Assembly (NCBI RefSeq): GCF_040409955.1
Contig: NZ_CP123387.1
Coordinates: 248,001-312,000 of the forward strand
DNA from: Salipiger sp. H15
GTDB taxonomy: Bacteria > Pseudomonadota > Alphaproteobacteria > Rhodobacterales > Rhodobacteraceae
Length of the DNA: 64,000 nucleotides
Direction of reading: 5' to 3'
Position numbers and translations under genes: made by a program. Shown here in pieces: positions 1-64,000 of this stretch; the stretch's first letter is position 1, and every line of letters begins with the position of its first letter. The notes under the pieces were generated by a model. That model was not told where the DNA came from and made no database searches. It worked only from the letters and a program-made list of their open reading frames with translations.

Positions 1-1709
1 GCGCGGGGCGGCGCTGGCGTCCGCTCGGGCTGGCGATCGACCTAGCGCTGGCCGCCGCCAGCCTCGCGGCCTGCACCTACATCGTGGTCAACTACGACCA
101 GATCATGTCCGAGCTGCCCTGGGCGAGCCCGCTCGACATGGCGCTGACCGCCGGGCTGCTGCTGGCGCTGCTCGAGCTCGCCCGCCGCACCGTGGGGCTG
201 ATCTTTCCGGCGCTGGTCCTGCTGGCGCTCGGCTACGCCTATTTCGGTGCGCACATGCCCGGCGGGCTGCGCCACCGGGGCTTCGACGCCGCCTACATCA
301 CCGAGACGCTGTTCCTCGGCGATCTCGGCATCTGGGGCATGCTGACCGGGGTGGCGGCGACGGTGATCGCGGCCTTCGTCCTCTTCGGCGCGCTGCTGCT
401 GCACACCGGCGGCGGGCAGGCCTTCATCGACCTTGCCATGCGGCTCGGCGGGCGGCAGGTCGGCGGGGCGGCGAAGATCGCCACCATCGCCAGCGGGCTC
501 TTCGGGATGATCTCGGGCTCGTCGGTGGCCAATGTCGCCACCACCGGCAACTTCACCATCCCGATGATGATCCGGCTCGGCTACCCACGCCCCTTCGCCG
601 CCGCGGTCGAGGCGGTGGCCTCGACCGGCGGGCAGATCGCGCCGCCGATCATGGGGGCCGCGGCCTTCGTCATGGCCGAGATCGTCGGCGTGCCCTACAC
701 CGACATCATCGCCGCCGCGCTGCTGCCGGCGGTGCTGTTCTACGTCTCGGTCTTCGTCACGGTGCACCTCGTCTCGGTCCGGCGCGGCCTGGCGCTGGTG
801 CCGTCGGACGAGCTGCCGCCCTGGCGGAGGATCCTCGCGCCGCGGCAGATCGGCCCGGTGGTGCTGGCGCTCGGAGGCCTGTTGGCGGGGTTCTGGATGG
901 GCCGGTCGGTGTCCACCTCGGCCTTCTACGGCATCGTCGGGCTGCTGCTGGCCTTCGCGGTGACGCAGGCCGGCCGCATGCCGGCGCGCGAGATGCTGCG
1001 TCGGGCTCTGGACGGGCTCGAGGACGCGGGCCGCGGCCTCGTCATCATCGGCGTGCTGCTGGCCGGGGCGCAGGTGCTGGTCTCGATGGTCAACCTCACC
1101 GGGGCCGGGGTGGCGCTGTCCTCGGCCATCGTCTCGCTCGGCGGCGACTCGCTGGCGATGGTGGCGCTGATGGTGGGGCTCGTCTGCCTCGTGATGGGCA
1201 TGGGCCTGCCGACCACGGCCGCCTACGTGCTGGTCGCCGCGGTGCTCGCCCCGGCGCTGACCGAGGTCGGGGTGCCGCCGCTCACCGCGCATCTCTTCGT
1301 CTTCTATTTCGCCACGATCTCGGTGATCACCCCGCCGGTCTGCGTCGCTGTCTTTGTCGGCGCGGGCATCGCCGGCACCAGCTGGGTCGCCGCGGCGGGC
1401 GAGGCGGTGCGGCTCGGGGCGATGACCTATCTCGTGCCCTTCCTGCTGCTGCTCTACCCCGGGATGGTGCTTCAAGGCGGGCCCTTCGCGGTGCTCGACG
1501 CGGCGCTGGCCGGGCTGGTGCTGGTGGTCGCGATCCCGGCGCTGCTGTCGCGTACCGCATTGACCGGGCGCCGCTGGCTCGATCCCGCGCTGCTCTGCGC
1601 GGCCATCGCGCTGGCGATCTGGCCGCACCCGGTGACGCCGCTGCTTGCCGCCGGGCTGATGGCGGGGAGCTGGGGTCTGGCGCGACGCCAGCAGCGGGTG
1701 ACGGCATGA
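1..1709 (+). CDS. TRAP transporter fused permease (DctQM-type), 5' end outside window
   Basis: Integral membrane permease of a TRAP importer in which the small and large subunits are fused. The reading frame is already open at base 3 and has no start in the window, so at least 568 residues are seen and the N-terminus is missing. The visible part has many hydrophobic helices and family motifs such as GMISGSSVANVATTG, STGGQIAPPIMGAAAFVMAE and MGLPTTAAYVLVA, which mark the large-subunit part of the TRAP fused family. The binding protein is not seen and probably lies upstream. The stop overlaps the start of the next gene by four bases (ATGA), so it is co-transcribed with the AtuA-like pair. The substrate is probably an organic acid, but nothing in the sequence names it. 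Confidence 0.9.
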   Translation, partial: AGRRWRPLGLAIDLALAAASLAACTYIVVNYDQIMSELPWASPLDMALTAGLLLALLELARRTVGLIFPALVLLALGYAYFGAHMPGGLRHRGFDAAYITETLFLGDLGIWGMLTGVAATVIAAFVLFGALLLHTGGGQAFIDLAMRLGGRQVGGAAKIATIASGLFGMISGSSVANVATTGNFTIPMMIRLGYPRPFAAAVEAVASTGGQIAPPIMGAAAFVMAEIVGVPYTDIIAAALLPAVLFYVSVFVTVHLVSVRRGLALVPSDELPPWRRILAPRQIGPVVLALGGLLAGFWMGRSVSTSAFYGIVGLLLAFAVTQAGRMPAREMLRRALDGLEDAGRGLVIIGVLLAGAQVLVSMVNLTGAGVALSSAIVSLGGDSLAMVALMVGLVCLVMGMGLPTTAAYVLVAAVLAPALTEVGVPPLTAHLFVFYFATISVITPPVCVAVFVGAGIAGTSWVAAAGEAVRLGAMTYLVPFLLLLYPGMVLQGGPFAVLDAALAGLVLVVAIPALLSRTALTGRRWLDPALLCAAIALAIWPHPVTPLLAAGLMAGSWGLARRQQRVTA

Positions 1710-3037
1710 GGACGCTGCGGATCGGCGCGGGCTCGGGCTTCTCGGGCGACCGGATCGAGCCCGCGGTGGCGCTGGCGCGCGAGGGGAGGCTCGACTACCT
1801 CGTCTTCGAATGCCTCGCCGAGCGCACCATCGCGCTGGCCCAGCTGGCGCGGCTGGCGGACCCGGCGAAGGGCTATGACACGCGGCTCGAGCAGCGGCTG
1901 CGCGCGGTGCTGCCCGACTGCCTGCATAACGGCACCCGCATCGTCACCAACATGGGCGCGGCCAACCCCCTCGCCGCGGCAGAGCGGGCAGCGGCGCTGG
2001 CGCGCGAGATGGGGCTGAAGCTGCGCGTGGCGGCGGTGCTCGGCGACGACGTGCTCGACCGGATCGGCCCGGCGAGCCTCGACGAGACCGGCGCCCCCGC
2101 GGCGGCGCTCGGCGCGCGGCTGGTCTCGGCCAATGCCTATATCGGCGCGTCGGGCATCGCCGAGGCGCTGGCGGCCGGGGCGGACCTCGTGATCTGCGGC
2201 CGCGCCTCGGACCCGTCGCTTTTCCTCGGCCCGCTGCTGCACGAATTCGGCTGGGCGATGGACGACTGGACCCGGCTCGGGCGGGGCATCCTTGTCGGGC
2301 ACCTGCTGGAATGCTCGGCGCAGGTCTCGGGCGGCTACTACGCCGATCCGGGGCTCAAGGACGTGCCGGATCTGGCCGCGATCGGCTTTCCCCTCGCCGA
2401 GGTGGACGAAAGCGGCAACGCCGTCATCACCAAGCTGCCGGGCACCGGCGGGTGCGTCTCGCGCGGGACCTGCATCGAGCAGCTGCTCTACGAGATCCAC
2501 GACCCCGCGCGCTACCTGCAGCCCGACGTGGTGGCCGATTTCTCGCAGGTCACCTTCGAGGAGACCGGCCCCGACCGGGTTGCCGTGCGCGGCGGCGCGG
2601 GCCATCCGCGCAGTGGGCTGCTGAAGGTCTCGGTCGGCTGCCGCGACGGCTGGACCGGCTGGGGCGAGATCTCCTACGCCGGGCCCGGCGCGGCGGCGCG
2701 CGGCCGCCTTGCCGCCGAGATCGTCCGCACCCGACTCGCGGCGCAGGGCAACGCGCTGGAGGAGATGCGCTGCGATCTCATCGGGCTCGACGCGATCCTG
2801 CCCGCTTCGGCCGGCCCCGCCGCCGCCGAGCCGCGCGAGGTGCGCCTGCGCGTCGCCGGGTGCAGCCCGCAGCGCGAGGTCGCGGCGGCCCTCGCGGACG
2901 AGGTCGAGGCGCTCTATCTCTGCGGCCCGGCGGGCGGCGGCGGCGTCGCGACCGGGCTGCGCGAGGTCATCGGCATCCGCTCGGCCTTCCTCCCGGCCGA
3001 AGCGGTGCCGGTGAGCGTGCATTGCGTGGAGGCCTGA
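1706..3037 (+). CDS. AtuA-family (DUF1446) acyclic terpene utilisation-like protein
   Basis: A 443-residue protein of the AtuA/DUF1446 family. It opens with a glycine-rich motif (RIGAGSGFSGDRIEPA), followed by LDYLVFECLAERTIALAQ and NGTRIVTNMGAANP, all typical of the family. AtuA was named from terpene (citronellol/geraniol) degradation, but homologues occur widely beside carboxylate transporters and their reaction is not established. In many homologues a ferredoxin-like C-terminal domain is fused. Here it is encoded by the next gene, two bases downstream. The start overlaps the TRAP permease stop (ATGA), so the partner is an imported acid. The family is clear, but any role in terpene metabolism is not implied here. 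Confidence 0.85.
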   Translation: MRTLRIGAGSGFSGDRIEPAVALAREGRLDYLVFECLAERTIALAQLARLADPAKGYDTRLEQRLRAVLPDCLHNGTRIVTNMGAANPLAAAERAAALAREMGLKLRVAAVLGDDVLDRIGPASLDETGAPAAALGARLVSANAYIGASGIAEALAAGADLVICGRASDPSLFLGPLLHEFGWAMDDWTRLGRGILVGHLLECSAQVSGGYYADPGLKDVPDLAAIGFPLAEVDESGNAVITKLPGTGGCVSRGTCIEQLLYEIHDPARYLQPDVVADFSQVTFEETGPDRVAVRGGAGHPRSGLLKVSVGCRDGWTGWGEISYAGPGAAARGRLAAEIVRTRLAAQGNALEEMRCDLIGLDAILPASAGPAAAEPREVRLRVAGCSPQREVAAALADEVEALYLCGPAGGGGVATGLREVIGIRSAFLPAEAVPVSVHCVEA

Positions 3038-3038
3038 G

Positions 3039-3344
3039 ATGAAGCTGCACGAGATCGCCCATGGCCGGGCCGGGGACAAGGGCGACATCTCCAACATCTC
3101 GGTCATCGCCTACCGTCCCGGGGACTGGCCGCTGATCGAGGCGGAGGTGACGGCGGAGAAGGTCGCGGCGCTTTTCGATCGCAAGGTCAGCGTGACGCGC
3201 CACGTGCTGCCGCAGCTTCAGGCGCTCAACTTCGTCATCACGGGCGCGCTGCCGGGCGGCGTGACCCGCTCGCTCGCGCTCGACGCGCATGGCAAGGCGC
3301 TGGCCTTCGCGGTGCTCGACATGGAGATCGGCGCCCGCCCCTGA
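3039..3344 (+). CDS. Stand-alone AtuA C-terminal ferredoxin-like domain protein
   Basis: A 101-residue protein matching the C-terminal domain that is fused to AtuA in other bacteria. It starts with HEIAHGRAGDKGDISNISVIAYRP, the usual opening of that domain (H-x-x-A-x-x-R-x-G-D-K-G-D). A GGAGG ribosome-binding site sits about seven bases before the ATG, and the gene follows the AtuA-like gene by one base. The pair therefore probably forms a two-subunit version of the fused protein. The last codons lie inside a GC-rich inverted repeat that probably ends the transcript. Function is unknown beyond association with AtuA. Confidence 0.8.
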   Translation: MKLHEIAHGRAGDKGDISNISVIAYRPGDWPLIEAEVTAEKVAALFDRKVSVTRHVLPQLQALNFVITGALPGGVTRSLALDAHGKALAFAVLDMEIGARP

Positions 3345-3361
3345 GCGGGCGGGGCGGGCGC
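3331..3361. terminator. GC-rich hairpin between convergent genes
   Basis: An 11-bp perfect inverted repeat (GCGCCCGCCCC at 3331-3341, GGGGCGGGCGC at 3351-3361) overlaps the stop of the AtuA-domain gene and lies just after the end of the opposing aldolase gene at 3375. There is no T tract, so it is a terminator-like stem shared by two convergent transcripts rather than a textbook intrinsic terminator. Confidence 0.5.
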
Positions 3362-3374
3362 GTCTGCGCGGGGA

Positions 3375-4133
3375 TCACTCCACCCGGCGCAGCAGGTCGT
3401 CCATCGCCCGCGCCAGCAGCCACGCATCCCCGGCGATCGCGACGAAGTTGAGCCCCGCCTCGAAATAGCCGCGCGCGGCCTCCTCGCCGTAGCCGAGGAT
3501 GCCGACCGGGATCCCCGCCTCGTGGCAGGCGGCGGTGGCGCGGCGGATCGCCTCCTGCACGGACGCATCCGCCACGTTGCCGACCCTGCCCATCGACGAG
3601 GCAAGATCGCCCGGGCCGATGAAGATCGCGTCGATCCCCTCGACCGCGGCGATCTCGGGGATGGCGGCGATGGCCTCGGGGGTCTCGACCTGCACGATGA
3701 TGCACAGGTCGTCCTCGTAGCTCTGCAGGTAATCCGCCTGCCGCCCGTAGCGGTTGGCGCGGATCGTGCCGGAATGGCCGCGGATGCCCTTGGGCGGGTA
3801 GCGCGTCCAGCGCACCGCCTCGGCCGCCATCTCCGCCGACTGGATCATCGGGAACATCAGGCTGCGCGCGCCGATGTCGAGCAGGCGCTTGGTCATCACC
3901 GGCTCAGAGAAGGGCGGGCGCACCACCGGTTCGGGGCCGCCCGCCGCCCGCGCGGCGCGCAGCTGGTCGGCCATCATCGACAGGTCGTTCGGCGCGTGCT
4001 CCATGTCGAGCAGCAGCCACCTGGCGGCGCTGCCCCCGGCGATCTCGGTCACGGTGGGCGAGCAGAGCGACAGCCAGAAGCCCGGCAGCCGCCCGCCCTG
4101 CGCGAGCGCCGCCTTGAAGGGGTTGTTGGTCAT
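3375..4133 (-). CDS. HpcH/HpaI-type class II aldolase
   Basis: A 252-residue metal-dependent aldolase of the HpaI/GarL/YfaU group, which reversibly cleaves 2-keto-3-deoxy sugar acids or 2-keto-4-hydroxy acids to pyruvate and an aldehyde. Visible family features are the substrate arginine in EPVVRPPF, the metal-binding glutamate in IVQVETPEAI and the aspartate in IDAIFIGPGDLASSMG. The ATG overlaps the stop of the TctA gene (ATGA). As the last gene of an operon with an enolase-superfamily dehydratase and a TctABC importer, it most likely cleaves the 2-keto-3-deoxy product of that dehydratase. The exact substrate (glucarate-, galactonate- or rhamnonate-derived) cannot be read from the sequence. 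Confidence 0.88.
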   Translation of the reverse strand: MTNNPFKAALAQGGRLPGFWLSLCSPTVTEIAGGSAARWLLLDMEHAPNDLSMMADQLRAARAAGGPEPVVRPPFSEPVMTKRLLDIGARSLMFPMIQSAEMAAEAVRWTRYPPKGIRGHSGTIRANRYGRQADYLQSYEDDLCIIVQVETPEAIAAIPEIAAVEGIDAIFIGPGDLASSMGRVGNVADASVQEAIRRATAACHEAGIPVGILGYGEEAARGYFEAGLNFVAIAGDAWLLARAMDDLLRRVE

Positions 4134-5644
4134 GCCTGCGGGGCCTCCTCGGTCTTGCGGTCTGCGCCGCGCTGCTTGTGGTTCTGCCAGAAGATCGCGC
4201 ACAGGAAGAGCGCGGCCAGCAGCAGCAGTGTCGCGCTGATCGGGCGCAGAAGGAAGGCCGTCCAGTCGCCGTCGAAGACCACCATGCCGCGGCGCAGGTT
4301 GGACTCGGTCAGCGAGCCGAGGATCAGACCCAGCACCACCGGCGCGGTGCCGAACCCGTAGCGGTTGAGGAAGAAGCCCAGCACGCCGAAGCCCAGCATC
4401 AGCCAGAGCTCGAAGACCGAGCCGTTGACCCCGTAGACGCCGATCACGCAGAACATCAGGATCAGCGGCATCATCATGCGCGCGGGCACGCCGAGGATGC
4501 GCACGAAGAGCCGGATGCCGAAGAGCTGGATCAGGAACATCGCGCAGTTGGCGAGGATGAAGGCGAGGAAGATCGCGTAGACCAGCGAGGCCTGCTGGTC
4601 GAAGAGCGCCGGCCCCGGGCGCACGCCCTGGATCGTCAGCCCGCCCATCAGCACCGCCGTCGCGACCTCGCCCGGAACGCCCAGCGTCAGCATCGGGATC
4701 AGCGCCCCGCCCGCCGTGGCGTTGTTCGAGCTCTCCGAGGCGATGAGCCCCTCGTGCGCGCCGGTGCCGAACTTCTCGGGCGTGCGCGACATGCGCCGGG
4801 CCTGGTCGTAGGAGATGAAGGAGGAGATCGAGCCGCCGGCCCCGGGGATCGCGCCGACGATCACCCCGATGATGGTCGAGGAGGCGACGACCTTCCAGGC
4901 GCGGACGATGAGCCCGAAGGGCGGCCGGGCGCGGTCGAAGGACTGCGGCGGCATCTCCACCTCGGTCCTGCCGGCGCGGGCGTAGACGTCCTGCAGCACC
5001 TGGCTCACCGCGAAGAGGCCGATGAGCGCGGGCAGCAGGCCGATGCCGGTGATCAGCGCGGGCTCGCCGCCGGTGAAGCGCAGTGCGCCGGTCATCGGGT
5101 CGGCGCCCACGGTGGCGAGGAAGAGCCCGAGCAGCCCCGCGACCAGCCCCCGCATCATCGAGCCCGAGGAGACCGAGGCGATGATCACGAGGCCGAAGAC
5201 CCCGAGCGCGAAGAACTCGGCCGGGCCGAATTCCAGCGCGAAATGCGCGATGGGCAGCGACAGGGCGATCAGCAGCAGCGCCCCGATGACGCCGCCGACG
5301 AAGCTCGAGGTGATCGAGATGCCGAGCGCCTTGCCCGCCTCGCCGTTGCGCGCCATCGGAAAGCCGTCGAGCGTGGTGGTCACCGAGGAGGGCGTGCCGG
5401 GGATGTTGAGCAGGATCGCGGGCACCGCGCCGCCGGCGATGGCGCCGCAGAAGGCGCCGAGCAGCATGCCCACGCCCAGCACCGGCCCCATGCCGAAGGT
5501 CAGCGGGATGAGCAGCGCGATGGCCATGGCGGCGGTGAGCCCGGGCAGCGCGCCCATGACGAGGCCGAGGAAGGTCCCCGCGCAGATGCCGAGCAGCACG
5601 CGCGGATCCGCGACGAGATAGATCGCGTCGATGATGTTTTCCAT
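4130..5644 (-). CDS. Tripartite tricarboxylate transporter permease TctA family
   Basis: The large membrane subunit (504 residues, normal for the family) of a TTT importer. It has about 11-12 hydrophobic segments and the two glycine-rich signatures of TctA: PGLTAAMAIALLIPLTF near residue 34 and AIPGAGGSISSFISYDQARRM in the middle. The C-terminal tail is charged. It is encoded between TctB (18 bases upstream) and the aldolase (four-base overlap), so transport and breakdown are coupled. It acts with TctC in the periplasm and is driven by an ion gradient, as is general for the family. Confidence 0.92.
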   Translation of the reverse strand: MENIIDAIYLVADPRVLLGICAGTFLGLVMGALPGLTAAMAIALLIPLTFGMGPVLGVGMLLGAFCGAIAGGAVPAILLNIPGTPSSVTTTLDGFPMARNGEAGKALGISITSSFVGGVIGALLLIALSLPIAHFALEFGPAEFFALGVFGLVIIASVSSGSMMRGLVAGLLGLFLATVGADPMTGALRFTGGEPALITGIGLLPALIGLFAVSQVLQDVYARAGRTEVEMPPQSFDRARPPFGLIVRAWKVVASSTIIGVIVGAIPGAGGSISSFISYDQARRMSRTPEKFGTGAHEGLIASESSNNATAGGALIPMLTLGVPGEVATAVLMGGLTIQGVRPGPALFDQQASLVYAIFLAFILANCAMFLIQLFGIRLFVRILGVPARMMMPLILMFCVIGVYGVNGSVFELWLMLGFGVLGFFLNRYGFGTAPVVLGLILGSLTESNLRRGMVVFDGDWTAFLLRPISATLLLLAALFLCAIFWQNHKQRGADRKTEEAPQA

Positions 5645-5662
5645 TCGAGAGGTCCTCTCGGC

Positions 5663-6166
5663 TCAGGGAAAGATCAGGCCGAAGCCGTAGGTGAAGACCG
5701 CGTAGGAGAGCCCGGTCGCCAGCACCGAGGTCACCGCCGCCCCGAGAAGGACGCGGCCCCAGCCCGCCCGGCCCTCGGGCCGCTCGAGGAAGCGGCTGCA
5801 GGTCAGGATGCAGCACATCAGGAAGGCGGCGGTCGCGGGCAGGAAGCCGAGCGGCTCCAGCAGCAGCACGTAGAGGACGAGCAGCCCGCCGACGGTCAGC
5901 GCCGCGAGGATGCCCGGCAGGTGCGGCGGGCCGGCCTGCGCGTCCGTGCCGCGCAGGGCGCCGCGCAGGTCCTGCCGCAGCACCTCGAGCAGGGCGAGCA
6001 GGCCGAGGATCAGCACGGCGCGGGGGAAGTCGGCGGGGCCGATGTCGCCGCCGCCGAAGGCCGGGGGCAGCAGTTGCGCCTGCCACAGGCCCCATGCCGC
6101 TCCGGCCAGCAGCACGAGATCGAAGAGGATACGTCCGGACAGAAGTCTCATGGAAGTCTCACGCAT
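5663..6166 (-). CDS. Tripartite tricarboxylate transporter small subunit TctB family
   Basis: The small membrane subunit (167 residues) of the TTT importer, with four predicted hydrophobic segments: about residues 12-35, 80-98, 104-120 and 138-160. Start at 6166 with ATG; an internal ATG at 6151 is an alternative that keeps the first membrane helix. It lies between the TctC gene and the TctA gene in the usual C-B-A order. TctB sequences are poorly conserved, so the call rests on size, topology and position. Confidence 0.85.
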   Translation of the reverse strand: MRETSMRLLSGRILFDLVLLAGAAWGLWQAQLLPPAFGGGDIGPADFPRAVLILGLLALLEVLRQDLRGALRGTDAQAGPPHLPGILAALTVGGLLVLYVLLLEPLGFLPATAAFLMCCILTCSRFLERPEGRAGWGRVLLGAAVTSVLATGLSYAVFTYGFGLIFP

Positions 6167-6180
6167 GTCCCGGGAAAAGG

Positions 6181-6214
6181 CCGGGCCCGCCGGCGGGAGC
6201 AGCGGCGGGCCCGG
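6181..6214 (-). terminator. Hairpin between tctC-like and tctB-like genes
   Basis: An 11-bp perfect inverted repeat (CCGGGCCCGCC, 6181-6191; GGCGGGCCCGG, 6204-6214) lies in the gap between the binding-protein stop and the TctB start. On the minus strand it is followed by CCTTTTCCC. It probably attenuates read-through or protects the 3' end of the binding-protein message, giving more TctC than permease. Confidence 0.55.
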
Positions 6215-6226
6215 GGCGAGGCGGGG

Positions 6227-7180
6227 TCAGTTGCCCGCGACCTCGCGGGTGAGCGGCAGGAGCACCTCCTCGCCGGTCTTCACGAACTCCATCAGCTCGT
6301 CGCCGTAGAGCGGCGCGAACTCGACGCCGAGGTTCTTCACCGCCGCCTGGAAGCCCGGATCCTGCACCGCCTGCTGCAGCGCCGCTTCCCAGGCCGCGAT
6401 CGCCTCGGCCGGCACGCCCGCCGGTGCCGCGATGCCGCGCCACTGGTCGGTGGTCACCTCGAAGCCCGCGTCGGCGAAGGTCGGCACGTCGGGCAGCAGC
6501 GAGGTCTTGCTGGTGCTCGCCACCGGCACGAGGCTGCCGTCCCCCTCGATCGCCGAGACCACGTCGGAGGGCGAGAGCACCACCCCGTCGATATGCCCGC
6601 CGAGCGCCGCGGCGGTCGCCTCGGAGCCGCCCGGATAGGGCACGAACTTCACCTGCGCGCCAAGCGCCTCGGCGATCGCCAGCGTCATGATGTGCGACGA
6701 GGAGCCGACCCCCGCGAAGCCGAGCGTCACCGGCTTCTCCTGCGAGGCGGCGACGAAGCTCGCAAGGTCGGCATGGCCGCTCTTCGGCGACAGGGTCAGC
6801 ACGTAGGGCTCGGTCACGAGGCGCGCGATATAGTCGAAATCGTCGATCGCGAACTGCACGTTGCCCATGCCGATCAGCGTGTAGAAGGCGTTGTTGGGGA
6901 TGGTCACCGTGTAGCCGTCGGGCTTGGCGGCAAGCGCCTGCGTGATCCCGACCGCACCGCCGCCCCCGGCGATGTTGCGCACCGCCACGTCCGTGCCGAA
7001 GGCCGCCTCCAGCGGGCCCTCGAGGGCGCGGACGAAGTTGTCGGTGCCGCCTCCGGCGCTGTAGGGGACGATGATGGTAACGGTACCATCGGGAAATTCG
7101 GCCCGGGCCGGCGCGGCACCGGCGCCGAGCGCGGCGGCAAGCGCAAGCGCGCCAAGGCGGAACATGGGGGTGGATGTCAT
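6227..7180 (-). CDS. TctC/Bug-family periplasmic substrate-binding protein
   Basis: A 317-residue extracytoplasmic solute receptor of the Bug/TctC family. A signal peptide covers about residues 1-28 (hydrophobic stretch LGALALAAALGAGAAPARA, cleavage after ARA). The mature protein starts EFPDGTVTIIVPYSAGGGTDNFVRAL, the usual first strand and ligand loop of Bug proteins. An AGGAGG-type ribosome site lies before the ATG. It sits directly downstream of the dehydratase gene and upstream of tctB and tctA. The ligand is inferred to be an aldonate or aldarate because of the dehydratase and aldolase in the same operon. Confidence 0.92.
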   Translation of the reverse strand: MTSTPMFRLGALALAAALGAGAAPARAEFPDGTVTIIVPYSAGGGTDNFVRALEGPLEAAFGTDVAVRNIAGGGGAVGITQALAAKPDGYTVTIPNNAFYTLIGMGNVQFAIDDFDYIARLVTEPYVLTLSPKSGHADLASFVAASQEKPVTLGFAGVGSSSHIMTLAIAEALGAQVKFVPYPGGSEATAAALGGHIDGVVLSPSDVVSAIEGDGSLVPVASTSKTSLLPDVPTFADAGFEVTTDQWRGIAAPAGVPAEAIAAWEAALQQAVQDPGFQAAVKNLGVEFAPLYGDELMEFVKTGEEVLLPLTREVAGN

Positions 7181-7225
7181 TCGTTCTCTCCTCCTGTCAA
7201 ACGAATTGGGGTGGGGTCGGGTGGT

Positions 7226-8461
7226 CTAGTCGCAGGCCTTTCCGCTGACGCGCCGCCGCAGGTCGGAGCGCGACAGCACGTCGCTGTTCAGCGCCGCGCC
7301 GAGGCCCGGCCCGGACGTCGGGAAGATCTGCCCCCGCTCGACGCGCGGCACGTCGGTCATCACGTCGCGGTAGAAGCCCTCGAGATGCGAGCGCACGGTC
7401 TCGGCGATGAGCGCGTTCGGCATCGCCGCCATCAGCTGCAGGTTGGCCAGCAGCGTGACCGGCCCGGTGCAGTCATGCGGCGCGATTGTGCGGTCATGGG
7501 CCAGCGCGAGATGCGAGATGCGCTGCGCCTCGGTCAGACCGCCGGTCCAGGCGACGTCGAAATTCGCCACGTCGATGGCGCCGCGCCCGAACATCTCGCG
7601 GTACCAGGGCAGGGTGCCGAGGTTCTCGGACCCGGCCATGCGCGTTGTCGAGGCCTCGGCGTAGCGCCGCAGGTCGTCGAAATTGTCGAGCTTGATCGCA
7701 TCCTCCTGCCAGAAGATGCCGTATTCCTCGGTGGCCCGCGCGATCTCGAGCGCCGGCGGCAGGGTCCAGAGCCCGTGGTATTCCATCAGGATGTCCATCT
7801 GGTCGCCGACCTCGCCGCGGATCTGCTCGAGCACCCAGAGCGCGTCCTTCATCTGCCCGGCGGTGATCCAGCGCCCGCTGGTCTCGCGCGCGGGGACGTC
7901 GAAGGGCCAGATCTTCATCGCGGTGATGCCCTCGTCGAGCAGCTCGCGGGCCAGCCGCGCGGGCTCGTAGACCTGCATGAGCAGGTCCTCGTGGCGGGAA
8001 ATCTGCTGCGGTGCCTCCGCGTTGCGCGAATAGATCTGGCTGTCGTAGCCGGTGCGCACCTGGTTGTTGTAGTTCGAGTTGGCGCAGGTGTTGTAGAGCC
8101 GGAAGCTCTCGTGCACCTGGCCGCCGAGCAGCGTGGTGATCGACTGGCCGAGCGCCCGGCCCCAGAGGTCCCAGAGCGCGATGTCGACCGCCGAGTTGCC
8201 GCGGATCTCGATCGAGCGCGTGGGGAAGCCCTGGAAGCGGTTGCCGACGTCGAAGCGCAGCGCCTGCGACAGCCGCGTGCGGTCCATCGGGTTCTCGCCG
8301 ATCAGCCGCGGCGCGCAGGTCTCGTGGATGTAGGCGCAGACGGCCTCGGGGTTGCGGAAGGTCTCGCCCAGACCGATCAGCCCCTCGTCGGTGTGCACCC
8401 GCACCCAGACCAGGTTGCCGAATTCCTCCAGCTGGATGGTTTCGAGACCAATGATGCGCAT
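7226..8461 (-). CDS. Enolase-superfamily (mandelate racemase-type) sugar-acid dehydratase
   Basis: A 411-residue member of the mandelate racemase/muconate lactonising enzyme family, probably dehydrating an aldonate or aldarate to its 2-keto-3-deoxy form. Conserved parts seen are the N-terminal capping domain (GLIGLGETFRN), the barrel lysine region (GITAMKIWPFD), the metal-site acids in ILMEYHGLW, WQEDAI and AGSENLG, and the histidine in TIAPHDCTGPV. It is about 40% like the second dehydratase in this window (15219-16424) by eye. GGAGGAGG precedes the ATG. It is the first gene of a five-gene operon with TctCBA and an aldolase. Substrate specificity cannot be assigned. Confidence 0.88.
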   Translation of the reverse strand: MRIIGLETIQLEEFGNLVWVRVHTDEGLIGLGETFRNPEAVCAYIHETCAPRLIGENPMDRTRLSQALRFDVGNRFQGFPTRSIEIRGNSAVDIALWDLWGRALGQSITTLLGGQVHESFRLYNTCANSNYNNQVRTGYDSQIYSRNAEAPQQISRHEDLLMQVYEPARLARELLDEGITAMKIWPFDVPARETSGRWITAGQMKDALWVLEQIRGEVGDQMDILMEYHGLWTLPPALEIARATEEYGIFWQEDAIKLDNFDDLRRYAEASTTRMAGSENLGTLPWYREMFGRGAIDVANFDVAWTGGLTEAQRISHLALAHDRTIAPHDCTGPVTLLANLQLMAAMPNALIAETVRSHLEGFYRDVMTDVPRVERGQIFPTSGPGLGAALNSDVLSRSDLRRRVSGKACD

Positions 8462-8505
8462 CCGCGCCTCCTCCGTATTTTCCGGGTCGTGCCCAATCTG
8501 TCCTC

Positions 8506-8542
8506 ATGAGTACTAATCTTTACAGATGAGTCAATATTAGTA
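8506..8542. promoter_or_regulatory. Candidate operator and divergent promoter region for the first FCD regulator
   Basis: An AT-rich island in the divergent gap carries a direct repeat ATGAGT (8506-8511 and 8526-8531, exactly 20 bp apart) and an inverted repeat TACTAAT (8511-8517) / ATTAGTA (8536-8542). A good -35 hexamer for the dehydratase operon (TTGACT read on the minus strand, 8534-8529) lies inside it. Two-turn spacing suits a dimeric GntR-type repressor. Confidence 0.5.
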
Positions 8543-8647
8543 ATCTAGAGTGATCGATTTTTACCGAACCGCTCGACCGCGGACGGGATTTGGGGCATGG
8601 TCGCAAGCCACGCCCGCCCGCGGCGCGCAACAGGGACCCTCCGCAGG

Positions 8648-9352
8648 ATGCTTCAAGACCTCCCCTCCCAGGCGCATGCCATGCTTTTGGAAATGCTCAA
8701 TAAACCGGAATGGACAGGGGGCGGGCGCCTGCCGCCCGAGACCGAGCTCGCGCGGGACATCGGCGTGTCGCGCCCGGTCCTGCGCAAGGCGCTGGCGCGG
8801 CTGCGCGACGAGGGACGGGTCTTCTCGCGCCGGGGCTCGGGCAATTACGTGCAGCCGAAGCTGGTGGTCGAGCCGCCGCTCGCCGAGTTCGGCGCGCTGA
8901 CCATCCAGACCGTGCAGGACATGAAACGCTGCATGCGATTCCGCCAGATCGTCGAGGCGGCGGCGGCGGAAGACGCGGCACGGCTGCAGGACGTGGCGGC
9001 GATCCGCGCCATCGAGGCGGCGCACCGTGCCCTCGCCGAGCTTCAGCCGGGGGGCACGGTCTTCGACCGGGATTTCGCCTTCCACCTCGCCGTGGCCGCG
9101 GCCTCGGGGAACTCCTACTACCGCTTCGCGCTCGAGACGCTGCGCCAGCAGATCGCGCTCGGGCTGGAATTCGGCCGCAGGCTGAGGGGCATCGCGCAGA
9201 ACGAGGTGTCGGAGCGGGTGATCGCGGAACACGCGAGCGTGCTCCGCGCCATCCAGGACGCCGATCCGGTGGCCGCCCGCGAGGCCATGTCGCTGCACAT
9301 CCAGCAGGGCATCCAGCGTCTCTTCGGAGACGAGGAGGGCGGCCGGGGCTGA
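8648..9352 (+). CDS. GntR-family regulator, FCD (FadR) subfamily
   Basis: A transcriptional regulator with an N-terminal winged helix (PPETELARDIGVSRPVLRKALARLRDEGRV) followed by an FCD ligand-binding domain. The likely metal or ligand residues are in FDRDFAFHLAVAAASGNSYY and in the last-helix HASVLRAIQDAD. The start at 8648 (234 residues) fits the family; an in-frame ATG at 8597 would add 17 residues. It is transcribed away from the dehydratase-TctCBA-aldolase operon, which it most likely represses until a sugar acid or its keto-deoxy product binds. Its stop is only three bases from the stop of the convergent 2-hydroxyacid dehydrogenase. Confidence 0.88.
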   Translation: MLQDLPSQAHAMLLEMLNKPEWTGGGRLPPETELARDIGVSRPVLRKALARLRDEGRVFSRRGSGNYVQPKLVVEPPLAEFGALTIQTVQDMKRCMRFRQIVEAAAAEDAARLQDVAAIRAIEAAHRALAELQPGGTVFDRDFAFHLAVAAASGNSYYRFALETLRQQIALGLEFGRRLRGIAQNEVSERVIAEHASVLRAIQDADPVAAREAMSLHIQQGIQRLFGDEEGGRG

Positions 9353-9355
9353 GCG

Positions 9356-10327
9356 TCAGGCCGGGGCGTCGACCCGGTTCTCCAGCGCCCCGCCCCTCGC
9401 AAGGCTGTTGATGTTGCGCGCAATGGCCTGCTGCCTGCGCGCGATCGTGCCGGTCGTCCAGCCGGACATGTGCGGGGTCAGCGTGACGTTGTCCAGTTCG
9501 TGGAACGGATGGTGCCCGGGCAGCGGGTGCGGCTGGTCGGGCGTCGGGTAGACGTACCAGGTGTCGATGATCGCGCCGCCGATCTTCCGGCTGGAGAGCA
9601 CCTCGTAGAGCGCGTCCTCGTCGATCACCGGCCCCCGGCCGACGTTCATCACGATCGCGTGCGGCCCGAGCGCCCCCAGAACTTCGGCCCCGATCAGCCC
9701 GGCGGTGCTGTCGTTCAGCGGCAGGGTGTTGATCAGGATGTCCACCTGCGCGGCCATGTCGGCGAGGCCCGAAAGGTCATGGATCGCCGCGTATCCCGTC
9801 GCCGCGACGGGCGAGCGGTTCGCGACCTGCACCTCCATCCCGAAGGCCAGCGCGCGGGCTGCGATGGTCCGCCCGATATGCCCGTGCCCGACGATGCCGA
9901 TGCTCTGCGCGCCAAGCTCGCTGCGCAGCCCCGAGGGACCGCCCGCCCAGTAGTGCCAGTCGCCGCGCCTCAGCTGGCCGTCGGCCTCGGCCAGCGGCAC
10001 GTGCCGCGCCAGCAGCGCCGCCATGACGTATTCGGCGATGGCATTCTCGTGGCCGAAGCAGTTGCAGACCGCACAACCCTCCGGCAGCGAGGCGAAATGC
10101 ACGCCGTCAAAACCCGCCGCCGGAAGCTGGAAGAGCCGCGCCGAGATCGGCGGCTGGCCGGCGCGGCTATAGGTGCCGACCACCACGTCGGCGGCGCGGT
10201 AGAGCTCGAGCTCGCCCTCGCCGGCCAGCGCGTCCGATACCGTGGCCAGCTCGTGCGGGGACTCGAGCAGCGCCTCGAACCCGTCGAAGAAGGTGCGCGC
10301 GTTGGCGCCGTGGAATACGATCTTCAT
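9356..10327 (-). CDS. D-isomer-specific 2-hydroxyacid dehydrogenase
   Basis: A 323-residue NAD(P)-dependent dehydrogenase that interconverts a 2-keto acid and a D-2-hydroxy acid. The Rossmann motif GIVGHGHIGRTIAARALAFGM lies near residue 145. The catalytic arginine is in VMNVGRGPVIDEDALYEVL, and the C-terminal LTPHMSGWT carries the usual histidine. It is the last gene of the seven-gene DctPQM operon, 40 bases after the large permease, so it probably acts on an intermediate of the imported sugar acid or hydroxy acid, for example a glyoxylate- or hydroxypyruvate-like product. The N-terminal half is somewhat divergent, so the substrate is open. Confidence 0.85.
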   Translation of the reverse strand: MKIVFHGANARTFFDGFEALLESPHELATVSDALAGEGELELYRAADVVVGTYSRAGQPPISARLFQLPAAGFDGVHFASLPEGCAVCNCFGHENAIAEYVMAALLARHVPLAEADGQLRRGDWHYWAGGPSGLRSELGAQSIGIVGHGHIGRTIAARALAFGMEVQVANRSPVAATGYAAIHDLSGLADMAAQVDILINTLPLNDSTAGLIGAEVLGALGPHAIVMNVGRGPVIDEDALYEVLSSRKIGGAIIDTWYVYPTPDQPHPLPGHHPFHELDNVTLTPHMSGWTTGTIARRQQAIARNINSLARGGALENRVDAPA

Positions 10328-10367
10328 GTCATCCGAACCCTTGAAGTCGGTGCCCGAGCCGGGCCTT

Positions 10368-11684
10368 TCAGTAGACGGCGATCTGCGGGAAGCAGAGCAT
10401 CATCGCCAGCGCAAAGGCCTGCAGGCCGATGAAGGGCAAGAGCGCCCGGAAGATGTCGCCCAGCGAGATGTCGGGCGGCGTGACGGACTTGAGGTAGAAG
10501 GCGGCCGGGCCGAAGGGCGGCGACAGGAAGCTCATCTGCATGTTCATGCAGAAGAGCACGCCGAACCAGATCGGGTCCAGACCGAGGCTCTTCACGATCG
10601 GCACGAAGATCGGCATGGTCAGCAGCGCGATCCCCACCCAGTCGAGGAAGGCGCCGAGCACGAAGAGGATCGCCATCATCAGCAGCACGATCACCGTCGG
10701 GTTGTCCGACACGCCGGTGATCAGCCCGGCGACGAAGTTGATGCCTCCCATCAGGTTGTAGACGCCGACGAGCGCGGTGGCACCGATGCCGATCCAGACG
10801 ATCATGCCGCAGGTCGAGAGGGTCTGCATCGCGCTGTCGCGCAGGAAGCGCCAGCTGAACTCGCCGCGCAGCATCGCCGAGAGCGCGACGCCCGCGACGC
10901 CGACCGCCGAGGCCTCGGTGACCGAGGCGATGCCGGCGTAGATCGAGCCCAGCACGAAGGTGACGACCAGCAGCGGCAGGATCAGCCCCTTGAGAAGGCG
11001 CAGCTTCTCGGCCGCCGGGATCTTCTCCTTCGTCGGCGGCGGGGCGACGCCCTCCGAGAAGTAGGAGCGGACCAGCACGTAGCCGACGTAGAGCGAGGCC
11101 AGCAGCAGCCCGGGCAGGAAGGAGGCGGTGAAGAGATCGCCGATCGAGACGTTGGCGGTCAGCCCGTACATGATCAGCACGATCGAGGGCGGGATCATCG
11201 CGCCGAGCGAGCCGCCGGCGCAGACCACGCCGATCGCGAGGTTGCGGTCGTAGCCCTGGCGCAGCATCTGCGGCAGGGCGATCAGGCCCAGCAGCACGAT
11301 CTCGCCGCCGATGATCCCGGACATGGCCGCGAGGATCACCGACACGAAGATGGTCTGCACCGCGACGCCGCCGCGGATCCGCCCGCCGATCAGCTTCAGC
11401 GCGTCGAAGAGGTCGCGCGCCACGCCGGAGCGGTCGAGCATCGCCGCCATCAGCACGAACATCGGCACCGAGACGAAGACGAAACTGTTGACGAAGGTGT
11501 AGATGCGGCTGGTGATCACGGTGATCGACATGGGGCCGAAGAACCCCAGCGCGAAGACCAGCGCGACGAGCAGCGTCACGAAGGCGAGCGGCATGCCGGT
11601 CAGCAGCAGCACCACCATGAGGCCGAACATCAGGAGGGTGGCGGGCCCGATGCCGAGCGCCGCCAGGTCGAACATGGCGTGCAT
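10368..11684 (-). CDS. TRAP transporter large permease DctM
   Basis: The 438-residue large membrane subunit of a TRAP importer, of normal length. It has about 12 hydrophobic helices and family signatures, including MSGIIGGEIVLLGLIALPQML, GAMIPPSIVLIMYG and the C-terminal NMQMSFLSPPFGPAAFYLKSV. It starts one base after the end of the DctQ gene, so the two are translationally coupled. Together with DctQ and DctP (upstream) it forms a sodium- or proton-driven importer for an acidic solute. Confidence 0.93.
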   Translation of the reverse strand: MHAMFDLAALGIGPATLLMFGLMVVLLLTGMPLAFVTLLVALVFALGFFGPMSITVITSRIYTFVNSFVFVSVPMFVLMAAMLDRSGVARDLFDALKLIGGRIRGGVAVQTIFVSVILAAMSGIIGGEIVLLGLIALPQMLRQGYDRNLAIGVVCAGGSLGAMIPPSIVLIMYGLTANVSIGDLFTASFLPGLLLASLYVGYVLVRSYFSEGVAPPPTKEKIPAAEKLRLLKGLILPLLVVTFVLGSIYAGIASVTEASAVGVAGVALSAMLRGEFSWRFLRDSAMQTLSTCGMIVWIGIGATALVGVYNLMGGINFVAGLITGVSDNPTVIVLLMMAILFVLGAFLDWVGIALLTMPIFVPIVKSLGLDPIWFGVLFCMNMQMSFLSPPFGPAAFYLKSVTPPDISLGDIFRALLPFIGLQAFALAMMLCFPQIAVY

Positions 11685-11685
11685 G

Positions 11686-12276
11686 TCAGCTGTCCTTTCC
11701 GGGCTTTCTGAGCTGCCGCGCGAGGATCACGGCGAACTGGGCGCACATGACGAGCATCAGCACAAAAAGGAAGATCTTGAGATAGGCCGGGAGCGGCGGG
11801 TTCCAGGCGCTGCCCGAGCGTTCGAGCCGCAGGTCCCCCGCCGGCGACCAGACCGCCTTGGTCAGCATCAGCCAGGCCGCGTAGGCGAAGAAGCCGCTGG
11901 CGATCATCGAGGCCAGCGAGATGAAGAGGTCGAGCGCCTTGCGCCCGCGCGCGGGCAGGGCGTCGTAGATCATCACGACGCGGATGTGCCGGTCGCGCGA
12001 GACGCAGAACAGCCCGCCGTAGAGAAACGCGAGCCCGCAGAGGAAGGTGGCGGTCTCGTGCGCCCAGATGGTCGGTGCGTTCAGCACGTAGCGCAGGAAG
12101 ACCTCCATCAGCAGGAACAGCGCGGCGGCGACGATGCCGGCGGCGAAGAGGTAGCCGAGTCGGTCGATCCAGTGGCCAAGCAGGCCGGCCTCGGGGATCG
12201 GGGCCTCCCGCGTCTCGTGGGTGGGCAGCTCGGCGGCCAGCTCGTGCTGCGCTTCGGGCGTCTGGGGTCTGCTCAT
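11686..12276 (-). CDS. TRAP transporter small permease DctQ
   Basis: The 196-residue small membrane subunit of the TRAP importer, with four hydrophobic segments and the conserved motif FLRYVLNAPTIWAHETATFLCGLAFLYGG, typical of DctQ (R-Y-V-x-x-x-P-x-x-W-x-x-E). The soluble N-terminal 28 residues are polar and longer than usual. It follows the DctP gene by 67 bases that hold a GC-rich hairpin, and precedes dctM by one base. Confidence 0.9.
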   Translation of the reverse strand: MSRPQTPEAQHELAAELPTHETREAPIPEAGLLGHWIDRLGYLFAAGIVAAALFLLMEVFLRYVLNAPTIWAHETATFLCGLAFLYGGLFCVSRDRHIRVVMIYDALPARGRKALDLFISLASMIASGFFAYAAWLMLTKAVWSPAGDLRLERSGSAWNPPLPAYLKIFLFVLMLVMCAQFAVILARQLRKPGKDS

Positions 12277-12309
12277 CGCGCTGTGGTTCCTTCGATCCGT
12301 CGCAGGTCC

Positions 12310-12335
12310 GGCCGGCGGCAGGGGCGCCGCCGGCC
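12310..12335 (-). terminator. Hairpin between dctP-like and dctQ-like genes
   Basis: A 10-bp perfect inverted repeat (GGCCGGCGGC, 12310-12319; GCCGCCGGCC, 12326-12335) with a six-base loop lies just after the DctP stop. It is probably a transcript-stabilising or partial termination stem that favours binding-protein expression. Confidence 0.5.
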
Positions 12336-12343
12336 AGCCGGGG

Positions 12344-13360
12344 TTACTGCAGCAGCCCCTTGTCCTTGAGATAGGCGGTCAGCGTGTCGTAGACCTTCTG
12401 CGCCATGGGCGAGCCCGCGGCGACGCCGGCCCACTGCTCCTGCGCGATGGCGCGGAACTTGGCGCGCTCCTCGTCGGACCAGTTGTGGATGGTGATGCCC
12501 GCGGCCTCGGCCTTGCCGACCGCCTCGAGGTCGCGCTCCTTGAGCGTGCTCACCTGGGTCTGCTGGAACGCCTTGACCGAAGCCTTGAGCTGGTCCTGGA
12601 TCTCGGCCGGCAGCGCGTCCCACTTGGCCTTGTTCATCGACACCTCGACCAGCGGCAGCGAGTGGAAGCCCGGGTAGACCGGATGCGTCGCGATCTCGTT
12701 CATGCCGGTCTCCTGGTTGACCGAGAAGACCGAGTAGTCGGCGGCGTCGATCACGCCCTTGTCGAGCGAGGTGTAGACCTCGGAGGCGGGCAGGTTCACC
12801 GGGTTGGCGCCGGCGGCGGCGAAGACGTTGGCGATCAGCCCCTCGGGCGAGCGCACCTTGACGCCCTTCAGGTCGGCGACGCTGTCGAGCGGCACCTTCG
12901 ACACGAAAGCCTCAAGCCCGGGGGTGGAGACGCCGATGAACTCGAGCCCGTAGGGGTTGATGAGCTCGTTCATCAGCTCCTTGCCGCCGCCGTTCTCGAC
13001 GAAGTCGATCATCTGCGCGGGGTCCGCCCAGGCACCGACCGGGTTGGCGATCAGACCGAAGGCCGGGTCACGGCCGGCGAAATAGGAGGTGTCGGTGATG
13101 TGCCCGTCGATGATCCCGGCGGCGATGGCGTCGGGGGTCTCCTTGTAGTCGACGATCGAGCCCACCGGCAGCAGTTCGATGCTGACCTTGCCACCGGTCA
13201 TTTCCTTGACGGTCTCGGTCCAGCCTTGCTGGAAGATGAAGTTCGGGTTGCCCGCCGGGTCGGAGGACTGGAAGCGGAAGCTGTACTCCTGTGCCGAGGC
13301 GGCACCGGCAAGGCAGAGGCCGGCAAGCAGCGCGGCGGTGGTGGTCTTCAGGATCATCAT
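12344..13360 (-). CDS. TRAP transporter substrate-binding protein DctP
   Basis: A 338-residue periplasmic binding protein. The signal peptide is about residues 1-23 (cleavage after AASA; mature start QEYSFRFQSSDPAGNP). The central LPASEVYTSLDKGVIDAADYSVF is the DctP-family helix and strand that carries the ligand-facing residues. A GGGAGGAG ribosome site lies just before the ATG. Its neighbours (idonate-type dehydrogenase, SDR, dehydratase) suggest that it binds a hexonate-like sugar acid. This is context inference only. Confidence 0.92.
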   Translation of the reverse strand: MMILKTTTAALLAGLCLAGAASAQEYSFRFQSSDPAGNPNFIFQQGWTETVKEMTGGKVSIELLPVGSIVDYKETPDAIAAGIIDGHITDTSYFAGRDPAFGLIANPVGAWADPAQMIDFVENGGGKELMNELINPYGLEFIGVSTPGLEAFVSKVPLDSVADLKGVKVRSPEGLIANVFAAAGANPVNLPASEVYTSLDKGVIDAADYSVFSVNQETGMNEIATHPVYPGFHSLPLVEVSMNKAKWDALPAEIQDQLKASVKAFQQTQVSTLKERDLEAVGKAEAAGITIHNWSDEERAKFRAIAQEQWAGVAAGSPMAQKVYDTLTAYLKDKGLLQ

Positions 13361-13411
13361 GGGCTCCTCCCTTTTGGGGTCCTGGTCGCAATTGGCTTGG
13401 GTCCGCGCCGC

Positions 13412-14455
13412 TCAGGGCGCCGCGAACTCGATCTGCACCTTCATCGCGCGGCTCTTGTCCGAGGCGAGCTCGAAGGCGGGCACCGCGTCCCGCGCCGGCA
13501 GCACGCCGGTGAGCACCGGGCGCAGGTCGATCCGGCCCGCGTCGATCATCCGGGCGGCGGTGGCGAACTCGGGCGCGAAGCGGAAGCTGCCGAGGATCTG
13601 CAGCTCGCGGGTCACGATGGCGGTCATCGGCAGGCTGGTCTCGGGGCCGAGCCCGACGGTGACCAGCAAGCCGCGCGGGCGCAGGACCCCGCAGGCGGCC
13701 AGCACCGCGGCGGGGGCGCCGGAGCATTCGAAGGCGACATCGACCTGGCCTTTCCCGGCGCCGAGCGGGCCAAGCGCCTCCGGGCCCTGCGACAGGTCGA
13801 TGGTGCGGTCGGCGCCCATTTTCGCCGCCGTCGCCAGCGCCGTGGCCGAGATGTCCGTGGCGATGATCTCCTCCGCCCCGGCAAGGCGGGCGGCGGCGAT
13901 GGTCAGGCAGCCGATCGGCCCGCAGCCCGAGACGATGACGCGCCTGCCGATCAGGCTGCCGGCAAGGCGCACCGCGTGCAGGCAGACCGCCAGCGGCTCG
14001 GACATGGCGGCCAGCGCGAGGTCGGCGTCGGGGGACAGCTTGACCAGCTGTCCGGCGGGCAGGGTGATCTGCGCGCGGAAGAGGCCCTGCTCGTGCGGGA
14101 AGCGCATCGCCGAGCCGTTGAACCGCATGTCGAGGCAATGGTTGGCCATGCCCTGCTGGCAATACTCGCAGGCGCCGCAGGGGCGCGAGGGGTTCACCGC
14201 CACGCGGTCGCCCTCGGCCAGACCGGTCACGCCGGCGCCGACCTCGGTGACGATGCCCGAGACCTCGTGCCCCAGAGCCATCGGCTCGCGCAGCCGCACG
14301 GTGCCGAAGCCGCCGTGGTGGTAGTAGTGCAGGTCGGAGCCGCAGATGCCGCCGTGGCTGATCGCGACGCGCACCTCGCCCGCCGCCGGGGCGGGGGCGG
14401 CGGCGATCTCCTCGACGCGCAGGTCCTTCGGGCCATGGATGACGACGGCGCGCAT
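13412..14455 (-). CDS. Zinc-dependent medium-chain dehydrogenase, L-idonate 5-dehydrogenase type
   Basis: A 347-residue medium-chain dehydrogenase. Catalytic zinc ligands are visible in ISHGGICGSDLHYYHHGG (Cys) and MALGHEVSG (His-Glu). The structural-zinc cluster is partly kept as PCGACEYCQQGMANHCLDM. The cofactor loop is VIVSGCGPIGCLTIAAARLAGA. The HYYHHGGFG segment after the first cysteine resembles L-idonate 5-dehydrogenase (IdnD). It shares one base with the preceding SDR gene (TGATG), and that SDR resembles gluconate 5-dehydrogenase, the IdnO partner. The pair would convert idonate via 5-ketogluconate to gluconate, but other sugar acids are possible. Confidence 0.82.
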   Translation of the reverse strand: MRAVVIHGPKDLRVEEIAAAPAPAAGEVRVAISHGGICGSDLHYYHHGGFGTVRLREPMALGHEVSGIVTEVGAGVTGLAEGDRVAVNPSRPCGACEYCQQGMANHCLDMRFNGSAMRFPHEQGLFRAQITLPAGQLVKLSPDADLALAAMSEPLAVCLHAVRLAGSLIGRRVIVSGCGPIGCLTIAAARLAGAEEIIATDISATALATAAKMGADRTIDLSQGPEALGPLGAGKGQVDVAFECSGAPAAVLAACGVLRPRGLLVTVGLGPETSLPMTAIVTRELQILGSFRFAPEFATAARMIDAGRIDLRPVLTGVLPARDAVPAFELASDKSRAMKVQIEFAAP

Positions 14456-15222
14456 CAGAGCACCGAGCTCATGCCGCCGTCGGCGAAGATCAGCTGCCCC
14501 GAGACGTAGTTCGAGGCATCCGAGGCGAGGAAGATGGCGAGCCCGGCCAGCTCTTCGGGCTTGCCCCAGCGGCGCATCGGCGTGCGCCCCTTCACCCACT
14601 TGTCGAAGTCGGGGTTCGAGACCAGCGCCTCGTTCATGTCGGTCAGCATGTAGCCGGGCGCGATGGCGTTCGACTGGATGCCGAGCTCGCCCCATTCCGC
14701 CGCCATCGCCTTGGTCAGCATCTTGATGCCGCCCTTGGCCACGGTATAGGGCGCGACGGTCGCGCGGGCGAGGTCCGAGGTCAGCGAGCCGATGTTGATC
14801 ACCTTGCCCCTGCCGCGCGGCGCCATGCGCCTTGCCGCCTCGCGGCCGATGACGAAGGCCGAGGTCAGGTTGGTGTCGATCACCCGCCGCCAATCGGCGG
14901 TGTCGAGCTCGAGCATCGGCTTGCGGAACTGGATCCCGGCGTTGTTGACGAGGATGTCGATCGCTTGCCCCTCGGCGTCGAAACGCTCGAAGGCGGCAAG
15001 GATCGCGGCCTCGTCGGTCACGTCGAAGCAGGCACCCTCGGCGGCGAAGCCGGCGGCGCGCATCTCGTCCACCGCCTGCGCGAGGCGGGCCTCGTTCGAG
15101 CCGTTGAGCACCACCTTGGCGCCGCAGGCGGCGAGCCCCTCGGCCATGGCGCGGCCAAGCCCGCGCGACGCGCCGGTGACCAGCGCGGTGCGCCCGGTGA
15201 GATCGAAAAGCTTCAGGCTCAT
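14455..15222 (-). CDS. SDR oxidoreductase, gluconate 5-dehydrogenase type
   Basis: A 255-residue classical short-chain dehydrogenase. Motifs are the cofactor-binding TGASRGLGRAM (near residue 17), NNAG, and the active-site pair in NIGSLTSDLARATVAPYTVAKGG (Ser, Tyr-x-x-x-Lys). The opening LFDLTGRTALVTGASRGLG and the ending SGQLIFADGGMSSVL are those of gluconate/5-keto-gluconate reductases. It overlaps the dehydratase upstream by four bases (ATGA) and the idonate-type dehydrogenase downstream by one. The likely role is reversible reduction of a keto-sugar acid in the imported hexonate pathway. Confidence 0.85.
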   Translation of the reverse strand: MSLKLFDLTGRTALVTGASRGLGRAMAEGLAACGAKVVLNGSNEARLAQAVDEMRAAGFAAEGACFDVTDEAAILAAFERFDAEGQAIDILVNNAGIQFRKPMLELDTADWRRVIDTNLTSAFVIGREAARRMAPRGRGKVINIGSLTSDLARATVAPYTVAKGGIKMLTKAMAAEWGELGIQSNAIAPGYMLTDMNEALVSNPDFDKWVKGRTPMRRWGKPEELAGLAIFLASDASNYVSGQLIFADGGMSSVL

Positions 15223-16424
15223 GCGTCCACCTCCGACACGCGGGTGCTGAGGTCGCCGCGCTCGAAGAAGGCGGGCAGCAGCTCGGTGCCGAGGCCGGGG
15301 CCTTCCATCGGGTAGACGTAGCCGCCCTCGATGCGCGGCACCTCGGTGACCAGCTCGCGATACCAGCCGTTGTAGAAGGCGCGCACCGACTCCTGGATCA
15401 GCGTGTTGGGCTGGCTGAAGGACATGTGGATGGCGGCGATGAAGCCCACCGGCCCGATGCAGTCATGCGGCGCGAAGGGGCGGTGGTAGGTGTCGGCCAT
15501 GGCGGCGATCTTGCGCCCCTCGGTCAGCCCGCCGGTCCAGCAGAGGTCCGCCATCACCACATGCGCGGCGTCGCGGTCCATGTACTCCTTGTAGGCGAAG
15601 CGCGAGCCCAGCGTCTCCGACGCGCAGGTCCAGACCGGGGTCGAGCGGGCGAACTCGGCCAGCGCCTGTGCGTTGTTCATGCGGATCGGATCCTCGTACC
15701 AGCGCGGCGCATAGGGCTCGACGGCGCGGGCGATCTCCATCGCCGTGGGCAGGTTCCACAGCGAGTGCATCTCGAGCATGATCTCCATCCTGTCGCCGAC
15801 GGCCTTGCGGATCAGCTCGAAGGGCTTGATCGCCGCCTTCATCTGCTCGGCGGTGATGTACATGCCCTTGTTCTCGATCCCGGCGGGATCGAAGGGCCAG
15901 ATCTTCATCGCCGTGATGCCGCTCTCGAGCAGGCTCTCGGCCAACTCGTCCGCCCGGTTCATGAAGGCGTCGAGATCCTCGTAGGGCGAGGGCTCGGCGT
16001 CGAGGTTCCAGGTGTCGACCGGCTTGATCTTGTTGGTGCGCACGTAGCGGGTGCCGGCGCAGGTGTTGTAGACCCGGACCTTCTCCCAGCTCTGGCCGCC
16101 GAGCACCTTGTGCACCGGCAGGCCGGCGACCTTGCCGAAGATGTCCCAGAGCGCGATGTCCACCGCCGAGGCGGCGCGGTACTCGACCCCGGTCGAGGCC
16201 TGCGCATTGGGCAGGCTCACCATTTCCTTGTGCAGGAGCTCGATGTTGAGCGGGTCCTGCCCGAGCAGCCGCACCGCCAGCGTGTTGTGGATATGCGCCT
16301 CGCAGGCCTCGGCGCCGTAGAAGGTCTCGCCGAGCCCGGTGATGCCTGCGTCGGTCTCCACGTGGACCCAGAGAACATTGGCAAATTCCTCCGCACGGAA
16401 GGTGCGGATCGCGGTGATTTTCAT
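15219..16424 (-). CDS. Enolase-superfamily (mandelate racemase-type) sugar-acid dehydratase, second copy
   Basis: A 401-residue mandelate racemase-type enzyme. The expected sequence blocks are GLGETFYGAEA, GITAMKIWPFD, the metal-site acids in IMLEMHSLWN, WYEDPI and CASETLG, and FAPHDCIGPVGF. GGAGG lies before the ATG, and it is the first gene of the seven-gene operon ending with the 2-hydroxyacid dehydrogenase. It is a clear paralogue of the dehydratase at 7226-8461, sharing ITAMKIWPFD, DIALWD, WTGGLTE and the APHDC block, but it is wired to a TRAP rather than a TTT importer. Its substrate is presumably the related sugar acid imported by DctPQM. Confidence 0.88.
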   Translation of the reverse strand: MKITAIRTFRAEEFANVLWVHVETDAGITGLGETFYGAEACEAHIHNTLAVRLLGQDPLNIELLHKEMVSLPNAQASTGVEYRAASAVDIALWDIFGKVAGLPVHKVLGGQSWEKVRVYNTCAGTRYVRTNKIKPVDTWNLDAEPSPYEDLDAFMNRADELAESLLESGITAMKIWPFDPAGIENKGMYITAEQMKAAIKPFELIRKAVGDRMEIMLEMHSLWNLPTAMEIARAVEPYAPRWYEDPIRMNNAQALAEFARSTPVWTCASETLGSRFAYKEYMDRDAAHVVMADLCWTGGLTEGRKIAAMADTYHRPFAPHDCIGPVGFIAAIHMSFSQPNTLIQESVRAFYNGWYRELVTEVPRIEGGYVYPMEGPGLGTELLPAFFERGDLSTRVSEVDA

Positions 16425-16557
16425 TGATTTCCTCCAGGCCGGGCACGCCGGGCTGTGTCTCCGTAACCCGGGCCGAAGGATCGAGTCGGTCCTGCCGCGG
16501 GGTTTCCCGGGACATGGTGTAGAGAGGCTGATAGGGTATGATCAAGCTAAAAGTGAC

Positions 16558-16574
16558 TTTTGGTGCTACCAAAA
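16558..16574. promoter_or_regulatory. GntR/FadR-type operator palindrome
   Basis: A 17-bp perfect palindrome TTTTGGTGCTACCAAAA (7-bp arms, three-base centre). It contains an exact match to the FadR-subfamily consensus TNGTNNNACNA. It lies 30 bases before the regulator start at 16604 and 134 bases before the divergent dehydratase start, so it is well placed for autoregulation and control of the operon. Confidence 0.8.
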
Positions 16575-16603
16575 TCGCAAACCTGTATGAAAGGTCAGAA
16601 GAC

Positions 16604-17305
16604 ATGAGCACACAGGAAAGGGGTCTCGTCGATCGGGCGGTGGCCGACCTGCGCGCCTATATCCGCAAGGAAAACATGAAGGTGGGGGATGCGCTGCCGA
16701 GCGAGCAGGCGCTTTCGGCGCAGCTCGGCGTGTCGCGCACCGTGGCCCGCGAGGCGATGCGCGCGCTGGCGGCGCTGGGGGTTCTGCAGATCGGCAACGG
16801 CAGGCGCGCGCGGGTCGCGGCGATGAACGCCGACGCCATGTCGATTCTTCTCGACCACACGGTCTACAGCGGCCAGCTGTCGATCCAGCAGGTGCTCGAC
16901 GTGCGCCGCACGCTCGAATTGCGCACCGCGGGGCTTGCCGCACTGCGCCGGTCAGACGAGCAGGCGCGCGAGCTGCTCGAGATCGTCGACCAGATGTTCG
17001 CGGCGCTGCGCGGCGACCAGGGCCGGATCATGGACCTCGACATCCGCTTCCACGCGCTGATCGCCCGCGCCTCGGGCAACGCGCTCTACGAGCTGCTGGT
17101 CGGAAGTTACGGGGTGATCACGCGGCAGACCTGGGCAATCGGCTGGCGGGCGCGCGGCTCGGAGGAGAACCGCGAGGAGAACATCCGCTGCCACGAGCGC
17201 ATCGCCACGGCGATCATGATGCAGGACAGCACCAGGGCAGAGGCCGCGATGACCGAGCATTTCGAAACCGCGATCTCGGTGCTGATCCGGGCGGGGGTGA
17301 CGTGA
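16604..17305 (+). CDS. GntR-family regulator, FCD (FadR) subfamily
   Basis: A 233-residue regulator with a winged-helix domain (GDALPSEQALSAQLGVSRTVAREAMRALAALGVLQI) and a C-terminal FCD domain with the expected histidines (LDIRFHALIARASGNALY; CHERIATAIM). The start at 16604 is preferred because GAAAGG lies 10 bases upstream and because an upstream ATG (16538) would place the operator inside the coding region. It is divergent from the dehydratase-SDR-IdnD-DctPQM operon, its obvious target. The inducer is probably a sugar acid or keto-deoxy acid. It is convergent with the ABC permease gene, and the two share a hairpin. Confidence 0.9.
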   Translation: MSTQERGLVDRAVADLRAYIRKENMKVGDALPSEQALSAQLGVSRTVAREAMRALAALGVLQIGNGRRARVAAMNADAMSILLDHTVYSGQLSIQQVLDVRRTLELRTAGLAALRRSDEQARELLEIVDQMFAALRGDQGRIMDLDIRFHALIARASGNALYELLVGSYGVITRQTWAIGWRARGSEENREENIRCHERIATAIMMQDSTRAEAAMTEHFETAISVLIRAGVT

Positions 17306-17331
17306 TCCCGGCAGCGCCCTCGGGACGGTGG

Positions 17332-17362
17332 CTCGACGACCGGACGGGCGCCGGTCGTCGAG
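17332..17362. terminator. Bidirectional hairpin between convergent genes
   Basis: A 12-bp perfect inverted repeat (CTCGACGACCGG, 17332-17343; CCGGTCGTCGAG, 17351-17362; seven-base loop) in the 71-base gap between the GntR gene and the opposing ABC permease gene. There is no T tract on either side. It is a likely shared transcription end. Confidence 0.6.
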
Positions 17363-17376
17363 GGCGGGCGCCGCGC

Positions 17377-18138
17377 CTAGCGCCAGAACACCAGCCTGCG
17401 TTCGAGCAGCGAGACCACCGCGAAGAAGCCGAGGCTGGCCACCGAGGCGACGAAGATCGCGGCCCAGACCTGCACGAAGTCGATGACGATCACCGCCTGG
17501 TAGATCACCCAGCCGAGCCCGCCGTAGGCGCCGAGCATCTCGGTCACGATGGCGACGATCAGGCTGCGCACGGTCGACAGGCGCATCCCCGACAGGATCA
17601 GCGGCAGGGCGGTCGGCAGGCGCAGCTTCCACAGGATCGCGGCCCGGCTCGCGCCGAAGCTGCGCATCAGGTTCACCGAGCGCTCGTCCACCCGGTCGAA
17701 GCCGGCGAGCGCCGAGACGAACATGGTGAAGCTCACGGCCACGGCGACCATCACGATCTTCGAGCTGACGCCCATGCCGAACCACAGCAGGATCAGCGGC
17801 GAGAAGGCCACCACGGGCACCGAATTGACCGCCGTGGCCGCGGGCACGATCACCTTGCGCAGCGGCGGCACCAGCGTGACGGCCAGCGCGAGGCCGACGC
17901 CGATGGCGCCGCCGAGCAGGTAGCCGGCCAGCGCCTCGCCCAGCGTGTAGGCCGCGGCCTCGCCGAGCACGGCGCGGGCGGTCCAGAACCGCGCGAGGAT
18001 CTCCGAGACCGCGGGCAGGATGTAGCTCGGCAGGTCGAAGAGCCGGGCCGCCAGCTCCCAGACCGCGAAGAGGGCGAGCCCGCCGAAGATGCCGCGGGCA
18101 AGCGCGTGCGGCGAGGGGGTCATGGGATCTTGGGTCAT
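17377..18138 (-). CDS. ABC transporter permease (NMT1/THI5-SsuC type)
   Basis: A 253-residue permease of the binding-protein-dependent type with about six hydrophobic helices. The EAA loop is visible as RSFGASRAAILWKLRLPTALPLILSGMRL. It is similar to the nitrate/sulfonate/pyrimidine-precursor group (SsuC, ThiX, RibX). It overlaps the other permease gene by four bases. It is the last gene of a ten-gene operon that begins at 26800. Confidence 0.88.
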   Translation of the reverse strand: MTQDPMTPSPHALARGIFGGLALFAVWELAARLFDLPSYILPAVSEILARFWTARAVLGEAAAYTLGEALAGYLLGGAIGVGLALAVTLVPPLRKVIVPAATAVNSVPVVAFSPLILLWFGMGVSSKIVMVAVAVSFTMFVSALAGFDRVDERSVNLMRSFGASRAAILWKLRLPTALPLILSGMRLSTVRSLIVAIVTEMLGAYGGLGWVIYQAVIVIDFVQVWAAIFVASVASLGFFAVVSLLERRLVFWR

Positions 18139-18938
18139 GCGCTTTCACCTCCCCAGAAGACGATGCGCTTCTCGGCAAGGCCGATGGCGGCGAAGAAGGC
18201 GACGCCGAGCACCGCCGAGCACAGGATGCTGGCCCAGATGGCGACCATGTTCTCGGCATACATGCCCTGCAGCAGCAGCACGCCGAGCCCGGTGGTGTCG
18301 CCGAACCATTCGCCCACCACGGCCCCGGCGAGGCCGAGCGCCGAGGCGATGCGCAGCGCGACGAAGATGTGGGGCAGGGCGGTCGGGAAGCGCAGCTTGC
18401 GCATGATCTCGCGCTCGGAGGCGCCGAAGCTGCGCAGGAGCTGCACCTGCCTTTCGTCCACCGCCCGCATCCCGAGCAGCGCGTTCACGGTGACCGGGAA
18501 GAAGGTCAGGTAGAAGACGATCACCGCCTTGGCGAGGATGGTGTTGCCGAACCACATGACGACCAGCGCGCCGAAGGCGATGACCGGGATCGTCTGCGAG
18601 ACGATGAAGATCGGGAAGATGGTCTCGCGCAGGACGCGCAGCCGCGAGAAGGCAATGCCGATCCAGATGCCGAAAAGCGCCCCGGCCCCGAAGCCGAGCA
18701 GCGTCTCGAGCCCGGTGCGGATCATCGCGTCGCGATAGGCGGCGGGGGTGCGCAGGATCGCCTCGATCACCGCGCTCGGCCGGGGCAGCACGTAGGGCCG
18801 GATGCCGAAGGTGACGACCAGCAGCTCGACCGCGAGCAGGACCGCCGCCAGCGCGGCGGCGCCCTTCAGCAGCGGAACCACGGCGCCGAAGCGCCGTGTC
18901 CCGGGCAGCGAGCCCGCAGTATTGGCCTGCACCGTCAT
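18135..18938 (-). CDS. ABC transporter permease (NMT1/THI5-SsuC type)
   Basis: The second 267-residue permease of the same importer, with six hydrophobic helices and an EAA loop RSFGASEREIMRKLRFPTALPHIFVALRIA, paralogous to the partner permease at 17377-18138. Two different permease genes suggest a heterodimeric channel. It overlaps the binding-protein gene (ATGA at 18935-18938) and the next permease gene (ATGA), so the three are tightly coupled. Confidence 0.88.
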   Translation of the reverse strand: MTVQANTAGSLPGTRRFGAVVPLLKGAAALAAVLLAVELLVVTFGIRPYVLPRPSAVIEAILRTPAAYRDAMIRTGLETLLGFGAGALFGIWIGIAFSRLRVLRETIFPIFIVSQTIPVIAFGALVVMWFGNTILAKAVIVFYLTFFPVTVNALLGMRAVDERQVQLLRSFGASEREIMRKLRFPTALPHIFVALRIASALGLAGAVVGEWFGDTTGLGVLLLQGMYAENMVAIWASILCSAVLGVAFFAAIGLAEKRIVFWGGESA

Positions 18939-19951
18939 TCCGGCAGGCGCTCGGCCGCGGGGATCGCGTCGACGAACTGGCTGTCGAAGGCGCTCTCGAG
19001 GTCGATCGGGCCGCCAAGCACCTCGTAATCCACGAGGATCTTGTGCGCGCTCGCCACCGCGTCCATGTCGATGGTGAAGAGGCCCTTCTCGGCGGCGGCC
19101 CCGGCCAGCATGATCTTCTCGACCTCGTCGAGCATGAACTCCTGGTGCGGGCGCTCGAGCGTCGGCGCCTCCTTCAGGATCAGGTCGATCGCGGCCTGCT
19201 TGTCGGCGAAGGCGTCGAGCCAGCCCTTGACCGAGGCGCGCACGAAGCCCTGCACGAGGTCGGGATGCGCCGCCGCGAAGTCGTTGCCGACGATCAGCGT
19301 GTCACGCGGGAAGGAGACGCCGAAATCCTCGGGCACGAAGCGCTTGAGGTTCTCCTCGCCGACGCGCTGCATCAGCGTGTAATACTCGTTGTAGCGGGTG
19401 GCGGTGACCACGTCGACCTGGCCGTCGACGAAGGGTGTGACCGAGACCTGCTGCGGCTGGATGTTCATGTCCGTGCGGTCGATGCCATTGGCGGCCAGCA
19501 TGCCGAAGAGCACGTAGTTGGCGCCGGTGAACCAGGTGGTGATCGCCGCGTCCTTGAAGTCCGCGATCTCCTGCACCGGGCCGTCGGCCTTGGAGACGAA
19601 GACGAAGGGGGTCTCCTGGTGCGAGATGCCGATGCAGGTGATCGGCAGGCCCTTCTCGATGGCGGCGAACACCGAGTCCGTGCCGCCCGACAGGCCGAAG
19701 GTGTCGGCGCCGGTCGCCACGAGGTTCTCGGTCAGCAGGTTCGGCCCGCCCGGGTTGATCGTGAGGTCAAGGCCCTCGTCCGCGTAGTAGCCCTTTGCCT
19801 TGGCAATGTAGAAGCCGACGAACTGGGCCTGCGGCAGCCACTTGAGGCGCAGCGAGACGGGCTCGAGATCGGCCGCGTGCACGGCGGGCGCGGCAAGCAT
19901 CGCGGCCGAGGCGGCCAGACCGAGCGTGGAGAGGAAGGAACGTCTTTTCAT
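18935..19951 (-). CDS. NMT1/THI5-like ABC substrate-binding protein (ThiY/RibY-type)
   Basis: A 338-residue binding protein with a twin-arginine signal (KRRSFLSTLG, cleavage near AVHA). The mature part opens SLRLKWLPQAQFVGFYIAKAKGYYADEGLD, close to the pattern in pyrimidine-precursor (ThiY) and riboflavin (RibY) binding proteins, followed by NPGGPN and a GTDSVF segment. The family binds flat nitrogen heterocycles, among other ligands. With a nucleoside hydrolase and carbamoyl-amidohydrolase in the same operon, a heterocyclic base or nucleoside-like ligand is likely. Sixty-three bases separate it from the ATPase gene. Confidence 0.85.
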   Translation of the reverse strand: MKRRSFLSTLGLAASAAMLAAPAVHAADLEPVSLRLKWLPQAQFVGFYIAKAKGYYADEGLDLTINPGGPNLLTENLVATGADTFGLSGGTDSVFAAIEKGLPITCIGISHQETPFVFVSKADGPVQEIADFKDAAITTWFTGANYVLFGMLAANGIDRTDMNIQPQQVSVTPFVDGQVDVVTATRYNEYYTLMQRVGEENLKRFVPEDFGVSFPRDTLIVGNDFAAAHPDLVQGFVRASVKGWLDAFADKQAAIDLILKEAPTLERPHQEFMLDEVEKIMLAGAAAEKGLFTIDMDAVASAHKILVDYEVLGGPIDLESAFDSQFVDAIPAAERLPE

Positions 19952-20014
19952 CGCAGTACTCCATGTTGGGGGTGGACCCGGTTGGCCCGGGCTTGGTGGC
20001 TTTGACCCCGGGGT

Positions 20015-20854
20015 TCAGTGGGAGGCGGGGCCGAAGGTCTTCATGCTCTCTTCCTCGATCGCGTCGAGCAGCTCGCGCTTGAGGGAGATGAACTCGGGGG
20101 AGGTGACGAGGTCGGCGCCGCGCGGGCGCGGCAGGTCGACCTTGCGCGACAGCTTGATCGCGCCGGGCCGGGCGGTCATCACCAGCACCTTGTCGCCAAG
20201 GAAGATCGCCTCGTCGACGTCATGGGTGATGAAGAGCACGGTGCGCCGGTGCTTCTGCCAGACGTCGAGCAGCCAGCGCTGCATCATGGTGCGGGTCAGC
20301 GCGTCGAGCGCGCCGAAAGGCTCGTCTAGCAGCATCAGGTCGCGCTTGAACATGAAGGTGCGCATCAGCGCGACGCGCTGGCGCATGCCGCCCGACAGCT
20401 CGTGCGGGTACTTGTCGGCAAAGCCGGCAAGGCCGAACTCGGGCAACATCCGCTGCGCCTCGGCGCGCGCCTCGGCCCGGTTCGCGCCCTCGATCTCCAG
20501 CGGCAGGATGGCGTTGTCGATCACGTTGCGCCAGGCCAGCAGCAGGTCGCGCTGCGGCATGAAGGACACCTGCCCGAGCAGCTGGCGCGCATGCACCGAC
20601 TGGCCCTCGAAACGCAGCACCGAGCCCGCGTCGGGCTCCTCGAGCCCGGCGACGATGTTGAACAGCGTGGACTTGCCGCAGCCCGAGGGACCGACCACCG
20701 TGACGAACTCTCCGGGCTGGACCGCGAGATCCACGCCGTTGAGCGCCTGCACCTCGCCGAAGGTCTTCGAAAGCCTGCGCAGGTCGAGGATCGGCTCTTC
20801 GGCAGGGGTCATGGCGGGCTCCGTCGTGCTGGGGTGGGTCATTGGCATGTTCAT
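20015..20854 (-). CDS. ABC transporter ATP-binding protein (SsuB/TauB type)
   Basis: A 279-residue ATPase with Walker A (GPSGCGKST), Q-loop (VSFMPQRDLLLAW), signature (LSGGMRQR), Walker B (LMLLDEPFGALD) and H-loop (THDVDEA). The LLAW after the Q-loop and the DVDEA motif are typical of the nitrate/sulfonate/taurine class that pairs with NMT1-type receptors. The ATG overlaps the stop of the nucleoside hydrolase gene, tying import to base release. It powers the two permeases downstream. Confidence 0.92.
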   Translation of the reverse strand: MNMPMTHPSTTEPAMTPAEEPILDLRRLSKTFGEVQALNGVDLAVQPGEFVTVVGPSGCGKSTLFNIVAGLEEPDAGSVLRFEGQSVHARQLLGQVSFMPQRDLLLAWRNVIDNAILPLEIEGANRAEARAEAQRMLPEFGLAGFADKYPHELSGGMRQRVALMRTFMFKRDLMLLDEPFGALDALTRTMMQRWLLDVWQKHRRTVLFITHDVDEAIFLGDKVLVMTARPGAIKLSRKVDLPRPRGADLVTSPEFISLKRELLDAIEEESMKTFGPASH

Positions 20855-21792
20855 GTGGTCAGGGCCCTTTCGAGCATGCGGAAGAAGGCGTCGTTGTCGG
20901 CGCTCTCGATGATGCGCGCGTTCTCGATGTACTCCGGCCAGCGCGAACCGAGCCTCGCCGGGTGGATGGCGGAATGGCCGCGGGTGATCGTTCCGCCGGT
21001 CTCGATCCGCACCACCGCCCGGCGCGCGGCGGTGATGATCGACGGGTCGATCGCGCAGGCGCAGGTCAGCGTGTCGGGGTGGGTGCAGATCACCTTGCCG
21101 TAGCGCTGCTCGGCGACCTTGCGCGGCGTGGCCGAGACCTTGCGGTAGAACTCGGTCAGCGGGGTCGCGTGCGCGTCGAGCCGGGCCAGCTGCGCCGCGT
21201 CGAAGACCGACGAGCCCAGGGTCAGCGTCCAGGTCGAGAGCGTGATCTCGAACCCGGCGCGGAAGACGATCGCCGCCGCCTCGGGGTCGATGTAGAAGTT
21301 GAACTCGGCGCAGGGGGTGACGTTGCCGACCGAGTTGTCGGTGCCGCCCATGATCCACAGGTGCTTGAGCGCCTTGGCGATGCGCGGCTCGCGGGTGACC
21401 GCGAGCGCGAGGTTGGTCAGCGGCGCCTGCGCGATCATCTCGATCTCGCCCGGCGCCGCCATGATCCGCTCGATCAGCGCATCCACCGCGTGCATCTCCT
21501 CGGGGCGCTGGCGGGCGCGCGGCAGGTCCGCGCCGCTCATCCCGTCCGCCCCGTGCATCTGCGCCGGCTCCCAGTCGGCCAGCAGCGGCCGCCGCGCGCC
21601 GAGATAGACCGGCACCTCGCCGGACTTGCCCGCGGCCTCGATGGTCGCGAGCGCGTTCTCGGCCTGCTGGTCGAAATCGACATTCCCGTTGCAGATCGTC
21701 ACGGCCTCGAGTGTCACGCCCGGCGTCTTCATCGCCAGCAGCAGCGAGAAGGTGTCGTCCCCCGCGGTATCGGTGTCGATGATGAGGCGCAT
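20851..21792 (-). CDS. Inosine/uridine-preferring nucleoside hydrolase family protein
   Basis: A 313-residue N-ribohydrolase. The calcium-binding N-terminal motif is IIDTDTAGDDTFSLLLA, a variant of the usual DTDPGxDD that keeps the aspartates. The second block is GNVTPCAEFNFYIDPEAAAIVF, including the Asn-x-Thr-Pro and Asp-Pro elements around the active site. Expected reaction: hydrolysis of the N-glycosidic bond of a ribonucleoside to base and ribose. It shares one base with the cupin gene upstream and four with the ATPase downstream. Which nucleoside is cleaved is unknown, and related proteins act on modified or non-canonical bases. Confidence 0.85.
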   Translation of the reverse strand: MRLIIDTDTAGDDTFSLLLAMKTPGVTLEAVTICNGNVDFDQQAENALATIEAAGKSGEVPVYLGARRPLLADWEPAQMHGADGMSGADLPRARQRPEEMHAVDALIERIMAAPGEIEMIAQAPLTNLALAVTREPRIAKALKHLWIMGGTDNSVGNVTPCAEFNFYIDPEAAAIVFRAGFEITLSTWTLTLGSSVFDAAQLARLDAHATPLTEFYRKVSATPRKVAEQRYGKVICTHPDTLTCACAIDPSIITAARRAVVRIETGGTITRGHSAIHPARLGSRWPEYIENARIIESADNDAFFRMLERALTT

Positions 21793-22718
21793 CAGTAGAA
21801 CTCGAACCCCATGGTGCGGGCGTGGTAGTAGAAGCCGCCGTCCTGCACGATCAGGAACTCGGCGCGGCTGTCGCCGTCGTTGTGGTGGCTGTGCTTGGCG
21901 GCCGGCGGGGTCAGCAGCGTCGCCCAGGGGCTCCAGTCGCATTTCCGGTCATCGACCATCGAGTAGGCCGGATCCCCGGCGACGGCGAGCGTCAGGGCCG
22001 CCGAGTTGTGCTTGTGCGGCGGCTGGAAGCTGTGCGGCTTCAGCGTGTTGAGCGACAGGGTTAGCGTCGGGGCGATGTTGCGGCTCGCCTCGGTCTGCGC
22101 GGCGGAGAAGATCAGCGCGTGGCCCGAGGTCGTGGCATTGGCGCCCCGCTGGTAGACGGTGTCGAGCTGGTGCTCGATCTCGGCGGCGGGGAAATGCACG
22201 AGCCCGGTCGCGGCCTCGGCGCCGGTGATCGGCGCGGCCTTCTCGAAGGCCAGCTGCGGATCGTTCCCGACGGCCCAGAACACGGCGGTCTCGGTCGCCT
22301 CGATCCGGCTCTCCACCCCGCCCGGCAGCAGGAAGACGTCACCCTTGCCGAGCGTCGCGGTCTCGGCGCCGACGGTCAGCGTGGCGCTCCCCTCGATCAC
22401 GTACCAGATCGAGGCGGTGCAGGTGAGCGTGGTGTCGAGGCTCGCGCCCGCCAGCACGGTCGCGTAGCGCGCCAGCATGAGCGGGGTGGTGGCGGGGAAG
22501 GGGCAGCCGAGCTCGGCGGAAAGGTCGCAGAGCACCCAGCCGGTCGCGTCCTTGGCCATCGCCTTCGCCGGCTCGTCGCGCAGGATCCGCGGCGGCACCG
22601 GCGGCAGCTTGATGTTGAAGGCGTTGCCCGAGTTGAAGTAGCGCCCGCGGGCCTCGGCCTCGTTCTTCGGCGCGCGCGGCAGTTGCACCGGCATTTCGGC
22701 CATATCGTTGATCGTCAT
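21792..22718 (-). CDS. Two-domain cupin protein
   Basis: A 308-residue bicupin. The first barrel is marked by SIWYVIEGSATLTVGAETATLGKGDVFLLPGG. The second is marked by QPPHKHNSAALTLAVAG and AAKHSHHNDGDSRAEFLIVQDGG, where several histidines (HKH, HSHH) could bind metal. The arrangement recalls gentisate 1,2-dioxygenase-like and other bicupin dioxygenases, but the first domain lacks the usual histidines, so only the second is likely to be catalytic. AGGAGA precedes the ATG. The context suggests oxidation or isomerisation of an intermediate in base breakdown. Function unknown. Confidence 0.75.
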   Translation of the reverse strand: MTINDMAEMPVQLPRAPKNEAEARGRYFNSGNAFNIKLPPVPPRILRDEPAKAMAKDATGWVLCDLSAELGCPFPATTPLMLARYATVLAGASLDTTLTCTASIWYVIEGSATLTVGAETATLGKGDVFLLPGGVESRIEATETAVFWAVGNDPQLAFEKAAPITGAEAATGLVHFPAAEIEHQLDTVYQRGANATTSGHALIFSAAQTEASRNIAPTLTLSLNTLKPHSFQPPHKHNSAALTLAVAGDPAYSMVDDRKCDWSPWATLLTPPAAKHSHHNDGDSRAEFLIVQDGGFYYHARTMGFEFY

Positions 22719-23995
22719 GAGAGATCTCCTTTGTCTCGGGTGGCGGAGGCGGCGTGCAGGCAGGTGTCGAGCAGCACCTGGGCCCCGGCGGCCACGTGCG
22801 CCGGTTCGGCCCATTCCTCGGGGTGATGGCTGAGCCCGCCGCGGCAGGGGATGAAGATCATCGCCGAGGGCGCGAGCGGGGCCATGTGCCGGGCGTCGTG
22901 CCCGGCGGCGGAAAGCAGGTCTGTGGCCGGCAGGCCGCGCGCGGCGGCGCTGCCGAGGATCGCGCGGCGCAGCGCGGGCGAGAAGGTGTTGGCCGGGGCG
23001 TCGACCATGGACCGCACCTCGACGGCGCAGGGCGCCGCCACGGCGCGCGCGGCCGCCTCGAGCGCGAGGCCGGTCCGGTCCAGCACGTCGTTCCGGGGGT
23101 GGCGCAGGTCGATGCGGAAGCGCACCGTCGCGGGCACGACCGAGGGCGCGTTCGGCAGCACCTCGACCCGGCCGATGGTGAAGCGGATGTCGGGCCCGGC
23201 TTGAAGCGCGGCCTCCTGCATGGCCAGCGCGACGCGGGCAAAGGCCTGCACCGCGTCGGCCCGGCGCTCCATGGGCTCGGTCCCGGCATGGGCCTCGCGG
23301 CCCGAGAGGGTGACCTCGTAGGTCTTCTTGCCCTGGATGCCGGTGACCGCGCCGATGACCAGCGCCTCGCGCTCGAGGTGGTCGGCCTGTTCGATGTGCG
23401 GCTCGATGTAGGCGTGCAGCGGGAAGCCCGGCGCGATGCGCGGCACCCCGGGGAAGGCCTCGGCGAGGCGCTCGAGTTCGGAGGCGACGCTCACCCCGGC
23501 GGCGTCGGTGACCGCGCCGACCTGCGCGAGGCTGCGATGGCCCGAGAACACCTCGGATCCCATCATGCCGGGCGCGAAACGGCCGCCCTCCTCGTTCATC
23601 CAGGCGACGAGGGTGATCGGGCGGGGCGGGACGATGCCCCTGTCATGCAGCGTCTCGAGCACCTCGAAGGCGGCGAGCACGCCGAAGACACCGTCGAAGC
23701 GCCCGCCGGTCGGCTGGCTGTCGAGATGCGAGCCGATCAGCACCGGCGCGCCCCCGGACGTGCCGGGCAGGGTCAGGAAGAGGTTTCCCGCCGTGTCGAA
23801 ACTCGGCGAAAGCCCGATGGCCTCGCCCCAGCCGATCAGCCGCGCCATGGCGGCACGGTCCTCGGCGGAGAGGGCCTGCCGGTCGACGCCGCCGTCGGCG
23901 CGGGCGCCGATCTCGGCCATCGACATGAGCCGCGACCAGAGCCGCGCCCCGTCGATCCGGGGAAGGGAAGGCTGGGAGAGGTCCATCGGGCGCAT
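22715..23995 (-). CDS. M20-family N-carbamoyl-amino-acid/allantoate-type amidohydrolase
   Basis: A 426-residue zinc- or manganese-dependent amidohydrolase of the allantoate/N-carbamoyl-L-amino-acid/beta-ureidopropionase group. Metal-site motifs are GSHLDSQPTGGRFDGVFGV, WMNEEGGRFAPGMMGSEVFSG, PHIEQADHLE and the C-terminal GHDARHMAPLAPSAMIFIPCRGGLSHHPEE. The dimerisation-lid histidine and arginine are in the expected places. It cleaves a carbamoyl (ureido) amide to amine, CO2 and ammonia. Between a nucleoside hydrolase and an aminotransferase, this fits opening and stripping of a ureido acid made from a pyrimidine-like ring, with the amine then passed to the transaminase. Confidence 0.88.
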   Translation of the reverse strand: MRPMDLSQPSLPRIDGARLWSRLMSMAEIGARADGGVDRQALSAEDRAAMARLIGWGEAIGLSPSFDTAGNLFLTLPGTSGGAPVLIGSHLDSQPTGGRFDGVFGVLAAFEVLETLHDRGIVPPRPITLVAWMNEEGGRFAPGMMGSEVFSGHRSLAQVGAVTDAAGVSVASELERLAEAFPGVPRIAPGFPLHAYIEPHIEQADHLEREALVIGAVTGIQGKKTYEVTLSGREAHAGTEPMERRADAVQAFARVALAMQEAALQAGPDIRFTIGRVEVLPNAPSVVPATVRFRIDLRHPRNDVLDRTGLALEAAARAVAAPCAVEVRSMVDAPANTFSPALRRAILGSAAARGLPATDLLSAAGHDARHMAPLAPSAMIFIPCRGGLSHHPEEWAEPAHVAAGAQVLLDTCLHAASATRDKGDLS

Positions 23996-23998
23996 CGC

Positions 23999-24877
23999 TC
24001 AGTCCGTCCGCATCACCTGGCCGGGGTCGGCCCGCGCGTCGCGGCGGCCCCAGGCCCCGGCCTCGACCATGGCGAGGAACTCGGCGAGGTGGCTGTTGAA
24101 CAGCCCCGGCTCCTCGAGGTTCAGCGTGTGGCCGGTCTTGGGCAGGACCAGCAGTCCCGAGGCGGGCATGGTCTTCTTGAGGAAGATGCCCGGCTGCAGG
24201 CAGTGATCGTCCTCGTCCCCGACCATGATCAGCGTCGGCAGGACGCAGGCTTTGAGCCCGTCCTCGAGATCCCAGAACGAGGGACGCCGCGCCTGCACGC
24301 CGCGCATGGTGTTGGCGGCCCCCACGCTGTCATGCCGGGCAAGCCGGGTGACGAACTTCAGGTGCTCGCGCGGGTCCTTGTTCTCGAACTGCACGCGGCT
24401 GGCGCCGCGGCCGTAGATCTCGGCAAATCCGGCCGGATCGGCCTCGAACTTCTCGGCCACGGTGAGCGAGACGCCGCGGAAATACTCCTCTGTCTCCTTC
24501 TCGCAGCCATAGCCCGCCCCCGCCACGGTCAGCGACAGCGCCCGCCCGGGATAGCTGAGGCCGAAGTGCACGGTGGCGAAGCCGCCCATCGACAGGCCGA
24601 CGATATGCGCCTTCTCGATGCCGAGGTGGTCGAGCACCGCCACCGCGTCATCGACCGCGATGGCCTGGGAATATTTCCCGACATCGGCCGGGATGTCCGA
24701 CGGCGCATAGCCGCGCGCCGCGTAGGTGATGCAGCGGTGGCGCCGCGCGAAGGCGCTCATCTGCGGCTCCCACGCGTCGTAGTTGCCGCCGAACTCGTGG
24801 ATGAAGAGGATCGGCGTTCCGGCCTCTCCCGCGGTCTCGTAGTAGAGTTTCGTGCCGTCCTTGGCGGTGGCGTACAT
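23999..24877 (-). CDS. Alpha/beta hydrolase
   Basis: A 292-residue alpha/beta-fold hydrolase. It has an oxyanion-type HEFGGNYDAWEP block, the nucleophile elbow GLSMGG (Ser near residue 97), an acid around EDDHC, and the histidine in KTGHTLNLEEP. By fold and context it could act like RutD (aminoacrylate hydrolysis) or cleave an ester or enol-lactone formed in ring breakdown. It lies three bases upstream of the amidohydrolase start and 10 bases after the aminotransferase stop, on one transcript. Confidence 0.82.
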   Translation of the reverse strand: MYATAKDGTKLYYETAGEAGTPILFIHEFGGNYDAWEPQMSAFARRHRCITYAARGYAPSDIPADVGKYSQAIAVDDAVAVLDHLGIEKAHIVGLSMGGFATVHFGLSYPGRALSLTVAGAGYGCEKETEEYFRGVSLTVAEKFEADPAGFAEIYGRGASRVQFENKDPREHLKFVTRLARHDSVGAANTMRGVQARRPSFWDLEDGLKACVLPTLIMVGDEDDHCLQPGIFLKKTMPASGLLVLPKTGHTLNLEEPGLFNSHLAEFLAMVEAGAWGRRDARADPGQVMRTD

Positions 24878-24887
24878 GGGAGCCCCC

Positions 24888-26018
24888 TCAGAACAGGGCG
24901 GGCACGTCCGACAGGCCCTTGGCCGTCTCGACGTAGTCCGCGAGTTTCGATGCAAGCTTCTCCGCCCAGGCCTCGGGCACGGTGGTCGAGACCTTGATGA
25001 AGCGGCTGCCGAAGGTTTCGGTGTGGTAGGCGCCCTGGCGGATCATCACCCCGTCGAGCCGCGCGGCCTCGACGATCGCCTCGGGCGTGGTGCCGCAGCC
25101 GTCGATCTCGATCACCAGGAAGTTGCCGTGCGAGGGCCAGACCGGAACCGACATGCCGAGCGCCTCCGCGGCCTCCTTGATCCGGACCTTGTTGGCCTGG
25201 TCGACGCGGCGCACCTCGGCCATCCACTCGGCCTTGACCCGGAGCCCGGCCAGCGCGCCGCGCTGCGCCACCACCGAGCCGCCAAGCACCGACGTCGAGG
25301 CCCCGGCGAATTCCGCGATGAGCTCGGGGCGGGCGAGGATGCCGCCGATCCGCATCCCGGCAAGGCCGAGCCACTTCGAGAAGCTGAAGGTGCAGATGCA
25401 GTTCTCTGTATCCACCGAGACCGCCGGCGTATGCGCGTCGGCGAAGTCGCGATAGGTGCAGTCATGCACCAGCAGCGCGCCGTTTTCCTTCGCGATCGCC
25501 GCGAACTCGGCGATTTCCGCGGCGGTGTAGGTGACGCCGAGCGGGTTGTTCGGGTCGACCACGTAGACGATGGCGCAGCGCTCGTCGATATGGGCGCGCA
25601 GCATGTCCGGCGTCAGCTTGTAGTTGGTCTCGGGCCCGTAGATCGGCGTCTGCACGATCTCGGCGCCCTGCTGGGCGGCGAAGAGGCAGGGCCATTTCCA
25701 GGTCGGATCGGTGGTGACCAGCGTGGTCCCGGGCTTGGCGCGGGCGCGGCAGACCAGCGACAGCGCGTTGACGCCGCCCTCGGTCACCAGCGCCTCGAGC
25801 CCCGGCACCCCGAAGTCCTCGACGATGGCGGCGCGCAGGTCCTCGAAGCCGAGCGGCGGCGCGTAGGCGTTGAACTCGCCCCGGGTGATCGAGTCGACCA
25901 TCGCCGCGGTCACCGCGGGATGCGCCGGGATGTGGTTGGTGTTCTGCCCCATCCACGCCAGGTCCGGCGTGTTGAACAGGTCGTCGAAGTAGCGGTTGCG
26001 GACGGCGAGGCTGCTCAT
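24888..26018 (-). CDS. PLP-dependent aminotransferase class I/II
   Basis: A 376-residue fold-type I aminotransferase. Visible features are the PLP-phosphate and ring region EGGVNALSLVCRARAKPGT, the aspartate-containing VYVVDPNNPLGVTY, and the lysine in TFSFSKWLGLAGMRIGG. The start overlaps the SDR stop (TGATG). Downstream of a carbamoyl-amidohydrolase it would remove the freed amino group, as beta-alanine aminotransferase does in reductive pyrimidine breakdown. A role on an alpha-amino acid cannot be excluded. Confidence 0.85.
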   Translation of the reverse strand: MSSLAVRNRYFDDLFNTPDLAWMGQNTNHIPAHPAVTAAMVDSITRGEFNAYAPPLGFEDLRAAIVEDFGVPGLEALVTEGGVNALSLVCRARAKPGTTLVTTDPTWKWPCLFAAQQGAEIVQTPIYGPETNYKLTPDMLRAHIDERCAIVYVVDPNNPLGVTYTAAEIAEFAAIAKENGALLVHDCTYRDFADAHTPAVSVDTENCICTFSFSKWLGLAGMRIGGILARPELIAEFAGASTSVLGGSVVAQRGALAGLRVKAEWMAEVRRVDQANKVRIKEAAEALGMSVPVWPSHGNFLVIEIDGCGTTPEAIVEAARLDGVMIRQGAYHTETFGSRFIKVSTTVPEAWAEKLASKLADYVETAKGLSDVPALF

Positions 26019-26800
26019 CAGATCACCGAGCCGCGCGCGGCGATCCCGCCGTCGATGGTGACCACCGTGCCCGAGATGTAGCCGGCCTTGGGCGAGGCGA
26101 GGAAGGCGCAGAGATCGGCCACTTCCTGCGCGGTGGCCGGGCGCTTGCCGGGGTACTTGTCGTAGAGCTCTTCCCAGCGGCTCTCGTCGCCGAGCATGTC
26201 GATCGCCTTGCGCTTCATGATCTTGAGCATGCGGTCGGTGTCGACCGGGCCGGGGTTCACGCCGACGACGCGGATGCCCTCGTCGAGCGAGCGGCCGCCG
26301 AGCGCCTTGGTGAAGGACATCAGCGAGGCGTTGCCGGTGGAGCCGGCGAAATAGGCCGCATCCCAGTTCTCGCCCGAGTTGCCGATGACGTTGATGATCA
26401 CGCTGTCGGCCTTGCCCTTGCGCTTCTGCCAGAACAGCCGCGACAGGGTGATGTAGCCGAAGACCTTCAGCTCGAAACCGCGGCGCAGCGCCTCGTCGGT
26501 GACGTCGGTGATCGAGCCGGCCGGGATGTCGCCGGCGTTGTTGATCAGGATGTCGTAGTCGCCCGCGGCCTCGTCGAGCGCGGTCATCGCCTCGGCCGAG
26601 CCGAGGTCGGCGGGATGGATGGTCACCGACACGTCGTACTTGGCCTCGATCTCGGCCTTGAGCGCGGCAAGGGCCTCGCCGTTGCGTGCGGCGAGATGGA
26701 GGTTGCAGCCCTCCTCGGCCAGAGTCAGGGCGCAGCTGTAGCCGATCCCCTTCGAGGCACCCGTGATCAGGGCAGTCTTGCCGGACAGGTCGAGTTTCAT
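26018..26800 (-). CDS. SDR-family protein with altered catalytic site
   Basis: A 260-residue short-chain dehydrogenase-fold protein. The cofactor motif TGASKGIGYS and NNAG are normal. Where classical enzymes have Tyr-x-x-x-Lys, this one reads FAGSTGNASLMSFTKALGG, so the aligned positions are Gly and Asn, with a tyrosine four residues too early. The end, GYISGTVVTIDGGIAARGSVI, is normal. It is either a divergent reductase using other residues or a non-redox member. AGGAG precedes the ATG at a good distance. It is the first gene of the ten-gene operon, directly behind the inverted repeat at 26813-26843. Confidence 0.85.
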   Translation of the reverse strand: MKLDLSGKTALITGASKGIGYSCALTLAEEGCNLHLAARNGEALAALKAEIEAKYDVSVTIHPADLGSAEAMTALDEAAGDYDILINNAGDIPAGSITDVTDEALRRGFELKVFGYITLSRLFWQKRKGKADSVIINVIGNSGENWDAAYFAGSTGNASLMSFTKALGGRSLDEGIRVVGVNPGPVDTDRMLKIMKRKAIDMLGDESRWEELYDKYPGKRPATAQEVADLCAFLASPKAGYISGTVVTIDGGIAARGSVI

Positions 26801-27109
26801 CGTGGTCTCCTAGTGTATGCAAAGTTTCGCTATCTGCATACACAACACTTTCATCCTGTCCATAGGTCAATTTCACCCGCTCCGAAAAATCCAGAGCAAA
26901 CTTCATATTTTTATGGATCGCCGGGAAAAGCGTCGTGAAGTGCCTCACGGGAATGCAGCCTCTCCCGCAATCCGCTTAAAAATCCGGCATTAGGCGAATT
27001 CCGTCCAGAATTTATCTCTCTGCATACCGTTTTGCGCTTTACGGATACTTTGACCTGGGGTTTGAGTCGCCCTGCCAGCCCGGGCGGTACCCGGACGGAA
27101 AGGATACAG
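26801..27109. promoter_or_regulatory. Divergent promoter region between the two arms of the 17-35 kb island
   Basis: This 309-base AT-richer gap holds no gene. It carries the inverted repeat at 26813-26843, a third copy of the half-site (TGCATACC at 27021-27028), and a possible promoter for the minus-strand operon: TTGACC as -35 (26870-26865) and TGTTGT as -10 (26847-26842), 17 bases apart. The -10 overlaps the repeat, as expected for repression. Confidence 0.55.
26813..26843. promoter_or_regulatory. Inverted-repeat operator, GTGTATGCA / TGCATACAC
   Basis: A perfect 9-bp inverted repeat (26813-26821 and 26835-26843) with a 13-base centre. Each arm also contains an 8-mer (TGTATGCA, TGCATACA) one mismatch from the TGTATACA site bound by many FCD-type GntR regulators. 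The two arm centres are 22 bp, about two helical turns, apart. It lies 13-43 bases upstream of the SDR start. The probable binder is the regulator at 34345-35046. Confidence 0.7.
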
Positions 27110-28180
27110 ATGGCTCAGGTCAGACTCGCCGGACTCGGCAAGACGTATGAAGGCGCTCATGCCAACACCATCGACGGGCTCGATCTCGAGGTGGCGGACG
27201 GAGAGTTCCTGGTCCTCGTCGGACCCTCGGGCTGCGGCAAGTCCACCACGCTGCGGATGATCGCCGGGCTCGAGGAGCCGACCGCGGGCGAGATCTGGAT
27301 CGGTGCGCGCCGGGTCGACGGGCTGGAGCCGCGAGAGCGCGACATCGCCATGGTCTTCCAGAACTACGCGCTCTACCCGCACATGACCGTGGCGCAGAAC
27401 ATGAGCTTCGGGCTGCGGCTGGCGAAGGTGCCCAAGGCCGAGATCCGGCGGCGGGTCGAGTCCGCCGCCGAGACGCTGGGGCTTTCGGGCTACCTCGACC
27501 GCCACCCCAAGGCGCTTTCGGGCGGGCAGCGCCAGCGCGTCGCCATGGGCCGCGCCATCGTGCGCGAACCGGGCGTCTTCCTCTTCGACGAGCCGCTGTC
27601 GAACCTCGACGCGCAGCTGCGCGGCCAGATGCGCACCGAGATTCGCCGCCTGCACGACCGGCTCTCGGCCACCACCGTCTATGTCACCCACGACCAGGTC
27701 GAGGCGATGACCCTCGCCGATCGCGTCGTGGTTCTGAAGGACGGCCGGATCGAGCAGCAGGGCAGCCCGCAGGAACTTTACGACCGCCCCGCCACCCGTT
27801 TCGTCGCCGGCTTCCTCGGCTCGCCGCAGATGAACATCCTCGCGGGCAAGGTGGCGCAGGGGATGCTCGATCTTGGCGCGGGCAGCCTGCTTGCCCTCGG
27901 CGCCGAGCGCGCCGCGCCGCTCGAGGGGCGGCGGGTCGACGTCGGCATCCGCCCCGAGGCCTTCCGTCTCGCCGCGCCCGAGACCGCGCTCATCCACGCG
28001 CGGGCGGAGATGGTCGAGCTGCTGGGTGCGACCTCGCTCGTGCATTTCACCCATGCCGGCCTGCCCTGCACCGCGCTGCTCGAGCCCGCCGAGGCGCCGC
28101 GCCCGGGCCAGCAGGTGCACCTCGGGCTCAGCCCCGACCGGATTTCCCTATTCGACGCGGATTCGGGCCGCGCCGTCTGA
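27110..28180 (+). CDS. ABC transporter ATP-binding protein (CUT1, UgpC/MsmK/MalK type)
   Basis: A 356-residue ATPase with Walker A (GPSGCGKST), Q-loop ([14 protein letters not shown]), signature (LSGGQRQR), Walker B ([15 protein letters not shown]) and H-loop (VTHDQVEAM), plus a C-terminal TOBE/regulatory domain (GIRPEAF onwards). This layout is that of sugar and glycerol-phosphate CUT1 importers. The start at 27110 is preferred because GAAAGGA lies just upstream; an in-frame ATG at 27032 would add 26 residues unlike the family. It is the first gene of the plus-strand operon running to the GntR gene. Confidence 0.92.
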
Positions 28181-28228
28181 CCAACAAGAGCTGCAAGGCC
28201 ATCCCCATCCCCGACAGGAGAGCTTGAC

Positions 28229-29524
28229 ATGAAACGCCTATTCCTTGCCGTCCTGGCCGGCGGCACCGCGCTGAGCGCCGTCCCGGCGCTTGCGCAGGAC
28301 GCGGCCTGCACCGCCGAGCCGGTCACCCTGCGCATCCTGCGCACGCCCGGCAACTACCCCTATCCCGCCGCCATGGAAGCCTGGCAGAAGGAGCACCCCT
28401 GCGTCTCCTTCGAGGTGAACGAGGTGCCCTTTGCCCAGCTCGGCGACACGATCGCCGTGCAGGCCGCATCGGATGATCCGCCCGACATCCTGGTCTACGA
28501 CGGGCCCAACACCCAGTCCTATGCCAAGGCGGGGATCCTGCTGCCGGTCACCGACTACCTGCCTGAAGGCTGGGCCGACGACATCCTGCCCGCGACCCGG
28601 GCCGAGCACAGCTACGAGGGCGAGGTCTACTCGCCGGGCATCGAGCAGACCACCGTCGCGATGTACTACAACAAGAGCCTGACCGACGCCGCCGGCATCA
28701 CCCCGCCGCAGACGCTCGACGAGGCCTGGACCTGGCCCGAGGCGCTCGCGGCGTTCAAGGCCTGCCAGCAGGGCGATCCGGGGGCACCGACCGTCTGGGG
28801 TCTCGGGCCGACCCGCTTCGGCAACGGCCAGCCCGGCCTCGTCTACCAGGACCTGATCTACCAGCGCTCGAACGGCGATCCCGAGGCGGATCCCGAGAGC
28901 TCGGCCTACAAGACCTTCTGGGCGATGGCGCCGGACGGCTCGACGGTCGAGGGCTATCTCGACACGCCCGAGGCGATCGAGGCGCTGACCTTCTACCGCG
29001 CGCTCTTCAACGAGGAGGCCGTGGCCCCCAAGGTCGGCATCCCCAACGCCTTCTTCGACGGCAAGGCCTGCTTCTACATCGACACCCCGGCGGCCGGCTC
29101 GGCGCTGCTGAAGGATCCGGTGATCGACTGGGGCATCACCCCGATCCCCTACTTCAAGACCCCGGTGGTGCACACAGGATCGACCACCATCGGCGTGACC
29201 GCGCGCTCGAAGAACCCCGAGATCGCGGCGCAGTTCGCGGTCGACATGAGCTGGGGCGAGCTGGCCTACATGAACGTCAGCCAGCGCGGCAACCTGCCGA
29301 CCCTGAAGTCGCTCTTCGACCGCTTCCCGGTGTACCAGGACTACCCGATGAAGGTCTTCGTCGACCAGCTCGAGCACTGGGGCCAGCCGCGTCCGCCGAG
29401 CCCCTACTTCGCCCAGTACGACCGCGTCGTGACCGACGCGATCCGCTCGGTGGCCTTCGGGGGTGACCCCGAGGAGGCGATGCAGAACGCCGAGCGCGAG
29501 GTCGCCCGGGCGATGCGCCGCTGA
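28229..29524 (+). CDS. ABC transporter extracellular solute-binding protein (family 1, CUT1)
   Basis: A 431-residue periplasmic binding protein. The signal peptide is about residues 1-22 (cleavage after ALA; mature start QDAACTAEP). The mature part has the family 1 layout, with AMEAWQKEHPCVSFEVNEVPFAQLGDTIAVQAASDDPPDILVYDGPN near its start and AQFAVDMSWGELAYMNVSQRGNLPT near its end. Three cysteines (CTAEP, HPCVSF and FKACQQ) may form a disulfide. AGGAGA precedes the ATG. The ligand is likely a saccharide, glycoside or polyol, possibly a nucleoside given the neighbours. Confidence 0.9.
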   Translation: MKRLFLAVLAGGTALSAVPALAQDAACTAEPVTLRILRTPGNYPYPAAMEAWQKEHPCVSFEVNEVPFAQLGDTIAVQAASDDPPDILVYDGPNTQSYAKAGILLPVTDYLPEGWADDILPATRAEHSYEGEVYSPGIEQTTVAMYYNKSLTDAAGITPPQTLDEAWTWPEALAAFKACQQGDPGAPTVWGLGPTRFGNGQPGLVYQDLIYQRSNGDPEADPESSAYKTFWAMAPDGSTVEGYLDTPEAIEALTFYRALFNEEAVAPKVGIPNAFFDGKACFYIDTPAAGSALLKDPVIDWGITPIPYFKTPVVHTGSTTIGVTARSKNPEIAAQFAVDMSWGELAYMNVSQRGNLPTLKSLFDRFPVYQDYPMKVFVDQLEHWGQPRPPSPYFAQYDRVVTDAIRSVAFGGDPEEAMQNAEREVARAMRR

Positions 29525-29541
29525 CCAGATCCTCCCTGACT

Positions 29542-29566
29542 GCCGGGCACCGTGACGGTGCCCGGC
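29542..29566 (+). terminator. Hairpin between binding-protein and permease genes
   Basis: A 10-bp perfect inverted repeat (GCCGGGCACC, 29542-29551; GGTGCCCGGC, 29557-29566) with a five-base loop, followed by CCTTTCCCC. It lies 17 bases after the binding-protein stop. It probably stabilises that message or partly ends transcription. Confidence 0.55.
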
Positions 29567-29591
29567 CCTTTCCCCGAATTCCGGAGCCGGC

Positions 29592-30527
29592 ATGACCGCG
29601 ATAGACCGACAGATGACGGCCCCCAGCCTGGACCGTCGCCCCGACCGCACCGCGCGCCAGCGCCGCGACACGCGCACGGCCTTCGCCTTTCTCGCGCCCT
29701 TCCTGCTGCTCCTGCTGATCTTCCAGTACCTGCCGCTGGCGATGATGGCGAAGAACGCCTTCATGGACTACTCGCTGCTCAACCCCGGCGCGGCCAAGTT
29801 CGTCGGGCTGCTGAACTTCGAGGACATGATCCACTTCGACGACGCGCGCGAGAGCCTTGCGGCGACCTTCCTCTTTGCCCTCGTCGTGGTGCTGATCGTC
29901 ATCCCGCTGGGCTTCGTCCTCGCGCTCTTCCTCAATTCGAGCCTGCCCGCGCGCGGCGTCGTGCGCACCATCATCATGCTGCCCGTGGTGACCTCGGCGG
30001 TCGTCGTGGCGACCATGTGGAACTTCCTGCTCGACCCGTCGAACGGGCTGATCAACGGGGTCATGTCGCTGCTCGGCCTGCCGCGCCAGCCTTTCCTGAC
30101 CTCGCCGAACCAGGCGCTGATCATGATCTCGGTGATGACCGCCTGGCAGCAGGTCGGCTTTGCCGCGATCCTCTTCCTCGGCGGCCTGCAGGGCGTGCCG
30201 AAGGAGCTGGCCGAGGCGGCGCGGATCGACGGCGCGACGCGCTGGCAGGTGCTGTGGAACATCACCGTGCCGCTGCTGTCGCGCACCACGCTCTTTGTCG
30301 TGGTGATCATGACTGTCTTCTCTCTGCAGGCCTTCGCCCCGGCCTTCCTGATGACCGACGGCGGCCCGCAGGACAGCACCAACCTCATCGTCTACCACAT
30401 CTACAAGATGGCCTTCGTGATGCAGAACGCGGGCTATGCCTCGGCGCTGTCGGTGGTGCTGCTGCTGATCGTTCTCGGCATCTCGCTGCTGCAGATGTGG
30501 CTTCTCCGAGCGAAGTGGAACTACTGA
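29592..30527 (+). CDS. ABC sugar transporter permease (MalF/UgpA type)
   Basis: A 311-residue permease with a polar 35-residue N-terminus, then six hydrophobic helices (from AFAFLAPFLLLLLIFQYL). The EAA loop is LQGVPKELAEAARIDGATRWQVLWNITVPLL. This is the MalF-like half of a CUT1 importer. A GGAG site lies before the ATG. Its stop overlaps the start of the MalG-like gene (TGATG). Confidence 0.92.
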   Translation: MTAIDRQMTAPSLDRRPDRTARQRRDTRTAFAFLAPFLLLLLIFQYLPLAMMAKNAFMDYSLLNPGAAKFVGLLNFEDMIHFDDARESLAATFLFALVVVLIVIPLGFVLALFLNSSLPARGVVRTIIMLPVVTSAVVVATMWNFLLDPSNGLINGVMSLLGLPRQPFLTSPNQALIMISVMTAWQQVGFAAILFLGGLQGVPKELAEAARIDGATRWQVLWNITVPLLSRTTLFVVVIMTVFSLQAFAPAFLMTDGGPQDSTNLIVYHIYKMAFVMQNAGYASALSVVLLLIVLGISLLQMWLLRAKWNY

Positions 30528-31366
30528 TGACCGCCCTGCGCAAACCGCTTGCCCTCAGCCTCGTCCTGCTGCTGATCCTCGCCTGCTTCTTCGCGCCCTT
30601 CCTGTGGATCGTGTCGAACTCGTTCAAGCCGCAGCTCGGCATCTTCGCCGATGTCACCCCGATCAGCTGGCGCACCTTCCTGCCGCTCGAGCCGGTGCTC
30701 GAGAACTACCGCACGCTCTTCGAGCGCACCAACATCCTGCGCGCGCTGCTGAACACGGCGATCGTCTCGGCGGGGCAGGTGGCGCTGACCCTCGTGCTGT
30801 GCGCGATGGCCGCCTACGCGCTGACCCGCATCCGCTTCCGCGGCGCCAAGGCGGTCTTCGTGGTGATCCTGCTGACCTTCCTGCTGCCGGTCGAGGCGAT
30901 GCTCGTGCCGCTCTTCCAGGTGGTCTCGGGGCTGGGGCTGAACAACACGCTGCTCGGAGTGATGATCCCCTGGATCGCCTCGCCCTTCGGGCTCTTCCTG
31001 CTCAAGCAGGCCTTCGAGGAACTGCCGCGCGATCTCGAGGACGCGGCGCGGATCGACGGGGCCGGGCACGTCCGCATCTTCGTCTCGGTGATCCTGCCCA
31101 ACGTGAAGGTGCCGCTGCTGACGCTGGGCCTCGTGACCTTCCTGTTTTCCTGGAACAGCTTCCTGTGGCCGCTGGTCATCGCGCAGAGCCCCGACATCCA
31201 GCTCATCCAGGTGGCCATCGCGCAGCAGGGCTCGCCCACGCAGCTGCCGAACTGGGGCGAGACCTTCGCCGGCGCCACCGTCGCAACGCTGCCGCTCATC
31301 CTGCTTTTCCTGCTGCTGCAGAAGTACTTCACGCAGGGCATGGCGATGAGCGGCATCAAGGGCTGA
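30527..31366 (+). CDS. ABC sugar transporter permease (MalG/UgpE type)
   Basis: A 279-residue MalG-like permease with six hydrophobic helices. The EAA loop is FEELPRDLEDAARIDGAGHVRIFVSVILPNVK, and the C-terminus TQGMAMSGIKG is the classic end of this family. The ATG shares its A with the MalF-like stop. With the partner gene it forms the membrane channel of the CUT1 importer. Confidence 0.92.
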   Translation: MTALRKPLALSLVLLLILACFFAPFLWIVSNSFKPQLGIFADVTPISWRTFLPLEPVLENYRTLFERTNILRALLNTAIVSAGQVALTLVLCAMAAYALTRIRFRGAKAVFVVILLTFLLPVEAMLVPLFQVVSGLGLNNTLLGVMIPWIASPFGLFLLKQAFEELPRDLEDAARIDGAGHVRIFVSVILPNVKVPLLTLGLVTFLFSWNSFLWPLVIAQSPDIQLIQVAIAQQGSPTQLPNWGETFAGATVATLPLILLFLLLQKYFTQGMAMSGIKG

Positions 31367-31400
31367 CGCCCGACTCCACACACCCAGAGGACCTCCGACC

Positions 31401-32174
31401 ATGACCGATTACCCGAAACCCGAGTGCTATTCCGACGGCGAGTGGGAGGCCCGCGTCTCGCTGGCCGCCGCCTACCGCATGGTGGCGCGGCTGGGGCTCG
31501 ATGACCTCATCTACAACCACATCTCGATGCGCGTGCCGGGCACCTCGGACCAGTTCCTGATCAACCCCTACGGCCTGCTCTTCAGCGAGATCACCGCCTC
31601 GTCGCTGGTCAAGATCAACACGCGTGGCGAGGTGATCGAGGAGACCGAGCACACCGTCAACAAGGCCGCCTTCGTGATCCATGCCGCGGTGCACAAGTCG
31701 AGCGAGACCGCGCATTGCGTGCTGCACACCCACTCCGACGCCTCGACGGCGGTTTCCGGCCAGCCGGACGGGCTGCTGCCGCTGAGCCAGTTCGCCATGC
31801 GCTTCTACAACCGGCAGGGCTTCCACGACTACGAGGGCGTGGCGATCGACGAGGCCGAGCAGCAGCGCATCGTCGCGCACCTGGGCGACAACCCGGTCAT
31901 GCTGATGCGCAACCACGGCATCCTCACCGTCGGGCGCACCGCGGGCGAGGCCTTCATGCTGCTCTACTATTTCGAGCGCGCGGCGAAGATCCAGCTGCAG
32001 ATGCAGGCCGCCTGCGCCTCGGGCATCCCGCTGGTGATCCCGGACCACGACGTCTGCGAGAAGGCGGCGCGGCAGTTCTGGGAGCTCAAGGGCGACATCC
32101 TCATCCCCGGCGAGCGTGAATGGCCGGCGCTGATGCGCGATCTCGACCGCGTCGATCCGGGCTACCGCGCATGA
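31401..32174 (+). CDS. Class II aldolase/adducin-family protein
   Basis: A 257-residue protein of the fuculose-1-phosphate aldolase/adducin family. The zinc-site histidines are in CVLHTHSDASTAVS and LMRNHGILTVGRT, the acid position is in the YEGVAIDEAE region, and the N-terminus LGLDDLIYNHISMRVP is typical. Members cleave phosphorylated sugars or decarboxylate and epimerise sugar derivatives. The close family here, without a phosphate-binding context, is often of unknown activity. It follows the permease genes by 34 bases and overlaps the flavin monooxygenase gene by four, so it acts on the same imported compound. Confidence 0.83.
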   Translation: MTDYPKPECYSDGEWEARVSLAAAYRMVARLGLDDLIYNHISMRVPGTSDQFLINPYGLLFSEITASSLVKINTRGEVIEETEHTVNKAAFVIHAAVHKSSETAHCVLHTHSDASTAVSGQPDGLLPLSQFAMRFYNRQGFHDYEGVAIDEAEQQRIVAHLGDNPVMLMRNHGILTVGRTAGEAFMLLYYFERAAKIQLQMQAACASGIPLVIPDHDVCEKAARQFWELKGDILIPGEREWPALMRDLDRVDPGYRA

Positions 32175-33451
32175 GCCGCCAGATCCGTTTCGGCCTGTTC
32201 CTGCTCGGCACCGGCAGCCACATCTCGGGCTGGCGGATGCCGGGGGCGATCGACGGGTTCGAGGACATCGCCGAGATCACCGCGATCTGCCAGGAGGCCG
32301 AGCGCGGGCTCTTCGACCTGATCTTCATGGGCGACAACCTCAATGCCGATCCCTCGGCGCACCCGTCCTACTGCTCGCGGCTCGAGCCGCTGACCATGCT
32401 CTCGGCGGTGGCGATGGCGACAAGGCACGTGGGGCTCGGGGCGACCTCCTCGACCACCTACGGCGATCCCTGGACGCTGGCGCGCGGCTTCGCCTCGCTC
32501 GATCACATCTCGGGCGGGCGCGCGGCGTGGAACTCGGTCACCACCTCGAACCCGCAGGCGGCGGCCAATTTCGGCACCACCCACCCCGACCACGCCCGCC
32601 GCTACGAGATGTCGGCCGAGTTCATCGAGGTGGTGAAGAAGCTCTGGGGCGCCTGGGACGAGGGCGCGCTGGTGAAGGATCCCGAGAGCGGCACCTATTT
32701 CGACGCGGGCAGGATCCACGCCATCGACCACGAGGGACCCTTCTTCAAGGTCAAGGGGCCGGTGAACATCTCGCGCCCGCCGCAGGGACGGCCGCTGATC
32801 CTGCAGGCCGGGGGCTCCGAGCCCGGGCAGGAGCTGGCGGCGAAACATGCGGACGTCGTCTTCACCGTGACGCAGGACCGCGCCGAGGCGGCGGAGTTCT
32901 ACGCCGGGCTGAAGGCGCGCCTGCCGAAGAACGGCCGCAGCGAGAGCGATCTCGTCATCCTGCCCGGCGTGATGCCGGTGGTCGGCCGCACCGAGGCCGA
33001 GGCCCGCGCCAAGCTTGCCCGCCTGATGAGCTTCGTCGATGACGAGACCGCGCTCGGCATGCTCTCGGAGCGGTTCAACACCGACCTCCGCGGCCATGAC
33101 CTCGACGGGCCGATCCCCGACCTCGGCGAGAACGACGCCTACCACGCCTTTGCCAAGGCCATGCTCTCGAAGGCCAAGCGCGAAAACATGACGCTGCGCG
33201 ACCTCTACTCGCTGGTGGCGGCCGCGCGCGGGCACTGGGTGCTCTGCGGCTCCGCCGAGCAGGTGGCCGACACGTTGCAGGAGTGGTTCGAGAGCGGCGC
33301 GGCGGACGGGTTCAACGTCATGCCCGGCTGGTTCATGGACGGGTTCACCGACTTCATCGACCTTGTGCTGCCCATCCTGCAGGAGCGCGGCCTCTACAAG
33401 ACCGCCTATGCCGAGGGCACGCTGCGCGACAAGCTCGGTCTGCCCGCTTGA
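32171..33451 (+). CDS. LLM-class flavin monooxygenase, NtaA/SnaA/DszA family
   Basis: A 426-residue two-component monooxygenase large subunit that uses reduced FMN supplied by a separate reductase, which is not in the window. Family blocks are IRFGLFLLGTGSHISGWR, FDLIFMGDNLNAD, RHVGLGATSSTTYGDPWTLARGFASLDHISGGRAAWNSVTTSN and RPLILQAGGSEPGQELAAKHADVVF. Members oxidise C-N, C-S or ring carbons (nitrilotriacetate, dibenzothiophene sulfone and others). The start overlaps the aldolase stop (ATGA). In this island it could open a heterocycle or break a C-N bond, in the way RutA opens uracil, though it is not of the RutA subfamily. Confidence 0.88.
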   Translation: MSRQIRFGLFLLGTGSHISGWRMPGAIDGFEDIAEITAICQEAERGLFDLIFMGDNLNADPSAHPSYCSRLEPLTMLSAVAMATRHVGLGATSSTTYGDPWTLARGFASLDHISGGRAAWNSVTTSNPQAAANFGTTHPDHARRYEMSAEFIEVVKKLWGAWDEGALVKDPESGTYFDAGRIHAIDHEGPFFKVKGPVNISRPPQGRPLILQAGGSEPGQELAAKHADVVFTVTQDRAEAAEFYAGLKARLPKNGRSESDLVILPGVMPVVGRTEAEARAKLARLMSFVDDETALGMLSERFNTDLRGHDLDGPIPDLGENDAYHAFAKAMLSKAKRENMTLRDLYSLVAAARGHWVLCGSAEQVADTLQEWFESGAADGFNVMPGWFMDGFTDFIDLVLPILQERGLYKTAYAEGTLRDKLGLPA

Positions 33452-34233
33452 TCCGCCACGAGGCCGATACGCCTGCCGGCCCGGTCCGGATGACCGCGGC
33501 AGGCGGGCAGGGGCGTCCGCTCCTGCTGGTGCACGGCTGGGGCGGGCAGGGGGCGCAATGGGACGCGCTGCTGCCCGGGCTCGCCGCGCGCTTCGCAGTC
33601 CACGTCGCCGACCTGCCGGGCGGCCCCGGCGCGCCGCTCTCCGGCCCGGTCGACATGGCGAGCCTCGGGCAGGGGCTGGCGCGGCTTCTGGAGGCGGCGG
33701 ACCTTCGCGGCGCGCTGCTCGTCGGGCACTCGATGGGCGGGCCGGTGATCGTCGAGGCGGCGCTTGCCGCCCCCGCGCGGGTCGCCGGGCTGCTGGGGCT
33801 CGACACGCTTGCCGACCGCGCCTTCTACGGCGGCAGCAGCCCCGCGGTGATGGCCGCCCGCCGCGCCGGCTTCGCCGCCGATCTGCCCGGGCAGACGCGC
33901 GCCATGATCCGGGCGATCGCCGCCCCCGCCACGCCCGAGGCCACGGTCCAGGCGATCTCTGCCGACGTGCTCCGCGCGCGGGCCGAAGACCTTCTGGCGC
34001 TGCGCGACGCGCTCTTTGGCTGGCGGGCCGGGGACCGGGTGCCGCGGCTCGGGCCGCCGCTGCGGCTGCTGACCTCGGCCGAGGTCGCCGCGGCCCATGC
34101 CCGCGACCCTCTGCCCTGCCTCGCCGATGTGCCCGAAACCGTCTACGGAACGGGCCATTTTCCCCAGATCGAAGCCCCGGACCGGCTCCTTCCGGCCCTG
34201 CTGGCTGAACTTGACCAATTTGGAATTGACTGA
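33448..34233 (+). CDS. Alpha/beta hydrolase with TTG start
   Basis: A 261-residue alpha/beta hydrolase. The oxyanion-hole segment is LLLVHGWGGQG, the nucleophile elbow is VGHSMGGPV (Ser near residue 95) and the C-terminal histidine is in YGTGHFPQIEAP. The TTG at 33448 overlaps the monooxygenase stop (TTGA), and it supplies the first beta strand that would be lost with the next ATG (33490). Following a flavin monooxygenase, it may hydrolyse the oxygenated product (an ester, lactone or enamine). The N-terminal part is short, and the substrate is unknown. Confidence 0.78.
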   Translation: MIRHEADTPAGPVRMTAAGGQGRPLLLVHGWGGQGAQWDALLPGLAARFAVHVADLPGGPGAPLSGPVDMASLGQGLARLLEAADLRGALLVGHSMGGPVIVEAALAAPARVAGLLGLDTLADRAFYGGSSPAVMAARRAGFAADLPGQTRAMIRAIAAPATPEATVQAISADVLRARAEDLLALRDALFGWRAGDRVPRLGPPLRLLTSAEVAAAHARDPLPCLADVPETVYGTGHFPQIEAPDRLLPALLAELDQFGID

Positions 34234-34257
34234 GATGAATGCCGTGGGGGAGGATCT

Positions 34258-34285
34258 GTATATTCCAATTCGCTTTTGGGTATAC
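34258..34285. promoter_or_regulatory. Imperfect palindrome upstream of the FCD regulator
   Basis: Arms GTATATTCCAA (34258-34268) and TTTGGGTATAC (34275-34285) around a six-base centre match at 8 of 11 positions. It lies about 60 bases before the regulator start. The GTATA/TATAC ends resemble the TGTATGCA half-sites at 26.8 kb, so it is a candidate autoregulatory site. Confidence 0.45.
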
Positions 34286-34344
34286 TGACACCGCCTTTCC
34301 CCTCGGCTCATTCCGGACGTCTCCCTGATGCAGGATCCCATCTA

Positions 34345-35046
34345 ATGAACCAGATCATCGACACGCGACCGGACAAGGCGCGGCTGCGCCAGCCGACCCG
34401 CTCCGAAGAGCTGCAGGACGACCTCAAGCGGCTGATCGTCGAGGGGGAAATGAAGCCCGGCGACCGGCTCGACGAGACCGAGATCGCCAAGCGCTTCGCC
34501 GTCTCCCGCACGCCCGTCCGCGAGGCGATCAAGGGGCTCGTGGCCAGCGGCCTCGTCGAGGTGCGCGGGCGGCAGGGCACCTTCGTTGCGACCCTCTCCA
34601 TCCCGATGCTGATCGAGATGTTCGACCTGATGGCGGCGCTCGAAGGTCTCTGCGCCCGGCTCGCCGCGCGGCGCGCCACCCGCGAGGAGAAGGAGCGGAT
34701 GCTCGAGATCCAGGCCCGGCTCGAACAGGCCTTCACCGACAACGACCCCGAGGCCTTCTACGCGATAAACGAGGAATTCCACGACCTGCTCTACATGGCC
34801 GGGCACACGCATTTCCTTGCCGACCAGACCGTCGCGCTGCGGCTGCGGCTGTCGCCCTACCGCCGGCAGGTGACCTTCCAGCCCGGCAAGATGCGCGCGA
34901 CGCTGACCGAGCACCGGCGGATCATCGAGGCCATCGACGCGGGCGATCCCGACGAGGCGATGTCGGCCGCCAGCGAGCACGTCCGCCTGCTGGGCGATCA
35001 CCTCTCGGATTTCATCGCGACGATCCCGCCGCATCTGCTGGGATGA
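34345..35046 (+). CDS. GntR-family regulator, FCD subfamily
   Basis: A 233-residue regulator. The winged helix is MKPGDRLDETEIAKRFAVSRTPVREAIKGLVASGLVEVR, and the FCD domain has metal-site candidates in FYAINEEFHDLLYMAGH, EHRRIIEAID and ASEHVRLLG. AGGA lies nine bases before the ATG at 34345. It is the last gene of the plus-strand operon and the only regulator in the 17-35 kb island, so it probably controls both arms through the 26.8 kb repeat. A strong terminator follows. Confidence 0.9.
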   Translation: MNQIIDTRPDKARLRQPTRSEELQDDLKRLIVEGEMKPGDRLDETEIAKRFAVSRTPVREAIKGLVASGLVEVRGRQGTFVATLSIPMLIEMFDLMAALEGLCARLAARRATREEKERMLEIQARLEQAFTDNDPEAFYAINEEFHDLLYMAGHTHFLADQTVALRLRLSPYRRQVTFQPGKMRATLTEHRRIIEAIDAGDPDEAMSAASEHVRLLGDHLSDFIATIPPHLLG

Positions 35047-35101
35047 CCTTGGCCGGCGCCGTGCGGGGCTGATCCCGGACGGCCCCGCGTCACGAGACAT
35101 G

Positions 35102-35128
35102 GGGCGGCCCGCGTTCGGGCCGCCCTTT
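35102..35128 (+). terminator. Intrinsic-type terminator
   Basis: A 9-bp perfect stem (GGGCGGCCC, 35102-35110; GGGCCGCCC, 35117-35125) with a six-base loop, followed by TTT. It lies 55 bases after the GntR stop and just before the end of the opposing TRAP permease gene, so it closes the plus-strand operon. Confidence 0.75.
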
Positions 35129-35145
35129 CGCTGTTCGCTTGCCGC

Positions 35146-37344
35146 TCAGTCCCTGCCGTGCGCGACCTGCTCGGCCGAGACGAGCCGCCGCTGCCAGAGG
35201 TAAAGCGCAAGCCCGATGCCGAGGCCGATCAGGTCCGACAGCCAGCCCGCGTCGAGCATGGCGAGCGCGCCGCCGATGAGCAGCAGCCGGGGGATCCAGC
35301 CGATCCGCCCGAAGTACCAGCCGATGATCCCTCCCGAGAGCAGGTAGATCCCCAGCAGCGCCGAGATGGTGACATGGATCGTGTCGAACCAGTCGCCCTG
35401 CATCAGCAGCGAGTCCGAGAAGAAGAACATGTAGGGCACCACGAAGGCGGCAAGCCCGATGCGGAAGCTCTCGACGCTGGTCTTCATCGGGTCGGACTGC
35501 GCCAGCGCAGCGCCTGCGTAGGCGGCCAGCGCCACCGGCGGGGTGATCGCCGACATGACCGCGAAGTAGAAGATGAAGAAATGCGCGGTGAGCGGCTCGA
35601 TCCCGAGGTTCACGAGGCCCGGCGCGATCACCGAGGCGGCGACGGCATAGGCGGCGGTGGTCGGCATCCCCATGCCGAGGATCACCGCGACGAACATCGA
35701 GAAGACCATCGCCAGCAGCTGCGACTGGTCGGCGATGCCGAGCAGCAGCGCCGAGAAGCGCGTGCCGATGCCGGTGAGCGCGATGACCCCGACGATGATC
35801 CCCGCCGCGGCGCAGACCGCCACCAGCTGCAACGCCATGCGCGCGCCGAGGTCGAGCGCGTGGAACAGCTGCCGCGGCCCCATGCGGTTCGGCGTCAGCC
35901 ACGAGACCACGGCGGCGGTGATCATCGCCAGCGTGCCGCAGCGGATCACCGAGTAGCCGACGAAGAGCGCCCAGCTCAGCACCACGATCGGCGCGAAGAG
36001 ATAGGCCTGCCGCATCAGCGCGCCGAGCTTCGGCAGCGCCGAGCGCGGCAGCCCGACCATGGCGAAGCGCTGCGCCATGAGGTCGACCATGAAGAACACC
36101 GAGGCGAAGTAGAGCACCGCGGGGATCAGCGCCGCCCAGATGATGTCGGTGTAGGGAATGCCGGTGATCTCGGACATGATGAAGGCGCCCGCGCCCATGA
36201 TCGGCGGCATGATCTGCCCGCCCGACGAGGCCGCGGCCTCGACCGCCGCCGAGGTCTGCGCGCGGTAGCCAACCTTCTTCATCAGCGGGATGGTCAGCGA
36301 GCCGGTGGCCACCACGTTGCCCGCCGAGGTGCCGTTGATCATGCCCATCAGCCCCGAGGCGAAGACCGCCACCTTGGCCGGCCCGCCGCGCTTGTGCCCG
36401 GCGGCGGCGAAGGCGACGTTGACGAAATAGGCCCCGACGTGGGTCGCCTGCAGGAAGGCGGCGAAGACCACGAAGAGGATGATGTAGGTCGACGAGATCG
36501 CGATCGGCGCCGAGAGGATGCCGTTGTCGGTGTAGATGTAGGAGAAGAACCGCTTCGCCGTGTAGCCGTCGTGGTGCAGGATCCCCGGCAGCCAGGGCCC
36601 GGCGAAGGCATAGGCCACGAAGACCGAGGCGATGATCACCAGCGCCAGCCCGGCCATGCGCCGCACCGCCTCGAGGATCAGGATCACGCCGGTGATCGCC
36701 GCCCACATGTCCGAGGGCTGGGCCATGGGCATGCCCGCCCGCAGCTGCAGGGCGCGGGCGAAGTAGATGACGTAGCCGGTCGAGGCGATCGCGGCGAGCG
36801 TCAGCAGCACGTCGGTCGGCGTCCAGCGGTTCAGCTTGCGGGCCGAGAAGAGCCAGCCGTGCACCACGGTCAGCGCGGTGCCGAGGGTCAGCGGCAGGCC
36901 GAAGCTGGTGATCGTCCAGGCCGGCGGCTTGGCCGAGCCGGTCAGCCACCAGCTGCCCCAGAGCGTGGCGATCGCGGCAAAGCCGTAAAGCACGCAGGCG
37001 GCCGCCGGGACCAGCAGCGCGAGGCTCGGCAGGCTGCGGCCGCGCGAGGGTTTTTCGGGATCGACCGTGTGCGCGCCGAAGAGCAGGAAGCCGAGCGCCA
37101 GCCCGCCGCCGAGATGCAGCAGCCGGTAGGTCCAGGTCTCCAGCGGGTAGAGGTTCATCACGACGAGGTGGAACAGCGTGTAGGCGGCGCAGGCGGTGGC
37201 GAAGGCGTGGTTGCGGATGCCATCGAAGATCCGCTGGTTGCTGGCGGGGGGCTCCTCGTCGACGGCGGAGGTCGCCGAGACAGGGGCGTCGAGCCCGTCG
37301 AGCGGGCCCGGCGCGGAAAGGTCACCGCGGGCGGTCGTGGTCAT
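35146..37344 (-). CDS. TRAP transporter fused permease (TAXI system)
   Basis: A 732-residue fused 4TM/12TM TRAP permease. Motifs include GMINGTSAGNVVATGSLTIPLMK, ASSGGQIMPPIMGAGAFIMSEITGIPYTDI and LGMGMPTTAAYAVAASVIAPGL. ATG at 37344 is used; a TTG at 37362 would add six residues. The long N-terminal region (about 45 polar residues, then helices) is typical of fused permeases paired with TAXI-type receptors, and one is encoded just upstream. The pair lies next to the tartrate-dehydrogenase and glycerate-kinase genes, so it may import tartrate or a related hydroxydicarboxylate. Confidence 0.92.
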   Translation of the reverse strand: MTTTARGDLSAPGPLDGLDAPVSATSAVDEEPPASNQRIFDGIRNHAFATACAAYTLFHLVVMNLYPLETWTYRLLHLGGGLALGFLLFGAHTVDPEKPSRGRSLPSLALLVPAAACVLYGFAAIATLWGSWWLTGSAKPPAWTITSFGLPLTLGTALTVVHGWLFSARKLNRWTPTDVLLTLAAIASTGYVIYFARALQLRAGMPMAQPSDMWAAITGVILILEAVRRMAGLALVIIASVFVAYAFAGPWLPGILHHDGYTAKRFFSYIYTDNGILSAPIAISSTYIILFVVFAAFLQATHVGAYFVNVAFAAAGHKRGGPAKVAVFASGLMGMINGTSAGNVVATGSLTIPLMKKVGYRAQTSAAVEAAASSGGQIMPPIMGAGAFIMSEITGIPYTDIIWAALIPAVLYFASVFFMVDLMAQRFAMVGLPRSALPKLGALMRQAYLFAPIVVLSWALFVGYSVIRCGTLAMITAAVVSWLTPNRMGPRQLFHALDLGARMALQLVAVCAAAGIIVGVIALTGIGTRFSALLLGIADQSQLLAMVFSMFVAVILGMGMPTTAAYAVAASVIAPGLVNLGIEPLTAHFFIFYFAVMSAITPPVALAAYAGAALAQSDPMKTSVESFRIGLAAFVVPYMFFFSDSLLMQGDWFDTIHVTISALLGIYLLSGGIIGWYFGRIGWIPRLLLIGGALAMLDAGWLSDLIGLGIGLALYLWQRRLVSAEQVAHGRD

Positions 37345-37379
37345 GGCATCACCGGAAAGCAAAGCGTGTCAGGGAAACC

Positions 37380-37402
37380 GCGGGCCGGGTCCTCCGGCCC
37401 GC
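37380..37402 (-). terminator. Hairpin between TAXI receptor and permease genes
   Basis: A 9-bp perfect inverted repeat (GCGGGCCGG, 37380-37388; CCGGCCCGC, 37394-37402) with a five-base loop, 21 bases after the receptor stop. It has the same placement as the stems in the other importer operons of this window. Confidence 0.55.
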
Positions 37403-37423
37403 AGGGCAGCGCGCGAGACCGGC

Positions 37424-38392
37424 TCAGCGCAGCTCTTCGGGGATGGTGATCCCGATTTCCTCGTAGTAGCGCACGGCGCCCGGGTGGAACTTCATGAAAT
37501 CGTTGGTGTTCCAGTTCTCGGCCATGGTCTCGACGGCGGATTTGTGGACCTGCTGCATCCGCGCGTTGTCGCCGAGCACCAGCTTGGTGATCTCGTAGGC
37601 AAGGCTCTCGGGCAGGCTCTCGTTGGCGATGGCGTAGTTCCACATGGCGACGGTGGCGACATCCGCGTCCTGGCCCTTGTAGGTGCCCGCCGGGATGGTG
37701 AAGGGCTGCATCGAGGGCACGGAGTCGGTGAACGCCGCGACATTGTCCTCCGAGAGTCCGATGAAGGTCACGTCCTGCTGGATCGCCAGTTCGGAATAGG
37801 CGCCGGTCGGGATGCCCGAGGCGTAGACGAAGGCGTCGATCAGCCCGTCGCCAAGCTGGCCCGCGGCATCCGAGGCGCCGGCGAAGCTGGCGTTCACCTC
37901 GATGCCCGCATCCGAGAAGTAGCGCTGCCAGTAGGTCGCCGAGGTGCCCGAGGCCGGGCCGAAGTTCACCCGCTTGCCGGCAAGGTCCTCGACCGTGGCG
38001 ATGCCCGAGCTCTTCAGCGCCGCGGCCTGCAGCGGCGTGCGGTACATCGGAAAGAGCGCGCGCAGGTTGGCCGCCTCCATGCCGGGCATGAGCTCGCTCT
38101 CGCCGGCGATGGCCTCCTGCGCCGGGCCCATGGTGGTGAAGCCGACGAGGGTTTCGCCCGCCTCGACCAGCGCGACGTTCTGGATCGGCCCGCCGGTGAC
38201 CTCGACGCTGGTGCTGACGCCGAGCGCCTCGCCGATCATCGAGGCCAGCCCCGAGCCCCAGACGAAATAGGCGCCGCCCTGCGAGCCGGTGGAAATCGAC
38301 AGGCTCGACGGCCAGTCGGACTTGTCCTGCGCGGCGGCGGGCAGCGCGGCGAGCGCGCCGGCGACGAACGCCGACATGGTGATGAGTTTCAT
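37424..38392 (-). CDS. TAXI-family TRAP solute receptor
   Basis: A 322-residue periplasmic receptor of the TRAP-associated TAXI family. The signal peptide is about residues 1-21 (cleavage after AAA; mature start QDKSDWP). The name-giving segment is LSISTGSQGGAYFVWGSGLASMIGE. Later family blocks are VEVTGGPIQNVALVEAGET, GKRVNFGPASGTSATYWQRYF and DAFVYASGIPTGAYSELA. The palindrome and TATAAT box at 38475-38503 lie upstream. TAXI ligands are rarely known; glutamate/2-oxoglutarate-like acids are examples. Confidence 0.92.
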   Translation of the reverse strand: MKLITMSAFVAGALAALPAAAQDKSDWPSSLSISTGSQGGAYFVWGSGLASMIGEALGVSTSVEVTGGPIQNVALVEAGETLVGFTTMGPAQEAIAGESELMPGMEAANLRALFPMYRTPLQAAALKSSGIATVEDLAGKRVNFGPASGTSATYWQRYFSDAGIEVNASFAGASDAAGQLGDGLIDAFVYASGIPTGAYSELAIQQDVTFIGLSEDNVAAFTDSVPSMQPFTIPAGTYKGQDADVATVAMWNYAIANESLPESLAYEITKLVLGDNARMQQVHKSAVETMAENWNTNDFMKFHPGAVRYYEEIGITIPEELR

Positions 38393-38474
38393 GCTGGTCT
38401 TCCTCCCAAGGTCTCCTCCGGTGCGGCGCCTCGCGGCAAGGACGCACCCACGACGAACACCATGGCGGGGAGGG

Positions 38475-38503
38475 GCATTCAGATGAATGCTCAGGAGATT
38501 ATA
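38475..38503 (-). promoter_or_regulatory. Promoter and operator of the TAXI-TRAP operon
   Basis: A perfect palindrome GCATTCA-GA-TGAATGC (38475-38490) lies just downstream of a perfect -10 box (TATAAT on the minus strand, 38503-38498), so it would cover the transcription start. No good -35 hexamer is seen 16-18 bases further up, which suits an activator-dependent promoter, possibly the LysR regulator encoded upstream. Confidence 0.6.
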
Positions 38504-38531
38504 TTCAAAATCGTTATTATCCGTGCGGGGT

Positions 38532-39446
38532 TCAGGCGCTGGCCTCGATCTCCTCGAGGTGCCGCTCGAGCGTGGCCAGCAGCGCGTCGCGCTGCGGATC
38601 GCGCGTGCCGCGGGTCCAGGCGGCGGCGAGGATCAGCTTCGAGCGCGTCGTGCCCTCGGGCATGGTCAGCCGCACGAAGGTTACCCCGGGCACCGCGATG
38701 CGCGAGCTCCAGCGCGGCACGATCGCCAGACCCGCGCCCGAGGCGACGAGGTTGACGATCGTGTGCTTCTCCTCGGCGACCTGCGAGATCCGCGCGGTGA
38801 GCCCGGCGTCGAGAAAGAGCTTGATGGTCAGGTCATGCGAATGCGGCCGCGAGCGGCGATCGGGCACGATCAGCGGCGCATCGACCAGATCGCCGATCGA
38901 CACCTCGGCGCGGCTGGCAAGCGGGTGGTCCGAGGGCAGGGCGACCACGGCGCTCTCGAAGAACAGCGTGCGGAAGTTGATCCGCGGGTCGCGCACGTCG
39001 GGCGGGCGGCAGAAGGCAAGGTCGAGGCTGCCGCTCAGCAGCTTGGGCAGCAGGTGGATGGTCTTCTGCTCGATGATCTGCACCTCGAGCGCGGGGTGCT
39101 CGGCGCGGACCAGCTGCAGCAGCTGCGGCACCAGCCCGGCCGCCGCGCTGTCGATCGCGCCGACCCGCAGCACCGCGCTTTCGGCCTTGCGGATCTCCCG
39201 CACGCGGGCCTCGATCCGCTCGGCCTGATCGACCAGCGCCCGCACCTCCTCGAGCACCGCCTTGCCCGCCTCGGTCAGCGCGACCGACCGGGTCGTGCGC
39301 AAGAAGAGCCGGGTCTCGAGCCGCTCCTCGAGCAGGCGGATCTGCCGCCCCAGCGAGGCGGGAAGCATGTCGAGCGACTGCGCCGCGCGCCCGAAATGCA
39401 GCGCGTCGGCCGCCGCGAGGAAGCATTTGAGCTGCGCGATGTCCAT
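38532..39446 (-). CDS. LysR-family transcriptional regulator
   Basis: A 304-residue LysR protein. The N-terminal helix-turn-helix is QLKCFLAAADALHFGRAAQSLDMLPASLGRQIRLLEERLETRLFLRTTRSVALTEAG, followed by a LysR substrate domain (LRVGAIDSAAAGLVPQLL; LASGAGLAIVPRWS). A strong GGAGG site precedes the ATG. It is divergent from the tartrate-dehydrogenase genes and lies upstream of the TAXI-TRAP genes on the same strand, so it is the likely regulator of both. It resembles the TtuA regulator of tartrate utilisation by position only. Confidence 0.9.
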   Translation of the reverse strand: MDIAQLKCFLAAADALHFGRAAQSLDMLPASLGRQIRLLEERLETRLFLRTTRSVALTEAGKAVLEEVRALVDQAERIEARVREIRKAESAVLRVGAIDSAAAGLVPQLLQLVRAEHPALEVQIIEQKTIHLLPKLLSGSLDLAFCRPPDVRDPRINFRTLFFESAVVALPSDHPLASRAEVSIGDLVDAPLIVPDRRSRPHSHDLTIKLFLDAGLTARISQVAEEKHTIVNLVASGAGLAIVPRWSSRIAVPGVTFVRLTMPEGTTRSKLILAAAWTRGTRDPQRDALLATLERHLEEIEASA

Positions 39447-39647
39447 CCTGCCCCCTCCGCGGACTATTTCAGTTCTGTATATAATCCTGCGAAAGTTGAG
39501 AAGTCCACGCCTTGCCCCGTACCTTTTCCCGGTGATTGCCGCACCGGCGTCGCGGGGGAGGAGACAGCGAAGCGCCGGGACCGGCCGGCCGTCCTCTTCC
39601 TGCGCGCCGGTCGCAGGCCGACCCATGGAAGAGGACGGTAAGAGCCC

Positions 39648-40721
39648 ATGAAGACCTACAAGATCGCAGCCATCCCGGCGGACGGCATCGGCCCGGAAGT
39701 CATCGCCGCCGGGCTGCAGGCGCTCGAGGCGCTGGCCCGGCGCGACGGCGGCTTCGGCTTCGACGTGACCGAGTTCGACTGGAGCTCGGCGCGCTACAAG
39801 AGGACCGGCGCGCTGATGCCCGAGGACGGGCCCGAGCAGCTCAAGGCCTTCGACGCGATCTTCTTCGGCGCGGTCGGCGCGCCCGACGTGCCCGACCACA
39901 TCACGCTCTGGGGGCTGCGCCTGCCGATCTGTCAGGGGTTCGACCAATATGCCAACGTGCGCCCCACCAAGATCCTGCCGGGCATCTCCTCGCCGCTGGC
40001 GGGGGTCGGGCCGGGCGATCTCGACTGGGTGATCGTGCGCGAGAATTCCGAGGGCGAGTATTCCGGCCACGGCGGGCGGGCGCACAAGGGGCTGCCCGAG
40101 GAGGTCGGCACCGAGGTCTCGATCTTCACCCGCGTCGGCGTCACCCGGATCATGCGCTACGCCTTCGCGCTCGCCCAGTCCCGCCCGCGCAAGTTCCTGA
40201 CGGTGGTGACCAAGTCCAACGCGCAGCGCTTCGGCATGGTGATGTGGGACGAGATCGCCGCCGAGGTGTCGAAGGAATTCCCCGACGTGACCTGGGACAA
40301 GATGCTGGTCGACGCGATGACCGTGCGCATGGTGAAGAACCCGCGCAGCCTCGACACCATCGTCGCCACCAACCTGCACGCCGACATCCTGTCGGATCTC
40401 GCGGGGGCGCTGGCCGGATCGCTTGGCGTCGCGCCGACCGGCAACATCGACCCCGAGCGGCGGTATCCCTCGATGTTCGAGCCGATCCACGGCTCGGCCT
40501 TCGACATCACCGGCAAGGGCATCGCCAACCCCGTCGCCACCTTCTGGACCGCGGCGCAGATGCTCGAGCACCTCGGCGAGAAACCCGCCGCGGACCGGCT
40601 GATGCGCGCGGTCGAGAAGGTCTGCGCCGACGGCATCCTGACGCCGGACGTCGGCGGCAGCGCCACCACGCGCGAGGTGACCGAAGCGGTCTGCGACGCC
40701 ATCCGCGGCGAGAACATCTGA
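39648..40721 (+). CDS. ttuC: Tartrate dehydrogenase/decarboxylase family protein (TtuC-like)
   Basis: A 357-residue member of the isocitrate/isopropylmalate dehydrogenase superfamily, tartrate dehydrogenase branch. Evidence: IPADGIGPEVIAAGLQALEAL at the N-terminus, VRENSEGEYSGHGGRAHKG, VVTKSNAQRFGMVMWDE with the substrate lysine, and the metal aspartates in ATNLHADILSDLAGALAGSLGVAPTGNI. Known members convert tartrate to oxaloglycolate or glycerate and also oxidise malate or decarboxylate meso-tartrate. It is the first gene of a three-gene operon. A near paralogue follows 15 bases later. Confidence 0.88.
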   Translation: MKTYKIAAIPADGIGPEVIAAGLQALEALARRDGGFGFDVTEFDWSSARYKRTGALMPEDGPEQLKAFDAIFFGAVGAPDVPDHITLWGLRLPICQGFDQYANVRPTKILPGISSPLAGVGPGDLDWVIVRENSEGEYSGHGGRAHKGLPEEVGTEVSIFTRVGVTRIMRYAFALAQSRPRKFLTVVTKSNAQRFGMVMWDEIAAEVSKEFPDVTWDKMLVDAMTVRMVKNPRSLDTIVATNLHADILSDLAGALAGSLGVAPTGNIDPERRYPSMFEPIHGSAFDITGKGIANPVATFWTAAQMLEHLGEKPAADRLMRAVEKVCADGILTPDVGGSATTREVTEAVCDAIRGENI

Positions 40722-40736
40722 GCAAGGCCGGATCCC

Positions 40737-41810
40737 ATGAGCAGCAACAGGTTGAAAATCGCCGTCATTCCCGGTGACGGCATCGGCAAGGAAGTCGTGC
40801 CCGAAGGGCTGCGCGTGCTCGAGGCGGTGGCCAAGCGCCACAACCTTGGCCTGCAACTCGACGGGTTCGACTTCGCCTCCTGCGATCACTACGCGCAGCA
40901 CGGCCAGATGATGCCCGATGACTGGAAGGCGCAGGTCGAAAGCCACGATGCCATCTTCTTCGGCGCGGTCGGCTGGCCCGAGACGGTGCCTGACCATGTC
41001 TCGCTCTGGGGCTCGCTGCTGCAGTTCCGCCGCCAGTTCGACCAGTACATCTCGCTGCGCCCGGCGCGGCTGATGCCGGGCGTGCCGTCGCCGCTGGCCG
41101 GGCGCGGCCCGGGCGACATCGACATGTGGATCGTGCGCGAGAACACCGAGGGCGAGTATTCCTCGATCGGCGGGCGCATGTTCCCCGGCACCGAGCGCGA
41201 AATCGTGCTGCAGGAGACGGTGATGACCCGCACCGGCGTCGACCGGGTGCTGGAATATGCCTTCGAGCTGGCCGCGCGCCGTCCGCGCCGGCGGCTCACC
41301 TCGGCCACCAAGTCGAACGGCATCTCGATCACCATGCCCTACTGGGACGAGCGGGTCGAGGAGATGGCCCGCGCCTATCCCGAGGTGAGCTGGGACAAGT
41401 ATCACATCGACATCCTGACCGCGCATTTCGTGCTGAACCCCGACCGCTTCGACGTGGTGGTCGCCAGCAATCTCTTCGGCGACATCCTGTCGGATCTCGG
41501 CCCGGCCTGCACCGGCACCATCGGCATCGCGCCCTCGGGCAACATCAACCCCGAGCGCCGCTTCCCCTCGCTCTTCGAGCCGGTGCACGGCTCGGCGCCC
41601 GACATCGCGGGGCAGGGGATCGCCAACCCGATCGGGCAGATCTGGGCCGGGGCGATGATGCTCGAGCACCTCGGCCATCCCGAGGCGGCGGCCGAGATCG
41701 TCGCGGCCATCGAACGGGTGCTGGCCGAACCCGCCCTGCGCACCCGCGACCTCGGCGGCAGCGCCGACACGCAGACCTGCGGCAGGGCGGTGGCCGATGC
41801 GCTTGGCTGA
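40737..41810 (+). CDS. Second tartrate dehydrogenase/decarboxylase family protein (TtuC-like)
   Basis: Also 357 residues and collinear with the gene before it, with the same blocks: IPGDGIGKEVVPEGLRVLEAV, VRENTEGEYSSIGGRMFPGTERE, SATKSNGISITMPYWDE and ASNLFGDILSDLGPACTGTIGIAPSGNI. The two differ in the substrate-facing stretches, so they probably act on different stereoisomers or on tartrate and malate-like acids. The 3' end overlaps the kinase gene by 14 bases. Both copies keep the catalytic lysine and aspartates. Confidence 0.88.
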   Translation: MSSNRLKIAVIPGDGIGKEVVPEGLRVLEAVAKRHNLGLQLDGFDFASCDHYAQHGQMMPDDWKAQVESHDAIFFGAVGWPETVPDHVSLWGSLLQFRRQFDQYISLRPARLMPGVPSPLAGRGPGDIDMWIVRENTEGEYSSIGGRMFPGTEREIVLQETVMTRTGVDRVLEYAFELAARRPRRRLTSATKSNGISITMPYWDERVEEMARAYPEVSWDKYHIDILTAHFVLNPDRFDVVVASNLFGDILSDLGPACTGTIGIAPSGNINPERRFPSLFEPVHGSAPDIAGQGIANPIGQIWAGAMMLEHLGHPEAAAEIVAAIERVLAEPALRTRDLGGSADTQTCGRAVADALG

Positions 41811-43095
41811 GGCCTCGCCCGCCGAGACCCCGGGCGCGTCCCGCACCTTCCTGCGCGCGCTCTTCGACGCGGCGGTCGCGGCCGCCGACCCGATGCGCTG
41901 CATCCCCGAGTGGCTGCCGGAGCGCCCCTCCGGCCGCGTCGTGGTGATCGGCGCGGGCAAGGCCTCGGCCCGCATGGGCGAGGCGGTGGAGCGCGCATGG
42001 GGCCCCTGCGAGGGGCTGATCCTCACCCGCGATGGCTATGCGAGGCCGCTGCAGGGGATCGAGGTGGCCCTCGCCGCGCACCCGGTGCCGGATGGGCGCG
42101 GACTGCAGGCGACGCGGCGAATGATCGAGCTTCTGGAGGGCTGCGGCGAGGCGGATTTCGTCCTCGCCCTGATTTCCGGCGGCGGCTCGTCCCTGCTGAC
42201 CTGCCCGGCGGGGGATATCACCCTCGAAGAAGAGCAGGAGATGACCCGCGCACTGCTCTCCTCGGGCGCGCCGATCGCCGAGATGAACACGCTGCGCAAG
42301 CACCTGTCGCGCGCCAAGGGCGGCAACCTCGCCGCCGCCGCGTGGCCGGCACGGATGCTCTCGCTGGTGGTGTCGGACGTGCCGGGGGACGACCCGGAGC
42401 TCATCGCCTCGGGACCCACCGTTGCCGACAGCACGACACCCGCGCAGGCGCTGGAGATTGCCCGGCGCTGGTCGATCCCGCTCACCCCCGCGATGCGGGC
42501 GGTGCTGGCCGGCCCGCCGATGACGCAGCCGCCCGGCGCCCCCAAGCTTGCGCACAGCGAGACCCGCATCGTCGCGGCGCCCGCGCAATCGCTCCGCGCC
42601 GCCGCCGCGCGGGCGGAAGAAGCGGGCTGCCGGGTGGAGATGCTCGGCGACGCGCTGGAGGGCGAGGCGCGGGACCTCGCCCATGCCCACGCCGCGCTGG
42701 CGCTCGAGACCCGCGCCCGCCTCGGCCCGGACGCGCCGCCGGTGCTGCTGCTCTCGGGCGGCGAATGCACGGTGACGCGCCGGGGAAACGGCCTCGGCGG
42801 GCCGAATGCCGAATACGCGCTGGCGCTCGCCCTCGCGCTGCGGGGCGCGCCGGGGATCAGCGCCATCGCCTGCGACACCGACGGCGTGGACGGCGCCGCC
42901 GAGGTCGCGGGCGCGATCATCGACGAAGCGACGCTGAGCCGCGCCGCCGCGCTGGGGATCGACCCGCAGGCTGCGCTTGCCGCCAACGACAGCCACGGCT
43001 TCTTCGCCGCGCTCGGCACGCAGGTGGTGCCGGGCCCGACGCTGACCAACGTCAACGACTTCCGCGCCATCCTGATCTCGGGGACCGCCCGCTGA
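41797..43095 (+). CDS. ttuD: Glycerate 2-kinase, MOFRL family (TtuD/GckA-like)
   Basis: A 432-residue kinase with the N-terminal DUF4147 domain (VVVIGAGKASARMGEAVERAWG; LALISGGGSSLLTCPAGDIT; NTLRKHLSRAKGGNLA) and the C-terminal MOFRL domain (VLLLSGGECTVTRRGNGLGGPNAEYALALA; ACDTDGVDG). It phosphorylates D-glycerate (usually to 2-phosphoglycerate) and would feed the product of the tartrate enzymes into lower glycolysis. The translation start lies inside the end of the second tartrate dehydrogenase gene. The GC-rich stretch after it holds no recognisable gene. Confidence 0.9.
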   Translation: MRLAEASPAETPGASRTFLRALFDAAVAAADPMRCIPEWLPERPSGRVVVIGAGKASARMGEAVERAWGPCEGLILTRDGYARPLQGIEVALAAHPVPDGRGLQATRRMIELLEGCGEADFVLALISGGGSSLLTCPAGDITLEEEQEMTRALLSSGAPIAEMNTLRKHLSRAKGGNLAAAAWPARMLSLVVSDVPGDDPELIASGPTVADSTTPAQALEIARRWSIPLTPAMRAVLAGPPMTQPPGAPKLAHSETRIVAAPAQSLRAAAARAEEAGCRVEMLGDALEGEARDLAHAHAALALETRARLGPDAPPVLLLSGGECTVTRRGNGLGGPNAEYALALALALRGAPGISAIACDTDGVDGAAEVAGAIIDEATLSRAAALGIDPQAALAANDSHGFFAALGTQVVPGPTLTNVNDFRAILISGTAR

Positions 43096-43519
43096 CCTTC
43101 GAAAGGGACAGCCGGCCGCCAGCCACGCGCCGTCTGCGAGACCGACACCCCGAAGGCCGGGCGAGGCGGCAGAGCGCCGAGATGCTCGGTTCAGCGACGA
43201 AGGGCGATGCGCTGACGGGCGACTTGAAGCCGTGTGAAGCAGGCGGCGGCGTTTTCGACGCATTGGTTCACTGCAAAAGGCTCGACGGGGCACTGGCCTC
43301 CCCCTTGCGTGGTGCCGGGACCGGCGAGGAGCCCGACCGCCTTTTCGAATGCCGCGCGCGCAACTGCGGCCCGCCTGCGGGCGAACCTGAGGCGGCGATC
43401 GAGGACGCGGAGACCGCGATCACCATCGCCACCCTGCTCGGAGCGGTCCCGCGCAGGAGCTGCGCCCGAACAGCCGGTGCGGAAACGTGCAGGTCGCCTG
43501 CGTTGCCGTCTTCGAGGAC
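43096..43519. other. 424-base gap without a recognisable gene
   Basis: Open frames on both strands are present but match no family I recognise. On the minus strand a 125-codon frame (43191-43568) overlaps the LysR gene end and has no ribosome site. No long inverted repeat or promoter was seen. It may be a decayed gene or the joint between two islands. Confidence 0.4.
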
Positions 43520-44455
43520 CTAGACCAGCAGGCCGGGCAGTTTCCCGGCGTCCGCGGCCTCGTGGCAATGATCGATGAAGGCCTGGATCGTGCGCGACAC
43601 ATGGGCCGCGCGCGACATCGCGATCCCGAGTTGAAGCGGACGAACGTCGCTGTTCAGGGGAATGAACTTCAACAACTTTCCGTCCATGGCCGAATCCGAG
43701 ACCGTCCGCATGTTCGAGATGCCGAAGCCGAAGCCGTTGGCGACGAGGCTGCGCTGAACCGAGACCTCGCTGGTGCGCTCGGCGATCCGCGGGCGACGCC
43801 CGAGGGCGCGGAAGAAGGACAGGAAATAGTCCGAGCTGTGCGGCAGATCGAGAAGGATCATGTCATGATCCACAAGGTCATCGATGGCCAGCTCGCGGCG
43901 CGGGGCCAACGGGTGCGCGACGTCGACCATCACGTAGGGCGGCAGGGACTGCAGGGGCTGGAAGTCGATATCGCTCGGCAACGACAGGTCGTAGGTCAGC
44001 GCGACATCGATGCGCGACGAGCGCAGAGCATCGAAGATCTGCGCCTGGTCCAGCTCGACCTGGGCGAAATCGACGCTTTCGTACTTGTCGACGAAGCTGC
44101 GGCGGAGCTGGGGCACCATCAGCTGGACGAAGGTGCGCATGCACCCGACCCGGAGCGAGCCACGTACGCTGCCGGTGTAGATATGCGCCATGTCGTTGAG
44201 CTTGTCGGCGGCTTCGATGACGGCGCGGGCCTGCTCGATGAAGCTCTCGCCGGCGGGGGTCAGCACCGAACCCTGCGAGTGGCGGCGGGTGAAGAGCTGC
44301 ACCCCGAATCCGGCTTCGAGCTGGGCGATGGCCGAGGACATCGAGGGCGCGGTGACGTTCACCTTGTCCGCCGCTAGGGCGATGCTGCCCGCTTCACCTA
44401 CCGCGATGAAGTACTCGAGTTGTCGCAGGGTAAATCGGAGGGGCATGTCCTTCAC
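43520..44455 (-). CDS. LysR-family transcriptional regulator
   Basis: A 311-residue LysR protein. The helix-turn-helix is TLRQLEYFIAVGEAGSIALAADKVNVTAPSMSSAIAQLEAGFGVQLFTRR; the effector domain includes VALTYDLSLPSDIDFQPLQSLPPYVMVD and VANGFGFGISNMRTVSD. It is encoded as the last gene, 47 bases after DUF1028, on the same strand as the polyamine-type importer operon, so it is probably part of that transcript and its regulator. An AAGG site lies upstream of the ATG. Confidence 0.9.
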   Translation of the reverse strand: MKDMPLRFTLRQLEYFIAVGEAGSIALAADKVNVTAPSMSSAIAQLEAGFGVQLFTRRHSQGSVLTPAGESFIEQARAVIEAADKLNDMAHIYTGSVRGSLRVGCMRTFVQLMVPQLRRSFVDKYESVDFAQVELDQAQIFDALRSSRIDVALTYDLSLPSDIDFQPLQSLPPYVMVDVAHPLAPRRELAIDDLVDHDMILLDLPHSSDYFLSFFRALGRRPRIAERTSEVSVQRSLVANGFGFGISNMRTVSDSAMDGKLLKFIPLNSDVRPLQLGIAMSRAAHVSRTIQAFIDHCHEAADAGKLPGLLV

Positions 44456-44502
44456 CTTCTACTGACCGGACGGTCCTGAAACCGCCCGCGATGGCACTGT
44501 GC

Positions 44503-45177
44503 CTATTCATCACCCGGAACGCCATAGGAGGGCGCGTGCCCGGGATCGAGGGCCCGTGCCACGTAGTCATCCATCTGGGGCGCGTAAACTTCATAGGCGC
44601 CCTCGAGAGCGGCAACTGGGCAGTCCGGGGTCCAGTCGATGCGCAGGTCGGCAAGTGGCCAGCTCTGCGTATCGACCAGAAGCAGCCCGGCGGAGCGGAC
44701 CGGTCCTGCCTCGCCACCCGCCTCGAGCCCGGCGCGGAGCGCGCCGACGAGCCTTGCGCCAAGATGGCCGGTGCTGTTCGAGAAGGCCTGCACCATGACC
44801 TCGGGCACCCCCGCGTCAGCAAGGAGGTTGCCAGCTGCCGCCGCGTCGCGGGTCTCGGCCTCGGACCACATGCCAAGGACCTTCTTGCCGGAATAGACGG
44901 CTGCCTGACCGGAGCGATCCACGGCCAGCACCTGCCGGAAGGCCATGTGCGCGCCGCGCCGCTCGAGGATCGCGAGCGCCTCGCGCGGGCTGGCGCCTTT
45001 TTCCATGAGCGCCAGCGCGTGGGGGCCGAGCCGCGGATCGGTGATGTTCTGCGTCGCGACGGCACCCACGCCCGCGCGTGCGAAGGCGCAGCGGGCCGCG
45101 ACCGCCGGCGAGGACGACGAGATCGCGACGCCGAACATCCCGGTCTCGACGCAATGCCCGATGATGGAAAATGTCAT
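44503..45177 (-). CDS. DUF1028-family protein (Ntn-hydrolase-like)
   Basis: A 224-residue DUF1028 protein. The N-terminal MTFSIIGHCVETGMFGVAISSSSPAVAARCAFARAGVGAVATQNITDP is the family hallmark, as are ALMEKGASPREALAILE and GNLLADAGVPEVM. Structures of relatives have an Ntn-hydrolase-like fold but no confirmed activity. GGAGG precedes the ATG. Genes of this family are often found with RidA-type genes and importers, as here (86 bases after the RidA-like gene). It may hydrolyse an amide or act on a peptide-like compound; this is inference. Confidence 0.88.
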   Translation of the reverse strand: MTFSIIGHCVETGMFGVAISSSSPAVAARCAFARAGVGAVATQNITDPRLGPHALALMEKGASPREALAILERRGAHMAFRQVLAVDRSGQAAVYSGKKVLGMWSEAETRDAAAAGNLLADAGVPEVMVQAFSNSTGHLGARLVGALRAGLEAGGEAGPVRSAGLLLVDTQSWPLADLRIDWTPDCPVAALEGAYEVYAPQMDDYVARALDPGHAPSYGVPGDE

Positions 45178-45263
45178 GTGACCTCCGAGGGGCGAGCTGC
45201 CCCCAGTAACTGTGTTGTCATCCTCGTGGCGGCGGCAGGTGGGAGCCCGCGCCGACCATGACG

Positions 45264-45680
45264 TCAATCGGGGATGACGGCGGTCGCATCGATTTCGACC
45301 AGCCATTCGGGACGGGCCAGCGCGACGACCACGAGCCCGGTGCAGACCGGGTGGACGCCCCTGATGTACTCGCCCATGGTCCGGTAGACCGCCTCGCGGT
45401 GCCGGACATCGGTGAGGTAGACCACCAGCTTCGTCACGTGGGCCATCTCGCCACCGCATTCCTCGACAAGCTGGCGGATGTTGCTCATGACCTTGTGGGT
45501 CTGCTCGACCGGATCATTGCTCCTGATGTTCTCCGCGGTGTCGAGGTCCTGCGGGCATTGGCCGCGAAGGTAGATCGTCGTGCCGCCCCTGGTGACCACG
45601 GCCTGCGCCAGATCATTGTCGAGCTTCTGCTCGGGGTAGGTGTCGCGGGTGTTGAACTTGCGGTGCCGGAGATGCGCCAT
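45264..45680 (-). CDS. RidA/YjgF-family protein
   Basis: A 138-residue Rid-superfamily protein with YLRGQCPQDLD, DPVEQTHKVMSNIRQLVEECGGEMAHVTKLVVYLTDVRHREAVYRTMGEYIRG and a C-terminal LVEIDATAVIPD. The arginine that defines imine-deaminating RidA enzymes (in the R-x-x-V-E-V segment) is not seen; the aligned stretch reads PVCTGLVVVALARPEW, so it is more likely a Rid member of another subfamily. Its neighbours are a GST and DUF1028. It may bind or process a reactive nitrogen intermediate. Confidence 0.85.
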   Translation of the reverse strand: MAHLRHRKFNTRDTYPEQKLDNDLAQAVVTRGGTTIYLRGQCPQDLDTAENIRSNDPVEQTHKVMSNIRQLVEECGGEMAHVTKLVVYLTDVRHREAVYRTMGEYIRGVHPVCTGLVVVALARPEWLVEIDATAVIPD

Positions 45681-45728
45681 GGTTGGGTGACTTTCTGAAA
45701 AGGGGCACGAAGCCCGCTGGAGATGGGG

Positions 45729-46340
45729 TCAGGCAGAGGGCCGGGTGGCGCGCATTGCCGGCCGGGACTCGAAGGCGTCATGCCAGTCGGCGAGTGCCGG
45801 ATGCGCGCTGCGCCAGTCGAGATCGGGAAAACGGAAGCCGAGCCATCCGAGGGCGCAGCCACAGCTGATCGCGCCGATGTCATGGCAGTCGGGTGCAGGC
45901 AGGTCGGCATCCATCGCGGCGAGCGCATCGAAGACCTTTTCCCGCTGCTTCTCGATCCAGAGCGCCCAGCGATGATCCTCGGGGCGGACCAGCGTCTCGT
46001 AGCGGATCAGCAATGCCGCATCGAGCAGCCCGTCCGCCAGCGCCTGCCGGCGCAACGCCGTCCAACGCGCGGGTCCGGGAGCCGGGAACAGGCCACCGCC
46101 GCAGGTGCTGTCGAGATATTCGCAAATCACCCGGCTGTCATAGAGCGGCGTGCCGTCCGCGGTCTGCGCCGCCGGCACCTTGGCCAGCGGGTTGGCCTGC
46201 TGGATCGAGAGATCCCGCTCCACCGGATGGGCAGCGGTGTTGCGGAGTTCGATCTCGTCCGCGATCCCCAGCTCATGCGCCACCGCCATGACCTTGCGCA
46301 CGAAGGGAGAGGCCGAGCCCCAGAACAGCGTCAGGGTCAT
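45729..46340 (-). CDS. Glutathione S-transferase family protein
   Basis: A 203-residue GST. The thioredoxin-like domain begins TLFWGSASPFVRKVMAVAHELGI, with the serine and SPF start typical of beta/theta-type bacterial GSTs, and has the glutathione-contact loop GTPLYDSRVICEYLD (Asp-Ser-x-x-I-x-x-Y-L). The helical domain follows. The ATG overlaps the quinone-oxidoreductase-like stop by four bases. It probably conjugates or detoxifies an electrophilic product of the imported compound. Confidence 0.88.
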   Translation of the reverse strand: MTLTLFWGSASPFVRKVMAVAHELGIADEIELRNTAAHPVERDLSIQQANPLAKVPAAQTADGTPLYDSRVICEYLDSTCGGGLFPAPGPARWTALRRQALADGLLDAALLIRYETLVRPEDHRWALWIEKQREKVFDALAAMDADLPAPDCHDIGAISCGCALGWLGFRFPDLDWRSAHPALADWHDAFESRPAMRATRPSA

Positions 46341-47347
46341 GCCGCGGCCCCGTCGATCACGAGGGCGATCTTGCCGAAGTTCTGCCCGCTCTCGAGCAGA
46401 AGGTGCGCGGCTTGTGCCTCGGCCAGCGGCAGCGCCTTGGACAGCACCGGGCGGACCTTACCGGAACCGATCAGCGGCAGCAGCTGCGCGCGCACCCTGG
46501 TGGCGATCATGGCCTTTTCCGCATCGCTCTTGGGGCGCAGGGTCGAGGAACTGAGCCATAACCCCTTGCGCATCACCAGGCCAAGATCGACCGGTGCCAT
46601 CATGCCCGTCATGAAGGAGAGCCCGATATGGCGCCCGCCCGGCGCCATGCAGGCGAGGTGCCTGTTGACGGCGTCACCGCCGAGAATGTCGAGCACCACG
46701 TCGACCCCGGCGTCCGCGGTCAGGCGCATCACCTCGGCGGCGAGGTCGGCGCTGCGGTAGTCGATGGCGTGGACGCCCATCGCCGCGAGGCGGGCGCATT
46801 TCTCGGGGCCGCCCGCTGTCACGATGACCTCGGCGCCGATTGCCTTCGCGAGTTGCAGCGCGAGCGTGCCGATGCCGCTGGCGCCGCCCTCGATCAGGAC
46901 CCGGTCACCGGCCTTGAGCGCGCCGCGGTCAAAGAGGTTGTGCCAGATGGTGAAGAGCCCCTCGGGCAGCACCGCCGCCTCGGCAAGGCTTACCCCGTCG
47001 GGCACCGGCAGGCACTGGTCGGCCTTCGCGGTGACCTTCGTGGCGTAGCCGCCGGCCTTGACCAGCGCCATGACCCGGGTGCCGATCAGCGCCGGGTCGA
47101 CGGCTTCTCCCACGGCCTCGACGGTGCCGGAGACCTCCAGCCCGAGGATGTCGGAGACATCCGCAGGGGCGGGCAGGGCTCCGGAGCGCTGCATGAGATC
47201 GGGACGGTTCACGCCCGCCGCCGCGGTGCGGATCAACAGCTCTCCGGCGCCCGGCGCGGCGATGCTGCGCTGCACCAGCTCGAGCACTTCGGGGCCGCCG
47301 GTGCCGTTCGCGATCACGGCGGAGATGGTCTGTCCCAGGTCGGTCAT
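46337..47347 (-). CDS. Quinone oxidoreductase-like medium-chain reductase (PIG3 type)
   Basis: A 336-residue zinc-free medium-chain reductase. The NAD(P)H-binding block is VLIEGGASGIGTLALQLAKAIGAEVIVTAGGPEKCARLAAMG. Other features are GAGELLIRTAAAGVNRPDLMQRSG at the N-terminus and GKIALVIDGAA at the C-terminus, which match NAD(P)H quinone oxidoreductases of the PIG3/Qor group. No catalytic zinc ligands are present. It overlaps the ABC ATPase gene by four bases and the GST gene by four, an unusual fusion of redox and transport genes. Substrate unknown (a quinone or enone). Confidence 0.88.
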   Translation of the reverse strand: MTDLGQTISAVIANGTGGPEVLELVQRSIAAPGAGELLIRTAAAGVNRPDLMQRSGALPAPADVSDILGLEVSGTVEAVGEAVDPALIGTRVMALVKAGGYATKVTAKADQCLPVPDGVSLAEAAVLPEGLFTIWHNLFDRGALKAGDRVLIEGGASGIGTLALQLAKAIGAEVIVTAGGPEKCARLAAMGVHAIDYRSADLAAEVMRLTADAGVDVVLDILGGDAVNRHLACMAPGGRHIGLSFMTGMMAPVDLGLVMRKGLWLSSSTLRPKSDAEKAMIATRVRAQLLPLIGSGKVRPVLSKALPLAEAQAAHLLLESGQNFGKIALVIDGAAA

Positions 47348-48480
47348 GCGGCGGCCCCCTTGTCTTGCCTGGCATAGATCGCCGGCCCGGATTGCGGCAG
47401 CGCAATGCCGACGGCGGTGCCTGCCGGCAGCGCCTGGCGCGAGGGCACACGCAGCATCACGCGGCGATCTTCTCCAGCCGCGGACCGGCAATCGAGATGC
47501 AGCTCGGCATAGCTTCCCTGGTAGACCGAAAGAGCCACGCTGGCCGGGATGGTGCCAGGCGTGCCCGCCTCGGCAAGTGCGCAATGTTCAGGACGCACGA
47601 ACAGCGTCACGGGGCCGGGTGCGGGCAGCTCATCCTGATAGGCGTGGACCGAGAGCGGCGTGCCACCGACCGACAGCGCGACACAGGCACCGTCGCGGCT
47701 GAGCAGTTCGGCGTCGAACAGGTTGGCATCACCGACGAAGGTCGAGACGAACTGGTTCCGTGGTTGGTCGTAGATCTCGCTCGGGGTGCCGATCTGGCGG
47801 ATGCGGCCGCGCGACATCACGGCGATCCGGTCGGACATGCTGAGCGCCTCGCCCTGATCGTGGGTGACGAAGACCGTGGTCAGGCCGAGCCGGGTCTGGA
47901 TCTCCTTCAGCTCGACCTGCATGGCGGTGCGCAGATTGCGGTCGAGCGCCGAGAACGGCTCGTCGAGCAGCAGCACCCGGGGACGGATCACCAGCGCCCG
48001 GGCCAGGGCCACGCGTTGCTGCTGGCCGCCCGAGAGCTGCCGGGGTCGGCGGTCGGCGAAGTCCTCGAGCTTGACGAGCGCCAGCGCCTCGCGGACGCGC
48101 TGCGCAATCTCGGCCTTGGGCACCCGGCGCGTCCGCAGCCCGTAGGCGACGTTCTGCGCCACGCTCATGTGCGGGAACAGCGCGTAGTTCTGGAAGACGA
48201 TGCCGATCTCGCGCTGATGCGGCGGCACCTGCGTGACGAGGTCGCGTTCGATGAACAGCTCGCCCTTGTCGGCCTCGAGAAAGCCCGCGATCAGGTTGAG
48301 CAGCGTGGTCTTGCCGCAGCCCGACGGGCCGAGCAGCGTCAGGAACTCGCCGCGCCGGATCTTCAGCCAGACCGGCTCGAGCGCGACGATGCCGGAGAAG
48401 GACTTCGAGACCCCGTCGATCTGGACAGCGGGATGCTCCCGGGTGGGTTGCGGCGCGGCGGCAGAGATCTCACTCGACAT
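47344..48480 (-). CDS. ABC transporter ATP-binding protein (PotA/spermidine-putrescine type)
   Basis: A 378-residue ATPase with Walker A (GPSGCGKTT), Q-loop (IVFQNYALFPHMSVAQNVAYGL), signature (LSGGQQQRVALARAL), Walker B (VLLLDEPFSALDRNLR), H-loop (VTHDQGEALSMSDRIAVMSRGR) and a C-terminal TOBE domain. The pattern is that of PotA-type ATPases. The start overlaps the permease gene by 11 bases. It drives the polyamine-like importer encoded upstream. Confidence 0.92.
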   Translation of the reverse strand: MSSEISAAAPQPTREHPAVQIDGVSKSFSGIVALEPVWLKIRRGEFLTLLGPSGCGKTTLLNLIAGFLEADKGELFIERDLVTQVPPHQREIGIVFQNYALFPHMSVAQNVAYGLRTRRVPKAEIAQRVREALALVKLEDFADRRPRQLSGGQQQRVALARALVIRPRVLLLDEPFSALDRNLRTAMQVELKEIQTRLGLTTVFVTHDQGEALSMSDRIAVMSRGRIRQIGTPSEIYDQPRNQFVSTFVGDANLFDAELLSRDGACVALSVGGTPLSVHAYQDELPAPGPVTLFVRPEHCALAEAGTPGTIPASVALSVYQGSYAELHLDCRSAAGEDRRVMLRVPSRQALPAGTAVGIALPQSGPAIYARQDKGAAA

Positions 48481-49279
48481 TGAGGACCTTTTCGAGACGG
48501 AAGAACTTGTGGACGATCAGCAGGATGAGGGCGACCACGATGACGTAGATCACCGAAACGGCGGCGAGCGTGGGATCGGCATATTCGCGGACGTAGTTGT
48601 ACATCGCGACCGGCAGCGTCTGGGTGCGCTGGTTGACCACAAAGAGCGACGCGGTGAACTCGTTGAACGACAGGATCGCCGCGAAGAGCCCGCCCGAGAT
48701 CAAGCCGGGCATCAGCAGGGGCAGGGTGATGGTCAGCAGGACGTGGCGCGGCCCGGCCCCGAGGCTCTCGGCGGCCTGCTCGTAGCGGCGTTCGAAGTTC
48801 TGCAGCGACACGTAGACCGAGCGGACGACAAAGGGCATGACGATGATCACGTGCACGGCCACCACGAGCCACATCGACCGCGGCAGCGAGGCCGCCGCCG
48901 ACAGGATCAGCAGGCCGAGGCCGATGGTGAAATTCGGGATCACCAGCGACGACATCAGGATGCCATTGAGCAGGCCCTTGAGCGGGAACTCGTAGCGGTT
49001 CAGGACGTAGGCAAAGCCGGCCCCGGCGATCAACGCGATCACCGCACCGAAGGCAGCGATCCTGAGCGAGTTCAGAAGCCCCTCGCCGAAATCGCGGTAT
49101 TCGAAGGCATTGGCATACCAGCGCAGCGACCAGCTCTTCGGCGGGAAGCTCAAGATGGCCCCGTCATTGAACGACGCGATGGCGACCACGACGAAGGGCA
49201 GCAGCACGAAGCCGAGGATCAGCGTCAACAGGATGCGTCCGGACCAGTCGAGCAGGTGGTCGAGGGGTGTCTTCTTCAT
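48470..49279 (-). CDS. ABC transporter permease (PotC type)
   Basis: A 269-residue permease with six hydrophobic helices and the EAA loop EQAAESLGAGPRHVLLTITLPLLMPGLISGG. SFNDGAILSFPPKSWSLRWYANAFEYRD is characteristic of the PotC group. It follows the PotB-like gene by two bases and overlaps the ATPase gene by 11 bases. It forms the channel with the other permease. Confidence 0.92.
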   Translation of the reverse strand: MKKTPLDHLLDWSGRILLTLILGFVLLPFVVVAIASFNDGAILSFPPKSWSLRWYANAFEYRDFGEGLLNSLRIAAFGAVIALIAGAGFAYVLNRYEFPLKGLLNGILMSSLVIPNFTIGLGLLILSAAASLPRSMWLVVAVHVIIVMPFVVRSVYVSLQNFERRYEQAAESLGAGPRHVLLTITLPLLMPGLISGGLFAAILSFNEFTASLFVVNQRTQTLPVAMYNYVREYADPTLAAVSVIYVIVVALILLIVHKFFRLEKVLNVE

Positions 49280-49281
49280 TG

Positions 49282-50133
49282 TCAGTGCGCTCCCATCCGT
49301 TCGAGCTTGCGGATGCCGGTGTTGAAAAGGGCCAGCACGGCGACGGTGAAGAGCAACCCGACCAGCGACAGCGATGCGGCCAGCGGGAAGTTGAACGACG
49401 CGAAGCCGACCTGGTAGACCAGCGTCGAGATCGTCTGCACCTGCCCGCCGCCGATCATCTGCGGTGTCGCGAAGGCCGAGAAGGTCCAGGCGAAGGCGGT
49501 GGAGGTTGCGGCGACGATGCCGGGGATCGAAAGCGGCAGGGTGACAGTCAGGAAGACCTGCACCCGTCCGGCGCCCAGCGAGGTGGCGGCGCGCTCGAGA
49601 TTGCGGTCGATGTGCGAGAGTGCGGCGGCCAGCATCACCACCACGATCGGCAGGGTGAAATGAACCAGCGCGATGACCACGCCGGGCACCGTGAACATGA
49701 ACGAGACCGGCCGGTCGATGATGCCCAGCTGCATCAGCGTGGCATTCACGAAGCCCCGGTTGCCAAGCACGATCATCCACGAATAGGTGCGGACGATCTC
49801 TCCTAGGAAGAGCGGCGTGAGCGAGATCAGCAGGATCGCGCTGCGCAGTCCGGCGCTCCTGGCGCGGACCATGGCGTAGGCCAGCGGGTAGCCGATCAGG
49901 AGCGTGAACAGCGCGGTCCAGACGCACAGCATGACCGTGTTCAGGAAGGCCTGACCGTAGACCAGTTTCCACAGCGTGGTGAAGTTTTCCAGCGTGAAGC
50001 CGCCGGGTTCGAGAGAGCCGGGCACGTGCGCGCGCAGGCTGTATTGCACGATGGCAAGAAACGAGGCCGCGATTCCGAATGCGATGAGGATCGACGGCGA
50101 GGCAAACCAGCCAAGAAAGGGGCGTTTCGACAT
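49282..50133 (-). CDS. ABC transporter permease (PotB type)
   Basis: A 283-residue permease with six hydrophobic helices (the first near residues 15-30) and the EAA loop RAATSLGAGRVQVFLTVTLPLSIPGIVAATS. FTLENFTTLWKLVYGQAFLNTVMLCV matches PotB-like permeases. It starts 100 bases after the binding-protein stop, with an 11-bp hairpin in that gap. Confidence 0.92.
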   Translation of the reverse strand: MSKRPFLGWFASPSILIAFGIAASFLAIVQYSLRAHVPGSLEPGGFTLENFTTLWKLVYGQAFLNTVMLCVWTALFTLLIGYPLAYAMVRARSAGLRSAILLISLTPLFLGEIVRTYSWMIVLGNRGFVNATLMQLGIIDRPVSFMFTVPGVVIALVHFTLPIVVVMLAAALSHIDRNLERAATSLGAGRVQVFLTVTLPLSIPGIVAATSTAFAWTFSAFATPQMIGGGQVQTISTLVYQVGFASFNFPLAASLSLVGLLFTVAVLALFNTGIRKLERMGAH

Positions 50134-50160
50134 GCGGGGCGTCTGCTCCTGTGGAAGGAT

Positions 50161-50188
50161 GTCCCGGCAGCGCTGCGGCTGCCGGGAC
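50161..50188 (-). terminator. Hairpin between binding-protein and permease genes
   Basis: An 11-bp perfect inverted repeat (GTCCCGGCAGC, 50161-50171; GCTGCCGGGAC, 50178-50188) with a six-base loop, 45 bases after the binding-protein stop and 27 before the permease start. It is probably a stabilising or attenuating stem. Confidence 0.55.
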
Positions 50189-50233
50189 GGATCGGGCTCG
50201 GGGCGCGCGCAATCGCGGCCGCGCCGGTGGCGA

Positions 50234-51259
50234 TCAGTTGCCCGCGATCATGTTCTCCGAGAACCACTTGCGCCATTCGGCGGTCTTCTCGGCGCGCAGC
50301 TCGTGCGGGATGATGAGGGTCTGGGTTTCCCACTGCTCGGGCGTAGTGAAGATGCCGGGCAGCTCGGCGAGCTCCTCGGGAAGCACGACGTTCGAGACCA
50401 CCGGGCTGCCCTTCTTGATCTCGGCGATCTGCGCCTGGACTTCGGGGTCGAGGGCGGCGTTGATGAACTTGTAGGCGAGGTCTTCCTTCTCGGTGCCGGC
50501 GGTGATGCCCATCGTGTCGACACCCAGAACCGCGCCCTCCTTGGGGATCGCCAGCTGCACGTCGAGTCCTTCCGACTGCATGTGGTAGGCGTTCATCGAC
50601 AGCATGATCTGGACCGGGGTCTCGCCCGTCGACAGCAGCTGCTGCGAGTTTGCGTCGTTGGTGTAGAACGCCTTGAAGTTCGGCTTGAGCGCCAGCAGCT
50701 TGTCGGTCGCATCCTGCCAGTTCTCGATGTCGACGCCCTCGAGCTTGGCAGCGACCGAGATGATGTGCGACGGGTCGAAATCGGGTGCCGCGATCATGCC
50801 TTCGAGCTCGGGCGACCACAGGTCTTCCCAGCTGTCGAAACTGATGCCGTCGGGCAGAAGCTCGGGCAGGTAGCCGATGGTGTAGACATAGGCCCAGGCA
50901 CCGATATGCGACGGGCTGATCTTGGCCTGCTCCACGAGGTTCACGGCATTCGGGATGCGCGACATGTCAAGTTCCTCGAAGAGGCCGTCATTGCGATAGA
51001 GCCAGCCGATGTGCGAGGTGGTGAAGGTGACGTCGCTTTCCGGGGCGTCCCGGTTCAGCATCGCCTGGTTCAGACGGTCGATAGTGCCGCCGGTGATGAA
51101 TTCGACCTCGACGCCGGTTTCCTCGGTGAACTTCTTGGCGATGGTCTGGTCGATCAGGTCACGGAAGCTGCCGCCCCAGCTGCTGACAACCAGGGTCTCG
51201 GCAAAGGCGGCGGGCGCGAGCAAGCTCAGCGCGGCGGCGGACAGAAGGAGTCGTTTCAT
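50234..51259 (-). CDS. ABC transporter polyamine-type substrate-binding protein (PotD/F-like)
   Basis: A 341-residue periplasmic binding protein. The signal peptide is MKRLLLSAAALSLLAPAAFA, with a mature start ETLVVSSWGGSFRDLIDQTIAKKFTEETGVEVEFITGGTIDRL, the family pattern of spermidine/putrescine and related extracellular binders. Other blocks are GAWAYVYTIGYLPELL and YKFINAALDPEVQAQIAEI. The start at 51259 is used because the signal peptide begins there and AGGA lies nearby. The neighbours (GST, RidA, DUF1028) suggest an amine or amide rather than plain putrescine. Confidence 0.9.
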   Translation of the reverse strand: MKRLLLSAAALSLLAPAAFAETLVVSSWGGSFRDLIDQTIAKKFTEETGVEVEFITGGTIDRLNQAMLNRDAPESDVTFTTSHIGWLYRNDGLFEELDMSRIPNAVNLVEQAKISPSHIGAWAYVYTIGYLPELLPDGISFDSWEDLWSPELEGMIAAPDFDPSHIISVAAKLEGVDIENWQDATDKLLALKPNFKAFYTNDANSQQLLSTGETPVQIMLSMNAYHMQSEGLDVQLAIPKEGAVLGVDTMGITAGTEKEDLAYKFINAALDPEVQAQIAEIKKGSPVVSNVVLPEELAELPGIFTTPEQWETQTLIIPHELRAEKTAEWRKWFSENMIAGN

Positions 51260-51668
51260 GATGGCTTTCCTGTTGGGTTGGGAAATCGAATGGCGGTGCT
51301 CTGATGGCATGCCGGGTTATTGGCCGGATCGAGATGATCCGGCGGCTTTTCCGGCCCGCGCCTTTGACGCGGGCAAGAAAGAGTGGTGATCCGTCTCGCG
51401 GGACTGGCCCGCTTCTCTTCGCGGCGCGGCCGCAAGGTTACGTGCTTGGGCTGACCGGGCCCTTTGTCTGTGCTGGAGCCGGTCTCCTGCCGGTCGGCTC
51501 GTTTCTCATCCCCAAGGCTGCCCGAAGACCGCACGAGGCAATAATTGCTAATTTCAACTTCCTGATAAGGCTCCACCAAATGAACATCGCAAATATCTGT
51601 TTTTACACGGATATTATCGGATTCCCCGGCGCCTTGCCGAAGCGTGAAATCGGCATTTTCCGCACTGC
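51260..51668. promoter_or_regulatory. 409-base leader and promoter region of the polyamine-type operon
   Basis: No gene is recognised. The part near 51540-51615 is clearly AT-rich compared with its surroundings and contains the palindrome at 51592-51615. The rest is GC-rich. A short frame here (51256-51579, minus) has no ribosome site and no recognisable family, so it is not counted. Confidence 0.45.
51592..51615. promoter_or_regulatory. Candidate operator palindrome in the AT-rich promoter region
   Basis: Arms AATATCTGT (51592-51600) and ACGGATATT (51607-51615) around six bases; they match at eight of nine positions. It lies between the hydroxyacid-dehydrogenase stop and the binding-protein start, 330 bases from the latter. 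It could bind a LysR or GntR regulator of the importer operon. Alignment in relatives would test it. Confidence 0.5.
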
Positions 51669-52604
51669 CTAATATCCGCGCACCCTCGAGACGGTGTTGA
51701 CCAATTCCTCGCCATTCTGCACAGCCCGGATGTTCGCGACGATCTGCGGCGCGGCGCTTTTCGGAAGCGCGACCGAGGCCAGATGCGGGGTGATCAGAAC
51801 TCCGGGGAGTGTCCAGAGCGGGTGTTCAGGCACCAGCGGTTCGGCGGCGAAGACGTCCAGCGTCGCGCCGGAGAGATGGCCCGAGCGCAGCGCACCGACC
51901 AGGGCATCCTCGTCCACCACCTCGCCGCGCGAGAGGTTCACGAAGGCCGCACCCGGCCTCATCGCGGCAAAGGCAGAGGCTCCGATCCGAGCGCGGGTCG
52001 CCGGTGTCAGCGGCAACATGCAGACCACGATGTCGGATTGCGCGAGCAAGTGGGGCAGGGCCTCGTCGCCGCAATGCACGGTGACCCCGGGCAGATCCTT
52101 CGGCCGGGTTGCCCAGCCATGGGTGTCAAAGCCCTGCCGCGCGATCTCGGTGGCCGCGAGCGCGCCCAGCTCGCCCAGTCCGAGTACGGCGACCGAAATG
52201 TCCCCGGCCGCCTTCGGGTGCCTGTAGGCCCATTCGCGACGCGCCTGCGCGGCTTCGAAATGGGGAATCTCTCGGGCATGGCGCAGCACCGCGAAGAGCG
52301 CGAAACTGGCCATCATCTTTCCCATCTCCGGGTCCGACAGGCGGGTGATCGGCAGGTCGGGAAGGTCGTTTCGGGCGACCAGCCTGTCGACCCCGGCGCC
52401 GAGGTTGATCACCAGTTCGAGATTGGGAAAGCGGTCGAAGAACCCCTCCGGCGGCATCCACACGAGCGCGAAGCGCACCGTCTCGGGATCGGTGACGGCA
52501 TCCGAGTTCTCGATCCGCACGTCGTCACCCAGAAGCGGGGCAAGCGCGGCGCGCCAGGGCTCGAAAGGATCGGGGCCGCTGTAGAAGACGAGCGTATCGG
52601 TCAT
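51669..52604 (-). CDS. D-2-hydroxyacid dehydrogenase, GhrA-like (glyoxylate/hydroxypyruvate reductase)
   Basis: A 311-residue NAD(P)-dependent dehydrogenase of the GhrA group. The Rossmann block is VAVLGLGELGALAATEIARQGF, and the catalytic elements are in FVNLSRGEVVDEDAL (Arg), LDVFAAEPL (Glu) and LITPHLASVALP (His). The N-terminal half is short, as in GhrA. It overlaps the dehydroquinase-like gene upstream by four bases (ATGA), so the two are co-expressed. It probably reduces or oxidises a 2-keto acid from the same pathway. Confidence 0.86.
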   Translation of the reverse strand: MTDTLVFYSGPDPFEPWRAALAPLLGDDVRIENSDAVTDPETVRFALVWMPPEGFFDRFPNLELVINLGAGVDRLVARNDLPDLPITRLSDPEMGKMMASFALFAVLRHAREIPHFEAAQARREWAYRHPKAAGDISVAVLGLGELGALAATEIARQGFDTHGWATRPKDLPGVTVHCGDEALPHLLAQSDIVVCMLPLTPATRARIGASAFAAMRPGAAFVNLSRGEVVDEDALVGALRSGHLSGATLDVFAAEPLVPEHPLWTLPGVLITPHLASVALPKSAAPQIVANIRAVQNGEELVNTVSRVRGY

Positions 52605-53047
52605 GCGGGGGACTCGGAGATCAGCTCGCTCATCGCGCTCAGCCCGAGCAGGTAACCGCGCAGTCCCAGCCCCGCGACGACGCCCGTGGCGGCCTTGGAG
52701 ATGAAGGAGTGATGGCGGAAGGGCTCGCGCTTCCAGATGTTGCTCATGTGGCATTCGATGATCGGACCGTTGAAGGCCAGCAGCGCGTCGAGGATCGCGA
52801 TCGAGGTGTAGGTCAGACCGGCGGCGTTGATCAGCACCCCGTCGCAGCTTTGCCGCGCCTCCTGGATCCAGTCGATCAGCACGCCCTCGTGGTTCGACTG
52901 GCGGAAGTCGAGCGAGAAGCCAAGCTCCTCCGCCCGCGCAAGGCAGGCAGCCTCGATCTGGGGAAAGCTGTCGGCACCATAGGTGCCCGACGCATCGAGC
53001 CCATAGAGATTGGCATTTGGTCCGTTCAGGAACATCACGGTTTTCAA
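52601..53047 (-). CDS. Type II 3-dehydroquinate dehydratase homologue without the lid arginine
   Basis: A 148-residue AroQ-type protein, a normal length. It keeps the ordering of the family: GPNANLYG, the tyrosine in TYG, RQSNHEGVLIDWIQEA, LINAAGLTYTSIAILDAL, IIECHMSNIWKREPFRHHSFIS and GLGLRGYLLGL. The His of the ECHMSN block and the Arg of the FRHHSF block are present, but the lid arginine expected after the NLYG loop is replaced (GLDASGTYG). Thus the fold is clear and the classical dehydroquinase activity is doubtful. Start TTG at 53047, with AGGA eight bases upstream; the ATG at 53035 would drop the first beta strand. Confidence 0.75.
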   Translation of the reverse strand: MKTVMFLNGPNANLYGLDASGTYGADSFPQIEAACLARAEELGFSLDFRQSNHEGVLIDWIQEARQSCDGVLINAAGLTYTSIAILDALLAFNGPIIECHMSNIWKREPFRHHSFISKAATGVVAGLGLRGYLLGLSAMSELISESPA

Positions 53048-53157
53048 GTTCTTGTCCTTCCATCTGCGGGGGGTGCGTCCGCTCGACCTGCCCGGCGCGA
53101 CGCGGCGCAAGGCCCCGCGCCGGCCGGAGCGCCGCTCCTCGTCGGGCGGCAGGGCGG

Positions 53158-54408
53158 TCAGGTGTTTTCGTAGGCGTCGTAGTTTCTCTGGACCCCGATG
53201 TGGGTCGCGAGATACTTCGCGTCGTACCAGCATCCGTAGATGAACGAGGACGCGCGGTTGGTCAGCTCGGGAAGCCCGAGGAAGTAGATCCCGTTCTGTG
53301 CCGAGATGCCGCGCTTGTGGAAGGGTGTGCCGTCGTCGTTGAAGGCGTCGACTTGCAGCCAGCTGAAATCGAACTTGAAGCCGGTGGCCCAGATGATCGT
53401 TCCGATATTCTCCTTCGCCAGGTCGACCGCAAGCACGGGATCGGTGACACAGGCGGGATCAGGTTCGATGTTCCACGCCTCGGGTTCCGGCGGCAGGTTG
53501 ATGCCGTTGCGCGCGACGTAGTCGTCCGCCTCGCGCAGGACGTCGAGATAGGCGCGATCGCCCTCCAGCAGGTTGGCGCGAAGGTCATCGGCGATCGTGA
53601 TGACGCCGTTGTCACAGGCCGTCGTCATCCCCAGCACGGTGACGCCCATGTTGCCGAGCCGCCGGAAGTCGACCGTGTGACCACCGTCGTAGCCGGAGAC
53701 GGCGAAGGCCACGTGCTTCTTCTTGGGGGTGGTCTTGATCTCGTCCCACTTGCCGAGCACACCGAGCCACCAGACATAGTCGCGGTTGCGATAGCGGCGC
53801 GGAGGGCGGTAGTGCTCGCCGATCGAGAGAAAGACCTCGCGACCGGACCGGCGCAGCTCTTCGGCGATCTGGCATCCGGAGGCGCCGCCGCCCACCACGA
53901 GCACCGCCCCCTCGGGCAGGCTTTCGGGGTTCCTGTAGGCGGAGGAGTGCAGTTGCGTCACACCGGCATCTTCGGGGACGATCCGGGGGAAGCTCGGCAC
54001 CTGGAACGGGCCGGTTGCGGCGACCACGCGCTGCGCCTCGATCTCGCCCTTCGAGGTCGAGACGATGAAGCCCGGCTTGCCTTCGCACTTGCGGACGCGG
54101 GTCACCTCGACGCCGGTGCGGACCGGAGCGTCGAACATCCTCGCGTATTCCTCGAAGTACCGCGCCATGCGTTCCTTCGGCGGAAAGGTCTCGGGGGTCA
54201 CGTCGTCGAACTCGAGGTTCGGGAAACGGTCATGCCAAGCCGGCCCGTTGGCGACAAGCGAGTCCCACCGCTGCGAGCGCCAGCGTTCCGCAATCCTGTC
54301 TTTCTCGAGAACGATATGGGGGATGCCCATCTGCACGAGATGCTCGCTCATCGCAATTCCGGCTTGGCCAGCACCGACAATGACCGTGTCGGTCGTTTCG
54401 ACTGTCAT
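53158..54408 (-). CDS. FAD-dependent NAD(P)H monooxygenase (CzcO/YUCCA-like)
   Basis: A 416-residue flavoprotein monooxygenase. The FAD site is TVIVGAGQAGIAMSEHL (GxGxxG near residue 12), the NADPH site is VLVVGGGASGCQIAEELRRSG, and a WRSQRWDSLVANGPAWHDRFP block follows the first site. It is close to bacterial CzcO/TrkA-like and plant YUCCA-type oxidases, which hydroxylate amines or carbonyls. The start at 54408 has GGAAAG nearby. It ends 110 bases before the dehydroquinase-like gene. Substrate unknown. Confidence 0.88.
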   Translation of the reverse strand: MTVETTDTVIVGAGQAGIAMSEHLVQMGIPHIVLEKDRIAERWRSQRWDSLVANGPAWHDRFPNLEFDDVTPETFPPKERMARYFEEYARMFDAPVRTGVEVTRVRKCEGKPGFIVSTSKGEIEAQRVVAATGPFQVPSFPRIVPEDAGVTQLHSSAYRNPESLPEGAVLVVGGGASGCQIAEELRRSGREVFLSIGEHYRPPRRYRNRDYVWWLGVLGKWDEIKTTPKKKHVAFAVSGYDGGHTVDFRRLGNMGVTVLGMTTACDNGVITIADDLRANLLEGDRAYLDVLREADDYVARNGINLPPEPEAWNIEPDPACVTDPVLAVDLAKENIGTIIWATGFKFDFSWLQVDAFNDDGTPFHKRGISAQNGIYFLGLPELTNRASSFIYGCWYDAKYLATHIGVQRNYDAYENT

Positions 54409-54881
54409 GATATCTTTCCAGTTCCTGTTCTCTTTTACGCCGGCCGGATAGGGTTGACGCCCAACGAGATTTGAATTCGCGGGCCGGAGACTTCTGCCCT
54501 GAAGGTGGCGGCGGGTGCGGCGGGAAGGAAAGAAGATAATTTCTTGGTTGAGGTTAGGCAGCGTTGTCGATGCCGGCGCCGGAGTGCTGCGCGAAAGGTC
54601 AGCGGCCCTGATGGCATGAGGTAAGCATATATTTTCTAATGAAAAAGATACGAAATCCGGGTGGCTTGACTGGTGCCTCGCGGATGTTTGGCCTCCTCCA
54701 CCTCTCCAGCGATCAGGTGGGGCGACCGGAGACGTGATTGAATTTTGGGCTTCTTGAAGATGTGCGAAGCGCCAAGAGCAATTCCGAAAATTACGAGGAC
54801 ATTTGTTGCGAAATACAATGGCGAAGTTGGCCGCGAAAACCATTCGATTTGCGGCCAATATATATCACCCCCGCCTTGAGT
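54409..54881. other. 473-base gap, AT-rich in part, with a hairpin near the oxidase end
   Basis: No gene is recognised between the FAD monooxygenase start and the FMN oxidase stop. An inverted repeat TTGGCCGC / GCGGCCAA (54827-54834 and 54851-54858; 16-base loop) lies 24 bases after the oxidase stop and may end its transcript. The rest contains an AT-rich stretch (about 54530-54650) suited to a promoter for the monooxygenase, but no clear boxes were identified. Confidence 0.45.
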
Positions 54882-56012
54882 TTATCCCGCGCGCATTTCC
54901 GAAATACTGCGGCGGCCGGTCTGCGCCATCGCGGATTCCAGTTCCTGTGCGAGCATGCCAAAAAGCGCTCCGGGCCCCCTTGGTCCGAGTGCGGCGATCG
55001 CATAGAGGAAAGGTCGCCCAAGAAACACGAAATCGGCACCCGCCTCGAGCGCCTTGAGGATGTCCTCGCCGGTCCGCACGCCGCCATCCAGCGCCAGAGG
55101 ATAGTCCTTCGGCATGATATCGCGGATTTTCCGCAGCGCATCGAGGGGCGCCGGCGCGCCGTCCAGTTGCCGCCCACCATGGCTCGAAATCTGCACCGCG
55201 TCGGCACCCGCATCGCGGGCCCGCATGGCGTCTTCCGGATCGAGGACGCCTTTCAGCACCAGCGCTCCGGACCAGCGCTGCCGGATCCGCGAGAATTCCT
55301 GCCAGTCGAGACGTCCCGAGCTCTGCCGGGACATCAGCTGCGCGAGGGTCTCGGCCCCGGCCCCGGGGCGGGCGTAATCGGCAAGGTTCGCGAGCAGCGG
55401 CATCCCGCTGCGCGCGGTGGCAAGGCTCCAGACCGGGTGCCGCACGAGGTCGGCGAGCAGGCGCGGCGTGTAGGTCAGCGGCAGTCCGAAGCCGTTGCGC
55501 AGATCCCGCAGGCGCCTGCCGGGGCGGGCCACATCGGCGGTGACGACCAGGCTCTCGTAGCCCGCAGCTTCGGCCCGAGCGATCAGGTCCTCGGTGATCT
55601 CGGTCGAGGCGCCGACATAGAGCTGGAACATCGCGCTCGACGGGGCCGCCTTGCGCATGCTCTCGAGCTTCGCGGTGGCCGGGGTGGCGGTGACGAAGGG
55701 GGCGCCTGCCGCCTCGGCCGCCGCGGCAAAGGCACTGTCCGCGCCGGGCCAAACCAGCCCCGGAAGCCCCACCGGCGCGATGCCGAAGGGCAGAGCCCAG
55801 TCACGCTTCAGAAACCTGTGAGAGAGGCTTGCCGGGGTCGCGGAATTGATCAGAACCCGCGGTCTGAGGCAGGTCTCGCGGAAAGCCTGACGGCTGCGCG
55901 ACAGTGCTGTCTCGTCACCGGCGCCGCCATCGAGGTAGTCGAAGACGAAGCGCGGCAGCCGCTTCCGCGCTTTCTCGCGCAGGTCGGAGACGGAGATCGG
56001 CTGCGAGGTCAT
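54882..56012 (-). CDS. FMN-dependent alpha-hydroxy-acid oxidase (LldD/lactate-mandelate type)
   Basis: A 376-residue barrel flavoenzyme. It keeps the N-terminal Tyr (FVFDYLDGGAGDE), the substrate tyrosine region (MFQLYVGAS), the catalytic His-Gly-Gly-Arg block (ISSHGGRQLDG), and DGGVRTGEDILKALEAGADFVFLGRPF at the phosphate site. It oxidises an L-2-hydroxy acid to the 2-keto acid. ATG at 56012 is preferred over the upstream frame to 56069. It is followed upstream (on the plus strand) by an IS remnant, so it may sit at an island edge. Confidence 0.88.
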   Translation of the reverse strand: MTSQPISVSDLREKARKRLPRFVFDYLDGGAGDETALSRSRQAFRETCLRPRVLINSATPASLSHRFLKRDWALPFGIAPVGLPGLVWPGADSAFAAAAEAAGAPFVTATPATAKLESMRKAAPSSAMFQLYVGASTEITEDLIARAEAAGYESLVVTADVARPGRRLRDLRNGFGLPLTYTPRLLADLVRHPVWSLATARSGMPLLANLADYARPGAGAETLAQLMSRQSSGRLDWQEFSRIRQRWSGALVLKGVLDPEDAMRARDAGADAVQISSHGGRQLDGAPAPLDALRKIRDIMPKDYPLALDGGVRTGEDILKALEAGADFVFLGRPFLYAIAALGPRGPGALFGMLAQELESAMAQTGRRSISEMRAG

Positions 56013-56157
56013 CAGACCTGGTTCCTTTCGGGGCGCGGCATGGCGCAAACGACACTGAGCATCTGACAATCTCCGGGATGGACCGCACTGGCCCGGGCGG
56101 CGCCGGGCGTCGGGGGATGTTCACTGAAGCCGGAGGCGCTCGCAATTTGGAAAATCC
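56013..56157. other. Gap before the IS remnant
   Basis: This 145-base stretch, between the FMN oxidase start and the transposase remnant, holds the presumed promoter of the oxidase. No conserved box is clear. Confidence 0.3.
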
Positions 56158-56476
56158 TTATCAGCGCGAAGACTTCGGATGTTTTCACGGCAATCGCAAA
56201 GCTTGGGCGAGAAGGGCACGGGATGACCGATGCAACCTCCCTGAAGGCACCTCGCACTGCGTCAGGTCCGGGCGCGAGAAAGGGAGGTGTGACCGCCTGA
56301 TCGGACGTACCAAGGCTGGCATGCACACCAAGCTGCATGCCAGCTGCGACAGCAAAGGCCGCCCGATCAGTCTTTTCGTCTCCGCCGGGCAGGTCGGCGA
56401 AACCATCGGGGCGCCCGCGTTGCTGAGCAGCCTGCCAGGCGCCAAGTGGCTGCCCGCTGACACGCGCTTTCGCGGG
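56158..56476 (+). pseudogene. IS5-family (IS427-like) transposase remnant, frameshifted and truncated
   Basis: Translation in two successive frames gives transposase-like peptides: a first part with DVFTAIAKLGREGHGMTDATSLKAPRTAS (MTDAT at about 56223), matching the usual MIDATHLKAHRTAS block, then, after a frameshift near 56285, DRLIGRTKAGMHTKLHASCD SKGRPISLFVSAGQV, where the GRTKxGMxTKLHA block is the IS5/IS427 core. The homology ends near 56476, a few bases before the TctA stop. The N- and C-terminal parts of the transposase and the inverted ends are missing, so it is inactive. Confidence 0.8.
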
Positions 56477-56484
56477 CGCTCCCT

Positions 56485-57993
56485 TCAGCGTGCGGAGGCT
56501 GCCTTCCGCGCCGGGCCTATCCGCAGCATCCAGACGAAGCCGAGCGTCAGCAGGAGCAGCGCGAGGCTGATCGGGCTGGTCACGAAGATGCTGGGATCGC
56601 CCTTGGAGACGATCAGCGACCGGCGCAGGAACTCCTCGAAATAGGGGCCTAGGATGACCCCCATCAGCGCCGGGACCACCGGGTAGCCGCAGACCCGCAG
56701 CAGCATGGCGAGCACGCCGATGGCCAGCGCCACCCACATCTGGAAGATCGAGAAGGTGGAGGCGTAGACGCCGACCATCGAGATCATCCCGATGAAGGCA
56801 TAGAGCACGCCCCGGTTGATCCGCGAGAGGCGCAGGTAGAGCGGGCCGAACAGCAGCACCGACACGAAGATCAGCAGCGAGGCGACGAAGAGCGCCGCGA
56901 ACATCGGCGAGACGACCATGAAATTGTCCGAAAGCAGCGTCGGTCCGGGCACGAGCCCGTGCAGCAGCAGAACGCCGAAGATGATCGCGGTCACCGCGTC
57001 GCCGGGGATGCCCATGGTCAGCAGCGGGATGATTGCGCCGCCGCAGACGCCGTTGTTCGCGGCCTCGGAGGCGGAAAGCCCCTCGTAGGACCCCTTGCCG
57101 AACTCGTCGGGCTTTTTCGCGCTGCGCTTGGCCTCGGCATAGGCGATGAACGAGGCCATCGAGGCGCCGCCGCCGGGCAGCATGCCGATCAGCACGCCGA
57201 GAACCGAGCTCCGGATCATGGCAAAGGCCCCGACCTCGCGGATCCGCGCGCGGCTCGGCAGGAAGTCGCGGCGGCGCGGCGCGGGCAGGTCGGCCACGGC
57301 CTGTGCCTGGCTCAGCCGGGCGGGCATCCCCGCCTGCGCGATCAGCTCGCAGACCGCGAAGAGCCCGATCACCGCGGGCAGCAGGTTGACGCCCTCGATC
57401 AGGTTGTAGCTGTCGAAATCGAACCGCCCCTCGGGCAGCATCGGATCGATGCCGACCGTTGCGATCATCAGCCCGATCGCCATGGCGGTGGTGGACTTCA
57501 GCAGCGAGCCCTGCGAGACGATCGTGACGGTGACGATGGCCAGCAGCACCAGCGAGAACTTGTCCGGCGTCTGGAAGAGCAGCGCGAGGCTGCTCACCGG
57601 CTTGGCGAGCGCGATGAGGATGACCACCCCGGTCAGCCCGCCGATGGTCGAGGCAAAGGCGCTCATCCCCAGCGCCTGCGCGCCTTCGCCGCGCTTCATC
57701 AGCGCGTGGCCGTCGACCGTGGTGATCGCACCCGACGGCGCGCCGGGGATGTTCAGCGTGATGCCGGTGATCGAGCCCGCGTAGAGCCCGGCCATGTAGA
57801 TCCCGGCGACCATGACCAGCGCGTCGGCGACATCCATGCTGAAGGTGAAGGGCAGCAAGAGCGCGATCGCCAGCGTCGCCGTCAGGCCGGGAATGGCCCC
57901 GAACACCAGCCCGAGAAGGAAGCCGCCGATGAGGTAGAGGAAGGTCACCGGATGCAACAGCATGAGGAAACCGTCGACGATTTGTGCGGTCAT
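56485..57993 (-). CDS. Tripartite tricarboxylate transporter permease TctA family, second copy
   Basis: A 502-residue large TTT permease with the signatures PGLTATLAIALLLPFTFSMD near residue 33 and GMLPGGGASMASFIAYAEAKRSAKK in the middle. It has about 12 hydrophobic segments. It starts one base after the TctB stop, and its 3' end is eight bases from the transposase remnant. It is a partner of the TctB/TctC genes upstream and is co-transcribed with the thiamine-diphosphate enzyme, so it imports the substrate or its precursor. Confidence 0.92.
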   Translation of the reverse strand: MTAQIVDGFLMLLHPVTFLYLIGGFLLGLVFGAIPGLTATLAIALLLPFTFSMDVADALVMVAGIYMAGLYAGSITGITLNIPGAPSGAITTVDGHALMKRGEGAQALGMSAFASTIGGLTGVVILIALAKPVSSLALLFQTPDKFSLVLLAIVTVTIVSQGSLLKSTTAMAIGLMIATVGIDPMLPEGRFDFDSYNLIEGVNLLPAVIGLFAVCELIAQAGMPARLSQAQAVADLPAPRRRDFLPSRARIREVGAFAMIRSSVLGVLIGMLPGGGASMASFIAYAEAKRSAKKPDEFGKGSYEGLSASEAANNGVCGGAIIPLLTMGIPGDAVTAIIFGVLLLHGLVPGPTLLSDNFMVVSPMFAALFVASLLIFVSVLLFGPLYLRLSRINRGVLYAFIGMISMVGVYASTFSIFQMWVALAIGVLAMLLRVCGYPVVPALMGVILGPYFEEFLRRSLIVSKGDPSIFVTSPISLALLLLTLGFVWMLRIGPARKAASAR

Positions 57994-57994
57994 C

Positions 57995-58504
57995 TCAGAA
58001 CTCCCAGAGCGGCAGGTAGAGGTCGAAGAGCTGGACGAAGAAGAGCCAGCCGAAGAGGGTGACGCAGAGCCCGGTCACGACGCCGATCAGCGCCGCGCGG
58101 CGAAGCTGGCCGCTCTCTTCGTAGTTGAAGTAGCCGGCGATCAGCGCGGTGTAGACAAAGGCCGCCGGCAGGTAGCCGACGTAGAGAAAGCCGATGACGA
58201 AGCTTGCGGTCAGGGCGATGGCGAGGACCGGGCCCAAGAGGCCGACCTGCGGGACGTGCTCCGAGCCTTCGGCGGCGGCCAGCGCGGCGGCGGCGGGCTT
58301 GCGCAGTTCGGCGCCGAGAATGCAGAGCACCGCGACATAGACGAAGACGCACAGCAGCGCAGGCAGGAAGGACGGGCCCGGCTCGCCCGAGGCGAAGGGG
58401 CGGCTCATCTGCAGGATCTGGCTGGCGTAGACGGTGTTCCCGGCCAGCAGCAGCAGCGCAAAGAGGATCTGCCGGGTGGACCGCGGAGAGGCGGAAGTGG
58501 ACAT
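57995..58504 (-). CDS. Tripartite tricarboxylate transporter small subunit TctB family, second copy
   Basis: A 169-residue small TTT subunit with four hydrophobic segments (first at about residues 12-28), the loop EPGPSFLPALLCVF typical of TctB, and YVGYLPAAFVYTALIAGYF. AAGGA precedes the ATG. It is encoded between TctC and TctA in the same order as the first copy. Confidence 0.88.
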   Translation of the reverse strand: MSTSASPRSTRQILFALLLLAGNTVYASQILQMSRPFASGEPGPSFLPALLCVFVYVAVLCILGAELRKPAAAALAAAEGSEHVPQVGLLGPVLAIALTASFVIGFLYVGYLPAAFVYTALIAGYFNYEESGQLRRAALIGVVTGLCVTLFGWLFFVQLFDLYLPLWEF

Positions 58505-58591
58505 CGAGGGGTTCCTTTGTCCCGCGCCGCGGCGCAGGGCGCGCGCCGCGCGGAACCGGAGCCGCGCAGCGGTGCGTCGAAACGGAAAATT

Positions 58592-58613
58592 GGGGCCCGC
58601 GACTGCGGGCCCC
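58592..58613 (-). terminator. Hairpin between second tctC-like and tctB-like genes
   Basis: A 9-bp perfect inverted repeat (GGGGCCCGC, 58592-58600; GCGGGCCCC, 58605-58613) with a four-base loop; on the minus strand it is followed by AATTTTCC. It lies 11 bases after the TctC stop. It looks like a weak intrinsic terminator or stabilising stem. Confidence 0.6.
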
Positions 58614-58624
58614 CAGGGGGGGAG

Positions 58625-59611
58625 TTACTTGCTCAGCAGGCCGGCCTCGACCAGCTCGTCGGTCAGGGCAAAGGCCTTTTCCTGCGATGTCTTGACATAG
58701 GCGGTGGCCTCTTCGGCGCCCATCCAGACGGCACCCATGCCGGTGTCCGCGGCGACCTTCTGGAACTCGGGGTTGTCGAAGACCTTCGCGAAGGCCGCCT
58801 CGAGCGTGGCGCGCTGCTCGGCGTCCACCTCGGCCTGGGTGGCGAGCAGGCGGAAGCCGCCCCAGACCACGTCATAGCCACTTTCCTTGAAGGTCGGCAC
58901 ATCCGCGAACTCTTCCGAGCGCTCATCCGCCATCACCGCCAGAACACGGGCCTGACCGGACTGGATCGCGGCATAGGCGGCCGAGATGCTGGTCGAGGCG
59001 GCATCGGTCTCGCCGGACAGCAACCCTTCCACCTGCGGACCGGAGCCCTTGGGGTAGGGGATGTGCTGCACGTCGATCTCGGCCTGCTTGGCGAAATCGA
59101 GCGCCGGCAGGTGCCAGACACCGCCGAGGCCGACGTTGGAGATCTTCAGCGTTCCGGGGGCCGCCTTGGCCGCCGCGACGAACTCGTCGAGCGTGGTGAA
59201 GGGCGCGTCGGCGCGCACGATGATCGCCGTCGGGTGCACGGTCACGGCGCCGAGATAGGCGAGCTGCTCGGTGTCATAGCCCGGCACAAGCTCGTTGTAG
59301 GGCACGGTGATGACGCTGTCCCAGGTGAGCGAGCCGATGGTGTAGCCGTCGGGACGCGACTTCATCAGGCGCAGCGTGCCGACGCCGCTCTGCGCGCCGG
59401 TGATGTTCTGGGTGTTGACGCCGACGCCGAGCGGCTCCTCGGCGAAGCTGAGGAAGCTGCGCATCACGGTGTCGGTGCCGCCGCCGGCGCTCCAGGGCAT
59501 GATGTGCATGATGTCCTTGCTCGGGTACTCGGCCGCCTGGGCAGGGCCGTGCAGCGCGGCCGTCAGGGTCGCGGCCGCGGCGAAGAGCTTCGTCACATCC
59601 AGTAGTTTCAT
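58625..59611 (-). CDS. TctC/Bug-family periplasmic substrate-binding protein, second copy
   Basis: A 328-residue binding protein. The signal peptide ends near residue 27 (cleavage after AQA; mature start AEYPSKDIMHIMPWSAGGGTDTVMRSFLSFAE). The later block AAPGTLKISNVGLGGVWHLPALDFAKQAEIDVQHIPYPKGSGP is typical of Bug proteins. AGGAGA precedes the ATG. It lies 61 bases downstream of the thiamine-diphosphate enzyme and binds a carboxylate that this enzyme or its relatives would metabolise. Confidence 0.92.
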   Translation of the reverse strand: MKLLDVTKLFAAAATLTAALHGPAQAAEYPSKDIMHIMPWSAGGGTDTVMRSFLSFAEEPLGVGVNTQNITGAQSGVGTLRLMKSRPDGYTIGSLTWDSVITVPYNELVPGYDTEQLAYLGAVTVHPTAIIVRADAPFTTLDEFVAAAKAAPGTLKISNVGLGGVWHLPALDFAKQAEIDVQHIPYPKGSGPQVEGLLSGETDAASTSISAAYAAIQSGQARVLAVMADERSEEFADVPTFKESGYDVVWGGFRLLATQAEVDAEQRATLEAAFAKVFDNPEFQKVAADTGMGAVWMGAEEATAYVKTSQEKAFALTDELVEAGLLSK

Positions 59612-59672
59612 GGGGAGTCTCCTGTTGGGGGGATGGCAGTCCGGTCTTGTGGCTTTGGGGCTGTGTGCCGGA

Positions 59673-61415
59673 TCAGTAGAAGTAGGGGAGCTTCTTTTCC
59701 TTCGCGGCCTCGATCCACGGCGGAACGAAGGGCACGATCTTGTCCTGCGAGGGCACGCGCATCTCGATGAAGCTGGCGCCGGGATGGGCGATGGCCTCGG
59801 CCAGCGTGGCCTCGATCTGGTCCTCGGAGGTGATGCGCGCGGTCCGGAAGCCGAAGCCCTCGGCGACCTTCACGTAGTCCACCGCGCCGAAGTCGGTGGT
59901 CCAGGGCGCGTCGACATCGTCGAGCAGGATCGCCTCGCCGCGGATCCAGCCGTAGTTGTCGTTGCGGGTCAGGATCACGGTGATGTTCTTGCCGCTGCGC
60001 TTGATGGTCTCGAAATCGCCGAGCACGAAGGCCAGCGAGCCGTCACCGGTGAACGAGATCACCGGCCCGTCATTGGCAAAGGCCGCGCCGATGCCTGCGG
60101 GCACCGAATAGCCGAGCGCGCCCATCGAGTAGTTGGTGATGTAGCGCCGCCCGGCCTCGCGCACCGACAGCAGCGCCGAGGGGTAGATCGCCGCGACACC
60201 CGGCTCGGCGGTGACGATGGCGTTCGGCGGCAGCAGCCTGTCGAGCGCCTGCGTCAGCTTGACCGGCGAGACCGTGCCCTCGGGCATCTCGATGTTGGAG
60301 TTGAACACGGCGTCGAGCGCGGTGCGCTTCATCTCGGTCAGGTCGAGCGTCGGGCGCGAGAGGTCCGGGTGCTCGGCCCGGATGATCTCGGCCATGTACT
60401 CGAGCGTCGCGCGGGCGTCGCCGACCATGCCGACCTTCAGCGGGTAGTTGTTGCCGACATGCGCCTCGGCCATGTCGAGCTGCAGGAAGGTCGTCTCGGC
60501 CGGGTCGCCGTAGAGTTTCCAGTGGTTGGTGCCGCTCGAGTCGGTGTTGGAGCCGACGAAGAAGACGCAGTCGGCGTCCTTCACGTAGGCATTCGAGTAG
60601 TCCATGCCGCCGCGCGCGCCGATCACCCGCAGGGCCAGCGGATGGGTCTCGGGGATCGTGCCCTTGCCGGGAGTGGTGGTGCCGACGGGGATCTGCAGCA
60701 GCTCGGCCAGCGCCAGAACCGCCTCGCCGGCGCGCGAGATCAGCGCGCCCTGTCCGCAGACGATCGCCGGCTTCTTCGCCGCCAGCAGCGCGTCGATCGC
60801 CTTGCGGATCTTGCCGTGGTCGGCGACCGGGCGGTGCGCCGGGTAGCGGCTGTAGTCGCTGTCGGCATAGAGATCGGCGATCTCGGCCTCGTCGTGGAAG
60901 ACGTTGATCGGCACGCGGATGTGCACCGGCGCGGGACGGCCCGAGGTGGCGACGCGGAAGGCCCGGCGCAGCAGGAAGGGGATGTCCTTCACGTTGGTGA
61001 GGTAGAAGGATTCCTTGCAGATGCTCTCGTACATCGCGGTCTGGTCGACCCCGGTCAGCCCGTGCTTCTTGTCCTGGTTCACCGGGATGTCCGAGCTGAA
61101 GAAGATCACCGGCACCGAGGAGAGGAAGGCCTCGGTGATGCCGGGGGTGCAATGGGTGACACCGGGGCTCGGAGCCTCCAGCACCGCGGGGCGGCCGGTG
61201 ATCTTGGCATAGGCCTCGGCGGCGTAGGAGGCGGTGCGCTCGTCGCGGGTCAGCACGTATTCGATGTCGGAGCTGCTCTGCCATTCCTTGTACCAGCCGA
61301 TCGTCGTCTCGCCCGGAAGCCCGAAGACATGGCTCACCCCATGCAGTTCCAGCATCCTCAGGATGACCTGCGCCCCGTTCATCACTTCGCCCACAACACT
61401 CTCCAAGTTTGGCAT
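59673..61415 (-). CDS. Thiamine-diphosphate-dependent enzyme (acetolactate synthase/oxo-acid decarboxylase superfamily)
   Basis: A 580-residue three-domain ThDP enzyme. The catalytic Glu is in LTRDERTASYAAEAYAK (Glu59). The central domain follows, and the cofactor motif is GDGSLAFVLGDFETIKRSGKN at residue 457 onward, ending NDNYGW. It lacks the obvious regulatory and FAD features of acetolactate synthase, and its NNF-like set suggests a decarboxylase, lyase or sulfoacetaldehyde-type enzyme. Start: ATG at 61415, or ATG at 61382, where the first strand begins GAQVILRML. The palindrome CTGTATACAG lies upstream. The substrate is unknown but must be linked to the imported carboxylate. Confidence 0.85.
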   Translation of the reverse strand: MPNLESVVGEVMNGAQVILRMLELHGVSHVFGLPGETTIGWYKEWQSSSDIEYVLTRDERTASYAAEAYAKITGRPAVLEAPSPGVTHCTPGITEAFLSSVPVIFFSSDIPVNQDKKHGLTGVDQTAMYESICKESFYLTNVKDIPFLLRRAFRVATSGRPAPVHIRVPINVFHDEAEIADLYADSDYSRYPAHRPVADHGKIRKAIDALLAAKKPAIVCGQGALISRAGEAVLALAELLQIPVGTTTPGKGTIPETHPLALRVIGARGGMDYSNAYVKDADCVFFVGSNTDSSGTNHWKLYGDPAETTFLQLDMAEAHVGNNYPLKVGMVGDARATLEYMAEIIRAEHPDLSRPTLDLTEMKRTALDAVFNSNIEMPEGTVSPVKLTQALDRLLPPNAIVTAEPGVAAIYPSALLSVREAGRRYITNYSMGALGYSVPAGIGAAFANDGPVISFTGDGSLAFVLGDFETIKRSGKNITVILTRNDNYGWIRGEAILLDDVDAPWTTDFGAVDYVKVAEGFGFRTARITSEDQIEATLAEAIAHPGASFIEMRVPSQDKIVPFVPPWIEAAKEKKLPYFY

Positions 61416-61533
61416 TCAAGCCGGTGTTCTTGTCTGTATACAGCATAGCACGCAGGTCGGAGTGCAAATCAATTGGTTTTTTTCGCGCCGGCTGCTAAGA
61501 TCGTGTCGAAGCTCAAGGTTCAGGAATAACCAC
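61416..61533. promoter_or_regulatory. Divergent promoter region with CTGTATACAG palindrome
   Basis: The 118-base gap between the ThDP enzyme and the regulator contains CTGTATACAG (61434-61443), a perfect 10-bp palindrome that includes TGTATACA, the site bound by many FCD-type GntR regulators. It lies about 19 bases upstream of the enzyme's ATG, so it should block or control its transcription. An AGGA ribosome site for the regulator is at 61522-61525. Confidence 0.75.
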
Positions 61534-62226
61534 TTGGAAAGCCATCAGAAAAACAGTGGGTCAGTTGAACGCGCCTATGCGCTTCTCAAGGAGATGGCGG
61601 CCAGCTACGAGTTCAAACCCGATTCGAGACTGAACGAGACGGAACTGGCGAAACGTCTCGAAACCAGCCGCACGCCGCTGCGCGAGGCGCTGAACAGGCT
61701 GGTCGCCGAGGGCTTCCTGACATTCCGCAGCGGGCAGGGCTTCTTCTGCCGCTCGCTGACCTCGGCAGAGATCATGGACCTCTACGAGGCGCGCGCGGCG
61801 ATCGAATGCGAGGCGACGCGGCTGGCCGCGCTGCGCGCCGACCCCAGGGACGTCGAGGGCCTCGAGACCTACCTTTCCAGCGCAGACGCCACGTACCAGC
61901 CCGGCAATTCGCCGGTGGAACTGGTGCAACTCGACGAGGACTTCCACATCCGCCTCGCCGCGCTCTCGGGAAACTCCGAGATGGTGCGGATGCTCGAGAA
62001 CATCTACGGCCGGATCCGCTTTATCCGCCTGATCGACCTCAAGACGCTCTCGGAGAAGACGGGGCCGGAATATGTCACCACGGAGCCGCACAAGCGCATC
62101 CTGCAGGCGGTGAAGCGCCGCGATCCCGAGGCCGCGCAGGCCGAGATGCGGCGCCACATCGAGCGCCGGCTGGAAGCGGTCACCGAGAACGTCCGCAACG
62201 CCTTCGCGCAGCTCTACACCGTGTGA
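61534..62226 (+). CDS. GntR-family regulator, FCD subfamily, TTG start
   Basis: A 230-residue regulator. The winged helix is FKPDSRLNETELAKRLETSRTPLREALNRLVAEGFLTFR, and the FCD domain includes MDLYEARAAIECEATRLAALRA and VQLDEDFHIRLAALSGNSEMVRML, with the family histidine in FHIRLAAL. The TTG at 61534 is preferred because AGGA lies eight bases upstream; no ATG fits. It is divergent from the ThDP-TctCBA operon and probably represses it through the CTGTATACAG site. It is convergent with the VOC gene. Confidence 0.9.
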   Translation: MESHQKNSGSVERAYALLKEMAASYEFKPDSRLNETELAKRLETSRTPLREALNRLVAEGFLTFRSGQGFFCRSLTSAEIMDLYEARAAIECEATRLAALRADPRDVEGLETYLSSADATYQPGNSPVELVQLDEDFHIRLAALSGNSEMVRMLENIYGRIRFIRLIDLKTLSEKTGPEYVTTEPHKRILQAVKRRDPEAAQAEMRRHIERRLEAVTENVRNAFAQLYTV

Positions 62227-62247
62227 CCGCGCGGCCCGCGGCGGTCA
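62224..62247. terminator. Hairpin carrying the stops of two convergent genes
   Basis: A symmetric inverted repeat TGACCGC (62224-62230) / GCGGTCA (62241-62247) with a 10-base loop. The TGA stop of the regulator and the reverse TCA stop of the VOC gene lie in the two arms, so the same stem can end both transcripts. There is no T tract. Confidence 0.6.
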
Positions 62248-63117
62248 GAGCGGATCAAATACCCAGATGCCCGCCCCCAGCGCGGCACCGAAGGGCAGCG
62301 CAAGCGACGCGCCGAGCCGGCGCGCGCCGGGCCGGTCCGACAGCAAGGCGGGATCCGGCATCGAAAGACGCAGGCCGACAAATGCCGAGCGTCCGGGATC
62401 GACCGCCGCCCCCACCAGCGCCTCGGCCTCCGCCTCGGGCAGGATCTCCAGCGCGCCGCGGTCGAGCGCGATGCGGAACCCCGCGCCGAAGGCCTGCGCG
62501 GGACGGCCAAGGCAGCGGGCAAAGCGGGCGGCCGTCTCTGCGGGATCGGGCGCCGACACGAGGATCGCCTTCAGCGCACGGGCGCCGTTTGCGTGCCCGG
62601 TCCAGCGCGGCTGCCACAGCGCCGCGGGAGTGTGGTGGACGAGGAACTGCACCCGGCCCTCGGGCATGGTGCCCGCAGCGAGCCGCGCGACAGAGAAGGC
62701 CGCGGTTTCCGTCCCGGTTTCGGTGGCCACCTCCCGCTCGAAATGCACGACCGGGCGCATCTCGATCCCCGCCGCTTGCAGGTCCGCGTGGCGGGCACCG
62801 GCATCGGCAACGGCAAAGGCCGCAAGGTGCAGCCCGGCGCGATGCTCGAGCGCGGCGAGGAACTCGAGGCCGATCGGCGTGTCGGCGGTATGCACGAGAA
62901 ACTCCAGATAGCCCTCGGGCAGCATGACGCAGATGTTGCCAGTGCCCGTCAGCGACGGCGCGCCGGTCACGGGATCGGGCTGCACCTGCGCCGAATAGGG
63001 TGTGACCGTGAACCCTAGCGCCTCGAGCTCGGCGCGCGCCGCCTCCGCATCGACCACGAAGTGCCCCGAGTGATCAAGGTGGATCGGGTCGGTGGTTGCG
63101 GGCAGGTCCTGGGGCAT
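62245..63117 (-). CDS. VOC/glyoxalase-superfamily protein
   Basis: A 290-residue protein of the vicinal-oxygen-chelate fold, with the glyoxalase-like domain in the first part (HLDHSGHFVVDAEAARAELEALGFTVTPYS; TGTGNICVMLPEGYLEFLVHTADTP) and a second, weaker half (LKAILVSAPDPAETAARFARCLG). Such proteins bind metal and act on a range of small compounds. The exact reaction is unknown. It starts at ATG 63117, and its stop shares the hairpin with the GntR gene. It is probably an independent gene with its own promoter. Confidence 0.8.
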   Translation of the reverse strand: MPQDLPATTDPIHLDHSGHFVVDAEAARAELEALGFTVTPYSAQVQPDPVTGAPSLTGTGNICVMLPEGYLEFLVHTADTPIGLEFLAALEHRAGLHLAAFAVADAGARHADLQAAGIEMRPVVHFEREVATETGTETAAFSVARLAAGTMPEGRVQFLVHHTPAALWQPRWTGHANGARALKAILVSAPDPAETAARFARCLGRPAQAFGAGFRIALDRGALEILPEAEAEALVGAAVDPGRSAFVGLRLSMPDPALLSDRPGARRLGASLALPFGAALGAGIWVFDPL

Positions 63118-63598
63118 GGGGTGTCTCCGGTGCTTGGGTTGGGGGGCGCGCGGCCCCTGTCTCATGCACGCTGCCGCCACGGAACGCAAATTCCCGATCC
63201 CCGAACGGCGATGGCATGCCGCGAAGCGCGACGTTCCGTGTCCCTGCCGCCGCGATGCGCCTCTCGCACCGCTTTCGAGGCCCCGGATGAAGGAGATCAG
63301 CGAGAGAGTGAATGCGACACCCCGGAAGTGCCTAGGATGACGCACGCCAACGGAAGCGTTCCGAGAAGGAATGGTGAAACCGAGGTAGCGGATCCTGTCG
63401 CACCCCCCCCTTGAGGTCATGGCTTCTTGGAAGGGGGCTGGAGCCCGGACAACGCGAAGCGCCGCGGTTGCCCTAGCGTCCGCCGCAGCCCGTCTTCAAG
63501 GGTGCATGACGCTCAATCTTAGACCGGTATCGTGGCCGAAGGGAGCATGCCCCCTCCCTCTTCGTCCACGATACCGGGACAAGGCGCGGCGGAAGTCG
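63118..63598. other. 481-base gap, no gene recognised, with a long hairpin
   Basis: Open frames in this gap look like shadows. A 9-bp inverted repeat (CACGGAACG, 63178-63186; CGTTCCGTG, 63232-63240) is present but has a 45-base loop, so it is weak. A run of C near 63400 and the long hairpin at 63524-63577 are the only structured parts. Confidence 0.5.
63524..63577. repeat. 54-nt near-perfect hairpin
   Basis: A 12-bp perfect inverted repeat (CCGGTATCGTGG, 63524-63535; CCACGATACCGG, 63566-63577) encloses a second shorter stem (CGAAG-GGAG with CTCC-CTCTTCG), so most of the 54 bases can fold. It lies 22 bases beyond the esterase stop. It may be a terminator, a small mobile repeat or a structured RNA. 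Confidence 0.6.
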
Positions 63599-64000
63599 TC
63601 AGGGCGCGGTACAGGCGAAGTTTTCCGCCTTGGCGGGGTCGCCCGTGCCGCTGTAGCGCGGATAGGCGGGGTATTCACAGACCGGGATGCTGCGCGGCCC
63701 GCTGGGGTCTTCGAAGGCATATGTGAGGTCTTCGGGCGGGCGTCCTTTCTCGACCCAATCCGAAATCGCCGTGAACCAGTCCACCCCGCGCATGTCGCCC
63801 GCCCCGTTGTGGTTGGACCCGGCCACGGTGAAGAACATCGCGCCATCGCGTGGGGTTTCCATCCCCAGGGCGCGGACGAGCTCGAGCAGTTCAGCGTGCT
63901 TTGCCGCATGGGCATTGGGTGACAGCAGCCCGTCGCTGTTGCCGTGCCACGACAAGAGCTTGCCGCCCCCCGCCACGTATTGCGCCACGCCGATCAGGTC
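63599..64000 (-). CDS. Tannase/feruloyl-esterase family protein, N-terminal part outside window
   Basis: The last 133 residues of a tannase/feruloyl-esterase family protein; the frame is open to the end of the window. The visible part has GGGKLLSWHGNSDGLLSP (the strand with the catalytic aspartate region), FFTVAGSNHNGAGDMRGVDWFTAISDWVEKGRPPEDL (with the catalytic histidine region, normally GMxHC) and the ending PVCEYPAYPRYSGTGDPAKAENFACTAP. The HC motif expected in tannases reads HN here, so the disulfide usually formed there may be absent. The substrate would be a gallate or hydroxycinnamate ester, for example. Partial sequence limits the call. Confidence 0.82.
   Translation of the reverse strand, partial: DLIGVAQYVAGGGKLLSWHGNSDGLLSPNAHAAKHAELLELVRALGMETPRDGAMFFTVAGSNHNGAGDMRGVDWFTAISDWVEKGRPPEDLTYAFEDPSGPRSIPVCEYPAYPRYSGTGDPAKAENFACTAP

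Follow-up and report, generated by a model that had tools for sequence, protein, structure and literature searches.

A divergent pair of operons and its operator

Two divergent operons of Salipiger sp. H15 raise the question of which compound they break down and whether they do so as one pathway. They occupy positions 17377-35046 of the window, by which we mean the whole 64,000-nucleotide stretch analyzed, and Pfam and NCBIfam searches recovered every family that an earlier note had named there, with the gene coordinates correct. Computation shows which genes are present and conserved together, the operator, the exchange of modules, the protein folds and the conserved metal-site residues.

Between the two arms lies an inverted repeat, GTATGCA-N13-TGCATAC (26815..26841, exact pattern match), which at up to 2 mismatches is the sole match in the organism's own 6.1 Mb genome. 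This uniqueness is claimed for that genome alone; with the same pattern and tolerance, 46 of 47 relatives had matches, many of them more than one, and a reversed control pattern also occurs in relatives, more often in some genomes. The full element is found just upstream of the SDR gene in nine other loci. An extra half site (27021..27027, pattern match) lies near the plus-arm promoter, and in L010, L013 and L028, too, a half site precedes the CUT1 ATPase gene by 82-90 bp. The presumed operator binder is a GntR/FCD regulator (34345..35046, plus strand; PF00392 and PF07729, longer ORF scanned). A second GntR/FCD gene (16538-17305) adjoins the cluster, and in the 80 loci described below neither it nor two more left-flank genes had a homologue exceeding 45% identity across more than half of the query, so that the single FCD regulator of the earlier note agrees with what is conserved. 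On the right the boundary is less certain, because the right-flank genes tested fall beyond most loci (10 kb from the bicupin gene).

Conservation of the cluster in related loci

We analyzed the best 80 of 185 confirmed bicupin loci, which are related by descent. Loci extend no more than 10 kb from the bicupin gene, 15 of the 80 are shorter than 19 kb, and absences at their edges weigh little; gene presence was taken from tblastn and ORF maps with thresholds that we set. The SDR, aminotransferase, alpha/beta hydrolase, M20, bicupin and class II aldolase genes occur together in 49 of the 80 (core loci), and a further 12 combine bicupin, SDR, aldolase and the LLM monooxygenase with an amidase in place of M20 (amidase-type loci). 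ABH1 and the aminotransferase-fold enzyme are each present in 49/49 core loci, the SDR in 49/49 core and 12/12 amidase-type loci, and the aldolase in all 61; a GntR/FCD gene is linked to the cluster in 43/49 and 11/12, respectively. At our thresholds the bicupin stands alone, with no other cluster gene, in 18 of the 80 loci, which counts against the explanation favored below. The regulon as such is found across alpha-, beta- and gammaproteobacteria.

A half site precedes the SDR gene in 39 of the 49 core loci. The ten without it are L018, L031, L059, L060, L070, L078, L081, L085, L086 and L089; seven of them belong to Variovorax or Caballeronia, whose cluster genes all run in one direction, so that the promoter may lie upstream of the locus edge. 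In the Rhizobiales, 20 of 21 loci of one type carry the aldolase and monooxygenase genes inside the NMT1-importer operon, and L018 is arranged like the window. There the half site also precedes the separate importer/aldolase/LLM operon (20/20), and an exact half site stands ahead of both operons in 19 of the 20. The earlier note had proposed a shared operator and co-regulation, and separate, independently regulated arms in most relatives would have spoken against it; the half sites before both Rhizobiales operons, with the operator between the arms, point instead to one regulon, and both arms look like a single co-regulated catabolic unit.

An optional nucleoside hydrolase and CUT1 module

The nucleoside hydrolase (20851..21792, minus strand; PF01156, longer ORF scanned) makes up an optional module with the plus-strand CUT1 importer: 25 of the 49 core loci have both, the other 24 neither. 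The importer consists of a UgpC/MalK-type ATPase (27110..28180; NF008653 above cut-off, longer ORF scanned), an SBP_bac_1 receptor (28229..29524; PF01547) and two permeases (29592..30527, PF00528; 30527..31366, NCBIfam UgpE/GlcU-type matches below curated cut-offs). In the closest group of 28 loci, 25 had both parts, 3 neither and 0 were discordant; the Fisher value of 1.6e-14 is not a probability, since the loci share descent. A search without positive control, covering 23 of the 24 genomes of module-less core loci, found no nucleoside hydrolase homologue at E <= 1e-60. The enzyme is closest to UriH in NCBIfam (167 bits, with the cut-off at 450) and to the purine nucleosidase IunH-2 in the PDB (3t8i), and its DTDTAGDD motif is intact in 31 of 31 sequences (window plus 30 ORFs). 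Among amidase-type loci, 7 of 12 lack the nucleoside hydrolase but have an AmDase/EutA-like enzyme, and 5 of 12 show the reverse, an alternation not accounted for by a module that just serves a riboside. One locus lacking the core (L014) has the nucleoside hydrolase without CUT1, which also counts against our explanation.

The NMT1-type importer and the exchangeable monooxygenase

The NMT1/THI5-type receptor (18935..19951, minus strand; Pfam/NCBIfam) was closest in fold comparison to ThiY, a thiamin receptor and Thi5. It has the fold of ThiY/THI5 receptors, and a nitrogen-heterocycle ligand is plausible by this kinship, although the fold does not fix the ligand. The importer also has an ATPase (20015..20854; PF00005, longer ORF scanned) and, again on the minus strand, permeases pA1 (18135..18938) and pA2 (17377..18138; kept along with the cluster), both PF00528.

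The plus-arm FMN monooxygenase (LLM; 32171..33451) belongs to the NtaA/DmoA subfamily, scoring 516.1 against the TIGR03860 cut-off of 279.7. Its best PDB match was MoxC/YtnJ; DszA and the riboflavin lyase RcaE (5w48, E 2.7e-56) also matched, and alkanesulfonate monooxygenase models matched weakly. In nine beta/gamma loci a TauD/TfdA dioxygenase takes its place, although not every such locus lost LLM (Pseudomonas matsuisoli, L045, retains it); LLM was searched for in the genomes of 20 of the 21 type II loci (L059 left out) and TauD within the loci. This replacement suggests that the LLM step is more likely hydroxylation or cleavage at a carbon-heteroatom bond than ring opening. No flavin reductase was recognised among the cluster genes by Pfam or NCBIfam, as the earlier note had it; the rest of the genome contains nine Flavin_Reduct loci above cut-off.

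Could the substrate instead be an organosulfur compound? An Ssu/Tau-like importer would then take up an S-conjugate or sulfonate, LLM or TauD would cut the C-S bond, M20 would deacylate, and the remaining enzymes would use the carbon skeleton. The importer ATPase had aliphatic sulfonate and taurine ATPases as its best NCBIfam models, and for the one permease scanned SsuC/TauC ranked in the top three; none of these scores reached its cut-off. A CUT1-type importer belongs to one of the sulfo-ASMO/ASDO pathways for sulfoquinovose. In the text available for these pathways, a flavin monooxygenase and a 2-oxoglutarate dioxygenase are mutually interchangeable (PMC12890257), so that the LLM/TauD exchange is on record for a sulfonate, against our preferred reading. 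The MoxC/YtnJ and DszA matches point the same way, in that YxeK and CmoJ, both homologous to DszA, break C-S bonds, with deacetylation following, in the parts of the reports at hand (PMC9706529, PMC10863075). The cluster differs from sulfo-ASMO/ASDO in receptor group and LLM subfamily, and a sulfoquinovosidase was not recognised in it. We regard a sulfonate pathway as possible but rather doubtful.

The bicupin and the other enzymes

The fold of the bicupin (21792..22718, minus strand; Pfam/NCBIfam) is the two-cupin fold of gentisate/salicylate 1,2-dioxygenases. Its H235, H237 and H276 align with histidines of 2d40, do not vary in an alignment of the window protein with 79 ORFs (80 of 80), and correspond to the metal ligands of gentisate dioxygenase. 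At 51.6 bits against the TIGR02272 cut-off of 442.1, the protein is a relative and is not classed as a gentisate dioxygenase. The fold and the three conserved histidines make it a better candidate for ring cleavage than the monooxygenase. The (S)-ureidoglycine aminohydrolase fold ranked below that of gentisate dioxygenase, and a ureide pathway with the bicupin in that role was set aside as less likely. PhyH genes lie near the bicupin gene in L069 and not in the window's cluster, and a 2'-O-methyl nucleoside route was also dropped.

The M20 enzyme (22715..23986, minus strand) falls in the hydantoinase/carbamoylase subfamily (TIGR01879, 368.8 against 204), and an amidase stands in for it in 12/12 amidase-type loci. 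The minus arm also encodes alpha/beta hydrolase ABH1 (23999..24877; PF00561, longer ORF scanned), a PLP-dependent aminotransferase-fold enzyme (24888..26018; PRK06225 above cut-off) and the SDR (26018..26800; PRK06125 above cut-off). On the plus strand are a second alpha/beta hydrolase, ABH2 (33448..34233, start codon provisional; NCBIfam matches below cut-off), and the class II aldolase/adducin-family enzyme, an aldolase or decarboxylase (31401..32174; PF00596, PRK07044 above cut-off), whose weaker PDB relatives include 2z7b (Mlr6791, E 7.7e-9), TqaM and NovR. Cupins and class II aldolases catalyze a wide range of reactions.

The bicupin fold would also suit a nicotinate/NAD-like pyridine or an N-alkylpyridinium, which LLM or TauD would dealkylate and the bicupin cleave as a hydroxypyridine. 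A maleamate-type route would follow, using amidase or M20, an alpha/beta hydrolase and the AmDase/maleate-isomerase-like enzyme of amidase-type loci, and the nucleoside hydrolase would act on the riboside. The amidase in 12/12 and the AmDase-family enzyme in 7/12 of these loci (Pfam on examples) are reminiscent of the maleamate pathway, but the AmDase-family example had EutA and arylmalonate decarboxylase as its closest models, each below cut-off, the receptor group points to pyrimidine/thiamin instead, and among the window's cluster genes we recognised no molybdenum hydroxylase. We consider a pyridine substrate unlikely. A homarine/trigonelline route was considered and dropped.

Ordinary uracil/uridine degradation, with a RutA-like LLM, carbamoyl removal, a RutD-like hydrolase and an SDR, fares much worse. 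LLM matches RutA, ABH1 and ABH2 match RutD weakly, below cut-off, and the nucleoside hydrolase is nearest UriH, but the RutA cut-off stands at 498.3 bits and LLM reaches 62, TauD replaces LLM in some loci, and the nucleoside hydrolase is dispensable. In agreement with the earlier note, RutA and dihydropyrimidinase were not identified among the cluster genes (Pfam, NCBIfam); no RutB/isochorismatase-type match at E <= 0.001 and no dihydropyrimidinase or dihydropyrimidine dehydrogenase was found in the cluster by Pfam or among the NCBIfam matches listed. Outside the cluster, the genome carries RutA at two loci and D-hydantoinase-model genes at four, all above cut-off. Plain uracil is therefore an unlikely substrate and was dropped, and we consider the Rut-like reading very improbable. 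Chance adjacency of two unrelated operons, though the aldolase and LLM genes change operon between lineages and CUT1 can be missing, is largely refuted and hardly conceivable, given the aldolase in 61/61 loci with minus-arm SDR and bicupin and the half site common to both operons in 19/20 Rhizobiales loci.

A proposed pathway and its relation to known systems

We regard as evenly poised the reading of this cluster as an FCD-regulated catabolic regulon dedicated to a small nitrogen-containing heterocycle in the thiamin/pyrimidine-receptor class. The regulator-operator match, the substrate, the order of steps and every reaction are what we infer. The NMT1 importer would take up the free base and, as an optional add-on, the CUT1 importer its N-glycoside, which the nucleoside hydrolase would cleave. 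The SDR and the aldolase-like enzyme may oxidise and trim a side chain, and the FMN monooxygenase or TauD/TfdA dioxygenase may hydroxylate or dealkylate at a heteroatom-bound carbon to give a hydroxylated ring. The bicupin would open this ring with O2, the C-N and C-C or ester bonds of the opened product would fall to M20 (or the amidase) and an alpha/beta hydrolase, and central metabolism would receive the product by way of the aminotransferase-type enzyme. A more specific proposal, which we offer tentatively, is a substituted pyrimidine (thiamin-pyrimidine-like or a modified nucleobase), its ring cleaved aerobically with O2 by the bicupin, its side chain removed by the interchangeable FMN monooxygenase/2-oxoglutarate dioxygenase, and its ribosylated form served, in some of the lineages, by the CUT1 and nucleoside hydrolase plug-in.

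From the earlier account of the pathway, the single co-regulated catabolic unit survives and a heterocycle stays plausible. Glycosidic cleavage loses its central place, the nucleoside hydrolase being missing along with the CUT1 importer from 24/49 core loci; ring opening by the NtaA-type monooxygenase is weakened by TauD taking its place in nine beta/gamma loci; and carbamoyl removal is not supported, M20 being exchangeable for an amidase.

Vitamin B6 degradation uses an SDR, a class II aldolase-like decarboxylase (Mlr6791), ring opening and amide hydrolysis. The cluster resembles it in the SDR and the aldolase matching 2z7b, but has a ring-cleaving-type bicupin and M20, and a PHBH-type monooxygenase and lactonase were not recognised. 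Thiamin salvage employs ThiXYZ and YlmB; the receptor is in the ThiY fold group and M20 is alike at family level, whereas the cluster M20 fits the hydantoinase/carbamoylase model and many catabolic genes are added. The Rut and reductive pyrimidine pathways share the LLM and alpha/beta hydrolase superfamilies. In riboflavin/lumichrome breakdown, as far as the available text describes it, the flavin-dependent monooxygenase RcaE removes the ribityl chain and the pyrimidine ring is then degraded, with a cupin in the pathway (PMC12746152). The likeness lies in the LLM match to RcaE and in the cupin. That Lum cupin, in the same text, acts in a step after ring hydrolysis and is not presented as a ring-cleaving dioxygenase, which counts against our reading (PMC12746152). 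The P450, thiamin-dependent decarboxylase, xanthine oxidase, and Rieske and catechol dioxygenases given there for the Lum cluster (PMC12746152) were not recognised in ours, and riboflavin/lumichrome catabolism was dropped because the enzymes differ.

No description of this gene combination was recognised in the literature searched (open-licence PMC text, mostly at abstract level), and the cluster looks like a catabolic route absent from it, for import and ring breakage of a thiamin- or pyrimidine-like compound. Since alpha-, beta- and gammaproteobacteria all have the regulon, its substrate is probably widespread in nature, a compound for which the literature found gives no breakdown pathway. 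This substrate is directly testable through the operator, the receptor and the cleanly exchanged modules. Pyrimidine rings are opened by a short list of known routes, among them Rut (monooxygenase), the reductive route and the barbiturate route. Should the substrate have a pyrimidine ring, a dioxygenase-type opening, distinct from these three, would join the list.

A conserved set of enzyme genes around the bicupin gene

The window (C4:248001-312000) belongs to a 6.1 Mb genome of seven contigs, and the cluster genes span 17377 to 35046. Pfam and NCBIfam scans found in the cluster every family that the earlier note had named. We compared it with bicupin loci of relatives, the best 80 of 185 obtained by searching named genomes with an alignment of bicupin sequences, into which the cluster proteins were placed by tblastn and scored as present at thresholds set in this analysis. 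The SDR, aminotransferase, first alpha/beta hydrolase (ABH1), M20 hydrolase, bicupin and class II aldolase were each found in 49 of 49 core loci, which carry the M20 set. Twelve loci had the SDR, bicupin, aldolase and FMN monooxygenase (LLM) without M20, ABH1 or aminotransferase, and all twelve had a homologue, at least 62% identical, of the amidase of one of them, L046 (Pfam confirmation in two). The NMT1 receptor was present in 46 of the 49 core and 11 of the 12 amidase-type loci and the FCD regulator in 43 and 11, respectively, with some absences of each at locus edges. Eighteen of the remaining 19 loci had no other cluster gene at the thresholds set here. The locus of Mangrovicoccus ximenensis (L014) held the bicupin, nucleoside hydrolase and NMT1 importer and missed the upstream half of the cluster, which may stem from splitting of the cluster or from the assembly.

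For three left-flank genes, one of which is a second GntR/FCD gene (16538-17305), none of the 80 loci contained a homologue that exceeded 45% identity across at least part of the query longer than half its length. Three right-flank genes also had none in the 80 loci, but most loci end short of that region. On the left, 12344-17305 encodes a DctP-type TRAP receptor, a zinc alcohol dehydrogenase, an SDR, a mandelate-racemase/enolase-family enzyme and the divergent GntR/FCD regulator, and looks like a sugar-acid route outside the conserved cluster. On the right, a TAXI receptor and fused TRAP permease, followed by two isocitrate/isopropylmalate-dehydrogenase-family genes and a MOFRL/DUF4147 gene (35146-43095), suggest a tartrate-type route.

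The closest named carriers of the bicupin were Salipiger, Alloyangia, Pseudooceanicola and Mangrovicoccus, which would place the host in the Rhodobacterales. At E <= 1e-20 it was found in one of 198 genomes of its own family, sampled evenly from a larger group, and that one was its own genome. In the plasmid collection it was present on four records from Neorhizobium, at 73-76% identity, and a more distant form (37%) on two from Variovorax.

An optional module and alternative gene sets

The nucleoside hydrolase and CUT1 importer were both present in 25 core loci and both absent from 24, with no discordant locus. In the nearest group the module was lost three times (L011, L015 and L025). Of the 24 genomes without the gene at the locus, 23 were searched at E <= 1e-60, in a run that had no positive control, and no nucleoside hydrolase homologue was found. 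Near the FCD gene, L025 (1-4421) and L015 (88-2097), both without nucleoside hydrolase and CUT1, encode an additional NMT1-type receptor that shares 46% identity with the one in the window; in L025 there is also an amidase that matches the enzyme of the amidase-type clusters at 71% identity. Five amidase-type loci (L044, L046, L051, L053 and L074) carry the nucleoside hydrolase with a DAO-family oxidase and an aldehyde dehydrogenase, and the other seven carry an AmDase/EutA-like enzyme, with zero overlap between the two sets.

A probable operator element shared by the two arms

The inverted repeat GTATGCA-N13-TGCATAC lies between the two arms at 26815-26841 and was the single match in its own genome with up to two mismatches allowed. 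In the window alone its half site is unremarkable (4 observed vs 1.72 expected); the operator evidence draws its strength from the recurrence of the half site across loci. Of the 49 core loci, 39 had it about 130 bp or less upstream of the SDR, where the background derived from the loci themselves was 1.3% per region, and all nine perfect inverted repeats in the 80 loci were just upstream of the SDR. Of 21 Rhizobiales loci that share the window's type, 20 have the aldolase, NMT1 importer and LLM in an operon of their own, roughly 5-7 kb off; there the half site occurred 95-341 bp upstream of the ATPase match (20 of 20) and upstream of the SDR as well (19 of 20, the exception being L031). In 9 of 12 amidase-type loci it was located between the NMT1 receptor and the amidase or at the receptor start. 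Whole-genome scans gave operator matches in 46 of 47 relatives; among the matches listed, four were exact, all at clusters by coordinates, and at two mismatches off-cluster and control-pattern matches were also present. The cluster is real and apparently co-regulated as one regulon, with the FCD protein as the putative binder of this element.

Exchange of the monooxygenase for a dioxygenase

LLM homologues of at least 65% identity were found in 14 of 22 genomes searched, all of them, by coordinates, at the cluster or just beyond the locus edge. For L047, L060, L070, L078, L081, L085, L086 and L089, there was no LLM homologue above 49% at E <= 1e-100. In exactly these eight loci and L059, the cluster includes a TauD/TfdA-family dioxygenase that adjoins the aldolase or lies close to it (tblastn in all nine, Pfam in four). 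Judged by their record titles, all nine are beta- or gammaproteobacterial, but Pseudomonas matsuisoli (L045) retains LLM.

The earlier note had proposed an oxidative ring opening, a role that would fall to the monooxygenase. Sulfoquinovose is a case in which flavin monooxygenase and 2-oxoglutarate dioxygenase are described as interchangeable for the oxygenolytic C-S cleavage (PMC12890257), and the DszA homologues YxeK and CmoJ are described as cleaving C-S bonds (PMC9706529; PMC10863075). Because of these precedents and the TauD/TfdA exchange, the ring-opening role is weakened and we revised the reading: by analogy, the LLM/TauD step would more likely be hydroxylation at a heteroatom-bound carbon than an opening of the ring.

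Apart from the cluster, a more distant TauD (34-42% identical) directly follows the bicupin in seven loci without it (L057, L061, L063, L069, L071, L075 and L076), and L069 has two PhyH dioxygenases and an M20 peptidase near the bicupin.

The probable substrate

The main rival is an organosulfur pathway, and the precedents for the oxygenase step do concern C-S bonds. A nitrogen heterocycle, most likely a pyrimidine-like one, is favoured by the class of the receptor and by the presence of C-N hydrolases and of the optional nucleoside hydrolase. Plain uracil is an unlikely target, since the host genome encodes RutA (two loci) and D-hydantoinase-model genes (four) above cut-off elsewhere. For the nitrogen heterocycle, ring opening is better assigned to the bicupin. 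Nine flavin reductases above cut-off also lie elsewhere in the genome, so FMNH2 for LLM could come from outside the cluster. This cluster, which is without description in the literature searched and whose substrate and reactions we offer as proposals, is real and widespread.
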